A stretch of 64,000 bases of DNA from Alkalihalophilus pseudofirmus OF4. GTDB lineage: Bacteria > Bacillota > Bacilli > Bacillales > Bacillaceae_D. Of this stretch, positions 1 to 64,000 are shown one piece after another. Made by a program: the position numbers and the translations under genes. The notes beneath the pieces are model-generated. The model was not told where the DNA came from. It saw only the letters and a list, made by a program, of their open reading frames with translations, and did no database searches. The first letter of the stretch is position 1. Every line of letters begins with the position of its first letter. The stretch covers positions 3,038,001 through 3,102,000 of the forward strand of contig NC_013791.2 of the NCBI RefSeq assembly GCF_000005825.2, written 5' to 3'.

Positions 1-2117
1 TACGTGAAAATTTAACAGACCGTACGCCATCGCCGATTGAAGAATATCCGTATTTAACACATGAAGTGATGAGACGTGCTAGTGATATTCTCTACAGTCA
101 AAAACTTGAAGAACATCAAGAAGAGCTGAATGAACTAGAAGGCGATGAGCGCCAATTGTTTCTTACTGATCTTCGCTCTGAAGCAGATGCAGATCTAAGA
201 CGAAAAGGGTTTAGAATTCATACAACAATAGATAAAAATGTATATAATGCGATGCAAGAAGCAGTTAATGACCACTCCTTATTCGGTCCACAAAAGGGTG
301 ATGATCAAGAAGAAGTCGGGGCTGTCTTAATTGAAAATCATACAGGAGCGATTAAAGGCTTTGTAGGTGGACGCGGGGAAGGCGAAACAACAAACCATTA
401 CAATTACGCGACTCAAGCCTACCGTTCAAATGGTTCTACCATGAAACCATTGCTAGCCTATGGGCCTGCTTTAGAAATTGGAGTAATTCAGCCAGGCATC
501 GTAGTTCCTGATACGCCTGCCACATATAGCGGTGGACAACCTTATTCTAACTTTGATAATAGTTATGCTGGCTTAATCTCTGTCCGTGAGTCACTGGCTC
601 GTTCTCGTAACATACCTGCTGTTCGTTCTTTCCAACGAGTTCCACATGAACAACTACGAGAAACGATGATTAATCTAGGATTCACCCCTAATGATGAGAG
701 TCAGCCTTATGAATCTGCCGCTCTTGGGGGAGCCTTTGATGTCACAGTAGAGCAAAATACAAGTGCCTTTTCAACATTTGGCAACGGAGGAAATCGAACC
801 GATCCGTTTATGATTGAACGAATTGAAACAGCAGACGGCGACATAGTATTTGAACACGAGATAAAACAAGTAAATGTATTTACACCTCAAACAAACTATT
901 TGAGCATTGATATGATGCGAGATGTTTTGCGAGCTGGCGGTACAGCAAGCTCGGTACCCGGCCGCTTAAAATTCTCAGCTGATTGGGCTGGGAAAACAGG
1001 TACGACCGGTGAATTCAGAGATTCTTGGTTTGTGGCTACAAACCCTAATGTAACACTTGGCGTATGGATTGGTTACCGTCAAAACCAGCCGATCGATAGA
1101 GTCGTGAATGGGTTACGTTATGGTCCTAGGACGCAGCGTATTTGGGCTAACATCGCCAATGCTGCTTATGATCAAAATCCAAATTTATTAGCTCCAAGTG
1201 AAAGCTTTGCTATGCCTGAAGGAATTGTGCGCAGATCTGTCTGCAGCATTACAGGTCAAGCTCCTACCTCATTATGTGAGCAAGCAGGACTCGTTCGGTC
1301 AGACTTATTTAATGTTAACTTCCAGCCTGGTTCTGGAGATAATTTAGATAGTGCACGATATGTTACGATAAACAGTCAAAACTATTTAGCACTTGATTCG
1401 ACTCCGCAAGAATTTACAGATGTCGGAGTGACCGTTCCTGATACAGTCTTTGGGGTCAGCAATATAGGTGAATATTTACCTGACTCTATGCAAGGGGTTG
1501 TCCCTGATCGAGATGCACCAAATAACGGACGGTCCCCTGGGGCAGTCAGCGGAGTATCATTAAACGGTCAAACATTATCATGGTCTAAGCATCCTGATAA
1601 TGATATTGTCGGTTACCGTATCTACCGAGCGGCTAACGGCAGCAGCAGCTTTGAGCGTGTAGGGCATGTGAAAGGCAATGGTTCTACAAGCTATACAGTA
1701 AACGGTGGATCATTTGCTTATTATGTTACTGCAATCGATACAGCTGGGAGAGAATCAACCTCTTCCTCTCAAGCTGAAGGTGCCGATTATTCAGATGCAC
1801 CTGAACCATCTGAGCCCGATGAACCAGATACTGAACCAAGCGAACCAGACGAAGATCCTCCTTCCGAGCAAAATGGAGGGAATGATAACGATGGTGGAAA
1901 TGGTGAGAGTGATGGAAATGGGAACGGCAATGGAAATGGTAATGGTAATGGTAATGGCAATGGAAACGGGAATGGCAATGGAAACGGGAATGGCAATGGA
2001 AACGGGAATGGCAATGGAAACGGGAATGGCAATGGAAACGGGAATGGCAATGGAAACGGGAATCAACCGCCCCCAGAAGAACCTGGAGATCCAGAAGAGC
2101 CAACAGATGATGATTAA
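1..2117 (+). CDS. Class A penicillin-binding protein, C-terminal part (5' end outside window)
   Basis: This is a bifunctional peptidoglycan synthase whose glycosyltransferase domain lies outside the window. The frame is open from base 3, so the first ATG at 66 is internal. The transpeptidase domain shows the three active-site motifs in order: STMK (nucleophile Ser codon at 435), SRN within SLARSRNIPAV, and KTG within AGKTGTTGEF. A fibronectin-III-like segment follows (around SWSKHPDNDIVGYRIYR), then an acidic Pro/Glu stretch, a long Asn-Gly repeat and a short acidic tail. PBP1 of B. subtilis has a comparable C-terminal tail (from memory). The enzyme would be anchored in the membrane by its missing N-terminus and act outside the cell. 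Which paralogue it is cannot be told without the N-terminal half. Confidence 0.92.
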   Translation, partial: RENLTDRTPSPIEEYPYLTHEVMRRASDILYSQKLEEHQEELNELEGDERQLFLTDLRSEADADLRRKGFRIHTTIDKNVYNAMQEAVNDHSLFGPQKGDDQEEVGAVLIENHTGAIKGFVGGRGEGETTNHYNYATQAYRSNGSTMKPLLAYGPALEIGVIQPGIVVPDTPATYSGGQPYSNFDNSYAGLISVRESLARSRNIPAVRSFQRVPHEQLRETMINLGFTPNDESQPYESAALGGAFDVTVEQNTSAFSTFGNGGNRTDPFMIERIETADGDIVFEHEIKQVNVFTPQTNYLSIDMMRDVLRAGGTASSVPGRLKFSADWAGKTGTTGEFRDSWFVATNPNVTLGVWIGYRQNQPIDRVVNGLRYGPRTQRIWANIANAAYDQNPNLLAPSESFAMPEGIVRRSVCSITGQAPTSLCEQAGLVRSDLFNVNFQPGSGDNLDSARYVTINSQNYLALDSTPQEFTDVGVTVPDTVFGVSNIGEYLPDSMQGVVPDRDAPNNGRSPGAVSGVSLNGQTLSWSKHPDNDIVGYRIYRAANGSSSFERVGHVKGNGSTSYTVNGGSFAYYVTAIDTAGRESTSSSQAEGADYSDAPEPSEPDEPDTEPSEPDEDPPSEQNGGNDNDGGNGESDGNGNGNGNGNGNGNGNGNGNGNGNGNGNGNGNGNGNGNGNGNGNGNGNGNQPPPEEPGDPEEPTDDD
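1915..2063 (+). repeat. In-frame GN-coding minisatellite with six perfect 18-bp units
   Basis: Within the PBP gene the sequence turns into degenerate 6-bp GGNAAY units. From 1956 to 2063 there are six identical 18-bp copies of GGCAATGGAAACGGGAAT. Each encodes Gly-Asn-Gly-Asn-Gly-Asn, so unit gain or loss keeps the frame. The tract lies between the FN3-like segment and the acidic C-terminus. Confidence 0.95.
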
Positions 2118-2124
2118 ACGAGAG

Positions 2125-2155
2125 GAGCAAACTCAAATTGAGTTTGCTCTTTTTG
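2125..2155 (+). terminator. Rho-independent terminator of the PBP gene
   Basis: GAGCAAACTCAA pairs with TTGAGTTTGCTC and is followed by a T-run. It lies 8 bp after the stop codon. Confidence 0.9.
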
Positions 2156-2195
2156 TCCCTCATATCGCTGGCGCTGGGGTCTAGAAAGATGTTAT

Positions 2196-2231
2196 ACAAC
2201 AAAGACACCGCTTGCCTTAAGGCAAGCGGTG
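2196..2231 (-). terminator. Terminator downstream of acsA
   Basis: CACCGCTTGCC pairs perfectly with GGCAAGCGGTG around a TTAA loop, just after the acsA stop on the minus strand. The following T-tract is weak (TCTTTGTTG). Confidence 0.75.
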
Positions 2232-2238
2232 CAGCTTA

Positions 2239-3954
2239 TTAATCTTCCATTGTAGACAGATCACCTGTCGGTAAATCAAGTTCCCACGCTTTAAGTACGC
2301 GACGCATAATTTTACCGCTGCGTGTCTTAGGCAAGCTCTTACGGAATTCAATCTCTCTAGGAGCAGCGTGTGCTGCTAAACCTTTTTTAACGAAGTTACG
2401 GATATCTTCTTGAAGCTCATCAGTAACATCATATCCTTCACGAAGAGCTACAAATGCTTTGATGATTTCCCCACGTACAGGGTCTGGCTTACCAATAACA
2501 CCAGCTTCTGCAACAGCAGGATGCTCAACAAGCTTACTTTCTACTTCAAATGGTCCTACACGCTCACCAGAAGTCATAATGACATCATCAATACGTCCTT
2601 GGAACCAGAAGTAGCCGTCTTCATCCATATAAGCGGAATCCCCTGATACATACCAGCCATCAATTTCAAAATAGCTCTTATATTTAGGTTCGTTGTTCCA
2701 GATCGCACGCATCATTGAAGGCCAGCCCTTACGGATTGCTAAGTTCCCCATGCGATTAGGAGGCAATTCATTTCCTTGGTCATCGATAATAGCAGCCTTT
2801 ACTCCTGGGATCGGCATACCCATAGACCCTGGACGAATTTCCATAGATGGGTAGTTACAAATAAGCTGAGCTCCAGTTTCAGTCATCCACCACGTATCAT
2901 GAATACGTAAGTTGAAGACTTTCATACCCCAACGAACCACTTCTGGGTTAAGCGGTTCCCCAACACTTAAGATGTGGCGAAGAGAAGATAGATCGTATTG
3001 TTTTACAAGCTCATCTCCAGCACTCATCAGCATACGGAATGCAGTAGGAGCACTGTACCACACTGATACGTTATAGCGCTGTAATGTGTCGTACCAGTCG
3101 GTCGGACTAAATCGTCCGCCTCGAACAACATTAGTTACCCCTGCGAGCCAAGGACCAAAAATCCCGTATGATGTACCAGTTACCCAGCCCGGGTCAGCAG
3201 TACACCAGTATACATCCTCATCTTTAAGGTCAAGAACCCATTTAGCCGTTTGATAATGCTGCAGCATAGCATTGTGTACGTGAAGGACACCTTTTGGTTT
3301 TCCAGTAGAGCCAGACGTGTAATGAAGGATTAATCCATCTTCACGGTCTACCCACTCAATATCAAGCTCTTCGCTTGCAGCATTTAATCTAGTAAAGAAG
3401 TTTAAATAAGGACCCTCTTCTTTTGCGTCTTCATCTACAATTAGTACCTTTTCAAGTTTAGGCAGATCATCCACAGGAACACGCTCTAGTAGAGCAGGTG
3501 TTGTGATCAGTACTCTAGCTTCACTATCTTCAAGACGATCACGTACAGCACCTTCCATGAAAGCTTCAAATAACGGACCGACAATGGCTCCCACTTTAAT
3601 TGTTCCAAGAATAGAGAAGTAGAGTTCCGGTGAACGAGGCATAAAGATAAATACTCGATCGCCTTTTTCTACGCCAATATCACGAAGGACATTCCCTGCT
3701 TTATTTGACTGAATCTTCAAATCATTATACGTATACTTTTCATCTCTTTTTGCATCACTATAATATAAAGCTACGTGATCTTTCTTTGTTCCCTCTGCAT
3801 GACGGTCAATTGCTTCATAAGCTAAATTCACATTGCCCGTTTCACTCCAAGAGAATTCTTTTTCAACCGTTGACCAGTCGAAATTCTTTGCAGCCTCATC
3901 GTAATTTTCTAAATTAAATAACCCTTTTTCAGATGGAAGCGCTTGCACATTCAT
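2239..3954 (-). CDS. acsA: Acetyl-CoA synthetase
   Basis: This 571-residue AMP-forming enzyme activates acetate to acetyl-CoA in the cytoplasm. It has the adenylate-forming P-loop (YTSGSTGKPKG) and the typical C-terminal hinge and lysine motif (PKTRSGKIMRR). The lysine is residue 548, matching the position that AcuA acetylates in B. subtilis AcsA (Lys549, from memory). The protein is almost the same length as the B. subtilis one and lies divergent from acuABC, as there. The start is preceded by AGAGGAAG. A consensus promoter lies upstream at 3991–4019. The function call is firm. Confidence 0.97.
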   Translation of the reverse strand: MNVQALPSEKGLFNLENYDEAAKNFDWSTVEKEFSWSETGNVNLAYEAIDRHAEGTKKDHVALYYSDAKRDEKYTYNDLKIQSNKAGNVLRDIGVEKGDRVFIFMPRSPELYFSILGTIKVGAIVGPLFEAFMEGAVRDRLEDSEARVLITTPALLERVPVDDLPKLEKVLIVDEDAKEEGPYLNFFTRLNAASEELDIEWVDREDGLILHYTSGSTGKPKGVLHVHNAMLQHYQTAKWVLDLKDEDVYWCTADPGWVTGTSYGIFGPWLAGVTNVVRGGRFSPTDWYDTLQRYNVSVWYSAPTAFRMLMSAGDELVKQYDLSSLRHILSVGEPLNPEVVRWGMKVFNLRIHDTWWMTETGAQLICNYPSMEIRPGSMGMPIPGVKAAIIDDQGNELPPNRMGNLAIRKGWPSMMRAIWNNEPKYKSYFEIDGWYVSGDSAYMDEDGYFWFQGRIDDVIMTSGERVGPFEVESKLVEHPAVAEAGVIGKPDPVRGEIIKAFVALREGYDVTDELQEDIRNFVKKGLAAHAAPREIEFRKSLPKTRSGKIMRRVLKAWELDLPTGDLSTMED

Positions 3955-3990
3955 TATACATCTTCCTCTCTATTATGTATTTTCTACTCT

Positions 3991-4019
3991 ATTATAATAC
4001 AGACTGAAAATTTATTCAA
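3991..4019 (-). promoter_or_regulatory. Sigma-A promoter of acsA
   Basis: On the minus strand TTGAAT (plus 4014–4019) and TATAAT (plus 3991–3996) are separated by exactly 17 bp. They lie about 40 bp upstream of the acsA start. Confidence 0.8.
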
Positions 4020-4115
4020 TTTAAAATTAATAGTAAAGGGAATTCTTGTATATTCTTGTCGTAATTTACTTATCAAATAGAATAATTTCGGAAAATTTCT
4101 TGAACTCTCTCATCT

Positions 4116-4129
4116 TGATAACGTTATCA
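4116..4129. promoter_or_regulatory. Catabolite-responsive element (cre) for CcpA at acuA
   Basis: TGATAACGTTATCA is a perfect palindrome and fits the cre consensus TGWNANCGNTNWCA at every position. It ends two bases before a TATAAT hexamer (4132–4137) in front of acuA, a place where bound CcpA would block transcription. It lies about 100 bp upstream of the acsA promoter, so control of acsA from here is less certain. ccpA itself is in this window. Confidence 0.85.
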
Positions 4130-4175
4130 TGTATAATAAAGACGAATCTGCTTGGCAAAAGGTGGTTACACAAAA

Positions 4176-4808
4176 ATGGATCATCCTAAAACGTATTACT
4201 CTATGGAAGTAACATACTCTGAAGGGACATTATTACTTGAAGGCCCTATCTCAGCTGAAGAAATTGCTTCTTATGATTTTCATGAAGACCTTACTTCATT
4301 TAGACCTTCAGTTGAACAAAAGAAAGCGTTAATCGGTATTGCAAAACTGCCTGAGGGACGAATTAACGTTGTACGCGACGGAAATACGATTGTTGGTTAT
4401 GTTACATTTGTTTACCCTGACCCGATGGAACGTTGGTCAGAAGGAAAGATGGAAAATTTAATTGAACTTGGAGCTATTGAAATTGCTCCAAAATACCGTG
4501 GTGCACAAGTCGGAAAAAACCTGCTGCGCCTTTCTATGATGGATGATGCGATGGAAGATTATATCGTGATTACAACAGAATATTATTGGCATTGGGATTT
4601 AAAAGGAAGCGGCCTCGATGTATGGCAATATCGAAAAGTAATGGAAAAGATGATGAATGCTGGTGGACTCGAGTGGTATGCAACAGATGATCCAGAAATC
4701 AGTTCTCATCCTGCCAACTGTTTAATGGCTCGTATTGGAAAGAGAATAGACACCGATTCGATCCAACAGTTTGATCAGCTGCGCTTTCAAAATCGCTTTA
4801 TGTACTAA
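4176..4808 (+). CDS. acuA: Acetyltransferase that inactivates AcsA
   Basis: This 210-residue GNAT-fold protein matches the AcuA family, which acetylates the catalytic lysine of acetyl-CoA synthetase and switches it off. The central part (IEIAPKYRGAQVGKNLL) is the acetyl-CoA-binding GNAT motif. I place the start at ATG 4176, which AAAGGTGG precedes at good spacing. A TTG at 4152 would only add a poor leader. The gene opens the acuABC operon, opposite acsA, under the cre site at 4116–4129. Confidence 0.93.
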   Translation: MDHPKTYYSMEVTYSEGTLLLEGPISAEEIASYDFHEDLTSFRPSVEQKKALIGIAKLPEGRINVVRDGNTIVGYVTFVYPDPMERWSEGKMENLIELGAIEIAPKYRGAQVGKNLLRLSMMDDAMEDYIVITTEYYWHWDLKGSGLDVWQYRKVMEKMMNAGGLEWYATDDPEISSHPANCLMARIGKRIDTDSIQQFDQLRFQNRFMY

Positions 4809-4860
4809 TACAGGAATCTAGAATGACTTACTTTTATTTCATAAAGGAGTGAGTACAGCC

Positions 4861-5511
4861 ATGATTTTAGAAGAAATAATGAAAACCGACGTTATTACTT
4901 TGACAGAAGATACTCCTATTAAAGATGCAATGCTATTGTTAGATAAGTATCGAATTCGTCATATTCCAATTGTTCAAGGACCTGAAAAAAAAGTGGTCGG
5001 CATTATATCTGACCGAGATATTAGAGATGCCAGCCCTTCTATTTTTCACTCAACCGAACATTTAGAGGATTTCTTGAAGCCAGTTTCTTCTATTATGCAG
5101 CGCAATGTTATAACGGCACATCCACTAGATTTTGTAGAAGAAGTATCTACGATCTTCTATGAAAATAATATTGGCTGCCTGCCTGTTGTTACAGATGACG
5201 ATGAATTAAGAGGGATTATTACTGAAACAGATATTCTTCATACGCTGGTTGAATTAATGGGTGCTCATCAGCCAAGTTCACATATTGAAGTAAAAGTCTT
5301 GAATCAAACCGGAATGCTTGCAAGTATTGCTTCCATTTTTAAAGAGATGCATATCAATATTACGAGCGTTCTTGTATATCCATATAAAAATCCTGAATAT
5401 AAGATTCTTGTTTTCAGGGTGCAAACGATGGATCCAAGACGTATCATTAAAGCGATTGAACAAGCGGGTTATGAAGTGATCTGGCCAAAACAACCAGGGA
5501 TGAACTTATGA
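4861..5511 (+). CDS. acuB: CBS–ACT domain protein of the acetoin/acetate operon
   Basis: This 216-residue cytoplasmic protein has two N-terminal CBS domains (IMKTDVITL at the start, then IMQRNVITAHP) and a C-terminal ACT-like domain (EVKVLNQTGMLASIASIFK). CBS domains bind adenosine nucleotides, so a sensor role in AcuA/AcuC control is plausible; the family's exact function is not established. The start is ATG 4861, about 10 bp after AAAGGAGTG; the in-frame GTG at 4849 overlaps that ribosome-binding site. Its stop overlaps the acuC start (ATGA), indicating translational coupling. Confidence 0.93.
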   Translation: MILEEIMKTDVITLTEDTPIKDAMLLLDKYRIRHIPIVQGPEKKVVGIISDRDIRDASPSIFHSTEHLEDFLKPVSSIMQRNVITAHPLDFVEEVSTIFYENNIGCLPVVTDDDELRGIITETDILHTLVELMGAHQPSSHIEVKVLNQTGMLASIASIFKEMHINITSVLVYPYKNPEYKILVFRVQTMDPRRIIKAIEQAGYEVIWPKQPGMNL

Positions 5512-6689
5512 CACACGAATCTTTATTTATCTATTCAGACAAACAACTGACCTATCGCTTTAATGAAAGTCACCCATTTAATCATCAGCGGCTTCAATTA
5601 ACGTATGATTTGTTAACAAGTGTCGGCTCCTTGTCTAAAGAACATATTATAGAACCACGTATGGCAACAGAAGACGAATTAAAGCTTGTTCATGACCCTG
5701 CCTTCATTGATGCGGTTAGACAAGGAGGACAAGGCACTTTATCAAATGGAATTGCCTCTAATTTTGGACTAGGCACTGAAGATACTCCTCTTTTTCCTAA
5801 TATGCATGAGGCAGCCTCTCTACTTGTTGGGGGAACATTGACCGCAGTTGATGCTGTAATGAGCGGCCAGTGCAAGCACGCTCTTCATTTAGGCGGAGGG
5901 CTTCATCATGGCTTTAAAGGACGAGCTTCGGGTTTTTGTATTTATAATGATAGTTCAATCGCCATTGAATATATGAAGCAGAAATACGGGGCAAAAGTAC
6001 TCTATATTGATACAGATGCTCATCATGGGGACGGGGTTCAATGGGCCTTTTATGATGATCCCGATGTATGTACCTTAAGCATTCATGAAACAGGAAGATA
6101 CTTATTTCCTGGTACTGGAAGTGTTGGAGAAAAAGGCTCTGGAAAAGGATACGGTTATTCTATTAATCTTCCTGTCGATGCTTTTACAGAAGATGATTCT
6201 TTTATCGAACTTTATGAAACAGCTTTCAGAGAAGTCATTGAATTTTTCAAACCAGATGTGATATTAACGCAAAATGGTGTCGATGCTCATCATTATGACC
6301 CATTGACTCATTTATGTTCATCAATGAGAACTTATGAATTTATTCCAAAACTTGCCCATGAACTTGCTCATGAGTACTGTGATGGAAAATGGATTGCTGT
6401 CGGCGGCGGCGGATATGATATGTGGCGTGTGGTACCTAGAGCTTGGTCTTTAATTTGGCTTGAGATGACAAATCAAAGAGATATTCTAGACAAGCCGATC
6501 CCACAGGAATGGTTAGAAAAGTGGCAGCCTAAAGCTGAAAATCAATTGCCTTCTACATGGAATGATCACCCCTCAATTATTCCGACTATTCCGAGAAAAA
6601 GCGAAATAAATGAAAAGAATTTAAAAACATTAGAGAAAGCCCTTTTTCATATTCGCAATGAAATGAAAGCAAAAGCAAGAAAAGGATAG
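5508..6689 (+). CDS. acuC: Class I histone-deacetylase-type protein deacetylase
   Basis: This 393-residue enzyme belongs to the Zn-dependent arginase/deacetylase fold. Metal and catalytic motifs are visible: GGGLHHGFKG, DTDAHHGDGVQ and VGGGGYD. In B. subtilis AcuC removes the acetyl group that AcuA places on AcsA, so AcuA and AcuC form a reversible switch for acetate activation. It overlaps acuB by four bases and is the last gene of the operon. Its stop codon lies inside the left arm of the terminator shared with the convergent mtnN gene. Confidence 0.95.
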   Translation: MTHESLFIYSDKQLTYRFNESHPFNHQRLQLTYDLLTSVGSLSKEHIIEPRMATEDELKLVHDPAFIDAVRQGGQGTLSNGIASNFGLGTEDTPLFPNMHEAASLLVGGTLTAVDAVMSGQCKHALHLGGGLHHGFKGRASGFCIYNDSSIAIEYMKQKYGAKVLYIDTDAHHGDGVQWAFYDDPDVCTLSIHETGRYLFPGTGSVGEKGSGKGYGYSINLPVDAFTEDDSFIELYETAFREVIEFFKPDVILTQNGVDAHHYDPLTHLCSSMRTYEFIPKLAHELAHEYCDGKWIAVGGGGYDMWRVVPRAWSLIWLEMTNQRDILDKPIPQEWLEKWQPKAENQLPSTWNDHPSIIPTIPRKSEINEKNLKTLEKALFHIRNEMKAKARKG

Positions 6690-6706
6690 CGAAGCGCTAT
6701 CCTTTT
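6680..6706. terminator. Bidirectional terminator shared by acuC and mtnN
   Basis: AAAAGGATAGCG pairs with CGCTATCCTTTT around AAG, with A- and T-runs on both sides. The acuC stop (6687–6689) is in the left arm and the mtnN stop (6697–6699, minus) is in the right arm. Confidence 0.88.
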
Positions 6707-7398
6707 AACTCCTTGAGCATTGCTTTTACTAATAAATGAGACTGCTCGCTGGCAATGTCTGTGAATTCCTGAAAGCTGATTTGTGCCTCGCCATTTGCTT
6801 TATCAGACATAGAGCGAATAATAACAAAAGGAACATCATTCATATCTGACACATGAGCTACAGAAGCCCCTTCCATTTCTACACAAACCCCATTAAATAA
6901 CTCTTTTAACTGTTTTACTTCCTCTTTATTTGCAATAAATTGATCACCGCTAAGAATACGCCCGCACACAACTTGTCGATCCGTGAGGCTGTCCGCTGCC
7001 TCTTTAGCTATTTCGACTAAGCGTGTAGAAGCTTTAAAATCCGAATCCCCGTCATACATAGGGATCTCACCACGCTTAAATCCTAATGGACTTGCATCTA
7101 GGTCATGCTGCATTGCACTTGTAGAAATAACAAGATCACCTACTTCAAGGCTTTCATCAAGTGCCCCCGCGACGCCTGTAAATAAAATATGACTAACCTC
7201 AAAGCGGTCAATCAAAATTTGTGTAGTTAAAGCAGCGTTCACTTTCCCTACCCCTGATTTACACAGAACGATATCAATCCCGCACATCTTGCCAACATAA
7301 AATGGAACCTTTGCAAAGGTTATCGTTTCTTCAACGCTCATCTCTTTTTGCATTCGTTCAATTTCTTCATTCATTGCGCCTATTACTGCTACTTTCAT
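6697..7398 (-). CDS. mtnN: 5'-methylthioadenosine/S-adenosylhomocysteine nucleosidase
   Basis: This 233-residue cytoplasmic enzyme hydrolyses methylthioadenosine and S-adenosylhomocysteine to adenine plus the thioribose, feeding methionine salvage. Family landmarks are the N-terminal IGAMNEEIERM, FTGVAGALDE, the substrate-binding MEGASVAHV and the RSMSDKAN segment with the catalytic Asp. The start is ATG 7398, six bases after AGGTGT; a further upstream ATG has no ribosome-binding site. In B. subtilis the gene is elsewhere (from memory), so this is an insertion into the acuC–motS junction. It is separated from motS by a terminator and probably has its own promoter. Confidence 0.93.
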   Translation of the reverse strand: MKVAVIGAMNEEIERMQKEMSVEETITFAKVPFYVGKMCGIDIVLCKSGVGKVNAALTTQILIDRFEVSHILFTGVAGALDESLEVGDLVISTSAMQHDLDASPLGFKRGEIPMYDGDSDFKASTRLVEIAKEAADSLTDRQVVCGRILSGDQFIANKEEVKQLKELFNGVCVEMEGASVAHVSDMNDVPFVIIRSMSDKANGEAQISFQEFTDIASEQSHLLVKAMLKELKG

Positions 7399-7429
7399 AA
7401 ATACACACCTCATTAAAAATTAGGTAAAT

Positions 7430-7459
7430 AAAAAATAGGACCCGAGATGATATCTCGGG
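7430..7459 (-). terminator. Terminator of the ccpA–motPS operon
   Basis: CCCGAGAT pairs with ATCTCGGG around GAT, with a minus-strand run of six T (plus A-run 7430–7435). It starts 7 bp after the motS stop. Confidence 0.9.
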
Positions 7460-7466
7460 CAGTCCA

Positions 7467-8225
7467 TTAAAACGCGTCTTCTTCTGAATATGTAGGGTCA
7501 GAAATAACAATGACCACACGGCGGTTCAATTGTAAATTCTCTACTGTCGTATTTGGTACTACAGGTCTAGTATCCCCATACCCAGTAGCAATAAATCGCT
7601 TTGGATCAAGATCATTCGTTTCAACTAAGTAACGGATGACACTGCTTGCACGAGCTCCTGACAATTCCCAGTTTGATGGATAACGAAAATTTGAAATCGG
7701 CCTGCTGTCTGTATGACCTTCTACTTTTACCATATTAGGTATGGCAGAAAGCAATGTCCCCACCTTTTCTAAGAAAGGCTCTGCAGAATCAAGCAGCTCA
7801 GCTTCTGCTGTTTCAAACAAGGTCCGCTCTTGTAAAACAAGAACAACCCCTCGATCATCTCTTGTCGCTGAGATCACATCATTCATTTCATTCACTTCTA
7901 GGAACTCTTGGACTTCTTCTAATAATTCATCCATATCGACCTCATCGGTATTAGAGCCTTCCTCACTAAAACCCCCCTCGTCAAAAGGGTTTGGAAACTC
8001 CTCACCGAATTCTTCCGATGGATTCTCAAATTCTATCGCAGAAGGAAAAAACTCAAAAACTTGTCTTTGCTGAAAAGATTCAGAGATTGCACGAAACTTC
8101 TGAGCATCAACAACTGACATTGAAAATAATAAGATAAAAAACACGAGAATAAGCGTCATCATATCAGAGAATGTGACCATCCATTTTGGAGCGCCCTTCT
8201 CTTGCTGGCGTCGCCTACGCTTCAT
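7467..8225 (-). CDS. motS: Flagellar stator protein MotS (sodium type)
   Basis: This 252-residue protein has a basic N-terminus, one transmembrane helix carrying the ion-binding Asp (WMVTFSDMMTLILVFF, Asp21), an acidic linker rich in Glu/Asp, and a C-terminal OmpA-like peptidoglycan-binding domain (VEGHTDSRPIS, NWELSGARA). With MotP it forms the membrane stator that couples ion flow to flagellar rotation. ATG 8225 follows GGGG at suitable spacing and overlaps the end of motP. The MotPS pair is the sodium-driven alternative to MotAB, and its position after ccpA supports this. Cation specificity is not proven by sequence. Confidence 0.92.
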   Translation of the reverse strand: MKRRRRQQEKGAPKWMVTFSDMMTLILVFFILLFSMSVVDAQKFRAISESFQQRQVFEFFPSAIEFENPSEEFGEEFPNPFDEGGFSEEGSNTDEVDMDELLEEVQEFLEVNEMNDVISATRDDRGVVLVLQERTLFETAEAELLDSAEPFLEKVGTLLSAIPNMVKVEGHTDSRPISNFRYPSNWELSGARASSVIRYLVETNDLDPKRFIATGYGDTRPVVPNTTVENLQLNRRVVIVISDPTYSEEDAF

Positions 8226-9015
8226 TGTCTTCATCCCCTGCATCTTCCGTCTTTTGTTTCTCACGTGTAAAAGCACTTAACTTTTCTTCTAGAATTTTAG
8301 GATTTTGTCCTGACTGTACCCCAATAACTCCTTCAATAATAATCTGCTTAACAAAAACCTCTTCATCTGTTTTATTAGCAAGCTTAGTTGCCATTGGTAG
8401 AAAAATAAGGTTAGCAAGCACAGTACCATACAAGGTCGTAAGAAGCGCAACAGCCATATTAGGTCCAAGTGTGGCAGGGTCATTTAGATTTTGCAGCATC
8501 AGCACAAGCCCGATTAAGGTACCAATCATTCCCCAAGCAGGAGCATATTCTCCAGCTTTTTCAATAATCGCACGCCCTTTACGGTGACGCTCTTCCATAG
8601 CTACAACCTCGGCCATCATAATGTCTTTAATGACATCAGGTTCAATGCCGTCAACGGCAAGAAGCACCCCTTTTTTTATAAAGGGATCCCTTACATCTTC
8701 AAGGCCTACTTCTAAGGCAAGAAGACCTTCTCTTCTAGCTTTACCTGATAAATCAACAAAGGTTTGAATTAATCCTTCAAGATCATGATCAACAGTTTGG
8801 ACCGATTCCTTTAATACTTTTGGAACCATTTTTAAGTCTGGTAAAGAAAAAGTAATAATAAGTGCTGCTATAAGTCCACCAAGTACAATTAATATCGAAG
8901 CGATTTGGATAAAAAATATAAGGCCTGATGGTCCTGAATTAGAGAATACAGCCAATAGAAGTACCGTTATTCCTAAAAATACTCCTATTGGCGTTAAGAT
9001 ATCAAATTTTTTCAT
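8215..9015 (-). CDS. motP: Flagellar stator protein MotP (sodium type)
   Basis: This 266-residue MotA/TolQ-family membrane protein has two N-terminal helices (from residue 9 and around 34–56), a cytoplasmic loop with charged residues that would contact the rotor (GKARREGLLALE), and two C-terminal helices (WGMIGTLIGLVLML, MAVALLTTLYGTVLANLIF). Prolines and polar residues typical of the stator pore are present. It lies 39 bp downstream of ccpA and overlaps motS, so the three genes look co-transcribed as in B. subtilis. Confidence 0.94.
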   Translation of the reverse strand: MKKFDILTPIGVFLGITVLLLAVFSNSGPSGLIFFIQIASILIVLGGLIAALIITFSLPDLKMVPKVLKESVQTVDHDLEGLIQTFVDLSGKARREGLLALEVGLEDVRDPFIKKGVLLAVDGIEPDVIKDIMMAEVVAMEERHRKGRAIIEKAGEYAPAWGMIGTLIGLVLMLQNLNDPATLGPNMAVALLTTLYGTVLANLIFLPMATKLANKTDEEVFVKQIIIEGVIGVQSGQNPKILEEKLSAFTREKQKTEDAGDEDNEA

Positions 9016-9054
9016 TGGTCTCTCCCTGCTCAGTCATCTCTCTATTTCTATAGA

Positions 9055-10056
9055 TTATGACTTTGTTGAATCTCTAAATTCAATGCGGTGCGGAAGGACG
9101 ACGATATGATCATTCACTTCTTCTTTGTTCATGTATTTCGTCAGCAATCTCATGGATACAGCGCCAATATCATACATCGGTTGAACAACAGTCGATAAAG
9201 TAGGACGAACCATCGTGGCAAGTCGTGTGTTATCAAAACCTAAAATTTCAAAATCCTGAGGGATATTGTATCCTCTATCTTGTGCCCCGTGAATAACACC
9301 TAGTGCCATTTCATCGGTTGAAGCAAAGATTGCTGTAGGCTTCTGCTCAAGATTTAGCAACGATTCCATCGCTTCAATGCCTGAATCATACGTGTAATCA
9401 CCAATTGCAATAAGGTCTTCATTGAATGCTATCTTAGCATCTTCAAGAGCAGCGCGGTAACCTGCAAACTTTTGATATCCGTTAACAGGATCATCTAACG
9501 TGCCGGACACCATGCCGATTTGTGTGTGGCCCTGCTCAATTAAATGAGTAATCGCATCATACACTGCTTGTTTATAATCAATGTTGACTGATGGAATTTC
9601 TTTATTCGTATCAAGCGTGGCAGCTAATACAACTGGGACAGGAGAACGTTTAAATTGCTCTGCATGCTCCTCTGTAATCTGTCCACCCATAAATACAATA
9701 CCATCCACTTGTTTTTCTAACAGCGTATTAATCAGATGAATTTCCTTATCTTTGTTTTGGTCTGAGTTACACAGAATAATATTGTACTTATACATCGTCG
9801 CAATATCTTCAATTCCACGTGCAAGTTCAGCAAAGAAAATGCTTGAAATATCAGGGATAATTACCCCAACTGTTGTTGTTTTCTTACTAGCTAACCCACG
9901 TGCAACAGCGTTTGGACGGTATCCAAGGCGCTCGATGGCTTCTAAGACTTTCTTTCTAGTTGCCGGCTTAACATTTGGGTTGCCATTGACGACACGGGAA
10001 ACGGTCGCCATTGATACGCCTGCCTCTCTTGCTACATCATAAATCGTCGTATTCAC
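9055..10056 (-). CDS. ccpA: Catabolite control protein A
   Basis: This 333-residue LacI-family regulator has an N-terminal helix-turn-helix and hinge ([20 protein letters not shown]) and a periplasmic-binding-protein-like core. CcpA with phosphorylated HPr binds cre sites and represses or activates carbon genes; a perfect cre is present at 4116–4129 before acuABC. Length and N-terminal sequence match CcpA rather than a sugar-specific paralogue, and the position between aroA and motPS agrees. The start ATG follows AGGAGGATTAC. Confidence 0.96.
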
Positions 10057-10110
10057 TGTAATCCTCCTCTATCAAGTAAACGTAATTATTCACGTAATCA
10101 ATGTATTGTT

Positions 10111-10139
10111 ATCATACGATACTATGATGAGGTCCGCAA
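10111..10139 (-). promoter_or_regulatory. Probable ccpA promoter
   Basis: On the minus strand TTGCGG (plus 10134–10139) and TATGAT (plus 10111–10116) are 17 bp apart, about 55 bp upstream of the ccpA start. Confidence 0.55.
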
Positions 10140-10285
10140 TGTCTTTACTCTACTTATATCGACACTCAGGGAAAATATTTGACATCTTTGTGTAAGAATT
10201 CACGATTTTTTCGAATCCGTTGCCAAAGCAGCCTTATCATCATGTATGTACGCCTATATGTATAGCATGTACCTTTTGGACTCAA

Positions 10286-10325
10286 CTTAAAAGCCGTCCC
10301 TTATATTTATAATAAGGAACGGCTT
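10286..10325 (-). terminator. Terminator of aroA
   Basis: AAGCCGTCCCTTAT pairs with ATAAGGAACGGCTT with one mismatch, followed on the minus strand by TTTTAAG. It lies between aroA and the ccpA promoter, so ccpA is mainly transcribed separately. Confidence 0.8.
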
Positions 10326-10335
10326 AATGGATTGT

Positions 10336-11412
10336 TTACCCTTTATATAAACCTGATGCTTGTAATTCATCAATGAATTCATTGAATTGCGGAATATCCA
10401 TTTGTTGAGCTGAATCTGAAAGAGCAACCGCTGGGTCTGGATGTACTTCTGCCATGACAGCATCTGCACCAATCGCAAGCGCAGCCTTAGCTGTAGGTAA
10501 GAGTAAATCACGACGGCCTGTTGAGTGTGTAACATCAACTAAAACAGGAAGATGTGTCTCTTGCTTAAGAATTGGAACAGCTGAGATGTCTAAAGTGTTA
10601 CGAGTAGCTTTTTCGTATGTACGAATTCCACGTTCACATAACATTAACTGGCTATTTCCTTTAGCTACCACATATTCTGCTGCATGAATGAACTCTGAAA
10701 TCGTTGCTGAAAGTCCTCTTTTTAATAATACTGGCTTATTAACTGAACCTGCGGCCTTCAGTAACTCGAAGTTTTGCATGTTACGTGCACCGATTTGGAT
10801 AACATCTACATATTCTACAGCTGTTTCGATATCTTGCGGACTAACAATTTCACTAATTACAGCCATATCTAACTCGTCTGCAACTTGTTTTAAAATCTTT
10901 AAGCCTTCAAGTCCAAGACCTTGGAAATCATAAGGAGACGTTCTTGGTTTAAATGCTCCACCTCGTAATAATTTTAAGCCTCTTTCTTTCATTGCTTTAG
11001 CTACAGTAACTACTTGCTCATAACTCTCTACCGCACATGGTCCCATGATAAGACGCTGTGTGCCATCTCCAACTTTTTCGCCTCTCAAGTCCACAACCGT
11101 GTTTTCTGGATGCTTCTTACGAGAAACTAGTAAAGCTTTACTATTATCATCTTCTTGAAGCTCAAGGCTTGCCTTGAAGATTTGCTTGAATAAATGCTGT
11201 AAGGTTGATGTTTCAAATGGACCTGTATTATTTGCTGCAATATGATCTAGCATGCTGCGCTCACGTACAGGATCAAAACGATTAACACCTTGTTTTCCTT
11301 TTACTTTACCAATCTCTTGAACCACTCTAGCACGCTCATTAATTAACTCAAGAAGCTTCAGATTCACCTCGTCTAATTCTGATCTCAACTTATCTAATTG
11401 TTCATTACTCAT
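10336..11412 (-). CDS. aroA: Chorismate mutase – DAHP synthase fusion
   Basis: This 358-residue bifunctional enzyme opens aromatic amino acid synthesis by joining phosphoenolpyruvate and erythrose 4-phosphate. The first ~90 residues form an AroQ-type chorismate mutase ([20 protein letters not shown]). In the B. subtilis enzyme this domain also gives feedback control by chorismate/prephenate. The rest is a KDO8P/DAHP synthase barrel with [11 protein letters not shown] and [16 protein letters not shown]. The symbol follows Bacillus usage (AroA for DAHP synthase). The start ATG follows GGAGTGGAGAGAA. Confidence 0.95.
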
Positions 11413-11460
11413 TTCTCTCCACTCCTCATCTCTTTGGCTTCTTTTTCTTAATTAGGATTC

Positions 11461-11489
11461 ATTATAAAGCATAATTAACTGAATGTCAC
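11461..11489 (-). promoter_or_regulatory. Sigma-A promoter of aroA
   Basis: On the minus strand GTGACA (plus 11484–11489) and TATAAT (plus 11461–11466) are separated by 17 bp, about 50 bp upstream of aroA. A 12-bp palindrome, CGCTTTTAAGCG (11513–11524), lies 24 bp further upstream; its role is unknown. Confidence 0.65.
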
Positions 11490-11583
11490 GAATTTTTTCT
11501 TTATTAATTAAACGCTTTTAAGCGCTAAAGTGAATCATTTTTAAATAATTGTCCACTATCTTACTATAAATATTATTTACATG

Positions 11584-11612
11584 CAAAAGATCCAGGCAGC
11601 CTGGATCTTTTG
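11584..11612 (-). terminator. Hairpin terminator after the 55-codon gene
   Basis: CAAAAGATCCAGG pairs perfectly with CCTGGATCTTTTG around CAG. It lies 30 bp beyond the stop of the small minus-strand gene at 11643–11810, which supports that gene being expressed. Confidence 0.8.
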
Positions 11613-11642
11613 ACATCCCCTTTTCATTACCTTTGATTACGC

Positions 11643-11810
11643 TTAGATCGTCGGATTATTTTCTTCATATACTGGATTGCAATAATAAGGTGGACGGGGG
11701 CCTATTTTGGGCATAGCCCATGTTTGATCTATATAAGTCATTGTTATTGCCTCATCAGAGTCTGCTTCTAACAATAGTTCTGCTTGAGGGTTATAAATAT
11801 AATTTTCCAT
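11643..11810 (-). CDS. Small acidic hypothetical protein, 55 residues
   Basis: An ATG at 11810 preceded by AGGAGGAAAGAGG (excellent ribosome-binding site) opens 55 codons ending in TAA at 11643. The product begins MENYIYNPQAELLLEADSDE and ends with a Pro/Tyr-rich tail containing PRPPYYCNPVYEENNP. There is one Cys, no signal peptide and no membrane helix. I do not recognise the family. A good hairpin terminator follows at 11584–11612. The gene lies divergent from the SDR dehydrogenase in a region where B. subtilis has ytxJ. Pro/Tyr-rich small proteins include spore-coat components, but nothing here proves that role. Confidence 0.65.
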   Translation of the reverse strand: MENYIYNPQAELLLEADSDEAITMTYIDQTWAMPKIGPRPPYYCNPVYEENNPTI

Positions 11811-11869
11811 CCTCTTTCCTCCTATTCTGTTTTCTCATACTTACCCTATGCTCCTGCTTATATTTTGAG

Positions 11870-11926
11870 CCAGGTTACATATATTCACCTCCATCTATTC
11901 ATCACAACACATGCCCAGGTTACATA
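11870..11926. repeat. 12-bp direct repeat in the divergent intergenic region
   Basis: CCAGGTTACATA occurs at 11870–11881 and 11915–11926, 45 bp start to start. It sits between the 55-codon gene and the SDR gene. It may be an operator or part of duplicated promoters. Confidence 0.6.
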
Positions 11927-11961
11927 AAGTAGCACAGAAGACAAAAATAAGGAGGCTTCGA

Positions 11962-12891
11962 ATGAGTAAAGACCAGCCCAAAAGAGATAGCTCATACCCG
12001 CTCTATCCTAACTACGGAAAAATTACTCGGTATGAAGACATACCCATAAATGTACCTGAACAAAGACAGTTACGGCAGCCTGGCTATGAGAGTGCTATGG
12101 TGCCAAGGCCGATTATTGAAAACCCAAATTATAAGGGCAGTGAAAAATTAGTTGGTAAAACAGCACTGATCACAGGTGGAGACAGCGGAATCGGTGCAGC
12201 TTGTGCCATAGCGTTTGCGAAAGAAGGTGCAAATATTGCGATTGCTTACTTAGATGAACATGAAGATGCCAACAGAACGAAGGCTAGAGTGGAGGAATTA
12301 GGACAGAGATGTTTATTAATGCCCGGCGACCTTCGCAGCAAAGAACAATGTGTGGAAATTGTTGAACGTACGATAGAGGAGTTTAAGCAATTAGATATCC
12401 TTTGTAATCATGTAGGTATACAATTTCAGCAGCCTAGTTTGCTTGATATAACTGATGAGCAGTTTGACGATACATTTAAGGTCAATATTTACTCACACTT
12501 TTATACAACTAGAGCAGCTCTTCCTTACATGACTGCTGGCAGTTCAATCATTAATACATCTTCTGTAGTAACCTATGCAGGAGAAAAACAAATGATCGAT
12601 TACACAGCCACTAAGGGTGCGAATATAGGATTTACCAGAGCTCTTGCTAATAATTTGATTGAGCAAGGAATAAGAGTGAATGCTGTTGCTCCAGGAAGAA
12701 CATGGACCCCCTTAATCCCTTCAAGTTTCTCTGCTGATGAAGTGGCTGTTTTTGGTGCATTCAATCCAATGGAGAGGATGGCGCAGCCTTTTGAATTAGC
12801 CCCAACCTTCGTCTACTTAGCTTCAGATGACTCAAGGTTTGTAACTGGACAGACGCTTCATGTGAACGGCGGAGAATGGACATCATCCTAA
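11962..12891 (+). CDS. Short-chain dehydrogenase/reductase, general-stress type
   Basis: This 309-residue oxidoreductase has the SDR cofactor motif TGGDSGIG (residues 71–78), the NHVGIQ strand, a catalytic Ser in NTSSVV and the YTATK Tyr/Lys pair. The ~60-residue N-terminal extension rich in Pro and Tyr is typical of the subgroup that includes the B. subtilis general-stress proteins YdaD, YhdF and YhxC. The substrate is unknown. ATG 11962 follows GGAGGCTTCGA; longer upstream starts lack a ribosome-binding site. I found no convincing sigma-B promoter upstream. The gene stands alone and ends at a shared terminator with ytxH. Confidence 0.88.
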
Positions 12892-12906
12892 TTTGTTCTA
12901 AATAAA

Positions 12907-12942
12907 AAAACGGTAATCACTATGCGCAGTGATTACCGTTTT
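12907..12942. terminator. Bidirectional terminator between SDR gene and ytxH
   Basis: AAAACGGTAATCACT pairs perfectly with AGTGATTACCGTTTT around ATGCGC. A- and T-runs flank both arms. Confidence 0.92.
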
Positions 12943-12965
12943 CCTAATTTACCAGTTATAGAAGA

Positions 12966-13421
12966 TTAAAGAGTACGCTGTGCTTCTTTTTCTTCTTCTA
13001 GTTTATTTTGAATGTCATCTACTTCATTTTTTACACTTTCAGCAATCTCTTCTCCAGATTGTTGTAAGTCACCTGAAAGATCTTGTGCCAGCTCTTCTGC
13101 TGATTGTTTCACCTCATCAGCTTCACCGCGCACGCTGTTTGTCACTTCTTTAACCTTTTCAGACACTTGAGCTGATTGCTCTGAAACAACTTTTGCAATG
13201 TTGTTTGATTTTTCTTTAGCATAATTAGCCCATTCGTTTCCTTTTTCATACGCATTATTGGTGAATTGGTTTGTCTTCTCACGAGCAATAGTAGCTTGTT
13301 CGTTTAAGTCACCGCGTAATTCCTTACCAGACTTAGGTGCTAATAATAAGGCTGTTGATGCTCCAACAATTCCCCCTACAAGTGATCCAATTAGAAAATC
13401 TTTTGTGTTCATGTCTCCCAC
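12966..13421 (-). CDS. ytxH: YtxH-family stress protein
   Basis: This 151-residue protein carries the YtxH motif: a short N-terminal hydrophobic, glycine-rich segment (LIGSLVGGIVGASTALLLA) followed by PKSGKELR. A long charged amphipathic helical region rich in Glu, Lys and Gln follows. It is probably membrane-associated, and its function is not established. The GTG at 13421 lies six bases after AGGAGGAG and directly follows the ytxG stop, so the genes are coupled. In B. subtilis ytxG-ytxH-ytxJ form a sigma-B/sigma-H operon; ytxJ is absent here. Confidence 0.9.
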   Translation of the reverse strand: MGDMNTKDFLIGSLVGGIVGASTALLLAPKSGKELRGDLNEQATIAREKTNQFTNNAYEKGNEWANYAKEKSNNIAKVVSEQSAQVSEKVKEVTNSVRGEADEVKQSAEELAQDLSGDLQQSGEEIAESVKNEVDDIQNKLEEEKEAQRTL

Positions 13422-13874
13422 TTAAATCTCCTCCTTATGTAGTGTAGATGATTGTTCTTGACTTGCTTTGCGAGCTTTAAATTTCGTATAAAAGTCAATT
13501 GCAACATTTCCCCATTGGACAGCTTTGGCAATCTGTTCAGACTGCTTAACTGATTGTTCTGAAACTGTTGTGGAAACATGGCGAATTGAACGATTAACCT
13601 GTTGAACAGAATCTCCTAACTCCTTCACTGAGGCAAAGACTGTATTCAACGATTCCGTTTTATGTTGAATATCATCTGCAAGCCGGTTTGTTTTGTTAAG
13701 AAGAAGTTCAGTTTCATTCGTAATACCATTCACTTGCTTTTCAAGTCCTGCCATTGTATTTGCAACATGATCGAGTGTTCGATTAGCAGACTTAAGCGTT
13801 ACAACGATATAGCCAACTAATACGGCAAAAGCAATAGCTACGATGATTGCACTGATATAAAGTAAACTTTCCAT
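13422..13874 (-). CDS. ytxG: YtxG-family DUF948 protein
   Basis: This 150-residue protein has one N-terminal transmembrane helix (LYISAIIVAIAFAVLVGYIV) and a long cytoplasmic or extracytoplasmic coiled coil (KTNRLADDIQHKTESLN and following). The C-terminus is basic (FYTKFKARKAS). It matches DUF948. It is the first gene of the ytxGH operon and is preceded by two alternative-sigma promoters (13905–13930 and 13947–13973). Its molecular role is unknown; regulation suggests stress and early stationary phase. Confidence 0.9.
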   Translation of the reverse strand: MESLLYISAIIVAIAFAVLVGYIVVTLKSANRTLDHVANTMAGLEKQVNGITNETELLLNKTNRLADDIQHKTESLNTVFASVKELGDSVQQVNRSIRHVSTTVSEQSVKQSEQIAKAVQWGNVAIDFYTKFKARKASQEQSSTLHKEEI

Positions 13875-13904
13875 ATGTTTGCTTCCACCTCCTTATACCT
13901 TCTA

Positions 13905-13930
13905 TTACCCTAATTCTCGCCAAATAAAAC
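13905..13930 (-). promoter_or_regulatory. Sigma-B-type promoter of ytxGH
   Basis: On the minus strand GTTTTA (plus 13925–13930), a 14-bp spacer and GGGTAA (plus 13905–13910) closely match the sigma-B consensus GTTTAA-N13–15-GGGTAT. The ytxG start is about 30 bp downstream. Confidence 0.75.
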
Positions 13931-13946
13931 AAGGTATAACATAGTA

Positions 13947-13973
13947 ATTCGATAAAATATTAGAAATTCCTCC
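13947..13973 (-). promoter_or_regulatory. Sigma-H-type promoter of ytxGH
   Basis: On the minus strand GGAGGAATT (plus 13965–13973), a 13-bp spacer and CGAAT (plus 13947–13951) fit the sigma-H pattern RWAGGAWWT-N12–14-HGAAT with one mismatch. It lies directly upstream of the sigma-B-type promoter. Confidence 0.65.
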
Positions 13974-14046
13974 TTTAATTCTTGTCTTACTATTAAGTTT
14001 TCTTGTTATCGTATACAATAATAAGGTATATAAAGGAGGCAAAACA

Positions 14047-15162
14047 ATGAGAGATCCCCGAATTACTACGTTAGCTAAAAACTTAATTCAGTACTCAGTG
14101 AATCTACAAAAAGGCGAAAAGGTTCTAATTGAGAATTTCGGCCTGCAAAAAGAACTAGTTACAGCCCTTGTTAAAGAAGCATATAACGTTGGCGCATTGC
14201 CATTTGTCCTTTTAAAAGATCACCAAGTGGATCGTTCGCTTCTTCTTGGTGCAAGTGAAGAACAACTTGAAATGATGGCTTCATTTGAAGCACAAGTGAT
14301 GAGTGAAATGGATGCTTATATCGGACTGCGCGCAGGCGATAATATATCTGAACTTTCTGATGTTCCAAGTGATAAGATGGCTCTTCACGGAAAAACAGTC
14401 GGAACAAAAGTTCACCGTGAGATCCGCGTTCCAAAAACTCGCTGGGTAGTGCTTCGTTACCCAAGCTCCTCTATGGCTCAATTAGCTAATACGAGTACAG
14501 AAGCTTTTGAAGACTTTTATTTTAACGTATGCAACTTAGATTACAGCAAAATGGATAAAGCGATGGATTCTCTGGTTGCTTTATTTGATAAAACAGACCG
14601 AGTACATATTAAAGGGCCTGGTACCGACTTAACTTTCTCTGTTAAAGGGGTCCCGTCCATTAAATGTGCAGGGCATATGAATATTCCTGATGGTGAAGTA
14701 TACACTGCACCCATTCGAGATTCAGTGAATGGTACGCTTAGTTATAATACTCCATCACCGTACCAAGGTTTTACTTTTGAATCGATTAAATTCACGTTTG
14801 AAAATGGTAAAATTGTAAAAGCAGAAGCAAATGATACAGACCGTATTAATCGTATTTTAGATACAGATGAAGGTGCTAGATATATTGGTGAGTTTGCTAT
14901 AGGCGTTAACCCATATATTCAGCATCCAATGAAAGATATTCTTTTTGATGAAAAGATCGATGGAAGCTTCCACTTCACTCCAGGTCAATGCTATGAAGAG
15001 GCTTCAAACGGCAACCAATCTTCTATTCATTGGGACATTGTCAATATTCAGCGCCCTGAATATGGCGGCGGAGAAATCTATTTTGATGAGGTGCTTATTC
15101 GTAAAGATGGACGCTTTGTAATCCCTGAGCTAGAAGCATTAAACCCAGAAAACTTAAAATAA
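14047..15162 (+). CDS. M29-family metallo-aminopeptidase
   Basis: This 371-residue cytoplasmic peptidase resembles the AmpS/PepS aminopeptidase family (AmpS itself is about 410 residues, from memory, so this is a shorter paralogue). Candidate cobalt/zinc ligands are the Glu in NIPDGEVYTAP, the Glu in YIGEFAIGVN, the His in DGSFHFTPG and the His/Asp in SSIHWDIV. It would release N-terminal residues from peptides. The start follows AAAGGAGGCAAAACA. It is monocistronic, divergent from ytxG, and ends at a strong terminator. Confidence 0.85.
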   Translation: MRDPRITTLAKNLIQYSVNLQKGEKVLIENFGLQKELVTALVKEAYNVGALPFVLLKDHQVDRSLLLGASEEQLEMMASFEAQVMSEMDAYIGLRAGDNISELSDVPSDKMALHGKTVGTKVHREIRVPKTRWVVLRYPSSSMAQLANTSTEAFEDFYFNVCNLDYSKMDKAMDSLVALFDKTDRVHIKGPGTDLTFSVKGVPSIKCAGHMNIPDGEVYTAPIRDSVNGTLSYNTPSPYQGFTFESIKFTFENGKIVKAEANDTDRINRILDTDEGARYIGEFAIGVNPYIQHPMKDILFDEKIDGSFHFTPGQCYEEASNGNQSSIHWDIVNIQRPEYGGGEIYFDEVLIRKDGRFVIPELEALNPENLK

Positions 15163-15167
15163 ATGAT

Positions 15168-15202
15168 GAAGCTGCAGCTTTTCTCACTGCAGCTTCTTTT
15201 TT
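15168..15202 (+). terminator. Terminator of the aminopeptidase gene
   Basis: GAAGCTGCAG pairs with CTGCAGCTTC across a 9-nt loop and is followed by six T. It may also serve the convergent dehydrogenase gene. Confidence 0.9.
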
Positions 15203-16328
15203 ATGGTTTAAGTACTACCTTAATGTTACCATCTTCTTTTTTGTCAAAAATATCGTAAGCTTTCGGTGCTTCTTGTAAACTCATACGATGCGTAATAATG
15301 TCTGTAGGATCAAACTTCTTCTGCTTCACCATTTCATAAAGCTTTGGCATCATGTGAATAACGGGTGCTTGTCCCATTTTAAGAGATACATTCCTTGAGA
15401 AGAAATCACCGAGTGGAAAGTTATTCGCCTCTGTTCCATACACACCAGTTAACTGAACCAGTCCGAACTTTCTAACGGCTTTTGATGCAGTAATAATAGG
15501 GCTGATCGTTCCAAATTGATTATCGCCCTTTGAGCCGAATGTTTCACCAGGAGGTACAGTGCCATCCATCCCAACACAATCAATGACAATATCAGCACCA
15601 CCATTTGTTTCTTCATTTAATAAATCACCTATTTCGGGGTTTTCACGAAAATTAAAGGTCTCTACTTGGTTTGTCCGCTTAGCATGAGCAAGGCGATGAT
15701 CCACTTGGTCGACTGCGATTACTCGTTTCGCTCCTTTTAACCAAGCTAATTTCTGAGCCATTAATCCAATCGGCCCGCTGCCGAGAATAATAACTGTGTC
15801 GCCTTCTTTAACAGGCTCAACACTCCACCAAGCAGTAGGAATGACATCGGATAAAAAGAGAACACTTTCATCATCTAATTCGCTGTCTTCAGGCACTTTA
15901 AAAGAAGTGAAATCAGCATAGGGAACTCTTAAATATTCTGCTTGGCCGCCTGGGTAGTTTCCAAACATCTTAGAAAATCCGAATAACCCGCCAGAATCAC
16001 TATGGGGATTGGACTCATCACATTGACTTTCCATTTGGTTTTGACAGAAAAAGCAAGTGCCGCACCCAATATTAAATGGAACCACGACCCTGTCACCTTT
16101 TTTCAAGCTTTTCACATTTGCTCCCACTTCTTCTACAATCCCCATCGGCTCATGTCCAATGATATAATCTTCTTCTAGTGGAATCCCTGTTTTATACAAA
16201 TGAAGGTCGGATCCGCAAATACCTGATGCTGTAATTCTTATCACCATATCATCAGCAGATTGTATACTTGGAGCCTCCATCTCTTTTACTTCAATTTTGT
16301 CTTTAGCTTGAAATGTTACAGCCTTCAT
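15201..16328 (-). CDS. Zinc-dependent medium-chain alcohol/formaldehyde dehydrogenase
   Basis: This 375-residue NAD(P)-linked enzyme has the catalytic-zinc site (GICGSDLHLY, GHEPMGIVEEVG) and the four-Cys structural-zinc lobe (CGTCFFCQNQMESQC). The Rossmann motif is GSGPIGLMAQ. The long segment after DCVGMDG, with a PPGETFGSKG insertion, is like glutathione-independent formaldehyde dehydrogenases, so aldehyde detoxification is plausible; the true substrate is unknown. ATG 16328 follows AGGTGTGGA; an in-frame TTG two codons upstream is an alternative start. It stands alone. Confidence 0.87.
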   Translation of the reverse strand: MKAVTFQAKDKIEVKEMEAPSIQSADDMVIRITASGICGSDLHLYKTGIPLEEDYIIGHEPMGIVEEVGANVKSLKKGDRVVVPFNIGCGTCFFCQNQMESQCDESNPHSDSGGLFGFSKMFGNYPGGQAEYLRVPYADFTSFKVPEDSELDDESVLFLSDVIPTAWWSVEPVKEGDTVIILGSGPIGLMAQKLAWLKGAKRVIAVDQVDHRLAHAKRTNQVETFNFRENPEIGDLLNEETNGGADIVIDCVGMDGTVPPGETFGSKGDNQFGTISPIITASKAVRKFGLVQLTGVYGTEANNFPLGDFFSRNVSLKMGQAPVIHMMPKLYEMVKQKKFDPTDIITHRMSLQEAPKAYDIFDKKEDGNIKVVLKP

Positions 16329-16458
16329 TACCAATCCACACCTTTCTAAATGTAAATTGCTATACTCCTTCCTTTTTATGGTTACAGCTAAACATACAAT
16401 GTTTAATAAATTTTGTTCGTGGAATCATCCCTACAAAAAGATGAAGGGTGCGATTCAA

Positions 16459-17586
16459 ATGACAATAGACAAACAAGATTATTTCAAAACTACTTATGAA
16501 CAATCTCGAGAGGTATTCCGAGGACATTTAGACCCCATCAAGAAAAAGTGGCCTAATGCTGTGATTTCGACTAAGCCAATTGGTAATGAAGCTGATAATA
16601 CAATTGATATGATTTATGCAGAAGCCTTAACTGAAAATAAACAAGTCCTCTTTTTTACAATCGGTGAACACGGAATCGAAGGCTTTGCTGGTGCTGCTTG
16701 CACTCATCTATTTATCAATGAATACCTTGATCGTATAGACCCTCATACAACAGGCATATGTCTTATTCATGCACTAAATCCATGGGGGATGAGAAATTAC
16801 CGAAGAGTCACTGAAAACAATGTGGATCTTAATCGCAATTATCTCTACGATCCAAATTCTGTACCAAAAGACATCAATGATCATTATTCAAAAGAAAGTG
16901 AGATGTTCCTTCCAAATGGAAAAATAGCAGACCTCACACAAGAAAAGCGAAAGCTGTACACACAATTAAGTAAAGCTCTAGTCACTACCGGTTACAGCGG
17001 CATTAAAAAAGCGAAAGGAATGGGGCAGTTTGAATTTGAACGAGGAGTCTATTACGGCGGTAAACAAGAAGAGCCCAATACAGCTTATTTAAAAGAAATT
17101 CAAAAAAAGCTTTTATCGACATTCGCACGAGTCGTTCATATGGATTGGCATACTGCACTCGGCCCTGCTAATGAAATCACTATGGTTATATCAGACCTTG
17201 ATGGGCGCAGTGAAGAACAACTAAAAGATACCTATCAGCTGAAAAATATTCTTCCGTTCTCTGCTGATAAAGTAAAAGGAGATTCCACTCACCATTTTCA
17301 TAGAGTGAGAAAAGAAGAATATCCAGATACGAAACTTTTTTCGGCATTATTTGAATTTGGAACGTTTGGAACCGGAAAGAAAGCTGAATTTCGTGAATTT
17401 CAGACGATTATCTTAGAAAATCATTTATATTTTGAAGGGGCAAAAAAACAAGAAGATATCGATTGGATCATGAATGAATTTAAGGAAATGTTTTATCCGG
17501 ATGACCCAGAATGGAGAGATTCGGTTATAAAAGAAGCTCGTCTCGGTATTGAGGCCGTTTTAACAGCTGAGGATATGTTACATTAA
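16459..17586 (+). CDS. DUF2817 / M14-like zinc peptidase
   Basis: This 375-residue protein fits DUF2817, a cytoplasmic relative of zinc carboxypeptidases. The candidate HxxE zinc site is GEHGIEGFAGAA, the third zinc ligand His is in HMDWHTALGP, and the NVDLNRNY segment matches the substrate-binding Asn-Arg of M14 enzymes. A catalytic Glu is likely in LFEFGTFGTG. The family's substrates are not known; peptide or acyl-amino-acid cleavage is inferred. ATG 16459 follows AAGGGTG; an upstream extension has no ribosome-binding site. It has its own terminator shared with murC. Confidence 0.83.
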   Translation: MTIDKQDYFKTTYEQSREVFRGHLDPIKKKWPNAVISTKPIGNEADNTIDMIYAEALTENKQVLFFTIGEHGIEGFAGAACTHLFINEYLDRIDPHTTGICLIHALNPWGMRNYRRVTENNVDLNRNYLYDPNSVPKDINDHYSKESEMFLPNGKIADLTQEKRKLYTQLSKALVTTGYSGIKKAKGMGQFEFERGVYYGGKQEEPNTAYLKEIQKKLLSTFARVVHMDWHTALGPANEITMVISDLDGRSEEQLKDTYQLKNILPFSADKVKGDSTHHFHRVRKEEYPDTKLFSALFEFGTFGTGKKAEFREFQTIILENHLYFEGAKKQEDIDWIMNEFKEMFYPDDPEWRDSVIKEARLGIEAVLTAEDMLH

Positions 17587-17593
17587 TCAAGAA

Positions 17594-17620
17594 AACCCCC
17601 TGCAAATGCAGGGGGTTCCT
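17594..17620. terminator. Bidirectional terminator between DUF2817 gene and murC
   Basis: AACCCCCTGCA pairs with TGCAGGGGGTT, flanked by GAAAA and CCTTTT. It lies between the two convergent stop codons. Confidence 0.9.
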
Positions 17621-17621
17621 T

Positions 17622-18920
17622 TTAGTTTAACGTATTCTCATAGGCTTTTTGGAATTTTTGAATGTCTCCTGCCCCCATAAATAACAAGGTGCTGTTTTGA
17701 TGTTCCTTTAACCTTTCAACGTCTTCTTCAGTGATTAATTGAGATTGTGGAATGAGCTCCTGAAGATCTTGAATCGTTAACGATCCTGCTTGTTCACGAG
17801 CTGATCCAAAGATGTCGCACAGGTAAACATGATCTGCCAGCTTCAATGCCTCAGCAAATTCATTCAGAAATGTTTTAGTACGGGTAAACGTATGCGGCTG
17901 GAAAATAGCTACTACTTCATGGTCCTGATATTTCTTTTTGGCAGAATCAACTGTTGCGGCAATTTCAGTTGGATGATGTGCGTAATCATCAATTAAAATC
18001 TGGCTGCCGACTTTCTTTTCCGTAAAACGTCTCTTTACCCCTTGGAACGTTTTTAGATGTTCTTTAAGAACTTCTGCAGGTACATTCTCATAATGGCATA
18101 ATGCAATAACTGCAAGAGCATTTAACACGTTGTGATTCCCATAGCCAGGAATAGTAAATGTTCCGTATAAATTATTACGAACATACACATCAAATTTCGT
18201 TCCTTTGTCCGTCACTTCTACACTTCTTGCTTGGAAATCATTCTGCTCGCTAAATCCATAAAATACAACAGGTACATTCGCATGAATCCCTTGTAAATAT
18301 TGATCATCACCACAGGCTACGATTGCTTTTTTAACTTGCATTGCCATTTCACTGAATGCTTCAAACACATCATCAACGTCTTTAAAATAATCAGGGTGAT
18401 CAAAATCAATATTCGTCATGATACAGTAATCAGGTTTGTAGTTAAGGAAGTGTCTGCGGTACTCACAGGCTTCAAATACGAAATACTTTGAGTCTTCCTC
18501 CCCTTTACCTGTTCCATCCCCAATAAGGTACGATGTTGGGAAGGCTGAACCTAACACATGAGATAACAGCCCTGTTGTTGATGTTTTGCCGTGGCAGCCA
18601 GTAACAGCCACGCTCGTAAACTGTTGAATAAAGTCCCCCAAAAAGTGTGGATACTGATCAACAGGAATACCGATTTCCTTAGCACGAGCAACTTCCTCGT
18701 GGTCTTCCCCGTAAGCTGCTGAAACGATAACATGCTGATCTTCTTCGATATTATCTCTGTTAAATTCTAATAAAGAGATGCCTTTTTGTTCTAACGGGCG
18801 CTGAGTAAAAAATTGTTTCGCAACGTCAGATCCTTGCACGTTCTTCTTCATATCATGGAGAATTTGTGCTAATGCACTCATCCCCGATCCTTTAATTCCA
18901 ATAAAATGATATTTAGTCAT
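17622..18920 (-). CDS. murC: UDP-N-acetylmuramate–L-alanine ligase
   Basis: This 432-residue cytoplasmic ATP-dependent ligase adds the first amino acid, L-Ala, to UDP-MurNAc in peptidoglycan precursor synthesis. It has the N-terminal UDP-binding [14 protein letters not shown] motif, the Mur-ligase ATP loop [10 protein letters not shown], the central [12 protein letters not shown] and the C-terminal domain entry [10 protein letters not shown]. Length agrees with B. subtilis MurC. The start follows GGAGGTCCAACT. A consensus promoter lies at 19022–19050. Confidence 0.97.
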
Positions 18921-19021
18921 AGTTGGACCTCCAAATTCCTCATGGTTTCAAACCGCGTCCAAGTCATGTGTAAGTGTTGGGTTTATGTAAATCCATTTCA
19001 CCTTTTACGATTCACGTTATG

Positions 19022-19050
19022 ATTATAGCAGAAATACGAGCAATCACCAA
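19022..19050 (-). promoter_or_regulatory. Sigma-A promoter of murC
   Basis: On the minus strand TTGGTG (plus 19045–19050) and TATAAT (plus 19022–19027) are 17 bp apart, about 100 bp upstream of murC. Confidence 0.72.
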
Positions 19051-19133
19051 TTCGACTTGTTCCGCAGCACGAATTCCTCATTTTTGACGAGTACTTAAAT
19101 TATTACCAATTATTAAAACCATGATTTATTCCT

Positions 19134-19165
19134 AAAAAAAGTGACCCACTCAATTAGCGGGTCAC
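19134..19165 (-). terminator. Terminator of the nicotinate phosphoribosyltransferase gene
   Basis: GTGACCC pairs with GGGTCAC, with further pairing inside, followed on the minus strand by seven T. Confidence 0.9.
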
Positions 19166-19172
19166 CTAACCG

Positions 19173-20270
19173 TTAATCGACAAGTTCTAATCTAGGATTG
19201 TCGCGATAGCGCCTGCCGGCTTTCGCTTCATGTTCCCCATTTAGCAAGACATTGTCTCCTGTAAAACCAATGTGTATCTTAAGCAAACTTCCTCCGACCC
19301 CGTAAATATCAATAGGTACACCTTGCTCTTCATAGGCCTCAATACGCTCTGCATTAAATCCTCCGGTGGCTACAATTTTCACGTGGTTAAACCCTTCTTT
19401 ATCTAACGCTTCCCGAAGAGCAAATAATAGAACTGGATTAGCTCCGCGCGGGTCAAATGCCCCCATCACCTCAGGGTTTCTACAGAAATACTGGTCGACC
19501 ATCGTCCTAGATGTATCAACTCTGACTCCCTTTAATTCTTCTCCAAACTCCCTTGCTACCTTTAGGGAATCCGTTATCACGTCATTATTATAATCAACTA
19601 AAGCCATTAATTCATCTTCTGGGAATTCTGCTTTATATGCTTTAGTCGCCTCAACTACATCGCCTCTGAACAGTTGAATAAGAGCGTGAGGCATAGTCCC
19701 CATTCCTTGTTTACCCCACCACTCATTCATCGCATGAGTCGCCTGAGCTTTTGATCCGCCGATATAAGCTGCATAGCCGTCACCCGACTGCTGGGTAAAA
19801 TGATCGTCTCGATCTCCCATAAAAATGACTGGCTTTTGAACACCTGATTTTCTCGCTGCTTTTACGACATTATATACATTAGTTGCTACAGATGTTCTTC
19901 TAGCAAAAATCCCATCAATTATACCTTCTAAATAACCGAAGTTTTGATAAGGGCCTTTGATTGTTAAGACCGTTTCAAACGGCTTAATTTTATCTCCGTC
20001 CTTTAAAGAGCGGATTTCAAGTTCATCTGCATTTTTAGCAAATGTTTTAATTAATGCAATGACCTCATCAGTCCCGCAAAGAATAGCATGTTCTTTTTGG
20101 AAAAACTGCATCGTTACAATATTGTCTGAATGGTATTTTTCTACTATCTCTCTCGTTTTCAAAAAATAAACCGCCGAAAACCAGCCTTCATGAATGCGTT
20201 CATCAAATTTAAACGTTTGATTTGTTAAACGTTTAATTTCACCTTGCATCTTCAATTCAATTTCTTTCAT
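19173..20270 (-). CDS. Nicotinate phosphoribosyltransferase
   Basis: This 365-residue enzyme would make nicotinate mononucleotide from nicotinate and PRPP in NAD salvage. Recognisable parts are HEGWFSAVYFLKT near the N-terminus, GYLEGIIDGI, the GDRDDHF segment, VRVDTSRTM and the phosphate-binding ATGGFNAERI. It is the short single-chain form, shorter than the classic PncB. AAGGGG sits only a few bases before ATG 20270, so the start is slightly uncertain; Met8 is an alternative. The promoter is at 20389–20417 and the leader carries a 15-bp direct repeat. B. subtilis lacks it at this position (from memory). Confidence 0.86.
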   Translation of the reverse strand: MKEIELKMQGEIKRLTNQTFKFDERIHEGWFSAVYFLKTREIVEKYHSDNIVTMQFFQKEHAILCGTDEVIALIKTFAKNADELEIRSLKDGDKIKPFETVLTIKGPYQNFGYLEGIIDGIFARRTSVATNVYNVVKAARKSGVQKPVIFMGDRDDHFTQQSGDGYAAYIGGSKAQATHAMNEWWGKQGMGTMPHALIQLFRGDVVEATKAYKAEFPEDELMALVDYNNDVITDSLKVAREFGEELKGVRVDTSRTMVDQYFCRNPEVMGAFDPRGANPVLLFALREALDKEGFNHVKIVATGGFNAERIEAYEEQGVPIDIYGVGGSLLKIHIGFTGDNVLLNGEHEAKAGRRYRDNPRLELVD

Positions 20271-20318
20271 AGCCCCTTATACTCCTTGTACCCAACTATA
20301 GTTATCTTCTCTCTCTAT

Positions 20319-20353
20319 CTAGCTTATCTCGTTCTAGCTTATATCATTCTAGC
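20319..20353. repeat. 15-bp tandem direct repeat in the NAPRTase leader
   Basis: CTAGCTTATCTCGTT (20319–20333) is followed directly by CTAGCTTATATCATT (20334–20348) and a third partial CTAGC. It lies in the transcribed leader between promoter and start codon. Confidence 0.7.
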
Positions 20354-20388
20354 CGCATTTTACTAGCATCGAAACTCTTATCGTACTT

Positions 20389-20417
20389 ATCATATATAAC
20401 CTTTAGGATGAATACAA
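20389..20417 (-). promoter_or_regulatory. Probable promoter of the nicotinate phosphoribosyltransferase gene
   Basis: On the minus strand TTGTAT (plus 20412–20417) and TATGAT (plus 20389–20394) are 17 bp apart, giving a leader of roughly 110 nt. Confidence 0.6.
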
Positions 20418-20436
20418 GGTTAAGCAAGGATTTATC

Positions 20437-23226
20437 TTACCTGTTTGGGTATAACCTCTCTTCTAGCTCGATTTCGTCAACAAGAATATGTCTTGGCTTG
20501 CTGCCCATTGCTTCACTAATGACACCCATATCTTCCATCATATCTATTAATCTAGCCGCTCTATTATACCCTACTCTAAATCTTCGTTGTAAGCTTGAAG
20601 CAGAAGCTCCGCCTTGCTGAATCACAAAATAACAAGCTTCTTCTAGCAGGTCATCATCTTGTTCTGCGCTGCTTTGCATTTTTTTCAGCTGTTCTGGCGC
20701 AAAAAGATACTCTGGCTCTCTTTGTTTTTTCACAAAAGCTAATACATCTTCTATTTCTTCATCAGAGACAAATGTACCTTGAACCCGTACAGGCTTTGGA
20801 GCCCCGTTTTCATGGAATAACATATCTCCTCTTCCTAATAAACGCTCAGCCCCGCTCATATCTAAAATCGTTCTTGAATCTGTTTGTGAAGAGACAGAGA
20901 ACGCAATACGAGTAGGAATATTTGCTTTTATCAGCCCCGTAATAACATCTACTGACGGACGTTGTGTCGCTAATAATAAGTGAATCCCGCAAGCTCTTGC
21001 TTTTTGAGCAATCCGGCAAATGGAATCTTCTACATCTTGCGGTGAAACCATCATTAAATCGGCAAGCTCATCAATAACCACGATCATATAAGGAAGAGCT
21101 GGCTTGTCTTTTGATTCCGAATAAAGCTCATTATAACGAGTGACGTCTCTGACTCCTTGCTGGCTGAACAGCTCATAACGTCTTTCCATTTCCCCTACTA
21201 CCCATTTTAAAGCAGCTGTCGCTTGCTTTGCATCCGTGATCACTGGCGTGACAAGATGAGGTAATTTATTATACGGAGCTAGTTCAACCATTTTGGGATC
21301 AATTAATAATAATTTCACCTCATCTGGATTCGCTTTATAAAGCAAGCTGATTAAAACAGAGTTAATACAGACACTTTTTCCTGAACCTGTAGCCCCAGCA
21401 ACAAGTCCATGAGGCATTTTACGAAGGTCTGTCACAATTGGCTGCCCTGAGATATCCAATCCGAGCGCGACTGTAAGAGGTGACTCCGGCTTGATGAAGA
21501 CATCCCGGCGTAAAATTTCTCTTAAGAAGACTGGTTTCGATACTTTATTAGGCACTTCAATTCCAATCGTGTTCTTCCCAGGAATAGGGGCTTCAATTCG
21601 AATGTCCTTCGCTGCTAAAGCCAGCTTCATATCATCTGTTAAACTTGTTACTTTATTTACTTTGACTCCACGCGCCGGTTGAATTTCATACCTTGTTACA
21701 GAAGGTCCTTTTGTGACATTAACAACCTTTGCATCTACGTTGAAGCTTAGTAGAGTTTCTTCAAGAATTTCTGCTTGTTCTTGTAACCATTCACTATCCT
21801 GCTCCTCTTGATGCTGAGGATATTTTAACAGCTGGATACTCGGATGATTATATTCACTTTGCACTGTAACTTGCTGCGGCTGGACTTTTTGAGGCTTTTT
21901 ATCCTGAGGAAGCATCATCACATTAAAAGGAATGCTCTCTTTTGGTTTACTCCTAGCAGCTGCTTGATCGCTCTTAACCTCTGTCTTCTTTTCTACGATA
22001 ACTTCTTCATCTAGGCTGTTCTGAATACTTTCTTCAGTTTGGATAGTTTCGATCTGATTTGGTACATTTTCGTAACTTACTTCATTTTGTTCCACTGGCT
22101 CTGTGACTTGTGATGACGAAATTACTTCGTCCGCGGTATCCGTTTTAAATGCCTCTGCCTCGTCATCCTTATCTTCCTCTATCGTTTCAACAACAGATGC
22201 TGGTTCAACAGTTTCCTGAAACGGGCTCTCTACTGGTTTCTCTTCAACGTGTGGTAAGTCCTCTTTGAAATCAGTGGCTGTTTTTTGAACATCAGATGGA
22301 TCTGATTGAAGATTATGTTCAGGTATTTGTTCATCTACGGGTTCATTCACTGTTTGGGTTATTGCTTCATTTACTGTTTCAGCATCGTCATCCTCTATAG
22401 AAAGGAGGTCGTTTCTTACGTGGACATCGACTTTTTCAGGTATAGAATCAAGTATAGTTGACTTTTCAGTAGCAGAATCATCTTGTGTTGTTGATTCAGA
22501 GGACTTTTCTGCAATTTGATCTAGTACAGTTGCTGCAACTTGACTATTCCTCAGGTTTTCAGCTTTTAGAAATACTTCGAGCTGTTTTTCCATCGTTACA
22601 CTTGGACGTTTTGGCTCAATGACTTTCCCGTACCCAGGAAGAGAAGATAATAAAGATTCATCTTCAAGCATGTTTTTCTTTCTTTCTTTAAATCCATACA
22701 CCGGAGATGGTATAGAAGTGGGTTTGAACTCCTTCTTTGATTGAGGAAAACTGGGAGTATAACCTTGAGTATTCCCCTGAGAATTTCCTTGGGTTCGCTC
22801 CATTGCTTTTTCTTCAATTTTCTTATCTACTTTTATTTGTGACGGCTTATGTCTCTCTTGGCTTACTCGTTCTGTTCTTCTGGTACGTTTATTTTCAGGC
22901 TGTTCTTGTTCTGCCTGTCTAAATGTCTTTCTTGGACTGTGTTCAGTTTCACTAACTGAACGTTCCCGCTCTTGATTCTCATCTTCTATAAGAGGAAAAC
23001 GAAATTTACCAGGCTTAGGATATTGGTAGACCATCCGTGGTTCACTTTCGCGCTGCCCGCTTTCTATGTAGCCAAAAGACCTCTTACTGTTTTGGGCTGC
23101 TTGGGATGGATGATCCTCTGTTGTTTGTTTGTGACTTTTAATAGAAGTATTATCCGTTTCTTCCCCGCCAGATAAAGCCCCTTGGATCTTTTTAATCCAT
23201 TGCTTTAATGTATCCATACTCCTCAC
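20437..23226 (-). CDS. sftA: DNA translocase SftA (FtsK/SpoIIIE family, soluble)
   Basis: This ~929-residue motor clears chromosomal DNA from the division septum. The first ~430 residues are low-complexity, very acidic and lack membrane helices, which distinguishes SftA from SpoIIIE. The FtsK alpha domain follows, then the ATPase with Walker A GATGSGKSV (near residue 610) and Walker B VVIDELADLMM (near 717). A C-terminal gamma winged helix for DNA-sequence reading is present (FRVGYNRAARLIDMMEDMG). The start is uncertain between GTG 23226 and ATG 23217, since the purine-rich GTGAGGAG overlaps. In B. subtilis ytpR sits next to it; here it does not. Confidence 0.93.
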   Translation of the reverse strand: MRSMDTLKQWIKKIQGALSGGEETDNTSIKSHKQTTEDHPSQAAQNSKRSFGYIESGQRESEPRMVYQYPKPGKFRFPLIEDENQERERSVSETEHSPRKTFRQAEQEQPENKRTRRTERVSQERHKPSQIKVDKKIEEKAMERTQGNSQGNTQGYTPSFPQSKKEFKPTSIPSPVYGFKERKKNMLEDESLLSSLPGYGKVIEPKRPSVTMEKQLEVFLKAENLRNSQVAATVLDQIAEKSSESTTQDDSATEKSTILDSIPEKVDVHVRNDLLSIEDDDAETVNEAITQTVNEPVDEQIPEHNLQSDPSDVQKTATDFKEDLPHVEEKPVESPFQETVEPASVVETIEEDKDDEAEAFKTDTADEVISSSQVTEPVEQNEVSYENVPNQIETIQTEESIQNSLDEEVIVEKKTEVKSDQAAARSKPKESIPFNVMMLPQDKKPQKVQPQQVTVQSEYNHPSIQLLKYPQHQEEQDSEWLQEQAEILEETLLSFNVDAKVVNVTKGPSVTRYEIQPARGVKVNKVTSLTDDMKLALAAKDIRIEAPIPGKNTIGIEVPNKVSKPVFLREILRRDVFIKPESPLTVALGLDISGQPIVTDLRKMPHGLVAGATGSGKSVCINSVLISLLYKANPDEVKLLLIDPKMVELAPYNKLPHLVTPVITDAKQATAALKWVVGEMERRYELFSQQGVRDVTRYNELYSESKDKPALPYMIVVIDELADLMMVSPQDVEDSICRIAQKARACGIHLLLATQRPSVDVITGLIKANIPTRIAFSVSSQTDSRTILDMSGAERLLGRGDMLFHENGAPKPVRVQGTFVSDEEIEDVLAFVKKQREPEYLFAPEQLKKMQSSAEQDDDLLEEACYFVIQQGGASASSLQRRFRVGYNRAARLIDMMEDMGVISEAMGSKPRHILVDEIELEERLYPNR

Positions 23227-23313
23227 TCACTCTCTTTCTAATGTTTCACCATTTTTATGACTATTTAACTGACTATCATTCGTTCTAAAAATAGCCCTTT
23301 CATATATGAGTAG

Positions 23314-23340
23314 AAAAAACCACTAGTTAGCTCTAGTGGT
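23314..23340 (-). terminator. Terminator between ytpQ and sftA
   Basis: ACCACTAG pairs with CTAGTGGT and is followed on the minus strand by six T. It lies 110 bp beyond the ytpQ stop. A second hairpin without a T-run, CCATAATCA/TGATTATGG (23430–23456), spans the ytpQ stop itself. Confidence 0.82.
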
Positions 23341-23450
23341 TCTGTTTATTCGTATCAGCCGATCACAAAAAAGGCAAATCCGGCTTCATATGGCTTCATC
23401 AGCTATTAGCGTATTACTACCTGATTGTACCATAATCATTCTTTTGGTGA

Positions 23451-24251
23451 TTATGGCTGCTTTGGTTTTTTCTGAGCTAGAATGAAAGTAGGTTCTAGTT
23501 CTCCGTCCTCATACATGAAAGGCAGCGCGGTTACCGGCACTCTTCCTTCTCCAAAAAACTGAAGAGCGATCTGCGCGAGTACATCATACCCGCTGTCATT
23601 TTGAATGTCTGCCATAATTAAAACATCTTGGTGAGGAATTGCAACGGCCAATTGACCTGTCACTTTTTTCGCCATTTTCTCTAGGAGTGATGGATCAAGA
23701 ACTCGGCTTGCATCGTACCCATCCTTTGCACGTAAGAAATAGAAGGTATTTCCTGCAACCACATCTTCTTTCATCGGCTGTGGCAGCGACCGAAGATTGA
23801 AGCGTGACATTTCTCTTATTTTTTCAGCCGTCAGACCTGACTCACGTACCATTTCCTCATCAATCAATGTATAGGCTTCCCCTAGATCTATAGCATAATA
23901 GACACGAGTCTCTGCTGTATGTTCCTCAAATAGCAACGGTATGCCGTCTTTGGTCTCATCAGGGAAAGAAGTTGACCTGATAACAGGGAATATTTTATTT
24001 TCATTCCCTTTTAGAGAAGGTCGTTTATCCATCGTTGCAAGGCCAACTTCAATATAGCGGATGACCTCATCAATGGAATCATACTCTTCTCTTTCCCATT
24101 TTGCTAATAAAGGCTTTAAAGAAAGGGTTACTCCTTTATTCGTCTTACTATTTGTAATACGTAAGGTTGACTCTTTATGATTGTATGTGATGCTGCGATC
24201 ATCACGTTCTAATTTTTCTTCTACCATTTTTCTAAATTCACGAAGTTCCAT
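23451..24251 (-). CDS. ytpQ: YtpQ-family DUF1444 protein
   Basis: This 266-residue soluble protein matches B. subtilis YtpQ in length and layout (DUF1444): a charged N-terminus, a mixed alpha/beta body and the conserved VIRSTSFP, YAIDLGEAYTLI and LPFMYEDGELEP segments. The function is unknown. ATG 24251 is chosen because AAGGAGAG lies at proper distance; the upstream GTG overlaps it. In the B. subtilis order ytpP precedes it, as here. A terminator after ytpP (24331–24368) suggests ytpQ has its own transcript. Confidence 0.9.
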   Translation of the reverse strand: MELREFRKMVEEKLERDDRSITYNHKESTLRITNSKTNKGVTLSLKPLLAKWEREEYDSIDEVIRYIEVGLATMDKRPSLKGNENKIFPVIRSTSFPDETKDGIPLLFEEHTAETRVYYAIDLGEAYTLIDEEMVRESGLTAEKIREMSRFNLRSLPQPMKEDVVAGNTFYFLRAKDGYDASRVLDPSLLEKMAKKVTGQLAVAIPHQDVLIMADIQNDSGYDVLAQIALQFFGEGRVPVTALPFMYEDGELEPTFILAQKKPKQP

Positions 24252-24330
24252 TGCATACACTCTCCTTCATACCTTACAGTGTACCATTTCTAAGAATGGC
24301 TATCCAATGATTGAAATACGAGACCGATAT

Positions 24331-24368
24331 AAAAAAGGAGTATCCACATCACATGATGCGGATACTCC
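24331..24368 (-). terminator. Terminator of ytpP
   Basis: GGAGTATCC pairs with GGATACTCC with inner pairing CATCA/TGATG, followed on the minus strand by six T. Confidence 0.9.
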
Positions 24369-24375
24369 CTGCCGA

Positions 24376-24702
24376 TTAATAGCTGTTAGCTTCTGCTCTA
24401 GTTAAGAACTCAATAATTTCTTCTTCTGTTTTACGATCCTTGCTTACAAAACGATCTACTTCTTTTCCATTTGAAAAGGCTAAGAAGCTTGGGATGCCCA
24501 TCACCATGTGTTCTTGACATAGATCAATAAACTCATCACGGTCTACATAGTAAAAAGAAAACGAAGGGAAGTCCGCTTCAATTCTAGGTAAAATAGGTTC
24601 GATCACCCGGCAGTCAGGACACCAGTCTGCTGAAAACATAAATACGACCGTTTCATTTTCAGCCAGCTTGTTAAATTGTTCTACACTTGTTAATTTCTCC
24701 AT
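24376..24702 (-). CDS. ytpP: Thioredoxin-like protein YtpP
   Basis: This 108-residue thioredoxin-fold protein has the active site [13 protein letters not shown] (CPDC instead of the classical CGPC) and the cis-proline loop GIPSFLAF. The sequence strongly resembles B. subtilis YtpP. It probably works as a cytoplasmic thiol-disulfide or bacillithiol-linked reductase; the partner is unknown. ATG 24702 (third codon after an earlier ATG) fits the AAAGGGG ribosome-binding site. It lies 15 bp after an EIIC-like permease gene and is likely co-transcribed with it. Confidence 0.92.
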
Positions 24703-24717
24703 TATTCTCATTCCCCT

Positions 24718-25728
24718 TTATGATTGTTCTATCTTCATCTCTCCCATTTTAATATATCCTGCCTTTCTCATCCATTCAGAAATACCTAAACTTATTAAAG
24801 CAGGTAAAATAAAATATAGAAGCCCAACTGACAAAGCCGTTTGATAGCTGAACCCCATATCGGTAAATGTCATAATCGGCCCTACTAATCCGCTTGTTCC
24901 CATTCCAGCTCCAGCTGGATTATTCGTTAGCCCAAACATCGTAGTAGCGAACGGTGCTAAGATGGCCCCTGCTACCGTTGGAGGAATAAGAATGAGAGGA
25001 TGTCTAACGATATTGGCTATTTGGAGCATCGATGTTCCTAGACCCAACGCAATTAATCCAGACCAGCGATTTTCCCTGTAGCTGCTTACCGCAAAGCCGA
25101 CCATTTGAGCTGCACACCCTACTGTCGCGGCACCTGCAGCAATTCCTTCTAACCCAAGCATGATAGCGAGCGCTGCACTTGAAATAGGTGCTGTGAGCGC
25201 AAGCCCCATCAAGGTGGCAATAATGATCCCCATTAAAATCGGCTGTTGTTCTGTGGCCCACATAATCAAACTGCCAAGCTGTGTCATCCCTGCATCGATC
25301 CCAGGGCCAATCAGACTAGCTATCGTAAAACCAGACAAAATCGTCACTAGCGGAGTGATAATAATATCTATTTTTGTCTCTCCTGACACCATTTTTCCGA
25401 GTTCAGTAGCGATCACTGCAGCAACAAAACTTCCAGCTGGTCCTCCTAGCTGGAAACCAGCCGCGCCGCTGATTAGAGCAGCAAATAATACAAGCCGCGG
25501 AGCACCTAACCCATAGGCTACAGCTGCACCAATGGCCGGGCCGGTAAGACTCATAGCAAGCGCTCCAATTTCTATTAAAAATTCTAATCCAGTTTGCTCA
25601 CCCACTGTACGAATAATCAAACCTATAATTAATGAAGCGAACAGCCCTAAGGCCATATGACTTAATCCTGTAATGACATAGGTTTTCCAATGTAATTCAA
25701 TGCCTTTTCTTTTTAAGAAATTCTGCAT
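24718..25728 (-). CDS. PTS EIIC-like (EIIC_2 family) membrane permease
   Basis: This 336-residue polytopic protein has about eight to ten hydrophobic helices rich in Gly and Ala, and no cytoplasmic A or B phosphotransfer domain. Segments such as MSLTGPAIGAAVAYGLGAPR and NNPAGAGMGTSGLVGPI are typical of the EIIC_2 family of sugar-permease homologues. No EIIA or EIIB gene is nearby, so it may use remote partners or not be phosphotransferase-linked at all. The substrate is unknown. It is followed closely by ytpP. Confidence 0.8.
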   Translation of the reverse strand: MQNFLKRKGIELHWKTYVITGLSHMALGLFASLIIGLIIRTVGEQTGLEFLIEIGALAMSLTGPAIGAAVAYGLGAPRLVLFAALISGAAGFQLGGPAGSFVAAVIATELGKMVSGETKIDIIITPLVTILSGFTIASLIGPGIDAGMTQLGSLIMWATEQQPILMGIIIATLMGLALTAPISSAALAIMLGLEGIAAGAATVGCAAQMVGFAVSSYRENRWSGLIALGLGTSMLQIANIVRHPLILIPPTVAGAILAPFATTMFGLTNNPAGAGMGTSGLVGPIMTFTDMGFSYQTALSVGLLYFILPALISLGISEWMRKAGYIKMGEMKIEQS

Positions 25729-25893
25729 GCCCTCTCCTACTCTCTCATAACATTTAAATCATTTCTTTCCTATCATAACCGCAACCTTTACATGTGACAA
25801 GACAGATCACCAATGAATCTTGTCCTATTATTCGTCTCCAAAGAGTTCTTGCTTTATAATAGAAAGGGAAAAAATAGTAAAGGAGAGATGATT

Positions 25894-26340
25894 GTGGAAC
25901 TAAACGTATATTTAGCAGGAGAAATTCATAGCTCATGGAGACAAGACCTGAAAGAGGCTGCCAAAAATCGAAATCTACCTCTTCATTTTACAGGACCGAT
26001 GGAAAATCATGATCGGTCTGATGATATTGGAGAAGAGATCTTGGGTACAATGCCTACTAGCATCCTAAAAGATGAAGCTGCTTCAAGTATTAATAATTTA
26101 CGTACTCAAATTCTTCTTCAAAAAGCCGATGTCGTTATCGCCTTATTCGGAGAGACGTACAAACAATGGAACAGTGCCATGGATGCTGCCACAGCCATTG
26201 CCTTGCAAAAACCATTAATCCTCATTCGACCAGAAAAGCTGCATCATCCGCTTAAAGAATTAGCAAATAAAGCACAAGTTGTCGTTGAGACTCCTGAACA
26301 AGCGATACAAGCTCTCTCTTATGTGTTTGAAGAAGAATAA
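25894..26340 (+). CDS. ytoQ: YtoQ-family protein
   Basis: This 148-residue protein matches YtoQ (nucleoside 2-deoxyribosyltransferase-like Rossmannoid fold). Hallmarks are YLAGEIHSSW at the N-terminus, GPMENHDRSDDIGEEI, and ALFGETYKQWNSAMDA. The fold suggests a nucleotide-related substrate, but the family role is not established. GTG 25894 gives exactly the B. subtilis length (from memory) and sits six to seven bases after AGGAGAG; an ATG two codons upstream is too close to that site. A TATAAT hexamer lies at 25855–25860. Confidence 0.9.
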   Translation: MELNVYLAGEIHSSWRQDLKEAAKNRNLPLHFTGPMENHDRSDDIGEEILGTMPTSILKDEAASSINNLRTQILLQKADVVIALFGETYKQWNSAMDAATAIALQKPLILIRPEKLHHPLKELANKAQVVVETPEQAIQALSYVFEEE

Positions 26341-26360
26341 ATGAAATCTATTGAAAGCAT

Positions 26361-26406
26361 AAAAAAGCATTAGGTCCATTTCTCAAGGACACTAATGCTT
26401 TTTTTC
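26361..26406. terminator. Bidirectional terminator between ytoQ and the DUF84 gene
   Basis: AAGCATTAG (26365–26373) pairs with CTAATGCTT (26392–26400), with A- and T-runs outside both arms. Confidence 0.88.
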
Positions 26407-26408
26407 TA

Positions 26409-26930
26409 TTAATGGCTGTATGAAGGTCTGTCAAATTGATATTGACCGTAAAGCATCCGTACAATGTGGCTAAACATTTCCTTACGAGTCAGCATACCGG
26501 AAGTAAAGACTCCAACTGCACCTTCTTTGTGGCGGATATGAGGATCTTGCATGAGCTCACTCATAATCACACCAAGCTCATAACCTTCTTTTAATTTTCG
26601 CTCAACATTAGAAGGCAATGGAATTTTGGCCCCACTGGCAATCCAAACTCCCCCCAAATGATCCGTTAACGCTCCCCAATTACATAGCATGATCCCATTA
26701 GGGGTTTCACAAACCCCTCCTTCAAGTCCAACAGCTATGTTTGAGCCTGCTGCACTTAAGGCAAATTTCGCTCGATTAATGGCACCTTCCAAGGTCTCTT
26801 CTTCAGAGAATGGTTGAGCTGACACACCGGACGGGGCATCAATACTAATGAATTCCAATGGCTCACGAATAAGAGTATCCATTACAGCATGCACTTTAGC
26901 GGGATTTTTTGTACCTATTGCTAGCTTCAT
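26409..26930 (-). CDS. DUF84 inosine/xanthosine triphosphatase-like protein
   Basis: This 173-residue protein matches the DUF84/YjjX family of house-cleaning NTPases that remove ITP and XTP. The N-terminal IGTKNPAKVHAV is the nucleotide-binding loop, and SEEETLEGAINRAKFAL and GLEGGVCE hold the conserved acidic residues. The C-terminus contains GAVGVFTSGMLTRKE. The spacing between GGAGG and the ATG is long, so the start is moderately certain. It lies 41 bp downstream of the M42 peptidase gene and may share its transcript. Confidence 0.85.
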   Translation of the reverse strand: MKLAIGTKNPAKVHAVMDTLIREPLEFISIDAPSGVSAQPFSEEETLEGAINRAKFALSAAGSNIAVGLEGGVCETPNGIMLCNWGALTDHLGGVWIASGAKIPLPSNVERKLKEGYELGVIMSELMQDPHIRHKEGAVGVFTSGMLTRKEMFSHIVRMLYGQYQFDRPSYSH

Positions 26931-26971
26931 TTTTTCCGCTGACCTCCATAATTCCTATTACCAGTAAACGT

Positions 26972-28045
26972 TTAAACGCCTTTTCTTATTTGTTCTAATG
27001 TGTTCTGATCTGTATTCTTCACTAATTTTACAATTAACTCTTTTGCCGCTGCATAATCATCAATATGAATAATGGAAGCTGCTGTATGAATGTAACGAGA
27101 ACAAATACCAATTACCGCTGAAGGTACCCCGTCCCCTGACATATGCACACGTCCTGCATCCGTACCACCTTGCGAGATGAAATATTGGTATGGAATATTA
27201 TGTGTTTCAGCAGTATCTAAAATAAATTCACGCATGCCGCGGTGAGTCACCATCGTACGATCTAGAATACGAAGAAGCGCTCCTTCTCCAAGGTGACCAA
27301 AGGCATCTTTTCCGCCTGTAGCATCGTTTGCTGGACTCGCATCTAGCGCATAGAAAATATCAGGCTTTATCATTTGAGCAGAAGTTTGAGCTCCTCTTAG
27401 TCCAACCTCTTCTTGAACGGTAGCTCCTGAATAAAGCGTATTAGGAAGCTTTTCATTTTGTAATTCTTTTAAAAGCTCAATGGAAAGCCCTACCCCGTAA
27501 CGATTATCCCATGCTTTTGCTAAGATTTTTTTATCATTTGCCATAGGTGTAAACGGGCAAACCGGTACAATTTGCTGTCCAGGCTTAATGCCGATTTTCT
27601 TAGCGTCTTCTTTATCATCTGCGCCAATGTCAATATACATATGTTTAATTTCCATCGGCTTCTTACGTTGAGATTCTTCTAGAAGATGAGGCGGAGTTGA
27701 ACCTATGACTCCGATAACCGGACCGGCATCAGTCATAATCTGAACTCGTTGAGCAAGCAGCACTTGGCTCCACCAGCCACCTAATGTTTGAAAGCGAATT
27801 AATCCCTTTTCATTAATAGATGTCACCATAAAGCCAACTTCATCCATATGACCAGCTACCATAACCGTAGGGCCTTCCGCGGCTCCCTTCTTCACACCAA
27901 AAATACTTCCTAGACGATCTTGTACAATTTCATCAGAGTATTTCTCAAGCTCTCCTCGGACAAACTTTCGAACGTCGTGTTCAAATCCAGGGGCTCCTTG
28001 TAATTCTGTTAACGTTTTAAACATAGTAAGCGTTTCTTGATTCAT
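26972..28045 (-). CDS. ytoP: M42-family aminopeptidase (YtoP/FrvX type)
   Basis: This 357-residue dimetal aminopeptidase of the tetrahedral TET type acts in the cytoplasm on short peptides. Metal and catalytic residues are visible in [11 protein letters not shown] (His, Asp), [11 protein letters not shown] (Asp), [10 protein letters not shown] (Glu-Glu) and the later [23 protein letters not shown] supplies the last ligand His. The start follows AAAGGAGCTTGTC. It matches B. subtilis YtoP, annotated as a glutamyl aminopeptidase, and the neighbourhood (ytzB, ytnP) agrees. Confidence 0.93.
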
Positions 28046-28177
28046 GACAAGCTCCTTTCGATTCCCGAAAAATATATGTACATATTTATTTTATCTGAAT
28101 CCTCTAGCAATTGCTACTTTGCCTAAATAAAACCTTCTTTTAAAAAAATGAATAAACAATGACTCATCTTATTTAAA

Positions 28178-28207
28178 TTGGAAAACGACAGAAAGTTTCT
28201 GTATACT
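28178..28207 (+). promoter_or_regulatory. Probable promoter of ytzB
   Basis: TTGGAA (28178–28183) and TATACT (28202–28207) are 18 bp apart, about 85 bp upstream of ytzB. Confidence 0.55.
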
Positions 28208-28293
28208 ATATCTAGTCTTAGTTGTTTTGAAAAAGTTAATGCTTCCTGAATATCACCTGACAAATCTAACGTAAGTGTGAAAGGATGATCATG

Positions 28294-28602
28294 ATGAGTA
28301 TAAAACGTTTTGCATTAGGAGTCGGCATTGGCGTTGTTGCAGGGTACTTCCTACGTCCAAGCCTTGAAGCAGAAAAAGTATCACCTGAGAAAGCATTAAA
28401 AGAAGTGAAGAAAACCGTTTCGTCTACTCATGCTATATCAGGATCTTGGATTCATATGATTCCTGAAACAGTAGAAAGAGAAAATGTACGTGTGGAGGTA
28501 TATCGTGGAGGTATTTCTACGACAACTGAATCGGGTACAGTACAATTCGAATTTCTAGCTGATACTAAGACTGGTACGTTACTCGAGTTAAAAGCAGCAT
28601 AA
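28294..28602 (+). CDS. ytzB: PepSY-domain small membrane-anchored protein YtzB
   Basis: This ~102-residue protein has an N-terminal hydrophobic segment (FALGVGIGVVAGYFL) that may be an anchor or uncleaved signal, then a PepSY-like domain (SPEKALKEVKKTV ... GTLLELKAA). PepSY domains often modulate peptidases or bind peptides outside the membrane. AAAGGA precedes two adjacent ATG codons (28291 and 28294); either may be used. It stands between ytoP and ytnP as in B. subtilis. Confidence 0.85.
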   Translation: MSIKRFALGVGIGVVAGYFLRPSLEAEKVSPEKALKEVKKTVSSTHAISGSWIHMIPETVERENVRVEVYRGGISTTTESGTVQFEFLADTKTGTLLELKAA

Positions 28603-28612
28603 ATTAAAGAAT

Positions 28613-28750
28613 GAGGCTGGGACTAGGTGTGTAACGAATGAGAAGGCTGAACAAAATGTGGGTAATGCGTATACACGCTCCTGAAATATACTACGCTGCA
28701 TTTGCTTATTGTTCCCTCATCAGATAAACACTTGCTTTTGTCCCAGCCTC
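28613..28750. repeat. 138-bp element bounded by GAGGCTGGGAC inverted repeats
   Basis: GAGGCTGGGAC (28613–28623) and GTCCCAGCCTC (28740–28750) form perfect 11-bp terminal inverted repeats around 116 bp of non-coding sequence. It fills the gap between the convergent ytzB and ytnP genes, ending 7 bp from the ytnP stop. Elements with such GGCTGGGAC ends recur in Bacillaceae intergenic regions (from memory). It may act as a terminator, a small RNA or a mobile miniature element. Confidence 0.7.
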
Positions 28751-28756
28751 TATTTA

Positions 28757-29614
28757 TCAGCTTGAATAAACGTATTGCTCACGTTCAATTGACTCGACTA
28801 TTTCTCCGTTTTCATTCCACTTTACCGCACGATATTTATAATCATGGTAGAACAAATACCACGCGTCTTTTTCTTTACCGTACGTTTGCCATTTCTGTTT
28901 ATTGAAAATAGAATCCATTGGAAAATCATCGTAAGCGAGCACCCAAAGAGGATTGGCATGAGCATGAGTCGGCATAATATCTGCTAAGTGAATAAATGTC
29001 TCCCCACCATGTTCTAACACCAAGATACAATGTCCATCACTATGACCGCCTGTATGGACTAATTTCACTCCCGGGATTGGCTCAATTTCTTCCTTGAACG
29101 TCTTTACCTGATATTCAATCGGCTTCCAATTTTGTTCCCAATATGTATTTTGAGAGCGCACATTTGGATTTTTCATTTCATTCCATTCTATTTCTGAAGT
29201 ATAAATGACAGCGTTCTCAAAAGTAGGCACCCATTGTCCGTCCTCTTCCTTTGCTAGGCCAGATGCATGATCAAAATGCATATGTGTCATCATAACAATA
29301 TCAATATCAGCTGTCGTCATACCTAACTCTTGTAAATTACGTTCAATAGAGGACTCTTCTTTAATTCCATAATTTCGCTTTTGCTTATCTGAAAAACGAC
29401 CGTTCCCAATTCCTGATTCCATCAGAATGTTTTTCCCATCCTTTTGTATTAAAATCGGATCTGTTCGAAGTTCAATTTGATTGTTTTCATTATGCGGGTA
29501 TTTACGGCTCCATAATGGTTTAGGTACAACACCAAACATCGCACCGCCATCCATATGGGTTACTCCCCCGTTTAACCAAGTCATCTTCATGCCATCTCTT
29601 TCTAAATTCTCCAC
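28757..29614 (-). CDS. ytnP: Metallo-beta-lactamase-fold lactonase YtnP
   Basis: This 285-residue hydrolase has the zinc-binding [10 protein letters not shown] (HxHxDH), HTGGHSDGH and [12 protein letters not shown] motifs of the AHL-lactonase-like branch. B. subtilis YtnP is reported to quench streptomycete gamma-butyrolactone signals, so a lactone substrate is likely. The N-terminal [20 protein letters not shown] is nearly family-invariant. GTG 29614 is chosen because AAAGGAGGGG lies six bases upstream. There is no signal peptide. Confidence 0.92.
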
Positions 29615-29761
29615 AGGAAACCCCTCCTTTGATTCATTCTTCTTTATTTTATCACAATTCACACTCTAAACACTCTGTGTTTTTGCGAGGCGTTCACTCT
29701 ATCCATTATGTGAAATCTTTTTTCAAGCCGCCTAGTATTTTCTTAAAAGTTAATAGGCCAT

Positions 29762-29798
29762 AAAAAAACACTGTGACTGCTTTAAAGCCACAATGTTT
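29762..29798 (-). terminator. Terminator of the acyl-CoA ligase gene
   Basis: AACATTGTG pairs with CACAGTGTT, enclosing the small palindrome GCTTTAAAGC, followed on the minus strand by seven T. It closes the accessory catabolic block. Confidence 0.85.
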
Positions 29799-29830
29799 GA
29801 ATTTTCATGAGTTTGTAAGAGAACCTTTTT

Positions 29831-31306
29831 TTATACTGCCTCTGTAAACAACTTCTTCTTATCCACCTTCCCTACTGGTGTTTTTGGTAATTCCTCAACA
29901 AAAGTTATTCGCTTCGGAATTTTGTATCGCCCTAATGTTCGTTGGCAATGAGCCAGCAGTTCCTCTTCTGACAGCGTAAAGTTTTTCTTTACTACAATAA
30001 ACGCACTCACTACCTCGCCCCACTTTTCATCAGCGAGTCCAACGACTGCTGCTTCAGAAACAGCCGGGTGCTCGTTTAGAACATGTTCAACTTCTAGGGG
30101 ATAAACATTTTCTCCTCCGGTAATAATCATATCTTTCTTTCGTCCAACAATGTAAAAATAGCCTTCCTTGTCTCTTCTACCTAAATCACCAGTGTGAAGC
30201 CAACCATTTATTACTGTATTAGTGGTTATCTCAGGCTTTTGCCAGTATGAATCAAAGACATGAAGACCACGGATGCATATTTCACCAACCTCATCATGGT
30301 CAGCCTCTTCTCCATTTTCTTTGATGATTTTCACCTCATTATAAAGCATCGGTTTTCCAACGGATCCTCGTTTTGAAACAGCTTCGCTTGGGTCGATGAA
30401 AAAGTTATTCGGGCCAGCCTCTGTTAGTCCGTATCCTTCCTTAAAGGCAAGCCCTTTTTTTTGAAACGCTTTATATATGACATAGGAGCAAGGGGCACCC
30501 CCAGAAAGAAAGGTATGCACTGAACGAAACGTAGCCTCTTTAAAGCTCGGTGCTTTGATGAGGAGATGATACATCGTCGGGACAAGTAAAATAACGGTAC
30601 ATTGGAATTCTTCAATTAATTGAATCGTTTTCTCGCCATCAAACTGGTCTGATAATATCACGGTGCCCCCTATGTGAAGGATAGGTAAGGATAGGGCGTT
30701 CAACCCTCCTGTATGAAACATCGGCAAGCTCGTTATCGTTTTGTCATCGCTCGTTAAGCCCCAGCTTGTAATAGTATTGATCATATTAAAAAAAACAGAT
30801 TGATGAGTTAATACGACTCCCTTTGGTAAACCTGTTGTCCCCCCTGTGTAAATTAAGAGCAGCGGGTCAGAGTCGGATATCTCCTCCTTTTTACAAGGAG
30901 CGGCTTTTGCAATCCATTCTTTATATTCTTGGTTTAACTGTACACTCGGAACCCCCCCATCAACTAATGAGATGAAGATTTCATCAACAAAAACTAAGCT
31001 CGGCTCACAATCAGAAAAAATATAAGCCAGCTCGGTGGATGAAAGACGCCAGTTCAACGGAACAAAAATAGCTCCAAGCTTTGTAGCGGCAAATAGTAAA
31101 TCAAAATAACTAATATGGTTTGGTGAAAGTAAAGCGATCCTGTCCCCCTTTTTAATGCCACGCTGCTGCAACATTCCAGCTAATCGCTCGGCTCGTTCAT
31201 TTAACTCCTGATATGTCCATCGTTCTTTCGTGCTTCCATCAATAATAGCAATATTCCAAGGGGTAAGCTGTGCTCTTTTGCATAACCAATCCTGCTCCCA
31301 ACTCAT
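29831..31306 (-). CDS. Acyl-/aryl-CoA ligase (AMP-forming)
   Basis: This 491-residue class I adenylate-forming enzyme activates a carboxylic acid to its CoA thioester. The ATP loop YTGGTTGLPKG is at residues 153–163, the adenylate-binding GYGLTEAGP follows, the hinge is GWLHTGDLGRRD, then GRKKDMIITGGENVYPLEVE, and the catalytic lysine is K480 (PVGKVDKK). It resembles medium-chain or aromatic acid ligases; the substrate cannot be read from sequence. It follows the hydrolase gene but a strong terminator intervenes, and it has its own activator-type promoter (31343–31374). GAGGAGGAG precedes the ATG. In context it would activate the imported acid. Confidence 0.9.
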   Translation of the reverse strand: MSWEQDWLCKRAQLTPWNIAIIDGSTKERWTYQELNERAERLAGMLQQRGIKKGDRIALLSPNHISYFDLLFAATKLGAIFVPLNWRLSSTELAYIFSDCEPSLVFVDEIFISLVDGGVPSVQLNQEYKEWIAKAAPCKKEEISDSDPLLLIYTGGTTGLPKGVVLTHQSVFFNMINTITSWGLTSDDKTITSLPMFHTGGLNALSLPILHIGGTVILSDQFDGEKTIQLIEEFQCTVILLVPTMYHLLIKAPSFKEATFRSVHTFLSGGAPCSYVIYKAFQKKGLAFKEGYGLTEAGPNNFFIDPSEAVSKRGSVGKPMLYNEVKIIKENGEEADHDEVGEICIRGLHVFDSYWQKPEITTNTVINGWLHTGDLGRRDKEGYFYIVGRKKDMIITGGENVYPLEVEHVLNEHPAVSEAAVVGLADEKWGEVVSAFIVVKKNFTLSEEELLAHCQRTLGRYKIPKRITFVEELPKTPVGKVDKKKLFTEAV

Positions 31307-31342
31307 TTACACTCCTCCTCTGCTTTCTTCGCTTAGGTTCAG

Positions 31343-31374
31343 TGTATAAAATGGACGTAACAGTCTAGTAACAA
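31343..31374 (-). promoter_or_regulatory. SARP-type activator box and -10 of the acyl-CoA ligase gene
   Basis: On the minus strand TTGTTAC (plus 31368–31374), a 4-bp spacer, CTGTTAC (plus 31357–31363), 8 bp, then TATACA (plus 31343–31348). Heptamer repeats at 11-bp pitch ending 8 bp before the -10 are the classic SARP activator layout. There is no good independent -35. The ligase start is about 35 bp downstream. Confidence 0.6.
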
Positions 31375-31405
31375 AAAACCCCTTTTCGTTTAAACCGAAA
31401 AGAGG
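31373..31405 (-). terminator. Terminator at the end of the hydrolase–Liv–KAS operon
   Basis: CCTCTTTTCG pairs with CGAAAAGGGG (one G·T pair) across a 7-nt loop, followed on the minus strand by six T. It overlaps the 3' end of the second hydrolase gene and separates it from the ligase gene. Confidence 0.88.
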
Positions 31406-32298
31406 CTCGTTTCCTTCTTTTTTAGAAAATCTTCCATAACCTTTGTTACTTGTGCTAAATCATCAATGAGCGGAGAGTGTCCGCAATCTTTTAATCTTAC
31501 ATAATATGCTCGCTCTCCCAAATCTTCTATTAATTCTTGAGTCATCACTTCAGAAATGACTAAATCATGCTCACCCCATAAAATCAGTACGGACTGGGAG
31601 ATATTATTTACTTCTCCACTGCCCTCTACCAATCCATTATGATGTTCACTCATATTAAATGTATTAAGTGCATAATATACATCTGCTAAATTTTTTTGAG
31701 TACACATGTCATCAATATATTTCTGATAGCGTTCTTCACTCGGCTGATTCTTTGTATAAATTAAGGAATCCCATATTTGCTTAAGTAAAACGGTATTACG
31801 TGTTAAGTAGGCCTCTTCAATTGGAATCGTCCTTACCGGATCAGCCGCTATCGCTTCCTTCGTCTCCAACCGCTCGAGACGACTTTCTTCTATCTGTTGA
31901 TAATATGGATAGCCCCTTGTAGAGGCAGAGGCGAGCAATACGACACGCCGTACCTGCTTTTCCTCTCTGGCTGCTACCTGAAGAGCGACTGCGCCACCTG
32001 TTGACCAACCGATTAAATCACAGGAAGCTATTTCTAGCTTTGAGAGAACTTCTCGAATGTCTTCAGCAAAATCTTCAATTGAATCAACTGCTCTATGATA
32101 GGTCGACTCTCCAAAACCTCGCATATCAATGGCATACACTTTAAAGGTTGGATCAAGACTTTCTAAGAGGAGATCCCAGTGCAATGAAGACGTCATATTG
32201 CCATGCAAAAGGACAACAACATCAGTTCCCCCTTCTCGTTCTCGATATGCAAGCCGTTCTCCATTGTTTAAGTCAACATATTTAAGCTGAATGTTCAT
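31390..32298 (-). CDS. Alpha/beta-hydrolase (second of the block)
   Basis: This 302-residue serine hydrolase without signal peptide would act in the cytoplasm. The oxyanion strand is VVLLHGNMTSS, the nucleophile elbow GWSTGGA, the acid Asp is in LILWGEHDLVI and the catalytic His in KDCGHSPLID. The substrate is unknown; an ester or thioester delivered by the neighbouring transporter is inferred. ATG 32298 follows AGGTGGGTAAAC and overlaps the end of the KAS gene by 17 bp, so the two are translationally coupled. The Ser nucleophile excludes OleB-type beta-lactone decarboxylases, which use Asp. Confidence 0.85.
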   Translation of the reverse strand: MNIQLKYVDLNNGERLAYREREGGTDVVVLLHGNMTSSLHWDLLLESLDPTFKVYAIDMRGFGESTYHRAVDSIEDFAEDIREVLSKLEIASCDLIGWSTGGAVALQVAAREEKQVRRVVLLASASTRGYPYYQQIEESRLERLETKEAIAADPVRTIPIEEAYLTRNTVLLKQIWDSLIYTKNQPSEERYQKYIDDMCTQKNLADVYYALNTFNMSEHHNGLVEGSGEVNNISQSVLILWGEHDLVISEVMTQELIEDLGERAYYVRLKDCGHSPLIDDLAQVTKVMEDFLKKKETSLFSV

Positions 32299-33334
32299 GT
32301 TTACCCACCTTCCCTTCATCCCAAATGATAGTCGTAGCTCCCCATGCATAACCGATACCAGCACTAACAAGAACAACAATATCTCCACTCTTAAGCATGC
32401 CGGCTTTTTCGGCTAATTCTAAGGATAGAATTTGATCGATCTGACCCAGATGTCCGTAATGGTCCAAGTAAATCGATTGCTCTTGAGTTAAGCCTAGTTC
32501 GTTTAGGATATAGTCATGGGCAGATTTTTTCATATGAAGCATCGCAACGTAGTCGATATCGCCAACAGAATAACCGCTTTTTTCAAGGGACGATTTAATG
32601 ACAGTAATAAAATTAGCCATTGAATTCTCCGCTAATCTCTCCTTCATACTTACAGGATCGATAACATCTAAATAGTTCTGCTTTTGCTCCAGTACTGCTG
32701 GTGACAGCGGCTGTTTAGTCCCGCCCGCTGGTACAACTACGTCCTCAGAAAAGGCGCCGTCTGTTATAAGTTTTGTTTCAAGCAGACGGTGTCTATGAGC
32801 ACCCTTTTTTAATACAATAGCTCCGCCCCCAGCTGCAAGATTATACATGAAACGAGTTCTTGGATTCGCATAATCGATAAAATCTACATTTCTGTAGCCT
32901 CCAGCAAGCAATACGGTTCTTACTGTGTCATCTGACTTCATTAAAGATTTAGCAAGGTTCAGCGCCATAATTGTCGTCCCGCAGCGTAAGGCTACATCAA
33001 ATGCCCATGCATTGATTGCACCAATACTCTCCTGAAGCTTAATCGCAGCCGTCCAGAGCGGATACTCTTTATGCTCTTCACCAATGTAAATAATGATATC
33101 TATATCAGCAGCATTGATTTGTGCTTTTTGTAAAGCTTTTTCGGCCGCCCAGATCCCCATTTGGCATGTGTGATCGTTTATACCAGGAATTGTTTTTTGA
33201 ACGATCCCAAGCTTTTCTTGAACAATTCCAATCGGTAAGTTGGCAGCTGCTGCTAGTTCTGATGCAGTCATTCTTTCTTCCGGTAAATAAATACCTGTCG
33301 CTATAATTCCTACCTTCTCTACTTCTAGATTCAT
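32282..33334 (-). CDS. KAS III-like condensing/acyltransferase enzyme with Cys-His-His site
   Basis: This 350-residue thiolase-fold protein resembles 3-oxoacyl-ACP synthase III. The nucleophile Cys118 is in DVALRCGTT and His267 in MLHMKKSAHD. The position that is normally Asn (YGNTSAAS in FabH) is His295 in DHYGHLGQID. Loss of the Asn suggests it does not do ordinary decarboxylative condensation. Acyl transfer, thiolytic cleavage or non-decarboxylative condensation are possible. It lies inside a Liv-transporter operon between a 53-residue protein and a hydrolase, overlapping both, so it is a specialised enzyme and not housekeeping FabH. The substrate is unknown. Confidence 0.85.
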   Translation of the reverse strand: MNLEVEKVGIIATGIYLPEERMTASELAAAANLPIGIVQEKLGIVQKTIPGINDHTCQMGIWAAEKALQKAQINAADIDIIIYIGEEHKEYPLWTAAIKLQESIGAINAWAFDVALRCGTTIMALNLAKSLMKSDDTVRTVLLAGGYRNVDFIDYANPRTRFMYNLAAGGGAIVLKKGAHRHRLLETKLITDGAFSEDVVVPAGGTKQPLSPAVLEQKQNYLDVIDPVSMKERLAENSMANFITVIKSSLEKSGYSVGDIDYVAMLHMKKSAHDYILNELGLTQEQSIYLDHYGHLGQIDQILSLELAEKAGMLKSGDIVVLVSAGIGYAWGATTIIWDEGKVGKHEHSA

Positions 33335-33492
33335 AGGTGCATCACCTGCTTAATATAATCCATTGCCTCTTCTAAACTAGCGCAAACGTATTCTTCTTCT
33401 GTTTGAACATGCTTAATCTTTATCCGCATCGTATCATGCGGGTGGACACGTAAAATAAAGGACGAAACAACTTGGTCAAGGACTTCTTCCAT
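33331..33492 (-). CDS. 53-residue hypothetical protein between livM and the KAS-like gene
   Basis: ATG 33492 opens 53 codons whose TGA overlaps the ATG of the KAS-like gene (ATGA). AAGGGAG lies 11 bp upstream and the livM stop 16 bp upstream, so it is embedded in the operon. The product starts MEEVLDQVVSSFILRVHPHD and ends EEAMDYIKQVMHL. It is acidic with two short helices likely and one Cys, with no membrane segment or signal. I do not recognise it. The coupling suggests a small partner or regulator of the KAS-like enzyme; this is inference. Confidence 0.7.
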   Translation of the reverse strand: MEEVLDQVVSSFILRVHPHDTMRIKIKHVQTEEEYVCASLEEAMDYIKQVMHL

Positions 33493-33508
33493 CACTATCA
33501 CTGCTCCC

Positions 33509-34534
33509 TTAGCTAAAGGTATCTTTTACCGCACCAGCTTCCATTTCTTTTCTGAGCTTTTCTTTCTTTTTATATTGGCGTTTATCCCACCAATGCTTCG
33601 TCGTTCCAACAATCCCTTTTGGGAAAAACATAACTACTAAAATGAAGATTATGCCAAATAAAATGACCCAACGCTCAAAAATCCAATGTACTTTTGCTAA
33701 GTCCATTAATCCATGACGAGCAAGCTCAATAATTGCTGCCCCCACTACGGAGCCAAATAGTGTACCGACCCCGCCAATTATGGTAATTAACAACACATCA
33801 AGCGAGAGCTCAACAGATAATACAGCTGTATTAACAAAACGTAAGCTCATTGCATATAGGATTCCAGCCAGCCCAGCAACCATTCCAGCTACAACATTGG
33901 CAATAACTTTATAGTGCATCACTTTAAAACCAAGTGATTCGACACGAGGCTCATTTTCACGAATGGCCTGTAATACCTTTCCCATCGGGGATTGAGTGAA
34001 GCGATCAAGGAAGATATACGTACCGACTAACAGAACAAGGGCGATTAAATAAAAGGAAACCCGGTCCCTGAAAAGCTCTGGTACAACGAATGTAAAGCCA
34101 TCGTTTCCCATTGTAAGAGAACGCCATTTCTCAGCTGTGACTAAAAACAAACTAGATACTGCAAGCGTTAGCATTGCAAAAAAGTGACTTTTTAATCTGA
34201 GCGTGAGAATACCAACCAGATAACTTACTACCCCTGTAAAAATCAGTGTAAGCACTATCGCTACGAAAAAAGCGGGCATTGTAGAGCCAAACATTTTCAA
34301 GCAGATAGCGACTGTATAGGCACCTATTCCAAAGAACATCGCATGACCAAATGAAACAATGCCAGTGTATCCGAGTAAGATGTCATAGCTCATCGCAAAA
34401 ACAGCAAAAATAAAAATTTGAGTGAGCATAATTAGTGCTGTACGCGAATCACTCACAAATGGAAATATAGCTAAACCTATAGCTAAAACAAGTAAAGTTA
34501 GTTTGAAGCGAGAGAGTTTTTGGAGGCTTTTCAT
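33509..34534 (-). CDS. livM: Liv-type ABC transporter permease, LivM family
   Basis: This 341-residue inner-membrane permease has about nine or ten hydrophobic helices and the family motif GYTGIVSFGHAMFFGIGAY near residue 60. The cytoplasmic coupling region contains LQAIRENEPRVESLGFK. It pairs with the LivH-like permease, whose stop overlaps its start (ATGA). Liv-family importers carry branched-chain amino acids, amides, urea or aromatic and other carboxylic acids. Given the enzymes around it, an organic acid or short ester is more likely here than leucine. The symbol indicates family only. Confidence 0.92.
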   Translation of the reverse strand: MKSLQKLSRFKLTLLVLAIGLAIFPFVSDSRTALIMLTQIFIFAVFAMSYDILLGYTGIVSFGHAMFFGIGAYTVAICLKMFGSTMPAFFVAIVLTLIFTGVVSYLVGILTLRLKSHFFAMLTLAVSSLFLVTAEKWRSLTMGNDGFTFVVPELFRDRVSFYLIALVLLVGTYIFLDRFTQSPMGKVLQAIRENEPRVESLGFKVMHYKVIANVVAGMVAGLAGILYAMSLRFVNTAVLSVELSLDVLLITIIGGVGTLFGSVVGAAIIELARHGLMDLAKVHWIFERWVILFGIIFILVVMFFPKGIVGTTKHWWDKRQYKKKEKLRKEMEAGAVKDTFS

Positions 34535-35400
34535 CGAACCGCCTCCTTCATGCCCATAATTCCAGATGGTTTAAAAATTAAAACGGCAAGCATGATTAAA
34601 AAGTTAACAGCAAGCGCAATATCCGGTGCGTAGTATCCAGCATAAGCGCCGAGCAAACCGACAATAATCGCCGCAACCATCGAACCAAGCACACTGCCCA
34701 TTCCACCGATGACAACAACAATAAAGGCTAAAATTCCGTATTCTAATCCAATTTCTGCATAAATAACCCCTGAATAAGGACCAAATAAAACTCCAGCTAA
34801 TCCTGCCATTGCAGCACCAAGCATAAAAACAAATAAGAATACTTTACGAATATTAATTCCAAGAGATTGAACCATTTCTTTATCCATAACTCCTGCTCGC
34901 ACAATGAGACCAATCTTTGTTCGGTTTAATAAGAAAAGCAACCCGAGAAATACGATCAATCCTACAGCAATGATAAACAATCGGTATTTAATTAAGTAAA
35001 GCCCTCCAATTTCCCAGCTACCTTGAAGCCAAAGCGGTGCCTGAGCTTGCAATATGTTAGGTCCCCAGAATACTTTCACGACCTCACTCAAGACGAGCAT
35101 CGCCCCTAAGGTAATCAGTAATTGTTGAATATGATTTCCATACACAGGCTTGATGATAAAACGTTCGAGTAAGTATCCAAGCACCATTCCAATGACCAAT
35201 GCTGCTAAGATTCCTGCTAAAAAGCTTCCTGTAGTTGTATAGGCCCAAATTCCAGCATAGGCTCCCCATAAAAACAAAGCACCATGGGCAAAATTTAATA
35301 CATCCATTAATCCAAAGATGAGCGTTAAACCTGCTGCTAAGAGAAAAATCAGCATGCCTGTTGCCAACCCATTAATTGTTATATTTGCAATCGTCTCCAC
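34531..35400 (-). CDS. livH: Liv-type ABC transporter permease, LivH family
   Basis: This 289-residue membrane permease has about eight helices and the LivH signatures GLMDVLNFAHGALFLWGAY and GGMGSVLGSMVAA. The cytoplasmic segment RAGVMDKEMVQSLGINIRK is the coupling loop. It lies 14 bp downstream of the livF-like ATPase gene and overlaps livM by four bases. It forms the heterodimeric channel with LivM. Substrate is inferred from context only. Confidence 0.92.
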   Translation of the reverse strand: METIANITINGLATGMLIFLLAAGLTLIFGLMDVLNFAHGALFLWGAYAGIWAYTTTGSFLAGILAALVIGMVLGYLLERFIIKPVYGNHIQQLLITLGAMLVLSEVVKVFWGPNILQAQAPLWLQGSWEIGGLYLIKYRLFIIAVGLIVFLGLLFLLNRTKIGLIVRAGVMDKEMVQSLGINIRKVFLFVFMLGAAMAGLAGVLFGPYSGVIYAEIGLEYGILAFIVVVIGGMGSVLGSMVAAIIVGLLGAYAGYYAPDIALAVNFLIMLAVLIFKPSGIMGMKEAVR

Positions 35401-35414
35401 CTATATCACTCCTT

Positions 35415-36119
35415 TTAGGCTATACCTAAATATTTACGTTTTAACTCTTCATCGCGACTAAGCTCCTCCATTTCACCTTTATGCACCGAAAGCCCATCAT
35501 CAATAATATAAAATCGATCTCCGATTGTACTTGCCATCATAAAGTTCTGTTCAACGAGGACCACCGTCGTTTTATCTTTCATTTCATTAATTGATTCCAT
35601 TACTTTTTCAACAATAATGGGTGCAAGCCCCTTACTTGGCTCATCAATGATTAGTAATTCATTGTTGTTCACATATGCTCTAGCAATGGAAAGCATTTGT
35701 TTTTGTCCGCCTGAAAGGTGCCCGCCTTGCTTTTTCCAGAATTTCTTTAAATCCGGGAACAAATCTATGATGTAATTCATGCTCGCTAATGTTGCTTCGT
35801 CTTTCTTTTTCATCGCTACATTCATATTTTCTTCGACCGTTAACCCACCAAAAATACCTTGATCCTCTGGAACATAGCCGATTCCCAAATTAGCTATTTC
35901 ATAGGTTGGCAGCTTATGAATCTCCTTGCCTTTATACGTAATGGCCCCTTCACGAACAGGGTTTAATCCCATGATTGAGCGAAGCGTTGTTGTTTTCCCT
36001 GCTCCATTTCGACCGAGCAACACCGTAACCTCACCTGGCTGCACCTCAAAAGATACTCCCTGCAAAATATGATATTGCTCGATATACGTATGAATATGAT
36101 CCACCTTAAGAAGCGTCAT
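35415..36119 (-). CDS. livF: Liv-type ABC transporter ATPase, LivF family
   Basis: This 234-residue cytoplasmic ATPase has Walker A GRNGAGKTT, signature LSGGQKQMLSIARA and Walker B ELLIIDEPSKGL. The conserved GYVPEDQGIFGGLTVEENM is typical of LivF. It overlaps livG by 14 bp, so the two ATPases are translationally coupled and form the transporter's motor heterodimer. Confidence 0.94.
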   Translation of the reverse strand: MTLLKVDHIHTYIEQYHILQGVSFEVQPGEVTVLLGRNGAGKTTTLRSIMGLNPVREGAITYKGKEIHKLPTYEIANLGIGYVPEDQGIFGGLTVEENMNVAMKKKDEATLASMNYIIDLFPDLKKFWKKQGGHLSGGQKQMLSIARAYVNNNELLIIDEPSKGLAPIIVEKVMESINEMKDKTTVVLVEQNFMMASTIGDRFYIIDDGLSVHKGEMEELSRDEELKRKYLGIA

Positions 36120-36870
36120 GCTGCATACCTCCTAAGTAAGCTGACTGCACCTGCTCATTATTCATAATCTCTTCTGGTTTACCATCAGCAAGTAATTCTC
36201 CGTGAAACAGCACCATCAAGCTATCTGAGAGATCAAGCACCATATCCATTTTGTGCTCAATTAACAATATTGTTCGACTGCGTTGATCACGAATTGATTT
36301 AATTACATCAAGAATCATCGGAACCTCTTCTAACGACATGCCAGCAGTCGGTTCATCTAATAGAAGCAATTCAGTCTCAAGCGCTAACAGCATCGCTATT
36401 TCAAGTTTTCTTTTTTCACCATGAGCCAAATTTACAGCTAGCTCTTCTGTCTTATCTTTAAGAAGAACTACATCTAGCAGCTCCAATGCCCGCTTTTCAA
36501 TGTGTTTGTATTTCGAAAAATGAGAGAAGATATTGTAACGGATACCTTGCTGTGACTGAACAGCTAACCGTACATTTTCATAGCATGTTAAATTCGGAAA
36601 TACATTTGTGATTTGAAAAGACCTTCCAATTCCAAGTCTAGTTCGTTCAGTGGCAGAAAGGTTTGTAATCTCCTTTCCATTAAAGATGACCTCCCCCTTT
36701 GTTGGCTTTAGCTGACCACTCAACATGTTAAAAAAGGTAGTTTTCCCTGCCCCATTCGGGCCGATAATTGATTTCAACTGATTACGCTCTATCGCAATTG
36801 TGACATCGTTTACGGCAACATGGCCGCCAAACGCAATCGTCAATCCTTTTGTTTCTAATATTGTTGACAT
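36106..36870 (-). CDS. livG: Liv-type ABC transporter ATPase, LivG family
   Basis: This 254-residue ATPase has Walker A GPNGAGKTTFF, the LivG-type signature LAHGEKRKLEIAMLL and Walker B LLLLDEPTAGMS. The segment GIGRSFQITNVFPNLT is diagnostic for LivG. AGGAGGAGAAAGG precedes the start. It is separated from the binding-protein gene by a 12-bp hairpin at 36893–36923, which could lower expression of the transporter relative to the binding protein. Confidence 0.94.
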   Translation of the reverse strand: MSTILETKGLTIAFGGHVAVNDVTIAIERNQLKSIIGPNGAGKTTFFNMLSGQLKPTKGEVIFNGKEITNLSATERTRLGIGRSFQITNVFPNLTCYENVRLAVQSQQGIRYNIFSHFSKYKHIEKRALELLDVVLLKDKTEELAVNLAHGEKRKLEIAMLLALETELLLLDEPTAGMSLEEVPMILDVIKSIRDQRSRTILLIEHKMDMVLDLSDSLMVLFHGELLADGKPEEIMNNEQVQSAYLGGMQHDAS

Positions 36871-36892
36871 CCTTTCTCCTCCTTTTTTAAAG

Positions 36893-36923
36893 AGAGTACT
36901 ATCAAAAAATCTGATAGTACTCT
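36893..36923 (-). promoter_or_regulatory. Intra-operon hairpin between the binding-protein and livG genes
   Basis: AGAGTACTATCA pairs perfectly with TGATAGTACTCT across a 7-nt loop. No real T-run follows (CTTTAAAAAAGG), so it looks like an mRNA-stabilising or partial-attenuation hairpin rather than a full terminator. Confidence 0.7.
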
Positions 36924-36930
36924 ATAGTCA

Positions 36931-38163
36931 TTAATTATTGATAGGCGGCGCTGTTTCTTCTGGTGTTAGTTCACGAGAAAGAACAGGTACTGGATAGTCA
37001 TATTCAGGTGATTCTTCTAGCGTAATCGAATACATAGACTGAAGGGCTTGATGATCTTCTTCTCTAAACGTCATTTCTCCCTTCGGCGTATTAAATGTCA
37101 TGCCTTCCATGGTAGAAATGAGCAAGTCTGTATCTGTATCTCCACCAGTCTCCTCAAGCGCTTGCACAATAGCCATCGCCGCTGAAAATCCACCTGGTGT
37201 AAATAGATCCGGCATCTCGCCGTTATAGCGCTCTTGGTGTGTTTCAACTAACCAATCATTCACTTCGTTATCCGGAAGACTGTGATGATATACTGTAAAG
37301 CCTTCCATCCCGACAACCGCTCCCATTGTGCGTAAGGCTGCGATGTCAGGTGCTCCTGTGGAGATTTGAATTCCACGCTGTTGTACACCCATATCAGCAA
37401 TTTGCCCCCATGGATTGTTTGCTCCTGCCCAAATAACAAACAAGTAGTCAGGATCTGCATTAATAACTCGCTGAATATTTGAAGCAAAATCCACCCCAGC
37501 CGGGTCTGCATATTCTTCGTGAAGAACCTCTGCACCAAGCTCTTCTGCAGTATTTTTAAACGCACTCACGCCGTCACGACCAAATGCATTATCTTGGGCA
37601 AGGGTGGCAATTCTTACTCCCTCACCTGCAATTGCAGCTGCCCCGGCAGTTGCATCCTGTGAAGAGCTACGCCCTGTACGAAAAACATAACGATTCCAGT
37701 TTTCCCCAGTAATACTATCTGCTACTGCTGGTTCTACCACCATTATTTTCTCGTACTCTTCCATTAAAGGAAGTACTGCAAGCGTATCGCCTGATGAAGA
37801 TGAGCCAACAATAAAATCAACATTATAGTCTTCAAGTAAACGAGTTGCTTTGTGAACAGCCACGTCTGATTGAGTCTCTGTGTCTTCAACGTAATATTCG
37901 ATCTTTTTGCCGCCAACCTCCATCGTGCCATCAGTGGCATACTCCAACCCAAGCTCAAATCCCCTTACGGTTTGTGTGCCATATGCTTCTAAAGCTCCAG
38001 TTAGTGAGGTTAAAACCCCAACACGTACAACATCTTCTGCCTCAGTATTCTCTGGACTTTCCCCTGCTTCCTCACTGCCTCCTACGTCATCAGCTCCACA
38101 TGCAACAAGCATTGATGTCATCAAGGCCAACCCCCAGCCTATCAAGCTTTTTCTCCATCTCAT
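36931..38163 (-). CDS. Liv-type ABC transporter substrate-binding lipoprotein
   Basis: This 410-residue protein is exported and lipid-anchored: a basic N-terminus, a hydrophobic stretch and the lipobox LVAC with Cys22. An acidic Glu/Ser linker follows, then a periplasmic-binding-protein type I fold that begins VRVGVLTSLTGALEAYGTQ, as in LivK-like proteins. It captures the ligand outside the membrane for LivHMGF. ATG 38163 follows AAAAGGGGGAAACAAA. It begins 19 bp after the first hydrolase gene. The ligand cannot be deduced; Liv-type binding proteins include ones for aromatic and hydroxy acids. Confidence 0.92.
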   Translation of the reverse strand: MRWRKSLIGWGLALMTSMLVACGADDVGGSEEAGESPENTEAEDVVRVGVLTSLTGALEAYGTQTVRGFELGLEYATDGTMEVGGKKIEYYVEDTETQSDVAVHKATRLLEDYNVDFIVGSSSSGDTLAVLPLMEEYEKIMVVEPAVADSITGENWNRYVFRTGRSSSQDATAGAAAIAGEGVRIATLAQDNAFGRDGVSAFKNTAEELGAEVLHEEYADPAGVDFASNIQRVINADPDYLFVIWAGANNPWGQIADMGVQQRGIQISTGAPDIAALRTMGAVVGMEGFTVYHHSLPDNEVNDWLVETHQERYNGEMPDLFTPGGFSAAMAIVQALEETGGDTDTDLLISTMEGMTFNTPKGEMTFREEDHQALQSMYSITLEESPEYDYPVPVLSRELTPEETAPPINN

Positions 38164-38182
38164 TTTGTTTCCCCCTTTTGTT

Positions 38183-39070
38183 TTAAGAATTATCTGAATT
38201 ATATCTTCCTGTAGTTGCATGTAAGTTACAGACTTGCTCAATGAACGTTTTTGTAGAGGCTGCCACCTCTTTTGCAAAGTGAATAGCGATCGAAAAGTGA
38301 TTGGATTGGGGAATTTCTATCAATTCATAATTCTTGTAACGAGAGACTAGCTCATTACATTGTTGCTTTGAAATAACAAAGGCCTCCTTATCGTATAGAC
38401 AATCTGGTGCAAAGAAAATGAGAACAGGAACGTTTATTTTTTCATGCAACATGGTAATTTCAGCGGCAAGAAGATTTTTTAGTTCTTCTTCAATCGTTAC
38501 CTTACGAACTTTTGGTTGTACACTTCCATTTTCCATGTGATGGACATCATAATTAAAATAGCGTTCTAAGCCTTGATGCCATGGTTTAAAGAAATCAGTT
38601 TCCTTCATTTTAGAAAGAAATGTTTGATAGCTTTCATATTGATGATCGAGACGATTAATAGACGGGGTTAAGGCTGAAATAACACGTTCATCTAAGTTAG
38701 CTCCTCCATCAATAAGGATCAGCCTTTTTACAAATCGTGAATAATGAGCAGTAAAATAACTGGCAATCATCGCTCCTAGTGAATGCCCGACGACAATTAC
38801 ATTCTCTAATTTGAGCGCTCTTAATATTTCCACTAAATCTTCTGCATGTTCTTTTAAGCTGTAACCTGCAGCTGGCTTACTGCTGTTTCCTCTGCCCCGT
38901 AAATCATAGCTTAGGACACGATAATCCTTCACCCACTCTGATGCTAGTGAATCAAAAAAATGAGCATTAGCGGTTAAACCGTGTATGCAAACGATCACCT
39001 CCCCGCTGCCACCATGGTCGACCACGTTAAAGTCTAAATCCCGTACATGAACAGTTATACACCTCTCCAT
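38183..39070 (-). CDS. Alpha/beta-hydrolase (first gene of the Liv operon)
   Basis: This 295-residue cytoplasmic serine hydrolase has the oxyanion strand VIVCIHGLTANAH, the SYDLRGRGNSSKP segment, the nucleophile elbow VVGHSLGAM and the catalytic His in PQSNHFSIAIHF. The acid is likely Asp in FFAPDCLYD. It resembles esterases and meta-cleavage-type hydrolases. ATG 39070 follows AAGGGAGAAAGCGG. It is the first gene after an activator-type promoter (39111–39144), so it should be the most strongly expressed enzyme of the operon. Hydrolysis of imported esters or oligomers is inferred. Confidence 0.86.
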   Translation of the reverse strand: MERCITVHVRDLDFNVVDHGGSGEVIVCIHGLTANAHFFDSLASEWVKDYRVLSYDLRGRGNSSKPAAGYSLKEHAEDLVEILRALKLENVIVVGHSLGAMIASYFTAHYSRFVKRLILIDGGANLDERVISALTPSINRLDHQYESYQTFLSKMKETDFFKPWHQGLERYFNYDVHHMENGSVQPKVRKVTIEEELKNLLAAEITMLHEKINVPVLIFFAPDCLYDKEAFVISKQQCNELVSRYKNYELIEIPQSNHFSIAIHFAKEVAASTKTFIEQVCNLHATTGRYNSDNS

Positions 39071-39110
39071 CCGCTTTCTCCCTTCGAAGTATGAATTTGA
39101 TTTCTTTCCT

Positions 39111-39144
39111 ATCATAAAAAATTAAAGTTACAATTTTGTCACAA
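39111..39144 (-). promoter_or_regulatory. SARP-type activator box and -10 of the hydrolase–Liv operon
   Basis: On the minus strand TTGTGAC (plus 39138–39144), a 4-bp spacer, TTGTAAC (plus 39127–39133), 10 bp, then TATGAT (plus 39111–39116). The two heptamers differ at one base and are 11 bp apart, as in SARP-controlled promoters. The same block also reads as an imperfect 16-bp palindrome. No good -35 is present. Confidence 0.65.
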
Positions 39145-39172
39145 AAATAGTCAGCCTTTACAGGCTGACTAT
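39143..39172 (-). terminator. Terminator of the STAND–SARP regulator gene
   Basis: ATAGTCAGCC pairs with GGCTGACTAT across a 6-nt loop, followed on the minus strand by five T. It separates the regulator from the operon and abuts the activator box. Confidence 0.88.
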
Positions 39173-42100
39173 AGATGACTTAAATAAATTTTTTCTGTTG
39201 CTTCTTTAATCATTTTCCACATTTCTCTGGTTGTTTCGAGCGGGGCTACACCTAACTCGTCTTGAAGCTGCTGTTGGCAACGCTCATAGATACGAAGAGC
39301 CTGTGTACGGTTTTGTTTGCAATAATAACAATACATAAGCAGCCTATACGCTTCTTCCCAACAGCTATCTTCTGTTAAGATTTGTTCACACCAGCGAATC
39401 GCCTCATCAAACTTTTCTTCAGCGACACTAATTTGAGCAACTCGCTCTACTCCTCGTAAATATAAAACAAATAATTGCTCACGCAGTTCAATACACCAAT
39501 CATCGAAACGCCGGCTCGGCAAATACTCCCCGCGATATAACTCCAGACCTTTCACAAGCTTTTCTTTTGCCCGTTTCCGGCTTCGCTCCTCTAATCCTGA
39601 TTCAATGTAATAGATAAAGCGATGGGCATCAATATCTATGCTCGCCTCCTTATTCAGACCGTACATTTGGTCCTCACGAGTAATAAAAAAGGCTTCTTGG
39701 CGAGCTTTTCGATGTGGTTCAATGGCTTTATTCATTGCATTCAAAGCAACCTTTAAGTCGCGACTCGCGTCCTCCTCATTTTGACCAGGCCATAGTAAAT
39801 GACATATTTCAGATTTTGCAATAAACTGATTAGCTCTTGTGATAAAAAGTTGGAAAAGCTCACGCGCTTTATCACGCTTCCACCCTTTTTCATCAAGCTT
39901 ATCCTCCCCAAGCCACACTTGAAATTCCCCTAATGTTTGAACACGAATCGTATAGCCTGGGTGAGAAGCCAATTGAGCAAAACCAAGCTCTGCGAGAAGG
40001 GGTTCTACTAAATATGCCTCAACTTGATGTGTTTTTGCTTCTAGCAACAGTGGCGGTATGCACTGAATATCTGTGGGACCAAACAAGGTCTTATTAGAAA
40101 AAAAGAATTGAGAATTATGTTTTTGAATGAGGGTCAAGCAGCGTGTTATCGTCTTTTTAAAAGCTGATGAATTTTCTTGTCTTAAATAGAGTGACGAGAG
40201 CCAGTAAAGTGTGACAGTTTCTCCGAAACTTTCGCCACAGCTTCTAAAGGTCTTCTCACACCCATTCAAACGCTTTTCTGCTTCAATCAAATCACCCTGC
40301 TTAAAAGTGACAAGCGCCAAAGCTAGCTGGACTAAGCCGCTTAACCAACGATCTTTAACACGCTCTGGTTCTTCAAGAGCCACCTTCCCTATACGTAGCG
40401 CTTTATCATATTCTCCTTGCTTTCCATATAATAAACAAAGTCCCATATAAGCTTCTGATTTACCGCGTGACATCTTTAAATCACTCATCAACTTTAGCGA
40501 CGTTTCATAACATTGAATTGCAAGAGAGGGATCATAATCGTCTAGTAGCTGCACAGCATGACCCATTCGAGCCCATCCTACCGCCTCAACAAAAGGAGAG
40601 CGACGTTGAACTCCGCCTACGATCGCCGCCTCAGCCTGCTTTTTGGCGTGCTCTGTTAATCCCATTAAGCTATTTAATAAAGACAATAGCAAATCCCCTT
40701 CTCGGTGAGAGCTTGAGAGTTTATGATCCTTCTCATAAAGCTTAGCTTCCTGTAATAATTCCTTTGCTGTATGAAACTGACCTGTCCTCAAAAGGTATCG
40801 AGACTCAAGTTCAATATTTTTATATTCTGGATGAACAGCCTGAATTTTCACAAGCCAGGACTCAACTTCCTTTACTTCACCGAGGTTAAGAAGATTTTCT
40901 GACATCAAACTATAAAGTCTCACCTTGCGCTCTACACTCGTGTTTGTACGCTCCATATAATTAATCGCTTTTTGTAAATAAGGCTGTGCTTTTACAGGTT
41001 GGATTGTATCTAAATAGATTTGAGCGCGCCCTTCCATACTAAGGCTCAAGCCTTCAGCATCTTGCTTTTCTTCTGCAAGCTCTTCAAGTTTACGGTAACA
41101 AGTCATGGCTTGCTCAAATTTTGAATAGTACCGATTCATCTCACCTTCAAGATACCAAAGCAACCAATATTCGTCCTTCATTATCTCTGGGATTGAGTCA
41201 AGCGTAACCATGAGTCCTTCCATTTTACCATTGTGTAAAAGACGTATACCTTCGTGAACTAAAAGAGCAGACGCTTCCCTATAATCACCAGCCCGCATGT
41301 ATACTTCTAAGCTTTTTTCATAATCACCAGCAGCCTTATAGTAACAAGCTACTCTTTGCAAAAGGTTATCCTGTAAAATTGGATTTTTACTGAGTTGACG
41401 CAATAGAAAATCTCGAAACAAGGCATGATACCGGTACTGGCTCTTACCAATTTCTACTACAAACAAGTTCTGTTGAATGAGATGAGTAATATAATTTCCA
41501 GCATGCACAGCTTCAAAGACGGTTTGACAAAGCTTTTCATTAAACTCCTCAAACAAGCTTGTTTCTAATAAAAATTTCTTAATTTCTTCAGGTTGTCTTG
41601 AAAACGCTTCCATTGTTAGGAATCGAAAAAGCTCGTCGGTAGTCTCAAGACCATCCTGAAGAACAGCTTGAACTTCCCCATGTTCTTTCCACTGTTGACC
41701 AAGCATTTGCAAGGCAATTGCCCACCCTTCAGTCGCTTTTTCTATCTCTATCAACTCTTCTGGTGTACAGTCAATATTAAATACATCTGAGAGGAGAACA
41801 TCAATTTCTTCATTTGAGAAAATAAAATCAGTTTCGGTTAATTCAAGTAATTGTCCGTTCAACAGCCTTCGAGTAATCACATCCCACGTTGGCCGCACCC
41901 TTCCAGCAAGCACGATGTGAACGTTGGCAGGCGCTGATTCGATTAGTAGTTGGAGCCAGTCTTTAACAAGTTCTGAACGTTCTGTAATATGAATATCATC
42001 AAGCACACAAACAAATGGTTTTTTCAGTTGCAAAAGCTCATTGCAAAACTCTATACATATATAGTCGAGCTCCTCTTCCCACCCTTCAACCTCACCTGAG

Positions 42101-42417
42101 ATCAAATATTCAATAAGCTCTGAACCAAAATGCGGGAATTTCTCACGCACAGCATGTACAACATGAACAATAAAGTGAAAGAAATTTTCATCTTGTTTTG
42201 ACAAGCTGTACCAGCAGGATAGCTTATCAGAGGTATCCAAAAAGCTAGAAAGTGCAGAGCTTTTTCCATACCCTGGCCCTGTATGTATCAATGTTAGAGG
42301 ACACTCTTCAATTTGTTTTAATTGTTTCATTAATTTAGGTCGATAGATCATTGAACTACGCTGCAAAGGGGGAATAAATTTAGTCCGCAATACTGCTAAC
42401 CTTCGTTTCGGTTGCAT
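39169..42417 (-). CDS. STAND ATPase–SARP (BTAD) transcriptional activator
   Basis: This ~1082-residue regulator is built in three parts. The N-terminus is a MalT-like STAND NTPase with Walker A GPGYGKSS (residues 47–54) and a Walker-B-like VCVLDDIHI. The middle ~450 residues are helical TPR-like repeats. The last ~250 residues are not a LuxR helix-turn-helix but an OmpR-like winged helix (KRDKARELFQLFITRANQFI) plus a bacterial transcriptional activator domain (RVAQISVAEEKFDEAIRWCE). Such proteins bind an inducer and ATP, oligomerise and activate promoters with heptamer repeats. Matching boxes occur at 31343, 39111 and 42788. ATG 42417 follows AGGAGG. The inducer is unknown. Confidence 0.88.
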   Translation of the reverse strand: MQPKRRLAVLRTKFIPPLQRSSMIYRPKLMKQLKQIEECPLTLIHTGPGYGKSSALSSFLDTSDKLSCWYSLSKQDENFFHFIVHVVHAVREKFPHFGSELIEYLISGEVEGWEEELDYICIEFCNELLQLKKPFVCVLDDIHITERSELVKDWLQLLIESAPANVHIVLAGRVRPTWDVITRRLLNGQLLELTETDFIFSNEEIDVLLSDVFNIDCTPEELIEIEKATEGWAIALQMLGQQWKEHGEVQAVLQDGLETTDELFRFLTMEAFSRQPEEIKKFLLETSLFEEFNEKLCQTVFEAVHAGNYITHLIQQNLFVVEIGKSQYRYHALFRDFLLRQLSKNPILQDNLLQRVACYYKAAGDYEKSLEVYMRAGDYREASALLVHEGIRLLHNGKMEGLMVTLDSIPEIMKDEYWLLWYLEGEMNRYYSKFEQAMTCYRKLEELAEEKQDAEGLSLSMEGRAQIYLDTIQPVKAQPYLQKAINYMERTNTSVERKVRLYSLMSENLLNLGEVKEVESWLVKIQAVHPEYKNIELESRYLLRTGQFHTAKELLQEAKLYEKDHKLSSSHREGDLLLSLLNSLMGLTEHAKKQAEAAIVGGVQRRSPFVEAVGWARMGHAVQLLDDYDPSLAIQCYETSLKLMSDLKMSRGKSEAYMGLCLLYGKQGEYDKALRIGKVALEEPERVKDRWLSGLVQLALALVTFKQGDLIEAEKRLNGCEKTFRSCGESFGETVTLYWLSSLYLRQENSSAFKKTITRCLTLIQKHNSQFFFSNKTLFGPTDIQCIPPLLLEAKTHQVEAYLVEPLLAELGFAQLASHPGYTIRVQTLGEFQVWLGEDKLDEKGWKRDKARELFQLFITRANQFIAKSEICHLLWPGQNEEDASRDLKVALNAMNKAIEPHRKARQEAFFITREDQMYGLNKEASIDIDAHRFIYYIESGLEERSRKRAKEKLVKGLELYRGEYLPSRRFDDWCIELREQLFVLYLRGVERVAQISVAEEKFDEAIRWCEQILTEDSCWEEAYRLLMYCYYCKQNRTQALRIYERCQQQLQDELGVAPLETTREMWKMIKEATEKIYLSHL

Positions 42418-42787
42418 ATAACTCCTCCTCTCAATCATATAGCTTTTTTCTATTAGATGTTCCTTGGATTTTCCAGAACAATCTCTTGTCTCAACCTCAA
42501 TCTTTCTGACCGGAAAAAAGTCTGTCTGCTGCTTTATTACTATCTTTTCGGCTAGCAGGGTGATGATTTCCTGCTTAAATCAATAATATTATTTGTTTTT
42601 TACTTAAATTCACCAACTGGAACATTAGTCACTATAATTTTATCTATCGTAACATAACTCAGTTACAGAACTTTTATAAATTCATGAAATTGTACCATCC
42701 CCTAGATCCCTTCTTCATTTAAAGCACAGTTATTAAACATGTCTTATAACATATCTTTTTTTCTGATTGTTCATCACATCATTTCAC

Positions 42788-42821
42788 TTGTAACTTATAT
42801 GAAACTTTCCCCCTTCATATT
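42788..42821 (+). promoter_or_regulatory. SARP-type activator box and -10 candidate of the esterase gene
   Basis: TTGTAAC (42788–42794), a 4-bp spacer, ATGAAAC (42799–42805; 5 of 7 identical), 10 bp, then CATATT (42816–42821). Spacing equals that of the Liv-operon promoter. The implied 5' leader is about 150 nt. Confidence 0.45.
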
Positions 42822-42931
42822 TAAATAGTCAGGCCAATCCTGCACTAACTGCCCTAATTTTCAAACCCATCTTCTTGACAAGCGATGAGCCAGAAAACAA
42901 GCTAGTTTCAAAATTCTTAAAAAGGAGGAAA

Positions 42932-42964
42932 ATGTACTTACTATTATTTAGGTTTAAATTTTAG
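42932..42964 (+). CDS. 10-residue leader peptide upstream of the esterase
   Basis: AAAAAGGAGGAAA directly precedes an ATG that opens MYLLLFRFKF and stops at TAG 42962, only 17 bp before the esterase ATG. The esterase's own ribosome-binding site lies right after the stop. The peptide is hydrophobic with several Leu codons. It may be a translated leader that couples or attenuates esterase translation. Expression is not proven. Confidence 0.4.
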   Translation: MYLLLFRFKF

Positions 42965-42981
42965 AAGAGGAGAGGATTTAA

Positions 42982-44775
42982 ATGATTCAAACTAAGAATA
43001 TGTTGAAAGTTATACGTTCATTAATAATTATTGGAATATTCCATCTTTTAATCACATCCACTGTATTTGGGGAAGGGACATTTACTTCTCATTCATATGG
43101 CGGTAAGACTTATAAATTGTATGTACCTAGTTCCTATCATACTTCTGAACCCGTCTCATTAGTTGTCATGCTTCATGGCTGTACGCAAGATGCTAATCAG
43201 TTTGCTGCTGGAACAGAAATGAATACTATTGCAGAACGAGAATCCTTCATTGTTTTGTATCCAGAACAAACATCAAGTGCAAATTCTAGTAGATGCTGGA
43301 ATTGGTTTGAAACTGGACATCAAGCTAGAGGAAGCGGTGAGCCCGCCGTTATTGCTGGAATGGTTCAGCAAGTTAAAAATAATTTTGCTATTGATAGCGA
43401 TAACGTATTTGTGACAGGACTTTCCGCTGGAGGCGCAATGAGTGTCATTATGGGTGCGACTTATCCGGATGTATTCTCAGCAATTGGTGTAGCGGCTGGC
43501 TTAGAGTATAAAGCAGCCACTAACTCCATTCAAGCTTTTACTGCTATGAGCAGCGGGGGGCCAAACCCCAAAACACAAGGTACCTTAGCCTACAATGCAA
43601 TGGGTCAGTATAAGCAGGTGATGCCTACAATTGTTTTTCACGGAACAAGTGACTATACTGTACAACCTATTAATGGAGATCAAGTCATATCGCAATGGGC
43701 TAAAACAAACGATCTGGCCTACGGCGGAGTAGAAAATACGTATATAAATGATACACCAAATCAGACAAAGCAAGGACAGGTTTCAGGAGGGCGTAGTTAT
43801 ACCAATTACATCTATCAGGATAAGTACGGAATAACCATTTTAGAAAAATATTTAGTAAATGGCATGGGCCACGCTTGGTCAGGAGGGAGTACCCAAGGGA
43901 GCTACACCGACCCAAACGGTCCAAATGCGAGCGAATTAATGTGGCAGTTTTTCATGCAGGAAAGAGGAGAGCAGGACCCTAATGAAGATGACCCAGGTGA
44001 GGGGGCCCCTCCTATGACAACAGCATCACCCAACGGAGGCACTTATACGAGTCCAGTCAGTGTGACACTTCAGACTAACCGAGAAGCAAAAACCTACTAT
44101 ACAGTCGATGGTACAACACCAGATGAGAATTCACCTGTCTACTCCGAACCTATTTTTATCGAGAACTCTTCAACCTTAAGGTTCTACTCGGTTGATAGCA
44201 ACGGCTTATCCGAAGAGCTCCGTTCTGAGGATTATATGATTACTGAAGCAGCAAATGAAGTGATTTTATCGTCTATTGCACAGGAAGACGGCTTTGTCGG
44301 ACGTTTTAGTGCAGATGGATTAAGCACATCTATTCTAAAGGTGGGTGATAAGGGGATGTATAACACTGATACGTACCGCACGATATTATCATTCGATACC
44401 TCTTCCCTTTCGAGTACCCACACCCTCAAAGGGGCTAAGCTTAGAGTTTACCGAAAAGCCCTACAAGGTAATGTACAAACAATGGATGTAGATATGAAAG
44501 TGAATGCATTTGGCACATCTTCTTCTCTAGAGTCCATTGATTATTCATCAGCTGCAACCTATTCTAACCTTTTAACTGCGCAAGTACCATCACAAGATCA
44601 TCAATTCGTGGATTTTGAATTACCATCACATGTTCTAAAAGAAATTGCATCCAATAACAAGTTACAATTTCGAATTAAATCAGCGACCACAGCTTCGTTT
44701 ACGAGCAATGTATTGGAGATTCACGGAGGGGAGCATGCAGATTATGCACCGCAATTAATCGTAATCAAGGACTAA
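42982..44775 (+). CDS. Secreted PHB-depolymerase/feruloyl-esterase-family enzyme with binding modules
   Basis: This 597-residue enzyme begins with a signal peptide (basic start, hydrophobic 12–27, likely cleavage after VFG at 30). The catalytic domain (~33–330) has the oxyanion motif LHGCTQDANQF, the lipase box GLSAGGAM (Ser148), Asp224 in HGTSDYTV and His297 in GMGHAWSGG, characteristic of the esterase/PHB-depolymerase family. An acidic linker leads to a chitobiase C-terminal-like beta module (~345–417). A C-terminal DNRLRE/CBM-like beta domain follows (~420–597). Members cleave poly(3-hydroxybutyrate), feruloyl or acetyl esters; which one cannot be decided. It lies divergent from the STAND–SARP activator. 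GAGGAGAGG precedes the start. Confidence 0.88.
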   Translation: MIQTKNMLKVIRSLIIIGIFHLLITSTVFGEGTFTSHSYGGKTYKLYVPSSYHTSEPVSLVVMLHGCTQDANQFAAGTEMNTIAERESFIVLYPEQTSSANSSRCWNWFETGHQARGSGEPAVIAGMVQQVKNNFAIDSDNVFVTGLSAGGAMSVIMGATYPDVFSAIGVAAGLEYKAATNSIQAFTAMSSGGPNPKTQGTLAYNAMGQYKQVMPTIVFHGTSDYTVQPINGDQVISQWAKTNDLAYGGVENTYINDTPNQTKQGQVSGGRSYTNYIYQDKYGITILEKYLVNGMGHAWSGGSTQGSYTDPNGPNASELMWQFFMQERGEQDPNEDDPGEGAPPMTTASPNGGTYTSPVSVTLQTNREAKTYYTVDGTTPDENSPVYSEPIFIENSSTLRFYSVDSNGLSEELRSEDYMITEAANEVILSSIAQEDGFVGRFSADGLSTSILKVGDKGMYNTDTYRTILSFDTSSLSSTHTLKGAKLRVYRKALQGNVQTMDVDMKVNAFGTSSSLESIDYSSAATYSNLLTAQVPSQDHQFVDFELPSHVLKEIASNNKLQFRIKSATTASFTSNVLEIHGGEHADYAPQLIVIKD

Positions 44776-44792
44776 CCTAACTTAATTTAGAA

Positions 44793-44837
44793 AAAGAGTC
44801 TGTCTAAATAAATTTATAGTCTTCTGGCAGACTCTTT
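44793..44837 (+). terminator. Terminator of the secreted esterase gene
   Basis: AAAGAGTCTG pairs with CAGACTCTTT across a 25-nt loop. Confidence 0.7.
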
Positions 44838-44900
44838 ATTCCCTTATTTCCCCTCGTTCTCTTCATAAAATTAGAGGCCCTAAACTTGATATGCAAACAA

Positions 44901-44926
44901 CAAAAAACTCTTCATTCGAAGAGTTT
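44901..44926 (-). terminator. Terminator of trmB
   Basis: AAACTCTTC pairs with GAAGAGTTT around four bases, followed on the minus strand by T-rich sequence. The arm overlaps the trmB stop. Confidence 0.88.
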
Positions 44927-45569
44927 ATTTGTTATTAAAATGTGCTTCTAGACGATAAATGCGCATTCCTTTTTGCGAGAATTTTTCCTCGTATTCAGTC
45001 ATCACATTTCCCTCCATTGAACTTTTATGGAGGTCTAAGCTAACTTGATTAAAAGCCATTCCAAAAGTGGACATACTATGAAGGGAATATTCAAATAACC
45101 CTTGATTATCGGTTTTAAAGTGAATCTCTCCATCTTCTTTTAACACTTTCTTATATAGAGTTAGGAAATTCCCATGTGTAAGACGACGCTTGGCATGCTT
45201 ATTTTTAGGCCAAGGATCTGTAAAGTTTATAAATAAACGATCAATCTCGCCTTCACCAAAGAAATCCAATAAATTCTCTACATCTTCATTTAAAAATACA
45301 ACATTTTCCTGCTCAGTATCGCGAACTTTTTCCATCGCAGAAATTAAGACACTGTCATACTTCTCCACCCCAATGAAATTAACATTAGGGTGTAACTCAC
45401 CCATTCCTGTTAAGAATTGACCTTTTCCTGTTCCTACTTCCACATATAGCGGCTTGTCGTTGCCAAACCATTCATGCCATTTATTTTTATTTTCGTGCGG
45501 GTTCTGAATAACAATGGATGGATATTTGTCCATCTCTTCTCTTGCCCACGGCTTGTGACGTAAACGCAC
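44925..45569 (-). CDS. trmB: tRNA (guanine-N7-)-methyltransferase
   Basis: This 214-residue SAM-dependent enzyme makes m7G46 in tRNA. Motif I is [11 protein letters not shown], the acidic [19 protein letters not shown] segment is diagnostic for TrmB, and [13 protein letters not shown] follows. GTG 45569, giving a protein starting MRLRHKPW, lies eight bases after GGAGG and equals the family's usual N-terminus; the upstream in-frame GTG is too close to the ribosome-binding site. The trmB–ytzH–ytmP neighbourhood matches B. subtilis. Confidence 0.96.
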
Positions 45570-45774
45570 CGTAATCACTCCTCCATTTCTTCAACTCAAT
45601 CATGTATTATAACCTTTATAGTCAGCAATGTATATGAGCACTTCTATTTTGGAATTTTTTATATTTCTGCGATTTCTGTTCTGAATACATACACGACCAG
45701 ATGTACACTCTATATATAAAGGCTGCAAATTAACAGTTGGAACACAGCCGTCAGAAAAAGTGGAGAGTGATTGT

Positions 45775-46071
45775 ATGCCCATTTCAAATCAACACAAAAT
45801 CGGCTTACTTTGTGACATTTTAAAGAATCAAGCAGACGAGCATTATATGACTGATGACGAAGCTTCTCAAATTACCCGCTTGCTTCAATCCTTAAGCAAT
45901 GACCCTTCTGTAGATCAATCGATTAAGCAGATTATTGGTGAAATTAGCGAGCAGCATCAATTGAATCATGAACCTTTTTTACAAGAGAATGTCGAACAAT
46001 GGTTAACTGGTATGAATCAGATAACGTTCGACAGCAATACGGGACATTCCCCAGGAAATAACTACAAATAA
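45775..46071 (+). CDS. ytzH: YtzH-like small protein
   Basis: This 98-residue soluble, acidic protein begins MPISNQHKIGLLCDILKNQA and resembles B. subtilis YtzH in start, size and place between trmB and ytmP. The function is unknown. ATG 45775 follows GGAGAG at seven bases; an earlier frame start would overlap that site. It ends at a terminator shared with ytmP. Confidence 0.8.
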   Translation: MPISNQHKIGLLCDILKNQADEHYMTDDEASQITRLLQSLSNDPSVDQSIKQIIGEISEQHQLNHEPFLQENVEQWLTGMNQITFDSNTGHSPGNNYK

Positions 46072-46117
46072 TTATTTCCTCTTTCATCATTCCCCGGCTT
46101 TGACAGCATTTGCATAT

Positions 46118-46150
46118 AAAAAAGGCTGCTCCCTGTGGATCAGCCTTTTT
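46118..46150. terminator. Bidirectional terminator between ytzH and ytmP
   Basis: AAAAAAGGCTG pairs with CAGCCTTTTT across a 12-nt loop, flanked by A- and T-runs. Confidence 0.9.
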
Positions 46151-46172
46151 ATTATGTGATTTTGCACCTTCG

Positions 46173-46979
46173 TTATTCTTTATAATCCTCAACTAATAAG
46201 GAATGGAGGTATTCTTTAAATTTATCTACTTCAGTAAATTGTTTACGCTCATAATGCCAAAGAATAACTGAGATCGTTTGAGAAACGACATACCAATGCA
46301 TCCTCTCACGCAATGATTCTCCGAGCAACAATCCATACTCTTTAATCCAGTCTTCCCATTCTTCAGGCGGGATATAAGAGTAGAGTAATAATCCTAGATC
46401 AAGAGCCGGGTCAGCAACCGTTGCACCATCCCAATCAATTAAATATAGCTGCTCTTCCTCATCTTGAATCCAGTTGTTATGGTTAATATCACAATGACAT
46501 ACCACATAATGATCATACGAGACATCATTTAATTGAGATGCTAAAAAAGCCATCCCTGTTTCAATGATATCGTCTTCTACTTGATTTAATTGCAGCTGAA
46601 CACGCAGGTTATCTACAATGACTTCTGGCGATAAAGGTTCATTTCCTATTCGCTTAAACATATCAAGCAGCTCGCTCGACCCGTGAATTTTAGCTAAAAG
46701 CTCCGCAACTTTTCGTTCTTTCATTTCAAAAGCTTTTAACTCACGGCCTTTTACCCAACGCTGTGCCGTTACAACATCACCGTTTTCTAAGCGTTTAGTC
46801 CATAGCAGCTTCGGAACAATTCCTTCAGCAGAAAGAACAGCAAGAAATGGTGATGAATTGCGTTTCAGAAATACTTTCTGGTCACCTTGCTGGGCTATAT
46901 ATGCTTCACCTGTCGCTCCACCAGCTGGTTCCACCTTCCAGCCATCTCCTAAAAACATTTCCAACCAATTCACCCTCAA
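46173..46979 (-). CDS. ytmP: Aminoglycoside-phosphotransferase/choline-kinase-fold protein YtmP
   Basis: This 268-residue kinase-fold protein has the N-lobe PAGGATGEAYIAQQG and FLKRNSSPFLAVLSAEG, the catalytic loop VCHCDINHNNW and the metal-binding LIDWDGATVADPALDLG. It matches B. subtilis YtmP. By family it would phosphorylate a small hydroxylated metabolite such as an amino alcohol or sugar; the substrate is not known. The start is uncertain: a TTG at 46979 or the GTG two codons later, with only GGAAATTGAGG as a weak ribosome-binding site. Confidence 0.9.
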   Translation of the reverse strand: MRVNWLEMFLGDGWKVEPAGGATGEAYIAQQGDQKVFLKRNSSPFLAVLSAEGIVPKLLWTKRLENGDVVTAQRWVKGRELKAFEMKERKVAELLAKIHGSSELLDMFKRIGNEPLSPEVIVDNLRVQLQLNQVEDDIIETGMAFLASQLNDVSYDHYVVCHCDINHNNWIQDEEEQLYLIDWDGATVADPALDLGLLLYSYIPPEEWEDWIKEYGLLLGESLRERMHWYVVSQTISVILWHYERKQFTEVDKFKEYLHSLLVEDYKE

Positions 46980-47540
46980 TTTCCATTAACTTTCTTTTCA
47001 CCTTACTGCATTATCTTCTTAGTATAGCGTATTTTGTCGTATTTACCTATCAAAAATTCAATCAATTTCATTAAATAATAATTAAAATAACAATCGAAAC
47101 CCAGTGTCACATGCTGTATTAGCTACTTTACACAAAATAAGCAGAGTTTTAGTAGGCAACTCTGCTACGCTAATAAATTATAGTATTCTTTAAGAATTGA
47201 TTTCAATAGTATCAAAAAAGCTCGTTTACAGTCAATCACCTTCACTCTTTATCTTCCTGATTCTCTCCCGTCATAACTTTAATAAACAAGTAAAACTTAC
47301 AGAAATCTCATGATATCGATTACATTTAAGAAGAATGTAAAAAGACAATTGACAGAAGTATTGTGGATTTGCTTCAATATTGAAAGTACCTAAAAGGAAT
47401 GCAGCCGACGATTGTCATTATAGCTTAACTTAATTGGGATATCATATAGATAAGCATGGCTATTTGGTATAAACTAAGCTTGTCTAAAAGAGCTAACGAA
47501 AATCGTTATAATCGAAGAGCCGAACGGAGGATTTTAGTCA
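46980..47540. other. AT-rich intergenic region between ytmP and purU
   Basis: About 560 bp without a supportable gene. It holds a hairpin (AGCAGAGTT/AACTCTGCT, 47140–47166) and a TATAAT (47497–47502) that may be the purU -10. A minus-strand TTGAAA-N18-TATAAT pair lies just upstream of that hairpin and could drive a short RNA. CCGAAC at 47521–47526 resembles a PurBox core. Confidence 0.5.
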
Positions 47541-48404
47541 ATGAGTCAACATCCAAACAGAGCACGTTTACTTATTTCATGTCAGGATAAACCTGGCATT
47601 GTATCAGCAGTGTCAACATTCCTTCATCAATATGATGCGAATATTGTTCAATCTGATCAATTTTCAACAGACCCTGAAGGCGGTATGTTTTTCATGAGAA
47701 TTGAATTTGATCTGGGAAATTCAAGCCCTGATTTCCTTCGGTTTAAAAAAGAATTTCATACATTAGCCGATAAATTGGACTTTGAGTGGAAAATGGAACT
47801 TGCGGCGAGAAAAAAACGCATGGCCATTTTAGTTTCCAAAGAGGATCACTGCTTATTAGAACTTTTATGGAGATGGCGTTCAGGTGAATTACAAGTGGAT
47901 ATTCCATTAATAATAAGCAACCACCCTACTAATAAACAAGTTGTGGAAAGCTATGGAATTCCTTTTTATCATGTACCTGTAACTCGTGATACAAAAGAAG
48001 AGGCTGAGCAGGAAGTGATTAATTTACTGAAACAGCATGATGTGGATTTCATTGTATTAGCACGCTATATGCAAATCCTTTCACCAACATTCGTAGAATC
48101 ATTTCCTTATCGAATCATTAATATCCACCATTCATTCTTACCTGCCTTTATTGGAGCTAATCCATACGCGAAAGCATTCGAACGCGGGGTTAAATTAATT
48201 GGAGCAACAGCTCACTATGTTACAGATGATTTAGACGAAGGTCCGATCATCGAACAAGATGTTCTTCGTGTTAACCACCGCTACTCTACTCAGGAACTAC
48301 GTGTAGCAGGAAGAAATGTAGAAAGAATTGCGTTAGCCAGAGCCGTAGAATGGCACACAAACGACCAAGTCATCGTCTACGGAAACAAAACCGTCGTCTT
48401 TTAA
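47541..48404 (+). CDS. purU: Formyltetrahydrofolate deformylase
   Basis: This 287-residue enzyme releases formate from 10-formyl-tetrahydrofolate, balancing one-carbon pools and supplying formate for PurT-type purine synthesis. The N-terminus is an ACT domain (LLISCQDKPGIVSAVSTFL) expected to sense glycine or methionine. The catalytic formyl-hydrolase part has VLARYMQILSP, the active-site INIHHSFLPAFIGANPY and GATAHYVTDDLDEGPII. CGGAGGATTTTAGTCA precedes the start. No other purine gene is adjacent. Confidence 0.96.
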   Translation: MSQHPNRARLLISCQDKPGIVSAVSTFLHQYDANIVQSDQFSTDPEGGMFFMRIEFDLGNSSPDFLRFKKEFHTLADKLDFEWKMELAARKKRMAILVSKEDHCLLELLWRWRSGELQVDIPLIISNHPTNKQVVESYGIPFYHVPVTRDTKEEAEQEVINLLKQHDVDFIVLARYMQILSPTFVESFPYRIINIHHSFLPAFIGANPYAKAFERGVKLIGATAHYVTDDLDEGPIIEQDVLRVNHRYSTQELRVAGRNVERIALARAVEWHTNDQVIVYGNKTVVF

Positions 48405-48720
48405 AGAAGAAAAGCAGAGGGGTTCGGTTAGATATGAGGAGGGTGGAGCTTGGACAATTAGAAGCGCTTTTGGCTTCGTTTGGCGAAGCGAAGCATCCGA
48501 TTATCTGAACCCTGCAGCTAGACAGAAAAGCGGAATGACATGATCTGGCATTCGAAAACTTAGGGGAAGCAAAAAGAAGTTGATTTTTGACTTCGTTTGA
48601 TTAACAAAAGTTTCTCGAAGGGCAATGTCATGAAGCTAGACAGAAAAGCGAAGGCGACTGGGCTGGCATGCGGTAAAATGAGGGGAAGCAATGAGAAGCG
48701 TTCTTTGCTTCTTTTGAAAA
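48405..48720. repeat. Three diverged ~118-bp tandem repeat units downstream of purU
   Basis: AGCTAGACAGAAAAGCG occurs at 48516–48532 and 48634–48650, and a diverged GAAAAGCAGAGG starts an earlier unit near 48408. Each unit ends with a small hairpin: GAAGC/GCTTC at 48461–48477, GAAGT/ACTTC at 48576–48594 and GAAGC/GCTTC at 48695–48711. GGGGAAGCAA precedes the last two. No protein is encoded. Confidence 0.8.
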
Positions 48721-48755
48721 ATGAAGCCGCCTATTACCCGTACTTTAAAAGGCCA

Positions 48756-48793
48756 AATAAAAATCGATCCTAGATCTAGGATCGATTTTTATT
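48756..48793. terminator. 38-bp perfect palindrome acting as terminator of the HicB-like gene
   Basis: The two 19-bp arms are exact complements around the centre CTAG|ATCTAG (48774/48775). A- and T-runs at the ends allow termination in both directions. The right arm overlaps the stop of the minus-strand HicB-like gene. Confidence 0.85.
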
Positions 48794-49085
48794 GTAGTTT
48801 TTTGAGTTCTACGTTAATGTAATCTTCTTCTTCTTTGCTCATTTCAGGTTCTATATAAATCAGATGGGCTCCCTCACGAGCTTCTGGCAAGGCTAGTTCA
48901 CCGTACATCTTGATCCAAAGCAAAAGAGCTTCCTTTAATCCACGCTTTGCCTCTTTTACCGAATACCCAAAGCTGACACAACCTTCAGCTCCTATAATTT
49001 CTATCATAATTTCTGTCTGACCCGTCCAATCTGGCACACGCCGGACTTGCCAAGCATAATCATCAATTTTCGGTACTATCTGCAT
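48789..49085 (-). CDS. HicB-like (dsRBD/RNase H-type fold) small protein
   Basis: This 98-residue protein contains IIGAEGCVSFGYSVKEAKRGLKEALLLWI, the beta-turn and helix pattern of HicB-type antitoxins. The acidic C-terminus (SKEEEDYINVELKKLQ) does not look like a ribbon-helix-helix DNA-binding domain. No HicA-like partner lies beside it, so it is an orphan and may not be an antitoxin. ATG 49085 follows AGGAGG at six bases. It has its own terminator. Confidence 0.65.
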   Translation of the reverse strand: MQIVPKIDDYAWQVRRVPDWTGQTEIMIEIIGAEGCVSFGYSVKEAKRGLKEALLLWIKMYGELALPEAREGAHLIYIEPEMSKEEEDYINVELKKLQ

Positions 49086-49179
49086 GGGCACCCTCCTTCT
49101 CAACTATTACGACTTCACGTGACTGTTTTAGTAAACCGCCGTATGATTAAAGACGATTATATCAGCTAATCAAATGCAC

Positions 49180-49208
49180 AAATAAAATCCCTATGCCTTG
49201 CATAGGGA
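49180..49208 (-). terminator. Terminator of the NERD-like protein gene
   Basis: TCCCTATGC pairs with GCATAGGGA across three bases, followed on the minus strand by TTTTATTT. Confidence 0.75.
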
Positions 49209-49283
49209 ACGTTTAACATCCTTACCTATTATACGGATTTCTTCTTTTAAATTCAATCTCGATCCGTTATTTGTAATCTTCAG

Positions 49284-50219
49284 TTAAGTCTCATGATTTT
49301 CCATTCTTTGAAACGCCATCGTATGTGTATATCCTAGGAGAACTTCAGCTGCTTTTAATTGCTGATGTTTTATTGGAGAAGGATTTTTTGCAAGCTTGTA
49401 ATGCCAATCTGCTTTGTTACGCTGATCAATGAATTCGACTTTCTTACCTGTAAGGTGGCCGTCAATCAATCCATTCGGAGACAAGACTACCTTTCGAATG
49501 GGTATGCTTAACTCTTCAGCCTCTAAGATCGGTTTAATCACACCGCTCATTCTCGATAATGAGAGCAATGGACTAATTCGCTTTTTTTTCGTTTGGTCGA
49601 TATACTCTGTCCAAAACCGTTCTGAGCTCGCTTCAAATATACTATGTTCATGTCCATCTAGAAGGGCCACGCATATTACTTCATTAGGTGTAATCAAAAT
49701 AATATCCAACTCAATAGGAGCTTTCTTAATATAGAAAACGGGCCTGTACATCACAAAGAAATTATCTGGCAGATGCTGAGTAAAAAAACGAAGGACCTCA
49801 TCTCTTTTATACCGAGGGTGGAGGGAGGATTCTTCAAGTAAGGAAGAACTTGCCCATCTTAGTTGTGAATGAAATAATTCCTGTAAAAACCTTTCTTTTA
49901 CTTGCTCAAGACTAAGAGAAGGGTCCATCTTTTCCTTTTCTTCCTCCACATCTAACTCTTCTATATTTGATTGGCTGCGCTTTGCTTTCCAGCTTTTCAT
50001 CTTTCTAACAGCTTGACTGAAAAAGCTGCCTTCTTTTTCTATTAATACCTCATCCTGAGACTGCTCGATGTTAGTATGGTCTGCCTGTTGAAGACGCTCC
50101 CATTCAGTTTTCAGAAATTCCCATCGTTCTTTCTTCATTCTAGTAAACTGACTAGGGTATCTGTGAAGATCTGATTGATACCTTGAAACATAGTCTTCTA
50201 GTTTAATTAAATGTGACAT
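49284..50219 (-). CDS. NERD-like protein with degenerate nuclease motif (YtlQ-like position)
   Basis: This 311-residue soluble protein has a charged helical N-terminal ~120 residues and a C-terminal alpha/beta part. The segment IELDIILITPNEVICVALLDG resembles the core of NERD nuclease-related domains (D...E-x-K), but the usual Glu and Lys of the second strand are replaced, so cleavage activity seems lost. It lies close to thpR, where B. subtilis has ytlQ, a protein of similar size (from memory). I cannot assign a function. A terminator follows at 49180–49208. Confidence 0.6.
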   Translation of the reverse strand: MSHLIKLEDYVSRYQSDLHRYPSQFTRMKKERWEFLKTEWERLQQADHTNIEQSQDEVLIEKEGSFFSQAVRKMKSWKAKRSQSNIEELDVEEEKEKMDPSLSLEQVKERFLQELFHSQLRWASSSLLEESSLHPRYKRDEVLRFFTQHLPDNFFVMYRPVFYIKKAPIELDIILITPNEVICVALLDGHEHSIFEASSERFWTEYIDQTKKKRISPLLSLSRMSGVIKPILEAEELSIPIRKVVLSPNGLIDGHLTGKKVEFIDQRNKADWHYKLAKNPSPIKHQQLKAAEVLLGYTHTMAFQRMENHET

Positions 50220-50352
50220 CGTTATCCCCCCGACTCTTGGGTGAACCTATTCTAATAAAGAAATAGTACCATACCTTCTGCAAAATTAGAATGAATAGGC
50301 CAAGACTCCCCTTTTTTTCCACGATTCACCCAAACATTTACATGATTACCTG

Positions 50353-51030
50353 TTAGAAGAATACCGTAATGATTAATGCTACTACTATGGCACTAACAGT
50401 CATCGCAATAGAACTGGCGGCACCATCTAGTTCCCCATTTTCAAATGCCTTTGCCGTTCCAATAGCATGGGACGCACAACCCATTCCTATTCCTCTACTG
50501 ATCGGGTGAGTAATGTTAAACCATTTATATAAAAAAGGGGATAACACAGCCCCTCCTATACCTGCTATCATGACAAAAACGGCAGCTAAAGGGGCAGCGC
50601 TGCCAAGATTATAAGCAATCTCCATCGCAACCGGTGTGGTAATAGACTTGGGAGCAAGGGCCCCGATGATGGAAGAATCAATCCCTAGCCATCTAGATAG
50701 CAGCACTCCGCTGAAAACGCCGATAAACGCACCTACTGTAATACTTAAAAGAATTGGGAGAATAAACCGTTTAAGCATAGGCAGCTGCTTGTATAATGGA
50801 TAAGCAAGAGCAACAACTGCAGCACCTAGTAACTCATCTAACCATCTGCTTCCCTCTTTGTACAAGTGATAATCTATATCTAATAGAAGTAATAACAGAA
50901 TAATAGATAGGGTAGACGTCAAAATTGGCAATGTAAATGGATGAGAAAGACGTTTATAAAAGGTTTTGGCAAATCCATATATGATAATCGTTAAGGCAAG
51001 CATGATGATCGTTATACTCCATTCATTCAT
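50353..51030 (-). CDS. LrgB/CidB-family membrane protein
   Basis: This 225-residue polytopic protein has about seven hydrophobic helices and the LrgB signatures LAPKSITTPVAMEI and SHAIGTAKAFENGELDGAASS. With its LrgA partner it forms a holin/antiholin-like or metabolite-export system that affects autolysis and, in B. subtilis paralogues, pyruvate or overflow metabolites. ATG 51030 follows AGGAG and overlaps the lrgA-like gene by 8 bp. Confidence 0.9.
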   Translation of the reverse strand: MNEWSITIIMLALTIIIYGFAKTFYKRLSHPFTLPILTSTLSIILLLLLLDIDYHLYKEGSRWLDELLGAAVVALAYPLYKQLPMLKRFILPILLSITVGAFIGVFSGVLLSRWLGIDSSIIGALAPKSITTPVAMEIAYNLGSAAPLAAVFVMIAGIGGAVLSPFLYKWFNITHPISRGIGMGCASHAIGTAKAFENGELDGAASSIAMTVSAIVVALIITVFF

Positions 51031-51430
51031 CACTATACTCCTTTCTATTAGGCTGCAGTCGATTACTCTCCATTTTATGTATACACCATTGACTAACCAG
51101 TCCTGCGATCCCAAACACCAAGATTGTGCTTATTAGTGTAATGACAATTAATAAGGAGCCTTTACCGCGGAAGACATCAATATATTCCATCACTCCTACG
51201 GTTACAGGAATAAAAAGCAACGGCATATGGCGTATTAAAAAGGTTGTCCCCTTTTCAATTCTTGTAACTGGAATGATTTTTGTTACGAGCAAGATAAATA
51301 ATAAAAGCATGCCTATAATACTTCCAGGGATGGACAATGATAAAGCTTGCTGAATCCATACCCCTAACCTATAAAACCCATATAAAATAGCGATATGTAT
51401 GAGTACTTGCATAAAAGAGACTACCTTCAT
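51023..51430 (-). CDS. LrgA/CidA-family membrane protein
   Basis: This 135-residue protein has four hydrophobic helices and the family motif LSIPGSIIGMLLLFILL. It is the small partner of the LrgB-like protein encoded next. ATG 51430 is preceded by AGGAGG inside the end of thpR; the in-frame GTG 4 codons upstream overlaps that site. thpR, lrgA and lrgB overlap or abut, so they form one operon. No LytSR-type regulator is adjacent. Confidence 0.9.
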   Translation of the reverse strand: MKVVSFMQVLIHIAILYGFYRLGVWIQQALSLSIPGSIIGMLLLFILLVTKIIPVTRIEKGTTFLIRHMPLLFIPVTVGVMEYIDVFRGKGSLLIVITLISTILVFGIAGLVSQWCIHKMESNRLQPNRKEYSDE

Positions 51431-51434
51431 CCGG

Positions 51435-52001
51435 CTATTCACCTCCTAAATTAAAACGTTGAATTTCTTTATATTTTGGACTTTGCTTCGGGTGGATTTC
51501 AATTAGCTGAAAATACGGTATATCCCACTCTACAAAGGATTCAGTAAATGGATCATCTGACAATAAAAATTCCATTTGTCCAACCCATTTTTTAGCAATA
51601 GTCATATGTGGACGGTACGGTCTGTTGTCTGTACGCAGGTCTAAATTTTGACATACACCATTTATTTCTCTTTGGAGTTTATGAAGCTTTTCTAGATTGC
51701 CCTGAACATCTGCCCAAAGAATGCGCGGTGACCGTTCATTACCGAATGTGTTTAGCCCGCCTATTCTTAAAGTAAAGCTAGAGAGCCCGCTTGAGTTGAG
51801 GGTCTGATTTATCTGTTCAATCAATTCTTGCCTTTTCTTCGTTGATACAGCCCCTAGAAATACGAGCGTAATATGCAGATCCTCTGGATGAGGCCATTGT
51901 TTAAATGGATATTGTTTTTTCAAATCAGCTAAGTGCTTACTATACAGTTCTTTAATTTCCGCGCTAACTGGCACTGACAGAAAATAATGTTGTTCGTTCA
52001 T
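51435..52001 (-). CDS. thpR: RNA 2',3'-cyclic phosphodiesterase (2H family)
   Basis: This 188-residue 2H phosphoesterase has both HxTx motifs: HITLVFLG near residue 45 and HMTIAKKW near 130. It opens RNA 2',3'-cyclic phosphates and was formerly named 2'-5' RNA ligase. Size matches B. subtilis YtlP. It is the first gene of the thpR–lrgA–lrgB unit and lies divergent from the cysteine synthase gene. Confidence 0.92.
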   Translation of the reverse strand: MNEQHYFLSVPVSAEIKELYSKHLADLKKQYPFKQWPHPEDLHITLVFLGAVSTKKRQELIEQINQTLNSSGLSSFTLRIGGLNTFGNERSPRILWADVQGNLEKLHKLQREINGVCQNLDLRTDNRPYRPHMTIAKKWVGQMEFLLSDDPFTESFVEWDIPYFQLIEIHPKQSPKYKEIQRFNLGGE

Positions 52002-52198
52002 ACTAAGACCGCCTTTTTCATCCTAATAACTCCTTTTATGGAACTGTCTTTTGGGGTACTCTTATAAATGATATTGTATCAAAAGAAAGAATGAATATAA
52101 GTAAAACATTTATTTATCATCTTTTCCTATCTTGTTAATAGGAAATCAAAACACAGCTGTGATAAACTATACGTATAGAAATCAGGATTGGATGTGGA

Positions 52199-53140
52199 AT
52201 GATGAGAGTAGTTAATAATATGGCAGAATTAATTGGTCAAACGCCACTTGTAAAGTTAAATCGCATCCCAGCTCCAGGCGGTGCCAAAGTTTATCTCAAA
52301 ATGGAAATGATGAACCCTAGCGGAAGTGTTAAAGACCGTGCTGCATACAATATGATTATAGAAGCCGAGAAACAAGGTCATTTAAAGGAAGGCTCAACCA
52401 TCATTGAGCCAACAAGCGGAAATACAGGTATTGGCTTAGCGATGAATGCCGCAGCTAAAGGATACCGTGCGATTTTAGTCATGCCTGACACGATGTCACA
52501 AGAGCGAATTAATTTACTAAAAGCCTACGGTGCAGAGGTAGTACTGACAGAAGGCGATAAGAAAATGCCAGGTGCCATTGAAAAAGCTCATGAATTAGTT
52601 AAAGAAATACCAAATAGTTACATGCCTATGCAGTTTGAAAATGAAGCAAACTCAGATGCACACCGCAAAACAACAGCTGTAGAAATTAAAACCGCGCTTG
52701 ATAGTGTAGATGAATCATTATCTGCTTTTGTAGCTGCATCAGGTACAGGAGGTACGATTACTGGGACAGGTGAAGAACTAAAACGTTTCTACCCAGAGGC
52801 CTCTATTCATGTAGTAGAGCCTGCAGGTTCACCAGTCTTATCTGGAGGCAAGCCAGGACCTCATAAATTAGTCGGTACAAGTCCTGGATTTATCCCTCCT
52901 ATCCTTAATGAGCAAGTGTATGATGAAATCTTGAAAATTGAAGATGAGGATGCTTACCGCGTTACACGAGAACTTGCCCAACAAGAAGGGATTCTAGTCG
53001 GTCCATCTTCAGGTGCTGCTTGCTTTGCAGCGCTAGAAGTAGCTAAACGCTTATCACCTGAGGATGTGGTTGTAGCGATTGCTTGTGATACGGGTGAGCG
53101 TTATTTATCTACTGACTTATTCGAGTTTAACGATCAATAA
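52199..53140 (+). CDS. Cysteine synthase family (O-acetylserine sulfhydrylase, YtkP-like)
   Basis: This 313-residue PLP enzyme has the Schiff-base lysine in NPSGSVKDRAA, the substrate loop PTSGNTGIG and the phosphate-binding ASGTGGTITGTG. GPSSGAACFAA near the C-terminus is also typical. It matches the second B. subtilis cysteine-synthase paralogue, YtkP, in start and location. Sulfide and O-acetylserine are the expected substrates, though paralogues may have shifted roles. ATG 52199 or the directly following ATG can start it. It ends at a shared terminator with pepV. Confidence 0.92.
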   Translation: MMRVVNNMAELIGQTPLVKLNRIPAPGGAKVYLKMEMMNPSGSVKDRAAYNMIIEAEKQGHLKEGSTIIEPTSGNTGIGLAMNAAAKGYRAILVMPDTMSQERINLLKAYGAEVVLTEGDKKMPGAIEKAHELVKEIPNSYMPMQFENEANSDAHRKTTAVEIKTALDSVDESLSAFVAASGTGGTITGTGEELKRFYPEASIHVVEPAGSPVLSGGKPGPHKLVGTSPGFIPPILNEQVYDEILKIEDEDAYRVTRELAQQEGILVGPSSGAACFAALEVAKRLSPEDVVVAIACDTGERYLSTDLFEFNDQ

Positions 53141-53142
53141 GA

Positions 53143-53175
53143 AAAAGCGGAGAGATTAATGATCTCTCCGCTTTT
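53143..53175. terminator. Bidirectional terminator between cysteine synthase gene and pepV
   Basis: AAAAGCGGAGAGAT pairs perfectly with ATCTCTCCGCTTTT around TAATG. Confidence 0.93.
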
Positions 53176-53176
53176 A

Positions 53177-54580
53177 TTATTTAGCAAGCTCATAAATAGC
53201 CTCAGCATAAATAGCTGCTGCTTTAATTAAGTCATCTATTAAAATGTACTCATCCTTTTGATGGGCAACATCTTCTCTTCCAGGAAACATCGGCCCAAAG
53301 GCTACGCCGACATCAAGAGAACGAGCATAGGTTCCTCCTCCGATCGCAAGTAAACCGGCTTTCTCACCTGTTTGGCGTTCATACACTCCTTGAAGCGTTT
53401 TAATTAGAGGGTGGTCTCCCTCTACATAGCTTGGTGTCATATGATCAATCACCTTTATCTCGGCTTGATTATCACTTGCTGCCTGCTTTAACGCATGAAT
53501 AATCTTGTCTCCATCAGCCGTCACGGGATACCTGATATTTAATCCAACTCCAGCACTAGATCCCCGCTTGTAAGATACTTTACCAACATTCACAGTTAAC
53601 GGACCAGATACTTCATCCTCTACGTTTATACCGAGCGTTTGACCATAGAAGTCTCCTTGACATTTCTCGCCTAACAGCGAAATAAAGGCCGGAAGTTTAG
53701 TTAACTGAAGCGAGTGCAAAAACTCTGCTAAGTAAAGGCTTGCATTTATTCCTCTCTCTGGTGTAGAGCCATGTGCAGATTTCCCAAGAATAGATAAAAC
53801 GAGGGTTTCCTTCGTATGGTCAAAGGAACCTTCAAACGTTTTTTCTTCTAGAAATGCGGAAAATGAAGCGATAATAGAGGCTAGGTGTTCCTCGTTCCCC
53901 TTCAACTTCACTTCTGCAGATTCTGGCACCATATTTAAACGTTCGCCTGACTTAAATGTTTCTAGTTTAACCTCTCCGTCTGAATCTTTTTCGGAGAATT
54001 TAAGTTCTACATCCATAATTCCCTTTTCTGCATGGATAATGGGAAAATCAGCATCAGGTGCGAAGCCGATTGTCGGCATTTCTTCATGCTCAAAATAATG
54101 CTCTACACATCTCCAGTTGCTTTCCTCATCCGTCCCGAAAATAATCCGAACACGCTTTGACAACTCTACATTTAATTCTTTTACTAAGGCTAAGGCAAAA
54201 AAAGCTGCCATTGTTGGACCTTTGTTATCTATTGCCCCTCTAGCAAACAGTTTCTCTTCCCGAATCTCTGCAGCAAATGGCGGGCTTGTCCACCCCGTTC
54301 CTGCCGGCACCACATCGAGATGACATAATATACCTACACTCTCTTTTCCAGAGCCATGTTCTACATACCCCGCATACCCATCAAGATTCTTAACAGAAAA
54401 ACCACGATCTTCACCTTCTGTTAACATATGTTGCAATGCGTTTGCAATTCCCTTACCAAACGGCTGGCCTGCTGATGCCGTCGACTCATCTAAAACACTG
54501 TTAATACGCAGAAATTCTTGAGTTTCATTTATTAACTGATCTTTTCTTTTTTCTACTTCGTTGAGCCAATTAATCTTCAT
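53177..54580 (-). CDS. pepV: Dipeptidase PepV (M20 family)
   Basis: This 467-residue dizinc dipeptidase has the metal-site motifs GILCHLDVVPAG (His, Asp), GAIDNKGPTMA (bridging Asp), GTDEESNWR (catalytic and metal Glu), FAPDADFPIIHAEKG and the final ligand in REDVAHQKDEY. An inserted lid-type domain (~190–370) replaces the usual dimerisation domain, as in PepV. It acts in the cytoplasm on dipeptides. It corresponds to B. subtilis YtjP. The ATG follows AAAGGAGAATCGGAAAA. Confidence 0.94.
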   Translation of the reverse strand: MKINWLNEVEKRKDQLINETQEFLRINSVLDESTASAGQPFGKGIANALQHMLTEGEDRGFSVKNLDGYAGYVEHGSGKESVGILCHLDVVPAGTGWTSPPFAAEIREEKLFARGAIDNKGPTMAAFFALALVKELNVELSKRVRIIFGTDEESNWRCVEHYFEHEEMPTIGFAPDADFPIIHAEKGIMDVELKFSEKDSDGEVKLETFKSGERLNMVPESAEVKLKGNEEHLASIIASFSAFLEEKTFEGSFDHTKETLVLSILGKSAHGSTPERGINASLYLAEFLHSLQLTKLPAFISLLGEKCQGDFYGQTLGINVEDEVSGPLTVNVGKVSYKRGSSAGVGLNIRYPVTADGDKIIHALKQAASDNQAEIKVIDHMTPSYVEGDHPLIKTLQGVYERQTGEKAGLLAIGGGTYARSLDVGVAFGPMFPGREDVAHQKDEYILIDDLIKAAAIYAEAIYELAK

Positions 54581-54970
54581 TTTTCCGATTCTCCTTTACA
54601 TACATGAACAATAGTCAAGCAAAACCTTTGCTAAATTTCAAGAATTATTATAGAATATAGGTGTCTGGAGGGTTCGATGTGATCATGTGTTTCTAAATCA
54701 CTATCACGAACCAATATCAACATTACCTTGCTATAAGATAAAAATCAAATGACCCACTACAACCAAGATTTGTGTAATGCTCTTATTACGTTAAGACGAG
54801 AAATCATTTCTCACTCTTAGCTGGCAGTCAAGAGCCAGAAAATAAGAACGCATCTACATCTCATCCCCCTCTGACGGTAAGTGATCCGCTGTAGTCCTGC
54901 ATATATATGTTTAAAGAAGCATAGAATGTGCTATAGGACTAGGTCATGATTATGAATAAGGAGTGGTTTT
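54581..54970. other. Intergenic region between pepV and ytzE
   Basis: The 390 bp contain no reading frame with a ribosome-binding site apart from ytzE's own. I see no strong promoter pair and no large repeat. Confidence 0.5.
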
Positions 54971-55189
54971 TTGAAAACTTCAACTGATCGTATGCTGACC
55001 CGTATTAAATCCATTTACCTCTACATCAAACAAAGGGGGACCGTCACGACGACTGAATTGGTTGAAGAATTCGGGATTACCCAACGCACCATCCAGCGTG
55101 ACTTGAATGTACTAGAGTACAATAATCTTGTTAGCAGTCCTTCAAGAGGAAAATGGAGCGTAACAGACAGAAAAACACGCGTTTCATAG
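54971..55189 (+). CDS. ytzE: Short DeoR-type helix-turn-helix protein YtzE
   Basis: This 72-residue protein is only the DeoR-family winged helix-turn-helix (RIKSIYLYIKQRGTVTTTEL, EEFGITQRTIQRDLNVLEYN) with no effector-binding domain. It strongly resembles B. subtilis YtzE. It would bind DNA, probably as a dimer; targets are unknown. TTG 54971 lies after AAGGAGTGG and gives the family N-terminus MKTSTDRMLTRIKS. A 23-bp-stem terminator follows. Confidence 0.9.
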   Translation: MKTSTDRMLTRIKSIYLYIKQRGTVTTTELVEEFGITQRTIQRDLNVLEYNNLVSSPSRGKWSVTDRKTRVS

Positions 55190-55270
55190 TTTCTTTAACT
55201 TGAAATTGCTGTATGCTGGACACTACCTTACGAATTGATAACGACTTCTATGAGAACATGTATAATACTT

Positions 55271-55321
55271 AAAGCCACAAAAAGACGAAAGGAGCAGATC
55301 CTTTCGTCTTTTTGTGGCTTT
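55271..55321. terminator. Long-stem terminator between ytzE and the pseudouridine synthase gene
   Basis: A perfect 23-bp stem (55271–55293 with 55299–55321) around GCAGA contains A5/T5 tracts inside the arms, serving both convergent genes. Confidence 0.92.
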
Positions 55322-55359
55322 GATTTTGTTCTTTGATTTCTTCTCTTTATTTTAGTTCT

Positions 55360-56076
55360 TCAAATTAGTTCTTCAAACAAGGCCAGCTTATCTTCTTCAG
55401 TCAACTCCCGGACCATGCCCTTTTCTAAACTTGGATCAAGTTTCAAGCCACCTATTGATATGCGCTTTAAAAACGTCACTTTCTTGTCTACTGCTTCAAA
55501 CATTCTTTTTACTTGATGAAACTTTCCTTCAGTAATCGTTAATTCGACCTCCGATTGCTCACCTGCGGTAATGATGGTTAAATCCGCAGGTTTTGTTACG
55601 TATCCATCATCAAGGGTTACTCCCTTTTTAAATAAACCAATGTCCTCTTCTGTTACGGTTCCTTTTACTTTAGCATAATACGTTTTTTTGACATGTTTCT
55701 TGGGTGACATCAAAGAGTGAGAAAATTTCCCGTCATTTGTAAGAAGCAGCATTCCTTCCGTATCTTTATCGAGCCTGCCAACCGGGAATGGATCATATAA
55801 GAGATACGATTCATCTAACAGGTCTATAACGGTTTTATGATGGTTGTCTTCCGTAGCAGAAATGACGCCTTGCGGTTTATTTAACATTAGGTAAACATAC
55901 GGCTTATATTCTACCAGTTCGCCATGGACTGTCACATCGGATTGATCAGGGTCTACTTTATATGAGCCATCTTTTATCACCTTTTCATTAATTCGTACAC
56001 TGCCGCTTTTAAGAACTTTTTTCACTTCTTTTCGTGAACCATATCCCATGTTCGAAAGCAATTTATCTAGCCTCAT
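55360..56076 (-). CDS. 16S rRNA pseudouridine synthase, RsuA/RluE family
   Basis: This 238-residue enzyme starts with an S4 RNA-binding domain (MRLDKLLSNMGYGSRKEVK) and continues with the pseudouridine-synthase fold with catalytic Asp in VGRLDKDTEGMLLLTND. EGKFHQVKRMFEAVDKKV is the conserved C-terminal motif. It equals B. subtilis YtzG in place and size. ATG 56076 follows AAAGGTGAAGAGG; the upstream GTG overlaps the site. The exact uridine target is inferred from family. Confidence 0.92.
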   Translation of the reverse strand: MRLDKLLSNMGYGSRKEVKKVLKSGSVRINEKVIKDGSYKVDPDQSDVTVHGELVEYKPYVYLMLNKPQGVISATEDNHHKTVIDLLDESYLLYDPFPVGRLDKDTEGMLLLTNDGKFSHSLMSPKKHVKKTYYAKVKGTVTEEDIGLFKKGVTLDDGYVTKPADLTIITAGEQSEVELTITEGKFHQVKRMFEAVDKKVTFLKRISIGGLKLDPSLEKGMVRELTEEDKLALFEELI

Positions 56077-56113
56077 CCTCTTCACCTTTCTATCGATTAC
56101 TTTATGATGGATT

Positions 56114-56779
56114 TTAACTATTCGATTTCAATTCATCAATAATAGACTTTGCAAATCCACCCAGGTCATTGTTTAGGTACCCTCGAACCACACCAGGTGC
56201 AATTTGCTTTTGTATCTGTTTTATTACCTGATTTGAAAGCTTCATCTCTTTGGCTTTAGTTTCAATTTGTATGAGCATTTTTAAGGTTTCTTTTGTAGCT
56301 AGTTTATTCGCAGCCAGTACATCCTCTTCACTCACCAGCTCCACCCTGAGAGCTGGAAAGAGTGTTTGAACTTTCTCTTTAAAGTGTCCGCATTCAGGCG
56401 GAATCGCTAATAAACCATCCTTATCCTTCAGCAATTGTGCCGCATGCCCAACTAGTTTACAAGGAAGCAATGTTCTTCCCTTTACTAACGGCATCACATC
56501 TTTTTCTAATAAGGCAGTAGCAAAATGAAAAATAATGACATCTTCATCTAAGTGATGGATATGCTCTGTAAAGAATTCCTCATAGGCATTCTTAGGAAGA
56601 CAAACGAGCATCATTTCTGCCTTCTTAAGTTCTTCTTTTTTAACTGGGACTGCAAATGGGTACTGACTTGTGAGCTCCCTTACTGTCTTCTGATTTCTTC
56701 CGTACACTCCAACTTGGTCATGTTTTATTTGAGAGAGCAACGCTTTACTTAGACGTCCTGAGCCTATGATAATAACCAT
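56114..56779 (-). CDS. NAD(P)-binding Rossmann protein, ProC/F420-reductase-like
   Basis: This 221-residue protein begins with the dinucleotide loop VIIIGSGRLSKALL and continues with GVYGRNQKTVRELTSQYP, the pattern of pyrroline-5-carboxylate-reductase-like and related short Rossmann enzymes. MLVCLPKNAYEEFF follows, as in that superfamily. The C-terminal part is helical (KLATKETLKMLIQIETKAK). The substrate is unknown and it is not true ProC by sequence. AGGAGGGGTCAAA precedes the start. It lies 55 bp after the SEDS gene and may be co-transcribed. Confidence 0.7.
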   Translation of the reverse strand: MVIIIGSGRLSKALLSQIKHDQVGVYGRNQKTVRELTSQYPFAVPVKKEELKKAEMMLVCLPKNAYEEFFTEHIHHLDEDVIIFHFATALLEKDVMPLVKGRTLLPCKLVGHAAQLLKDKDGLLAIPPECGHFKEKVQTLFPALRVELVSEEDVLAANKLATKETLKMLIQIETKAKEMKLSNQVIKQIQKQIAPGVVRGYLNNDLGGFAKSIIDELKSNS

Positions 56780-56795
56780 TTTGACCCCTCCTGTT

Positions 56796-56836
56796 TAAAT
56801 AATAAAAGAACTGCAATCGGGTGATTAACAGCTCTT
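56796..56836 (-). terminator. Weak terminator after the SEDS gene pair
   Basis: On the minus strand AAGAGCTG pairs with CAGTTCTT (one G·T pair) across 15 bases, followed by TTATTATTT. Read-through into the next gene is likely. Confidence 0.5.
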
Positions 56837-58019
56837 ATGAAGCAATCTCTTCGGTTTGGAACATGTAGTGACGGGTTCGCATTCCAACATTTAAAACAAT
56901 TCCAACGGCCAGCATATTCGTTATAAGCGAACTACCACCGTAACTGATAAACGGAAGAGCAAGACCTGTAATCGGCATTAATCCGATTGTCATCGCGATG
57001 TTTTGGAACACTTGGAACACAAGTAATCCAATCACACCAGCTACTAAATACGTTCCATATAAATTATTACATGTCAGCGCAATGATAATCATGCGATAAA
57101 AAATCAAGAAATACGTAACAAGTAAAACAGTAGCTCCTATAAAACCAAACTCCTCACCGATAACGGTAAAGATAAAGTCGGTATGAATTTCTGGTATTGT
57201 ATCACTTTGTGTTTGCACACCTTGTAGATAGCCGCTTCCATAAAGCTGACCTGAACCAATACCACGGATAGCCTGCGTTAACTGATAGCCGTAGCCAGAC
57301 GCATATCCTTCTGGGTCAAGCCAGCCATAAATTCTCTCGAGCTGATGCTGTGCAATAATCTTAGTAAATATTTCGAAATGATTATTGTGGAGCCAGACTA
57401 AGGAAATAATCCCCGTGACAGCAGATAAGCCTAAAAAGCCAAGAATCCTCCATGCAATACCTGACATTAACAGCATTGTAGCAATAATACTTGCAATAAC
57501 AAGTGCTGTACCTAGGTCTGGCTGCTGAAGTATGAGAAAGAATGGAGGCAGCCCTACCGCTAGAACTTTAGCCACCACAATCATATCTGATTTGAAGTCT
57601 TTTTCCCTTCGCTCTGTCGTAATCTTGTACAGCAGATGGGCTAAAGCTAAAATAACAAAAATCTTAACAAATTCAGATGGCTGCGGCTGTGCAAAGCCCA
57701 GGTTTAACCATCGAGTTGACCCGTTTCTAAATACCCCAAGCGGAGTAAATGAAACAAGCATCAGTGCAATCATTCCGATCGCATAAAGCGGAATCGAAAA
57801 GTTTTTAAATAAATCGTAATCCATTACCATCACAAGCGCCATAATGAGAGTTCCAGCAACAAAGAATATGACCTGCCTTCTTAAGAATAAGGTAGGGTCA
57901 CTGCTGAAATACTGCCCAGATCCGCTATAGATAGCCAGCAGACTAAAACACATCAACACAAACAAGAGAAAAAGCAATGTATAATCAATTTGTTGCAAAT
58001 TTGTTTTACGTTCTTCCAT
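56835..58019 (-). CDS. SEDS-family peptidoglycan polymerase (RodA/FtsW type), first copy
   Basis: This 394-residue membrane protein has about ten helices and the SEDS core: PQPSEFVKIFVIL, LQQPDLGTALVIA, IPEIHTDFIFTVIGEEFG (catalytic Asp) and LPFISYGGSSLITNM. SEDS proteins polymerise glycan strands together with a class B PBP. Features such as GYGYQLTQAIRGIGSGQLYG suggest the RodA branch. ATG 58019 follows GGAGGAGACA. It lies 37 bp after the second SEDS gene; no PBP gene is nearby. Confidence 0.9.
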   Translation of the reverse strand: MEERKTNLQQIDYTLLFLLFVLMCFSLLAIYSGSGQYFSSDPTLFLRRQVIFFVAGTLIMALVMVMDYDLFKNFSIPLYAIGMIALMLVSFTPLGVFRNGSTRWLNLGFAQPQPSEFVKIFVILALAHLLYKITTERREKDFKSDMIVVAKVLAVGLPPFFLILQQPDLGTALVIASIIATMLLMSGIAWRILGFLGLSAVTGIISLVWLHNNHFEIFTKIIAQHQLERIYGWLDPEGYASGYGYQLTQAIRGIGSGQLYGSGYLQGVQTQSDTIPEIHTDFIFTVIGEEFGFIGATVLLVTYFLIFYRMIIIALTCNNLYGTYLVAGVIGLLVFQVFQNIAMTIGLMPITGLALPFISYGGSSLITNMLAVGIVLNVGMRTRHYMFQTEEIAS

Positions 58020-58056
58020 TGTCTCCTCCAAACGAAACAACTACACCTATACGCAC

Positions 58057-59199
58057 TTAGGCAGTCAACGGTTCATCTTCATGCTGGTTCAGCCGCTTTT
58101 GCCGGATGTTATTTCTAGATATATTTGCAAGTATCGCTATTGATACTAATGTAACAAGCAACGAAGATCCCCCGTTACTAACGAGTGGAAGCGGAATTCC
58201 TGTAATAGGCAAGAGTCCTGATACTGCTCCCACATTAAAAATAACTTGAATAGCAATTTGGAACACAATTCCAAATGCCATCAAACTTCCAAATGGACTT
58301 TTACAGCGAGTTCCAATAATAACACCACGGAACAAAATTAACCCATGACATGCTAATACGAAAATAACGCCTAAAAAACCTAATTCTTCTGAGACAATCG
58401 CTAAAATAAAATCAGTATGTGCCTCAGGTAAGTATAGAAGCTTTTGTACACTTTGTCCAAGTCCCGTACCTGTTAATCCCCCATGAGCAATGGCTATGTA
58501 GGAATTAACGAGTTGAAGTCCATCGCCGAATTGATCGGAAAATGGATCTGTAAAAGAAGTAAGACGCCTTATTCGGTAAGGCTCTGTAATAGCGAGGGTC
58601 GCAAACAGTCCGCCTCCCACAAGCCCCAATCCTAATAAATGTCTAAACCTAGCCCCTGAAAAGAAAACAATTAATAAAGAAACCATTAAAATCGATGTAG
58701 CAGTACCTAGGTCTGGCTGAAGCATAATCAGTCCAAAAATAACCGCAACCACAACGAGCGGCGGAAGAACCCCTTTGATAAACTGATCAATATACACTTG
58801 TTTTTTGGAATAGACATGTGCAAGGTAAATGACAATTCCGATTTTCACAAATTCTGAGGGCTGCAAATTAAGCGGACCAATACGAATCCAGCGCTGGGCC
58901 CCACCTACTTCATGACCTAATGGGGTTTTAACAAGGATTAAGGATACTACCATAAGCCCGACAATAACGATGGCAAGCTTTCTGTATAGCCGGTATGGAA
59001 AGTGCATGAAGAATAAAAAAGCTGGTATGGCAAGCAAGAACCACACAGCTTGTCTTGTAATAAAATGATAAGGATTATTAAACTTATCAATCGCCAATAC
59101 ATAACTTGAGCTAAATACCATTAACAGACCGAACCCAGCTAATAGGAACGTTGTAATGATAAGAACCCAATCATTATCTTTAATAAATGAATATTTCAT
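58057..59199 (-). CDS. SEDS-family peptidoglycan polymerase (FtsW/RodA type), second copy
   Basis: This 380-residue polytopic protein has the same SEDS signatures: LQPSEFVKIGIVIYLAH, MLQPDLGTATSIL, LPEAHTDFILAIVSEELG (catalytic Asp) and LPLVSNGGSSLLVTL. GGLTGTGLGQSVQKLLYLPEA is more FtsW/SpoVE-like. ATG 59199 follows GGGGGA. It forms a tandem pair with the downstream SEDS gene. Whether it serves septation, elongation or sporulation is unknown. Confidence 0.9.
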   Translation of the reverse strand: MKYSFIKDNDWVLIITTFLLAGFGLLMVFSSSYVLAIDKFNNPYHFITRQAVWFLLAIPAFLFFMHFPYRLYRKLAIVIVGLMVVSLILVKTPLGHEVGGAQRWIRIGPLNLQPSEFVKIGIVIYLAHVYSKKQVYIDQFIKGVLPPLVVVAVIFGLIMLQPDLGTATSILMVSLLIVFFSGARFRHLLGLGLVGGGLFATLAITEPYRIRRLTSFTDPFSDQFGDGLQLVNSYIAIAHGGLTGTGLGQSVQKLLYLPEAHTDFILAIVSEELGFLGVIFVLACHGLILFRGVIIGTRCKSPFGSLMAFGIVFQIAIQVIFNVGAVSGLLPITGIPLPLVSNGGSSLLVTLVSIAILANISRNNIRQKRLNQHEDEPLTA

Positions 59200-59411
59200 C
59201 CGGTCCCCCAACTTGTTCAGTCTTTATTTTTTTCCATGACTGTTCTAGCTTGATTCATTATATCAAACGACTGAAATTAGAAAAAGGGGCTTTCGTTGCC
59301 AACACTTGTCGAAATAACGGCGTTTAGACAAGATTCATCATATCCTTCAATATTTTACATGATTACGCAAAAAAAGAAAGACCAGTAAAAGACCATTAAT
59401 TTAAGATAAAA

Positions 59412-59443
59412 ATTGAAAAAGCTGACTGCCACGGCAATCAGCT
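59412..59443 (-). terminator. Terminator of ytgP
   Basis: On the minus strand AGCTGATTGCC pairs with GGCAGTCAGCT (one G·T pair), followed by TTTTCAATTTTT. Confidence 0.88.
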
Positions 59444-59459
59444 TCTCACACCTATTCCT

Positions 59460-61094
59460 CTAACTATTTTCTTTGGCGGCCTTTTTTCGTTTTAGAAAGC
59501 GAAAACGGTGGCCTAATACTTTTTCTGCAAGACCAGATCGGTATACAAAATACCCATAAACAAGTGCACCGATCCCAACACCTATGAACATAAGAATAAA
59601 GCTGTTCAATCTTGTATCAAGAGGCATAAACGATTGAAGTCCATTAATCCCTAATACGACGGCTCCTGCCATGACACCTGAAAACATTAATACAAGAAGG
59701 AATCGTTTGAAAATGGAGGAGTAATCAAATTGCGCATAGCGGCCAATAGCCCACACATTAATCATAATCCCTACTAGATAGCCGGCATAAGTCGATACAA
59801 TTGCTCCAGCAGGCCCCATTAGAAGGAGCATCAAATAATTTAAAGCTAATTTAACTAATAGAGCTGCTACAAGAGATAAGACTGCTTGCTTTTGACGATT
59901 CATCCCTTGCAGAATCGCAGCTGTTACAGCAAATAGCGAGAATAGCAGCGTCATAGGTCCATAATATTGTAAAACCATTCCGCCAATCGCTAAATCTTCA
60001 AGTCCATAAAGAGAAGCAAAAACTGGGTAAGCAAGTGCCGCCATCCCTACTGCAGCTGGCACAGAGATAAATAAAATAATCTGATACGTCTGAGTGATTT
60101 GACGCTGCAAGGCAGCGTGATCACCGGAAGTAAAAGACTTTGTAATCGTCGGCACTAATGTAATAGACAATGCCGTTGCTAAAGCCATCGGTATAAGCAC
60201 AATCTTATGAACAGATTGGTTTAGCGCACCAAAGAACGCCTCTGAAACTGCTTCATAGGAAGTACCAGAAAGAGCGTTATTTACGGTGAATAAATCAACA
60301 TACTGAAACAAAGGAATGGCTAAGCCAACAAATGATAAAGGCAGTGCATAAGCAATCAGCTCCTTATACATTTGAGGAAGAGTTAAGTCATGCCTTATCG
60401 TACTTTCTTCTACTTGCTTTAAAATATGTTTTCTTCGTTTAAACCAATAATATAAAAGAACCGCAAGACCGCCAAGCCCCCCGACAAAGGCGCCGAATGT
60501 AGCAAATCCGACGGCTAAACCGATACCGCCATCGCCAACCCCTACAATTATAAAGGCCATTGCAAGGATAAAAGAAATACGAACAATCTGTTCAACTACT
60601 TGTGACACACTCGTCGGCCCCATGGATTGAAACCCTTGGAAATACCCTCGAATAACAGCCATCACCGGGACAATGATCAGCGCAACACTGACCATACGGA
60701 TGGTAAAAATAACATCTGCTTGAGTGTTACCGCCAGGCTTTTCCACAGGAAGAATACTAGGTGCCAAGACAGGCGCCAAAAGAAACAGCGTCAGAAACGC
60801 TAGAAACCCTGTAATAGACATAAATAATAAGCCAGATTTGAATAATCGATGACCGGTTTCATAATCTCCTAGTGAATGATATTTAGAAACAAACTTTGAT
60901 ACGGCTAAAGGAACACCGAGTGTAGCTAAACTTAATATGACTACATATTGTGCATATCCGTATCCATATAAAGCAAGACCTACTTGTCCTACTAATGCAG
61001 AAAACGGAACAATATAGACAAAACCAAGGATCTTCGAGATAAGCGTCGCAGCCGTTAAAACCATTGTGCCACGCATTAATTTTTGATCAGCCAT
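59460..61094 (-). CDS. ytgP: Lipid II flippase MurJ/YtgP (MOP superfamily)
   Basis: This 544-residue protein has about 14 transmembrane helices of the polysaccharide-transporter/SpoVB type. The start (RGTMVLTAATLISKILGFVY) is the MurJ/SpoVB N-terminus, and segments such as GYFQGFQSMGPTSVSQVVEQ are family hallmarks. In B. subtilis YtgP is one of two lipid II flippases moving peptidoglycan precursor across the membrane. Position next to ytfP agrees. AGGAGGAAAAG precedes the start. Confidence 0.92.
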   Translation of the reverse strand: MADQKLMRGTMVLTAATLISKILGFVYIVPFSALVGQVGLALYGYGYAQYVVILSLATLGVPLAVSKFVSKYHSLGDYETGHRLFKSGLLFMSITGFLAFLTLFLLAPVLAPSILPVEKPGGNTQADVIFTIRMVSVALIIVPVMAVIRGYFQGFQSMGPTSVSQVVEQIVRISFILAMAFIIVGVGDGGIGLAVGFATFGAFVGGLGGLAVLLYYWFKRRKHILKQVEESTIRHDLTLPQMYKELIAYALPLSFVGLAIPLFQYVDLFTVNNALSGTSYEAVSEAFFGALNQSVHKIVLIPMALATALSITLVPTITKSFTSGDHAALQRQITQTYQIILFISVPAAVGMAALAYPVFASLYGLEDLAIGGMVLQYYGPMTLLFSLFAVTAAILQGMNRQKQAVLSLVAALLVKLALNYLMLLLMGPAGAIVSTYAGYLVGIMINVWAIGRYAQFDYSSIFKRFLLVLMFSGVMAGAVVLGINGLQSFMPLDTRLNSFILMFIGVGIGALVYGYFVYRSGLAEKVLGHRFRFLKRKKAAKENS

Positions 61095-61361
61095 CTTTTC
61101 CTCCTACTTTTACTAGAACACTTCGTAACAAACGACCTCTATTTTTCACTTCTAGAAATGATATTTAACACTAGTAAGCATTGTAGCATAGAGACACACT
61201 AAATATTTAGTAATTATATAAAAAAGTCTAATCGAGAAATAACTGCATTTGAGATAAAGCTTACACTCATTAAAATGTGCGATATATCAGGACAAACTTC
61301 CTTTTGCCTATAAAAGATGCTACTCTAAAACAATCAAATGAAGATAAATAAGGTGATATAA

Positions 61362-62630
61362 ATGAATAAACACGTAATTGTCATTGGCGGCGGTCCAGCC
61401 GGGCTAATGGCTTCTATTGCTGCAGCGGAACACGGCGCAAATGTAACACTTCTTGATAAAGGAAATAAACTTGGTCGAAAGCTGGCTATTTCAGGAGGCG
61501 GCCGCTGCAATGTGACAAACAGAATGGACTTGCAGGAATTAATTGCTCACATCCCTGGAAATGGTAGGTTTATGCACAGTCCGTTTTCTGTCTTTAATAA
61601 TGAAGACATTATTACCTTCTTTGAAGGGCTTGGTATCGAGTTAAAAGAAGAAGACCGGGGCAGAATGTTTCCGGTTAATGATAAAGCAACGACCGTTGTC
61701 TCTACTCTTCTAAATCGTGTCCATGCATTGAATGTCAATATCCGAACAAATACAGGAGTAAAATCCCTTCAATTTAACGAGGAGAAAGTCCACTCCGTTC
61801 AATTACAAAATGGTGAAACTCTCGAGGCTGATGCTGTTATCGTCGCTACAGGCGGGAAATCAGTACCTCATACCGGCAGTACAGGTGATGCATATCCGTG
61901 GGCAGAGGAAGCTGGACATACGATTACAGAACTCTATCCTACAGAAGTTCCGATCACATCAAATGAGCGCTTTATTAAGCAAAAGCAGCTCCAAGGCTTG
62001 TCCCTTAGAGACATTCATCTCTCTGTTATCAACCCGAAAGGAAAAGTGATCAAAACTCATGACGGTGATATGATCTTTACTCACTTTGGAATTTCCGGTC
62101 CGGCTGCTCTTCGCTGCAGCCAGTATGTGGTTAAAGCATTAAAGAAATTTTCCGTTAAGACCATTGAAATGCAAATTGACCTTTTTCCTGCCACTAATAA
62201 AGAAATGCTCTTTCAAAATTTAGTGAAACGCGTCAAAGAGGAACCAAAAAAATCCTTAAAGAACTTATTAAAAGGCTTTGTACCTGAACGCTTTCTTTTA
62301 TTTATGTTCGAGCAGCTGGACCTAGATAGTACTCAGGCAGCTAACACTTTTTCACATGACCGCTTACGTGAGATCGCCGGCTTCTGTAAGGCCTTTTCTT
62401 TTAAAGCAAATGGTACGCTCTCTATAGAAAAAGCGTTTGTTACAGGCGGAGGCGTTTCTGTTAAAGAAGTAGAACCGAAAACGATGCAGTCTAAGAAGAA
62501 GCAAGGTCTCTTCTTCTGCGGAGAAGTATTAGATATTCATGGATATACAGGAGGATATAATATTACCTGCGCCTTCTCTACTGGCTACACGGCTGGAAAA
62601 GCAGCAGGAGAGCTAGTCAGCTCATTATAG
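61362..62630 (+). CDS. ytfP: HI0933-type NAD(P)/FAD-dependent oxidoreductase YtfP
   Basis: This 422-residue flavoprotein has the FAD-binding [18 protein letters not shown], the family-specific [17 protein letters not shown] and the C-terminal FAD loop [30 protein letters not shown] is also characteristic. It is cytoplasmic; the reaction is unknown, although the family is widespread. AAGGTGATATAA precedes the start. It is the last gene before the DnaA-box region and leuS. Confidence 0.93.
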
Positions 62631-62641
62631 GGGAATTTAAG

Positions 62642-62810
62642 TTATTCACAATTCCACAGATCACTCCCCTTAATAAACCAATATTTGTCCGTTTGGATTT
62701 CAACAGACTGTGCATAACTCATTTTTTATCCACAAGTTATACACAGTCTGTTAGTATTTTCTGAAAATTTGTTGATAACGCTTTCTTTATTAACAAATTT
62801 ATGTGGATAT
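62642..62810. promoter_or_regulatory. Cluster of DnaA boxes
   Basis: TTATTCACA (62642–62650), TTATGCACA on minus (62709–62717), the consensus TTATCCACA (62726–62734), TTATACACA (62737–62745), TTATCAACA on minus (62770–62778, one mismatch) and ATATCCACA on minus (62802–62810, one mismatch) lie within 170 bp. All but two fit TTATNCACA exactly. The region is AT-rich and non-coding. Confidence 0.75.
62702..62752. repeat. 17-bp inverted repeat made of DnaA boxes
   Basis: AACAGACTGTGCATAAC (62702–62718) and GTTATACACAGTCTGTT (62736–62752) are reverse complements with one mismatch. Each arm contains a DnaA box, and the 17-bp spacer contains most of the consensus box. Confidence 0.9.
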
Positions 62811-62853
62811 AATATGTGATTGAATATTCATTCATTTAATGATAAAAGAAAAG

Positions 62854-62885
62854 AGGAGCTGCCCTTGTGGACAGCTCCTTTTTCT
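62854..62885 (+). terminator. Terminator-like hairpin downstream of the DnaA-box region
   Basis: AGGAGCTG (62854–62861) pairs with CAGCTCCT (62872–62879), followed by TTTTTC. It lies 220 bp after ytfP, so it ends either a long ytfP 3' region or a separate transcript. Confidence 0.75.
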
Positions 62886-62894
62886 CTCATTTGT

Positions 62895-63078
62895 GAACCG
62901 GCGTAATTATATGCTGAGATCATACATAACCATCTGGCATCGACGCATATCTCAGTTGAACCGACGCAATTACCTTAGAAAAGTGCAATAACATTCGGCA
63001 ATGACGCATATACGTGTGGAACGAGCGTAATTAGTGTTCTTACCGACGCATAAACTGCTTGAAAACGTACAATTACGG
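62895..63078. repeat. Degenerate tandem array with ~21-bp period
   Basis: Variants of CGACGCAATTA or CGACGCATA recur about every 20–22 bp: near 62898, 62921 (weak), 62940, 62961, 62983, 63002, 63022, 63043 and 63064. Many are followed by AATTA and preceded by GAAC or TAC. No reading frame is supported. It sits between the terminator-like hairpin and the leuS 3' end. Confidence 0.75.
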
Positions 63079-63131
63079 TTTAGCAGCCAGCTGAGCGACT
63101 TCAGCCAGAACAGTCGCTTTCACTTTTCCTT

Positions 63132-64000
63132 TTAGCTCACTACGATATTAACCAGCTTACCTGGGACGGCGATAATTTTTCTTACCGTTTTGCCGCCGAT
63201 TGCTTCTTGAACTTTGTCGTCATTCTTTGCGATTTCTTCCATTTGATCGCGTGATGCATCTGCTGGAATTACAAGCTTTGCACGTACTTTACCGTTAATT
63301 TGAACAACTACTTCTACTTCATTTTCAACAAGAAGTGATTCTTCGTATGTTGGCCACTCAGCATATGTGATGGTTTCGTTGTGTCCGAACTTCTGCCAAA
63401 GCTCTTCTGCAATGTGAGGAGCGAGTGGCGCTAGAAGCTTAACAAAGCCTTCCATTAACTCACGTGGAAGCTTCTCTTGTTTGTAGGCATCATTGATGAA
63501 CACCATCATTTGAGAAATTCCAACGTTAAAGCGAAGCGCTGCAAAGTCTTCCGTCACTTTTTTGACCGTTTGGTGATACGTACGGATAAATTCATCTGTC
63601 CCTTTTGTATCTGTGATTGCAGGGTTCAGCTCGTTTGTCTTTTCATCGATAAATAGACGCCATACACGATCTAAGAATCTGCGTGCTCCGTCTAAGCCGT
63701 TTGTAGACCAAGCGATCGATGCATCAAGAGGTCCCATGAACATCTCGTATAAACGCAGGGTATCTGCACCATGGCTTAGAACGATATCATCAGGATTAAC
63801 TACGTTTCCTTTTGATTTACTCATCTTCTCATTGTTTTCACCAAGAATCATTCCTTGGTTATAAAGCTTTTGGAACGGCTCTTTCGTTGGCACAACTCCA
63901 AGGTCATAAAGGAACTTGTGCCAGAAGCGTGCATACAACAAGTGAAGAACCGCATGCTCTGCTCCGCCAATATAAATATCTACAGGCAGCCATTGCTTTA
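63132..64000 (-). CDS. leuS: Leucyl-tRNA synthetase, C-terminal part (5' end outside window)
   Basis: This is the C-terminal third of the class I synthetase that charges tRNA-Leu. The frame is open through the window edge ([19 protein letters not shown]). The catalytic KMSKS loop is in [16 protein letters not shown]. The helical anticodon-binding domain follows, and the protein ends with [18 protein letters not shown] hairpin, AGCGACT/AGTCGCT, lies just downstream but without a T-run. The 5' regulatory region, where a T-box would be expected, is not in the window. Confidence 0.97.

Follow-up and report, generated by a model that had tools for sequence, protein, structure and literature searches.

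The Alkalihalophilus pseudofirmus OF4 stretch analyzed here (64,000 nucleotides in all; hereafter, the window) very probably encodes a PHB-scavenging regulon that resembles the maltose regulon, with a Liv-type ABC importer for 3-hydroxybutyrate (3HB) or its oligomers. We favor PHB because both depolymerases of the cluster exceed curated family cut-offs and resemble PHB hydrolases of solved structure. In the proposed pathway, the secreted depolymerase PhaZe would convert environmental PHB to 3HB and short oligomers, which the importer would take up; the cytoplasmic hydrolases PhaZi and perhaps Abh1 would split the oligomers to 3HB, the ligase would form the CoA ester, and a PhaB/FabG-like reductase (its gene adjoins phaZi in many relatives but lies apart from the cluster in OF4) would yield acetoacetyl-CoA for thiolysis to acetyl-CoA. 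Through its STAND-TPR part the activator probably responds to an imported intermediate, and its SARP domain would bind a direct repeat of 11-bp period, set at constant spacing from the -10 element of each unit. The sequences themselves show a conserved gene neighborhood, an operator that goes with the activator, and the families of the enzymes; PHB as the substrate, the cargo (oligomer or monomer), the inducer, and every reaction step are inferred.

All genes that an earlier note on this DNA had listed (esterase, divergent activator, hydrolases, lipoprotein, LivGFHM, small protein, KAS-like enzyme, and ligase) were recovered in place from the window sequence and its open reading frames with translations, and only start codons, inspected by eye, were corrected (Table 1). 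The binding-protein gene (bp) more likely starts at 38163, giving the lipoprotein signal MRWRK...LVAC, and hydrolase 1 probably starts at the ATG at 39070 instead of 39115, because the -10 hexamer overlaps the upstream ATG. The activator has 1089 residues from its first ATG and 1082 from the ATG at 42417. What the note had described as a single operon appears rather to be several units, each with predicted operator boxes of its own: hydrolase 1, bp through hydrolase 2, the ligase, and the esterase. By eye, a hairpin just before the hydrolase 1 operator looks like the terminator of the activator gene.

Table 1. Genes and predicted operators of the cluster (window coordinates)
Feature	Position	Strand	Basis
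phaZe, secreted type 1 short-chain PHA depolymerase	42982..44775	+	NF050058, Esterase_PHB (Pfam), 8daj match
Operator and -10 of phaZe, TGTAACT TATA TGAAACT N9 CATATT (predicted)	42789..42821	+	PWM 18.7; 2 mismatches to extended pattern
Weak operator-like match facing activator gene, uncertain: one good repeat and TACGAT	42646..42678	-	3 mismatches; PWM 7.1
STAND-TPR-SARP activator	39169..42438	-	MalT-like N-terminus; OmpR-type wHTH and BTAD C-terminus
Operator and -10 of hydrolase 1, TGTGACA AAAT TGTAACT N9 TATGAT (predicted)	39111..39143	-	PWM 12.7; 2 mismatches
abh1 (hydrolase 1), alpha/beta hydrolase	38183..39070 (listed ORF from 39115)	-	Abhydrolase_1 1.3e-25
Operator and -10 of binding-protein operon, TGTAACT TACA TGCAACT N9 TATAAT (predicted)	38198..38230	-	PWM 18.3; 1 mismatch
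Substrate-binding lipoprotein (bp)	36931..38163	-	Peripla_BP_6; 348 bits to 3n0x
LivG-type ATPase	36106..36870	-	Translation and position; ~65-81% identity in other genera
LivF-type ATPase	35415..36119	-	Translation and position; homologues in other genera
LivH-type permease	34531..35400	-	BPD_transp_2 4.2e-39
LivM-type permease	33509..34534	-	BPD_transp_2 6.6e-41
Small protein, 56 codons, conserved family	33331..33501	-	Motif SFVxR ... WRIKxxHVQxxxE
KAS III-like enzyme	32282..33334	-	NF005308 536.8 bits, cut-off 315
phaZi (hydrolase 2), intracellular short-chain PHA depolymerase	31390..32388	-	NF050089 420.3 bits; 280 bits to 8ynv
Degenerate operator and -10 of ligase, TGTTACT AGAC TGTTACG N9 TACACT (predicted)	31341..31373	-	3 mismatches; PWM 6.0
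Acyl-CoA ligase	29831..31306	-	NF052269 556.5 bits, cut-off 650

PhaZe consists of a catalytic domain followed by CHB_HEX_C_1 and DNRLRE domains. It reaches 335.9 bits against NF050058 (extracellular scl-PHA depolymerase type 1; cut-off 150) and, in a PDB search, 423 bits against LtPHBase (8daj), as compared with 76 and 73 bits for feruloyl and acetylxylan esterases, two assignments that we reject. Its triad S148-D224-H297, placed after the one named in passages of PMC11544428, is that of a type 1 depolymerase, and its CWNWF and DKGMYNTD segments are, in our own translation of the primers, those encoded by the phaZ primers given in passages of PMC10468675. Catalytic domain and triad are shared with LtPHBase (8daj, 9byu), from which PhaZe differs by its two additional C-terminal domains, both outside the matched region. 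From this family membership, PhaZe would be expected to hydrolyze PHB outside the cell.

PhaZi likewise belongs to a depolymerase family, lying well above the cut-off of 300 bits for intracellular scl-PHA depolymerases (NF050089). It resembles the solved members of that family (8ynv/8ynw) over nearly its whole length, retaining the lipase box GWSxGG and the CGHSP motif, and differs from them in its setting within an importer operon and in a cluster with no association to PhaC. The gene for Abh1 was found in only 4 of 80 named activator loci. KAS III (FabH) enzymes have a Cys-His-Asn triad; at the positions that we take, by motif, to be equivalent to those of FabH, the KAS-like enzyme has the apparent triad C118-H267-H295, with His where FabH has Asn, and by column counts the third position is His in 76 of 77 aligned rows, so that this enzyme falls outside the FabH definition. 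It was also considered as a thiolase substitute, an idea that is conceivable but found no support: thiolase family c21 (two members of which were scanned by profile) occurs in 8 loci, all 8 of which carry the KAS gene as well. Any role of the KAS-like enzyme, including the shortening suggested in the earlier note, is putative, as is that of the small protein. The small-protein family, spotted by motif in 52 of 65 loci, has 8 invariant columns in an alignment of 12 rows; it gave no credible Pfam or NCBIfam match, and a fold search with a predicted model of 52 residues (pLDDT 85.6) returned no match at E <= 0.001.

The model nearest to the ligase is staphylococcal FadD (NF052269), and among the best 25 models listed the ligase exceeds only the cut-off of the broad subfamily PRK06187 (492.5 versus 476 bits). 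Some relatives have a CoA-transferase, for which the nearest model is staphylococcal FadX, below its cut-off. The reductase gene follows phaZi in 44 of 75 loci of relatives; the cluster in the window has none, the closest homologue in OF4 being part of a different operon. The cluster, which the earlier note had called self-contained, is therefore not quite so.

The importer has the composition of the Liv/HAAT class: a binding protein and two BPD_transp_2 permeases, recognized by domain scan, and two ATPases, assigned from their translations and position. The solved binding protein nearest to that of the cluster is 3n0x, for which the listing names no ligand. A related set of binding protein, LivGFHM, and hydrolase lies directly after an annotated 3-hydroxybutyrate dehydrogenase gene in Mariluticola and adjoins ligase and MaoC genes on four other alphaproteobacterial plasmids; a plasmid search with PhaZi as query found no match at E 1e-30. 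Because a related binding protein in Haematobacter sits beside fatty-acid (beta-oxidation) genes, the cargo may vary.

Activators of the MalT family have a LuxR-type C-terminus, and the maltose regulon of enteric bacteria comprises MalT and MalEFGK. Against the MalT model NF003420 the activator scores 180 bits over residues 18-525 (cut-off 537), and no LuxR-type domain is listed for it, so that only its N-terminus is MalT-like. The C-terminal part has the SARP order of an OmpR-type DNA-binding domain followed by BTAD; BTAD is above the Pfam cut-off (4.9e-20), and the OmpR-type domain is not listed separately in the Pfam scan. The AfsR model covers residues 830-1082, far under its whole-protein cut-off, and the PDB search returned MalT (8bob) and AfsR (8jke, 8k60, and 8hvr), with the AfsR chains over the same C-terminal end. 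The P-loop residues are invariant in our alignment. As in the maltose regulon, a STAND activator with a MalT-like N-terminus is here proposed to govern both uptake by an ABC importer and the enzymes that degrade the polymer; the differences lie in a SARP output (OmpR-type wHTH and BTAD) in place of a LuxR-type one, a polyester in place of a glucan, and the Liv type of the importer. Large SARPs such as Streptomyces AfsR are described in passages of PMC10936776 as using direct-repeat operators 11 bp apart and ~8 bp from the -10 box. The activator shares with them the OmpR-type and BTAD domains together with NOD and TPR parts, the predicted 11-bp direct repeats, and their fixed -10 distance, whereas its parts come in reversed order (MalT-like and TPR first, SARP last), its predicted operator is TGTAACT, and the process it would control is catabolism in Bacilli rather than antibiotic synthesis.

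Comparison of activator-bearing genomes reveals a conserved gene neighborhood. The sequence extends 8 kb or more past the activator gene in 75 named loci. Of these, 72 have LivGFHM on the activator's strand, more than chance would give, 60 have KAS, and 59 have PhaZi (some counts being lowered by locus ends). As for the three without the full importer on that strand, L073 ends after LivH, L094 includes just 115 bp ahead of the activator, and L078 has no importer. LivGFHM mostly follows the activator and precedes it in three loci (L095, L098, and L102). Linkage of phaZe is rare, at 2 of the 80 named loci. It is linked in the window species (also G009 and L136) and, in another arrangement, in two Alkalihalobacterium species (L038 and L039), where it lies at the operon's 3' end. 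The condition that the earlier note had set for refutation, an esterase never linked to the other genes in relatives, is contradicted by these cases.

A shared predicted operator of SARP layout, TGTAACY-N4-TGTAACY-N9-TANNNT, accompanies this neighborhood. Its exact core (11-bp period) lies upstream of bp in 63 of 71 loci, 60 of which have a -10-like hexamer 9 bp past the second heptamer, a spacing in line with the SARP rule given in passages of PMC10936776. The 80 named loci contain 89 exact matches to box plus -10, of which 64 immediately precede bp and 23 the ligase gene. The occurrence of the operator depends on that of the activator: exact boxes are present in 75 of 80 activator-bearing genomes versus 25 of 219 without it, with 149 versus 27 box sites (reversed-pattern control, 13 versus 39). 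Even where full-length phaZe is unlinked, it carries the box in 10 of 10 activator-bearing genomes versus 0 of 8 others, a comparison that is clustered phylogenetically (4 families versus 3). Of three short paralogues of the depolymerase in genomes with the activator, two have no box. An unlinked ligase gene (G297) has the repeat without the 9-bp spacing; exact repeats before an IseA-domain protein gene in three genomes (G188, G212, and G237) fit neither the regulon nor the -10 spacing, and boxes in four genomes (G116, G141, G287, and G043) lack that spacing as judged by eye.

In the OF4 genome all boxes are degenerate and none is exact, and the best extended match genome-wide is that of the bp operon. 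Near-matches are not more numerous than in the reversed control (34 versus 39; extended pattern, 18 versus 25), but 5 of the 18 fall within this locus (binomial 4e-9); only their clustering, not their number, exceeds the control. The phaZe box, 175 bp before the start codon, scores 18.7 by PWM; none of 360 shuffled upstream regions from relatives scores above 9.3. A box within an unrelated window gene (10868) reaches 16.1, above the hydrolase 1 and ligase boxes, and another near position 921370 of the genome has no convincing target. The ligase box, weak by itself, is backed by its position, because the ligase follows an exact box in the 23 named loci. Autoregulation of the activator was considered and set aside, the only candidate site being the weak match in Table 1.

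The regulon might be real and serve another cargo or substrate, such as 3-hydroxy fatty acids or polylactide-like or cutin-like oligoesters, with PHB one of several. According to passages of PMC11544428, LtPHBase acts on PLA and PCL as well as PHB; the models nearest to the ligase (FadD, long-chain) and to the CoA-transferase of some relatives (FadX) point the same way, both below cut-off, as does the beta-oxidation context in Haematobacter. Nevertheless, the presence in one regulon of two different PHB depolymerase families, one intracellular and both over scl-PHA cut-offs, and the 3-hydroxybutyrate dehydrogenase gene by the importer in Mariluticola make another ester improbable. The substrate had earlier been given as a polyester or acyl-ester; PHB is the most likely polymer.

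A role mainly in mobilizing the cell's own storage PHB, the importer recycling leaked 3HB, would suit the intracellular family of PhaZi and the divergent phaC-like gene (GYCLGG) that adjoins a 165-codon gene in this genome. However, PhaC above the TIGR01836 cut-off occurs in 10 of 80 activator genomes versus 32 of 219 others (P 0.71), adding PhaC matches of at least 195 bits gives 29 of 80 versus 60 of 219 (P 0.15), and the operator is found at the secreted depolymerase as well; having seen no PhaC link, we reject storage mobilization as the main role and consider this explanation quite unlikely. Least credible of all, and hardly to be entertained, is the alternative raised in the earlier note, that the Liv importer carries an unrelated acid and the esterase adjoins it by chance. 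The rarity of phaZe linkage is what one would expect in that case, but the operator is common to unlinked phaZe genes, Alkalihalobacterium has a second, different linkage, and of the genomes that have a full-length phaZe, 13 of 21 carry the activator, versus 67 of 278 others. Linked in this species and in two Alkalihalobacterium species, and sharing the operator elsewhere, the esterase supports the view that these genes form one ester-scavenging regulon, most probably for PHB.

In the open-licence full-text literature (titles and abstract openings of the matches listed), we found no PHB regulon with an ABC importer and no SARP in Bacillus; the LtPHBase paper was the one relevant result of a search by PDB codes. 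Passages of a 2023 paper (PMC10130141) count a single confirmed bacterial 3HB uptake system; this three-gene system, the class of which those passages do not give, has the cargo proposed here and differs from the five-gene Liv-type ABC importer, which is perhaps for oligomers. We lean, with some reserve, toward a broader picture in which the Liv-type importer is dedicated to PHB oligomers or 3HB, a transport step that we did not find described in the literature searched, and is part of a module with relatives in Bacilli, Alphaproteobacteria, Chloroflexota, and haloarchaea. In Bacilli a STAND-SARP activator would run the module from promoters with TGTAACT direct repeats, bringing secreted depolymerases encoded elsewhere under the same control, so that a natural bioplastic would have its own regulon of the maltose type.

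Many bacteria store PHB, which is also sold as a biodegradable plastic. A regulon with so sharp an operator points to the sensor, the importer, the enzymes, and the promoters on which the proposal can be tested directly. If the proposal is correct, the capacity to scavenge PHB would be readable from genomes, and SARP-type promoter activation would extend to a catabolic pathway in Bacilli, outside the context of antibiotics for which SARPs are chiefly known.

All of the genes that the earlier note had joined into one ester-scavenging regulon (a secreted esterase, an activator, a Liv importer operon, and a ligase) were located in the window in the arrangement it described, with the esterase gene divergent from that of the activator. 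Domain, family-model, and PDB searches found the N-terminal half of the activator to be MalT-like and its C-terminal SARP part to be AfsR-like, with a BTAD domain for which the genome contains a single match at E ≤ 0.001. Directly downstream of the ligase gene is one for a YtnP-family lactonase (475 bits against a cut-off of 425); no operator box was found upstream of it (best PWM score, −6.9).

Features of the cluster in window positions (genes from activator to ligase in their order on the minus strand; box, operator TGTAACY-N4-TGTAACY; PWM, matrix score for the box)
Feature	Strand	Position	Box	PWM	Remark
Activator (STAND-TPR-SARP)	−	39169–42438			
Hydrolase 1	−	start probably better placed at 39070	39126	12.7	−10-like hexamer at 9 bp
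Binding lipoprotein	−	start probably better placed at 38163	38213	18.3	−10-like hexamer at 9 bp; putative lipoprotein signal at this start
LivG, LivF, LivH, LivM	−				
Small protein (56 codons)	−	33331–33501			
KAS III-like enzyme	−				
Hydrolase 2 (PhaZi)	−				
Acyl-CoA ligase	−		31356	6.0	−10-like hexamer at 9 bp
Secreted esterase (phaZe)	+	42982–44775	42789	18.7	−10-like hexamer CATATT at 9 bp
YtnP-family lactonase		28757–29662			
Unrelated gene			10868	16.1	box within gene

We searched the regions upstream of the binding-protein gene blindly for direct and inverted 5-mer repeats, using the 62 regions left from 72 after removal of near duplicates, the window's own included. The sole overwhelming signal was a direct repeat with an 11-bp period, present in 53 of the 62; in 30 shuffles, no repeat exceeded 6. 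The exact core TGTAAC-N5-TGTAAC precedes the binding-protein gene in 63 of 71 loci (in the remaining 9 of the 80 named loci, no such gene is called after the activator), and in 60 of the 63 exactly 9 bp separate the second heptamer from the best −10-like hexamer, which is mostly TATGAT. This layout is close to the one that PMC10936776 describes for SARP promoters, where the repeats are spaced 11 bp apart and 8 bp separate the last of them from the −10 box. Exact matches to the box plus −10 part (N9-TANNNT) number 89 in the 80 named loci (best 80 of 364), and the next same-strand gene encodes the binding protein in 64 cases, the ligase in 23, and an SDR-like protein in 1, the remaining match lying at a locus end.

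Across 299 genomes of the order, the exact box occurs in 75 of the 80 with an activator match (E ≤ 1e-60) versus 25 of the 219 without, giving 149 versus 27 sites, compared with 13 versus 39 for the reversed-pattern control. Among the five activator genomes lacking an exact box (G000, the window's own, G126, G181, G296, and G300), the first three carry boxes with mismatches. Esterase matches were found in 30 genomes, and 21 were counted as full length since the match reaches the C-terminal domains; the activator is present in 13 of these 21 versus 67 of the 278 other genomes. Leaving out the three linked cases, all 10 full-length phaZe genes in activator genomes have a box starting 63–196 bp upstream of the match (PWM 17.9–28.5), each followed, as read by eye, by TA...T at 9 bp, whereas no score exceeds 1.8 in the 8 genomes that lack the activator and shuffled regions reach 9.3 (10/10 versus 0/8; Fisher 2e-5, for groups of 4 versus 3 families that are phylogenetically non-independent). 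For the linked depolymerase genes, the scores are 19.3 in G126 and 12.0 in G181. Among the short depolymerase paralogues fetched, a good box precedes one of three in activator genomes (G042, 26.3) and none of 11 in genomes without it (top score 11.4); the two boxless paralogues in activator genomes count against a universal rule. In G297 (L163:3669–4968), a box with correct −10 spacing precedes a 418-codon gene, which has no Pfam match, and an alpha/beta hydrolase gene, a possible further regulon member. Three genomes from a single genus (L160, L161, and L162, from G212, G237, and G188) also have an exact TGTAACY repeat, here lacking the −10 spacing, before a 569–587-codon gene, whose product in L160 carries an IseA domain.

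The window's own boxes are degenerate but well placed. One box in an unrelated gene scores 16.1, and thus a single score of such size proves nothing. The extended pattern, with as many as 3 mismatches allowed, occurs 18 times in the 4.25-Mb genome (25 for the reversed control); 5 of these matches are in the 15-kb locus (binomial 4e-9), which also contains 3 of the genome's 4 matches that differ at no more than 2 positions. When the −10 part is dropped, matches with 2 mismatches show no genome-wide excess (34 versus 39 for the reversed control). The evidence here is the clustering of matches, not their number.

In the family to which the window belongs, an activator match at E ≤ 1e-40 is limited to 3 of 41 genomes, two from one species and one partial at 29% identity; because the activator is rare there yet present in 80 of the 299 genomes above, the data suggest horizontal acquisition. 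The activator match falls in two pieces in G109, G236 (on two contigs), and G164, and in the first and last of these the gene seems to be interrupted. The named loci, the best 80 of 364 relatives, fetched with an alignment of 15 activators, are mostly from Bacillaceae, with some from Paenibacillus. In the 75 whose downstream flank is 8 kb or longer, where locus ends lower some counts, LivGFHM and the binding protein each lie on the activator's strand in 72, with KAS in 60, PhaZi in 59, an SDR gene immediately 3′ of phaZi in 44, and the ligase in 32. The one SDR scanned is FabG/PhaB-like, above the cut-offs of NF004198, TIGR01830, and two broader subfamily models and under that of the acetoacetyl-CoA reductase model. 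Some loci carry an extra thiolase, a FadX-like CoA-transferase, or a TetR-ligase-(MaoC)-KAS block; the block, with its second KAS, is inserted between activator and binding protein in L042–L045, L073, L092, L093, L100, L106, L112, L113, and L115, and in L043 this KAS is of the PRK06839/PRK06840 type. KAS is present in 74 of the 80 activator genomes versus 10 of the 219 others. Besides the window species, the secreted depolymerase is linked in only 2 of the 80 named loci (best 80 of 364), both Alkalihalobacterium (L038 and L039), at the operon's far end.

The esterase scores 335.9 bits against an NCBIfam cut-off of 150 for extracellular type 1 short-chain PHA depolymerases, and hydrolase 2 scores 420.3 against 300 for the intracellular ones. 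Residues 35–325 of hydrolase 2 match a solved poly(3-hydroxybutyrate) depolymerase (8ynv, 280 bits), with GWSxGG and CGHSP both retained, and the esterase catalytic domain matches LtPHBase (8daj, 423 bits), which, per PMC11544428, degrades PHB as well as PLA and PCL through a Ser121-His270-Asp197 triad; the esterase counterparts are S148, H297, and D224. In PMC10468675, phaZ-detecting primers were used on PHB-clearing Bacillus infantis, where phaZ is a 1.77-kb gene; as translated by us, they encode NKCWNWF and DKGMYNTD, and the window esterase reads SRCWNWF and DKGMYNTD. Because of these model scores, structural matches, and shared segments, PHB as the substrate class has good, though not experimental, support. 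Longer secreted depolymerases occur in G042, G088, and G165 (L125, L126, and L134; open frames of 682–687 codons); their match to the window enzyme comes in two pieces, one catalytic and one C-terminal, which suggests an extra domain.

The most fitting cargo of the importer would be 3-hydroxybutyrate (3HB), its oligomers, or a related hydroxyacid, and oligomers are favoured because an intracellular depolymerase shares the operon. The closest solved binding protein, 3n0x, is listed with no ligand. We viewed all seven plasmid records with a binding-protein relative at E ≤ 1e-40. In Mariluticola, an annotated 3-hydroxybutyrate dehydrogenase gene lies directly 5′ of the importer set; an alpha/beta hydrolase gene closes the set in Nitratireductor, Hoeflea, Mameliella, and Roseinatronobacter, where ligase, MaoC, enoyl-CoA hydratase, and TetR genes lie next to it; in a Chloroflexota bacterium, it accompanies a reductase, KAS III, CoA-transferase, and hydrolase; and in Haematobacter, it sits among beta-oxidation genes. 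The hydrolases of these sets are weakly similar to those of the window or have no match at E ≤ 1e-6. In three haloarchaeal plasmids (L034, L035, and L036; 3 of 10 matches viewed), KAS directly follows a binding protein-ATPase-permease set, with one ATPase missing from the L036 table; the L034 binding protein is 29% identical to the window's. In two of the three, an alpha/beta hydrolase and an AMP ligase lie a few kb upstream.

The reductase is absent from the window cluster, and the homologue closest to it in this genome (56%) is part of another operon (L185, C1:1616500–1627500) of, as named by eye, a sigma-54-type activator gene followed by genes for a FadX-like CoA-transferase, a GntP-like permease, and two SDRs. 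This looks like a separate pathway for 3HB monomer; monomer entering there would leave oligomer uptake to the activator regulon. In Pseudomonas, 3HB metabolism is under a sigma-54 regulator, HbcR (PMC8657755), and a 2023 paper names HbtABC as the sole bacterial system confirmed to take up 3HB (PMC10130141). The KAS-like enzyme has an apparent C-H-H triad instead of C-H-N, with His at the third position in 76 of 77 rows; the Cys column holds Cys in 65 rows and Ser in 12, the latter perhaps misaligned with a neighbouring Cys. The small protein between LivM and KAS belongs to a family kept in 52 of 65 loci (SFVxR...WRIKxxHVQ), has no credible match in Pfam or NCBIfam, and is predicted to fold into three strands and one helix. 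Elsewhere in the genome (C1 near 3.761 Mb; L135:2986–4470), a divergent phaC-like gene with GYCLGG (260 bits, under cut-off) adjoins a 165-codon gene, flanked by two cytochrome P450-like genes; the two are perhaps a distant PHA synthase pair.

That these genes form one regulon is supported by a shared operator, a signal independent of the earlier note and unforeseen by it, and we narrow the substrate, with fair confidence, to PHB. The regulon would work like the maltose regulon and appears to employ a SARP promoter; its activator is no member of the MalT family. The whole is a new combination, with parts of known kinds.
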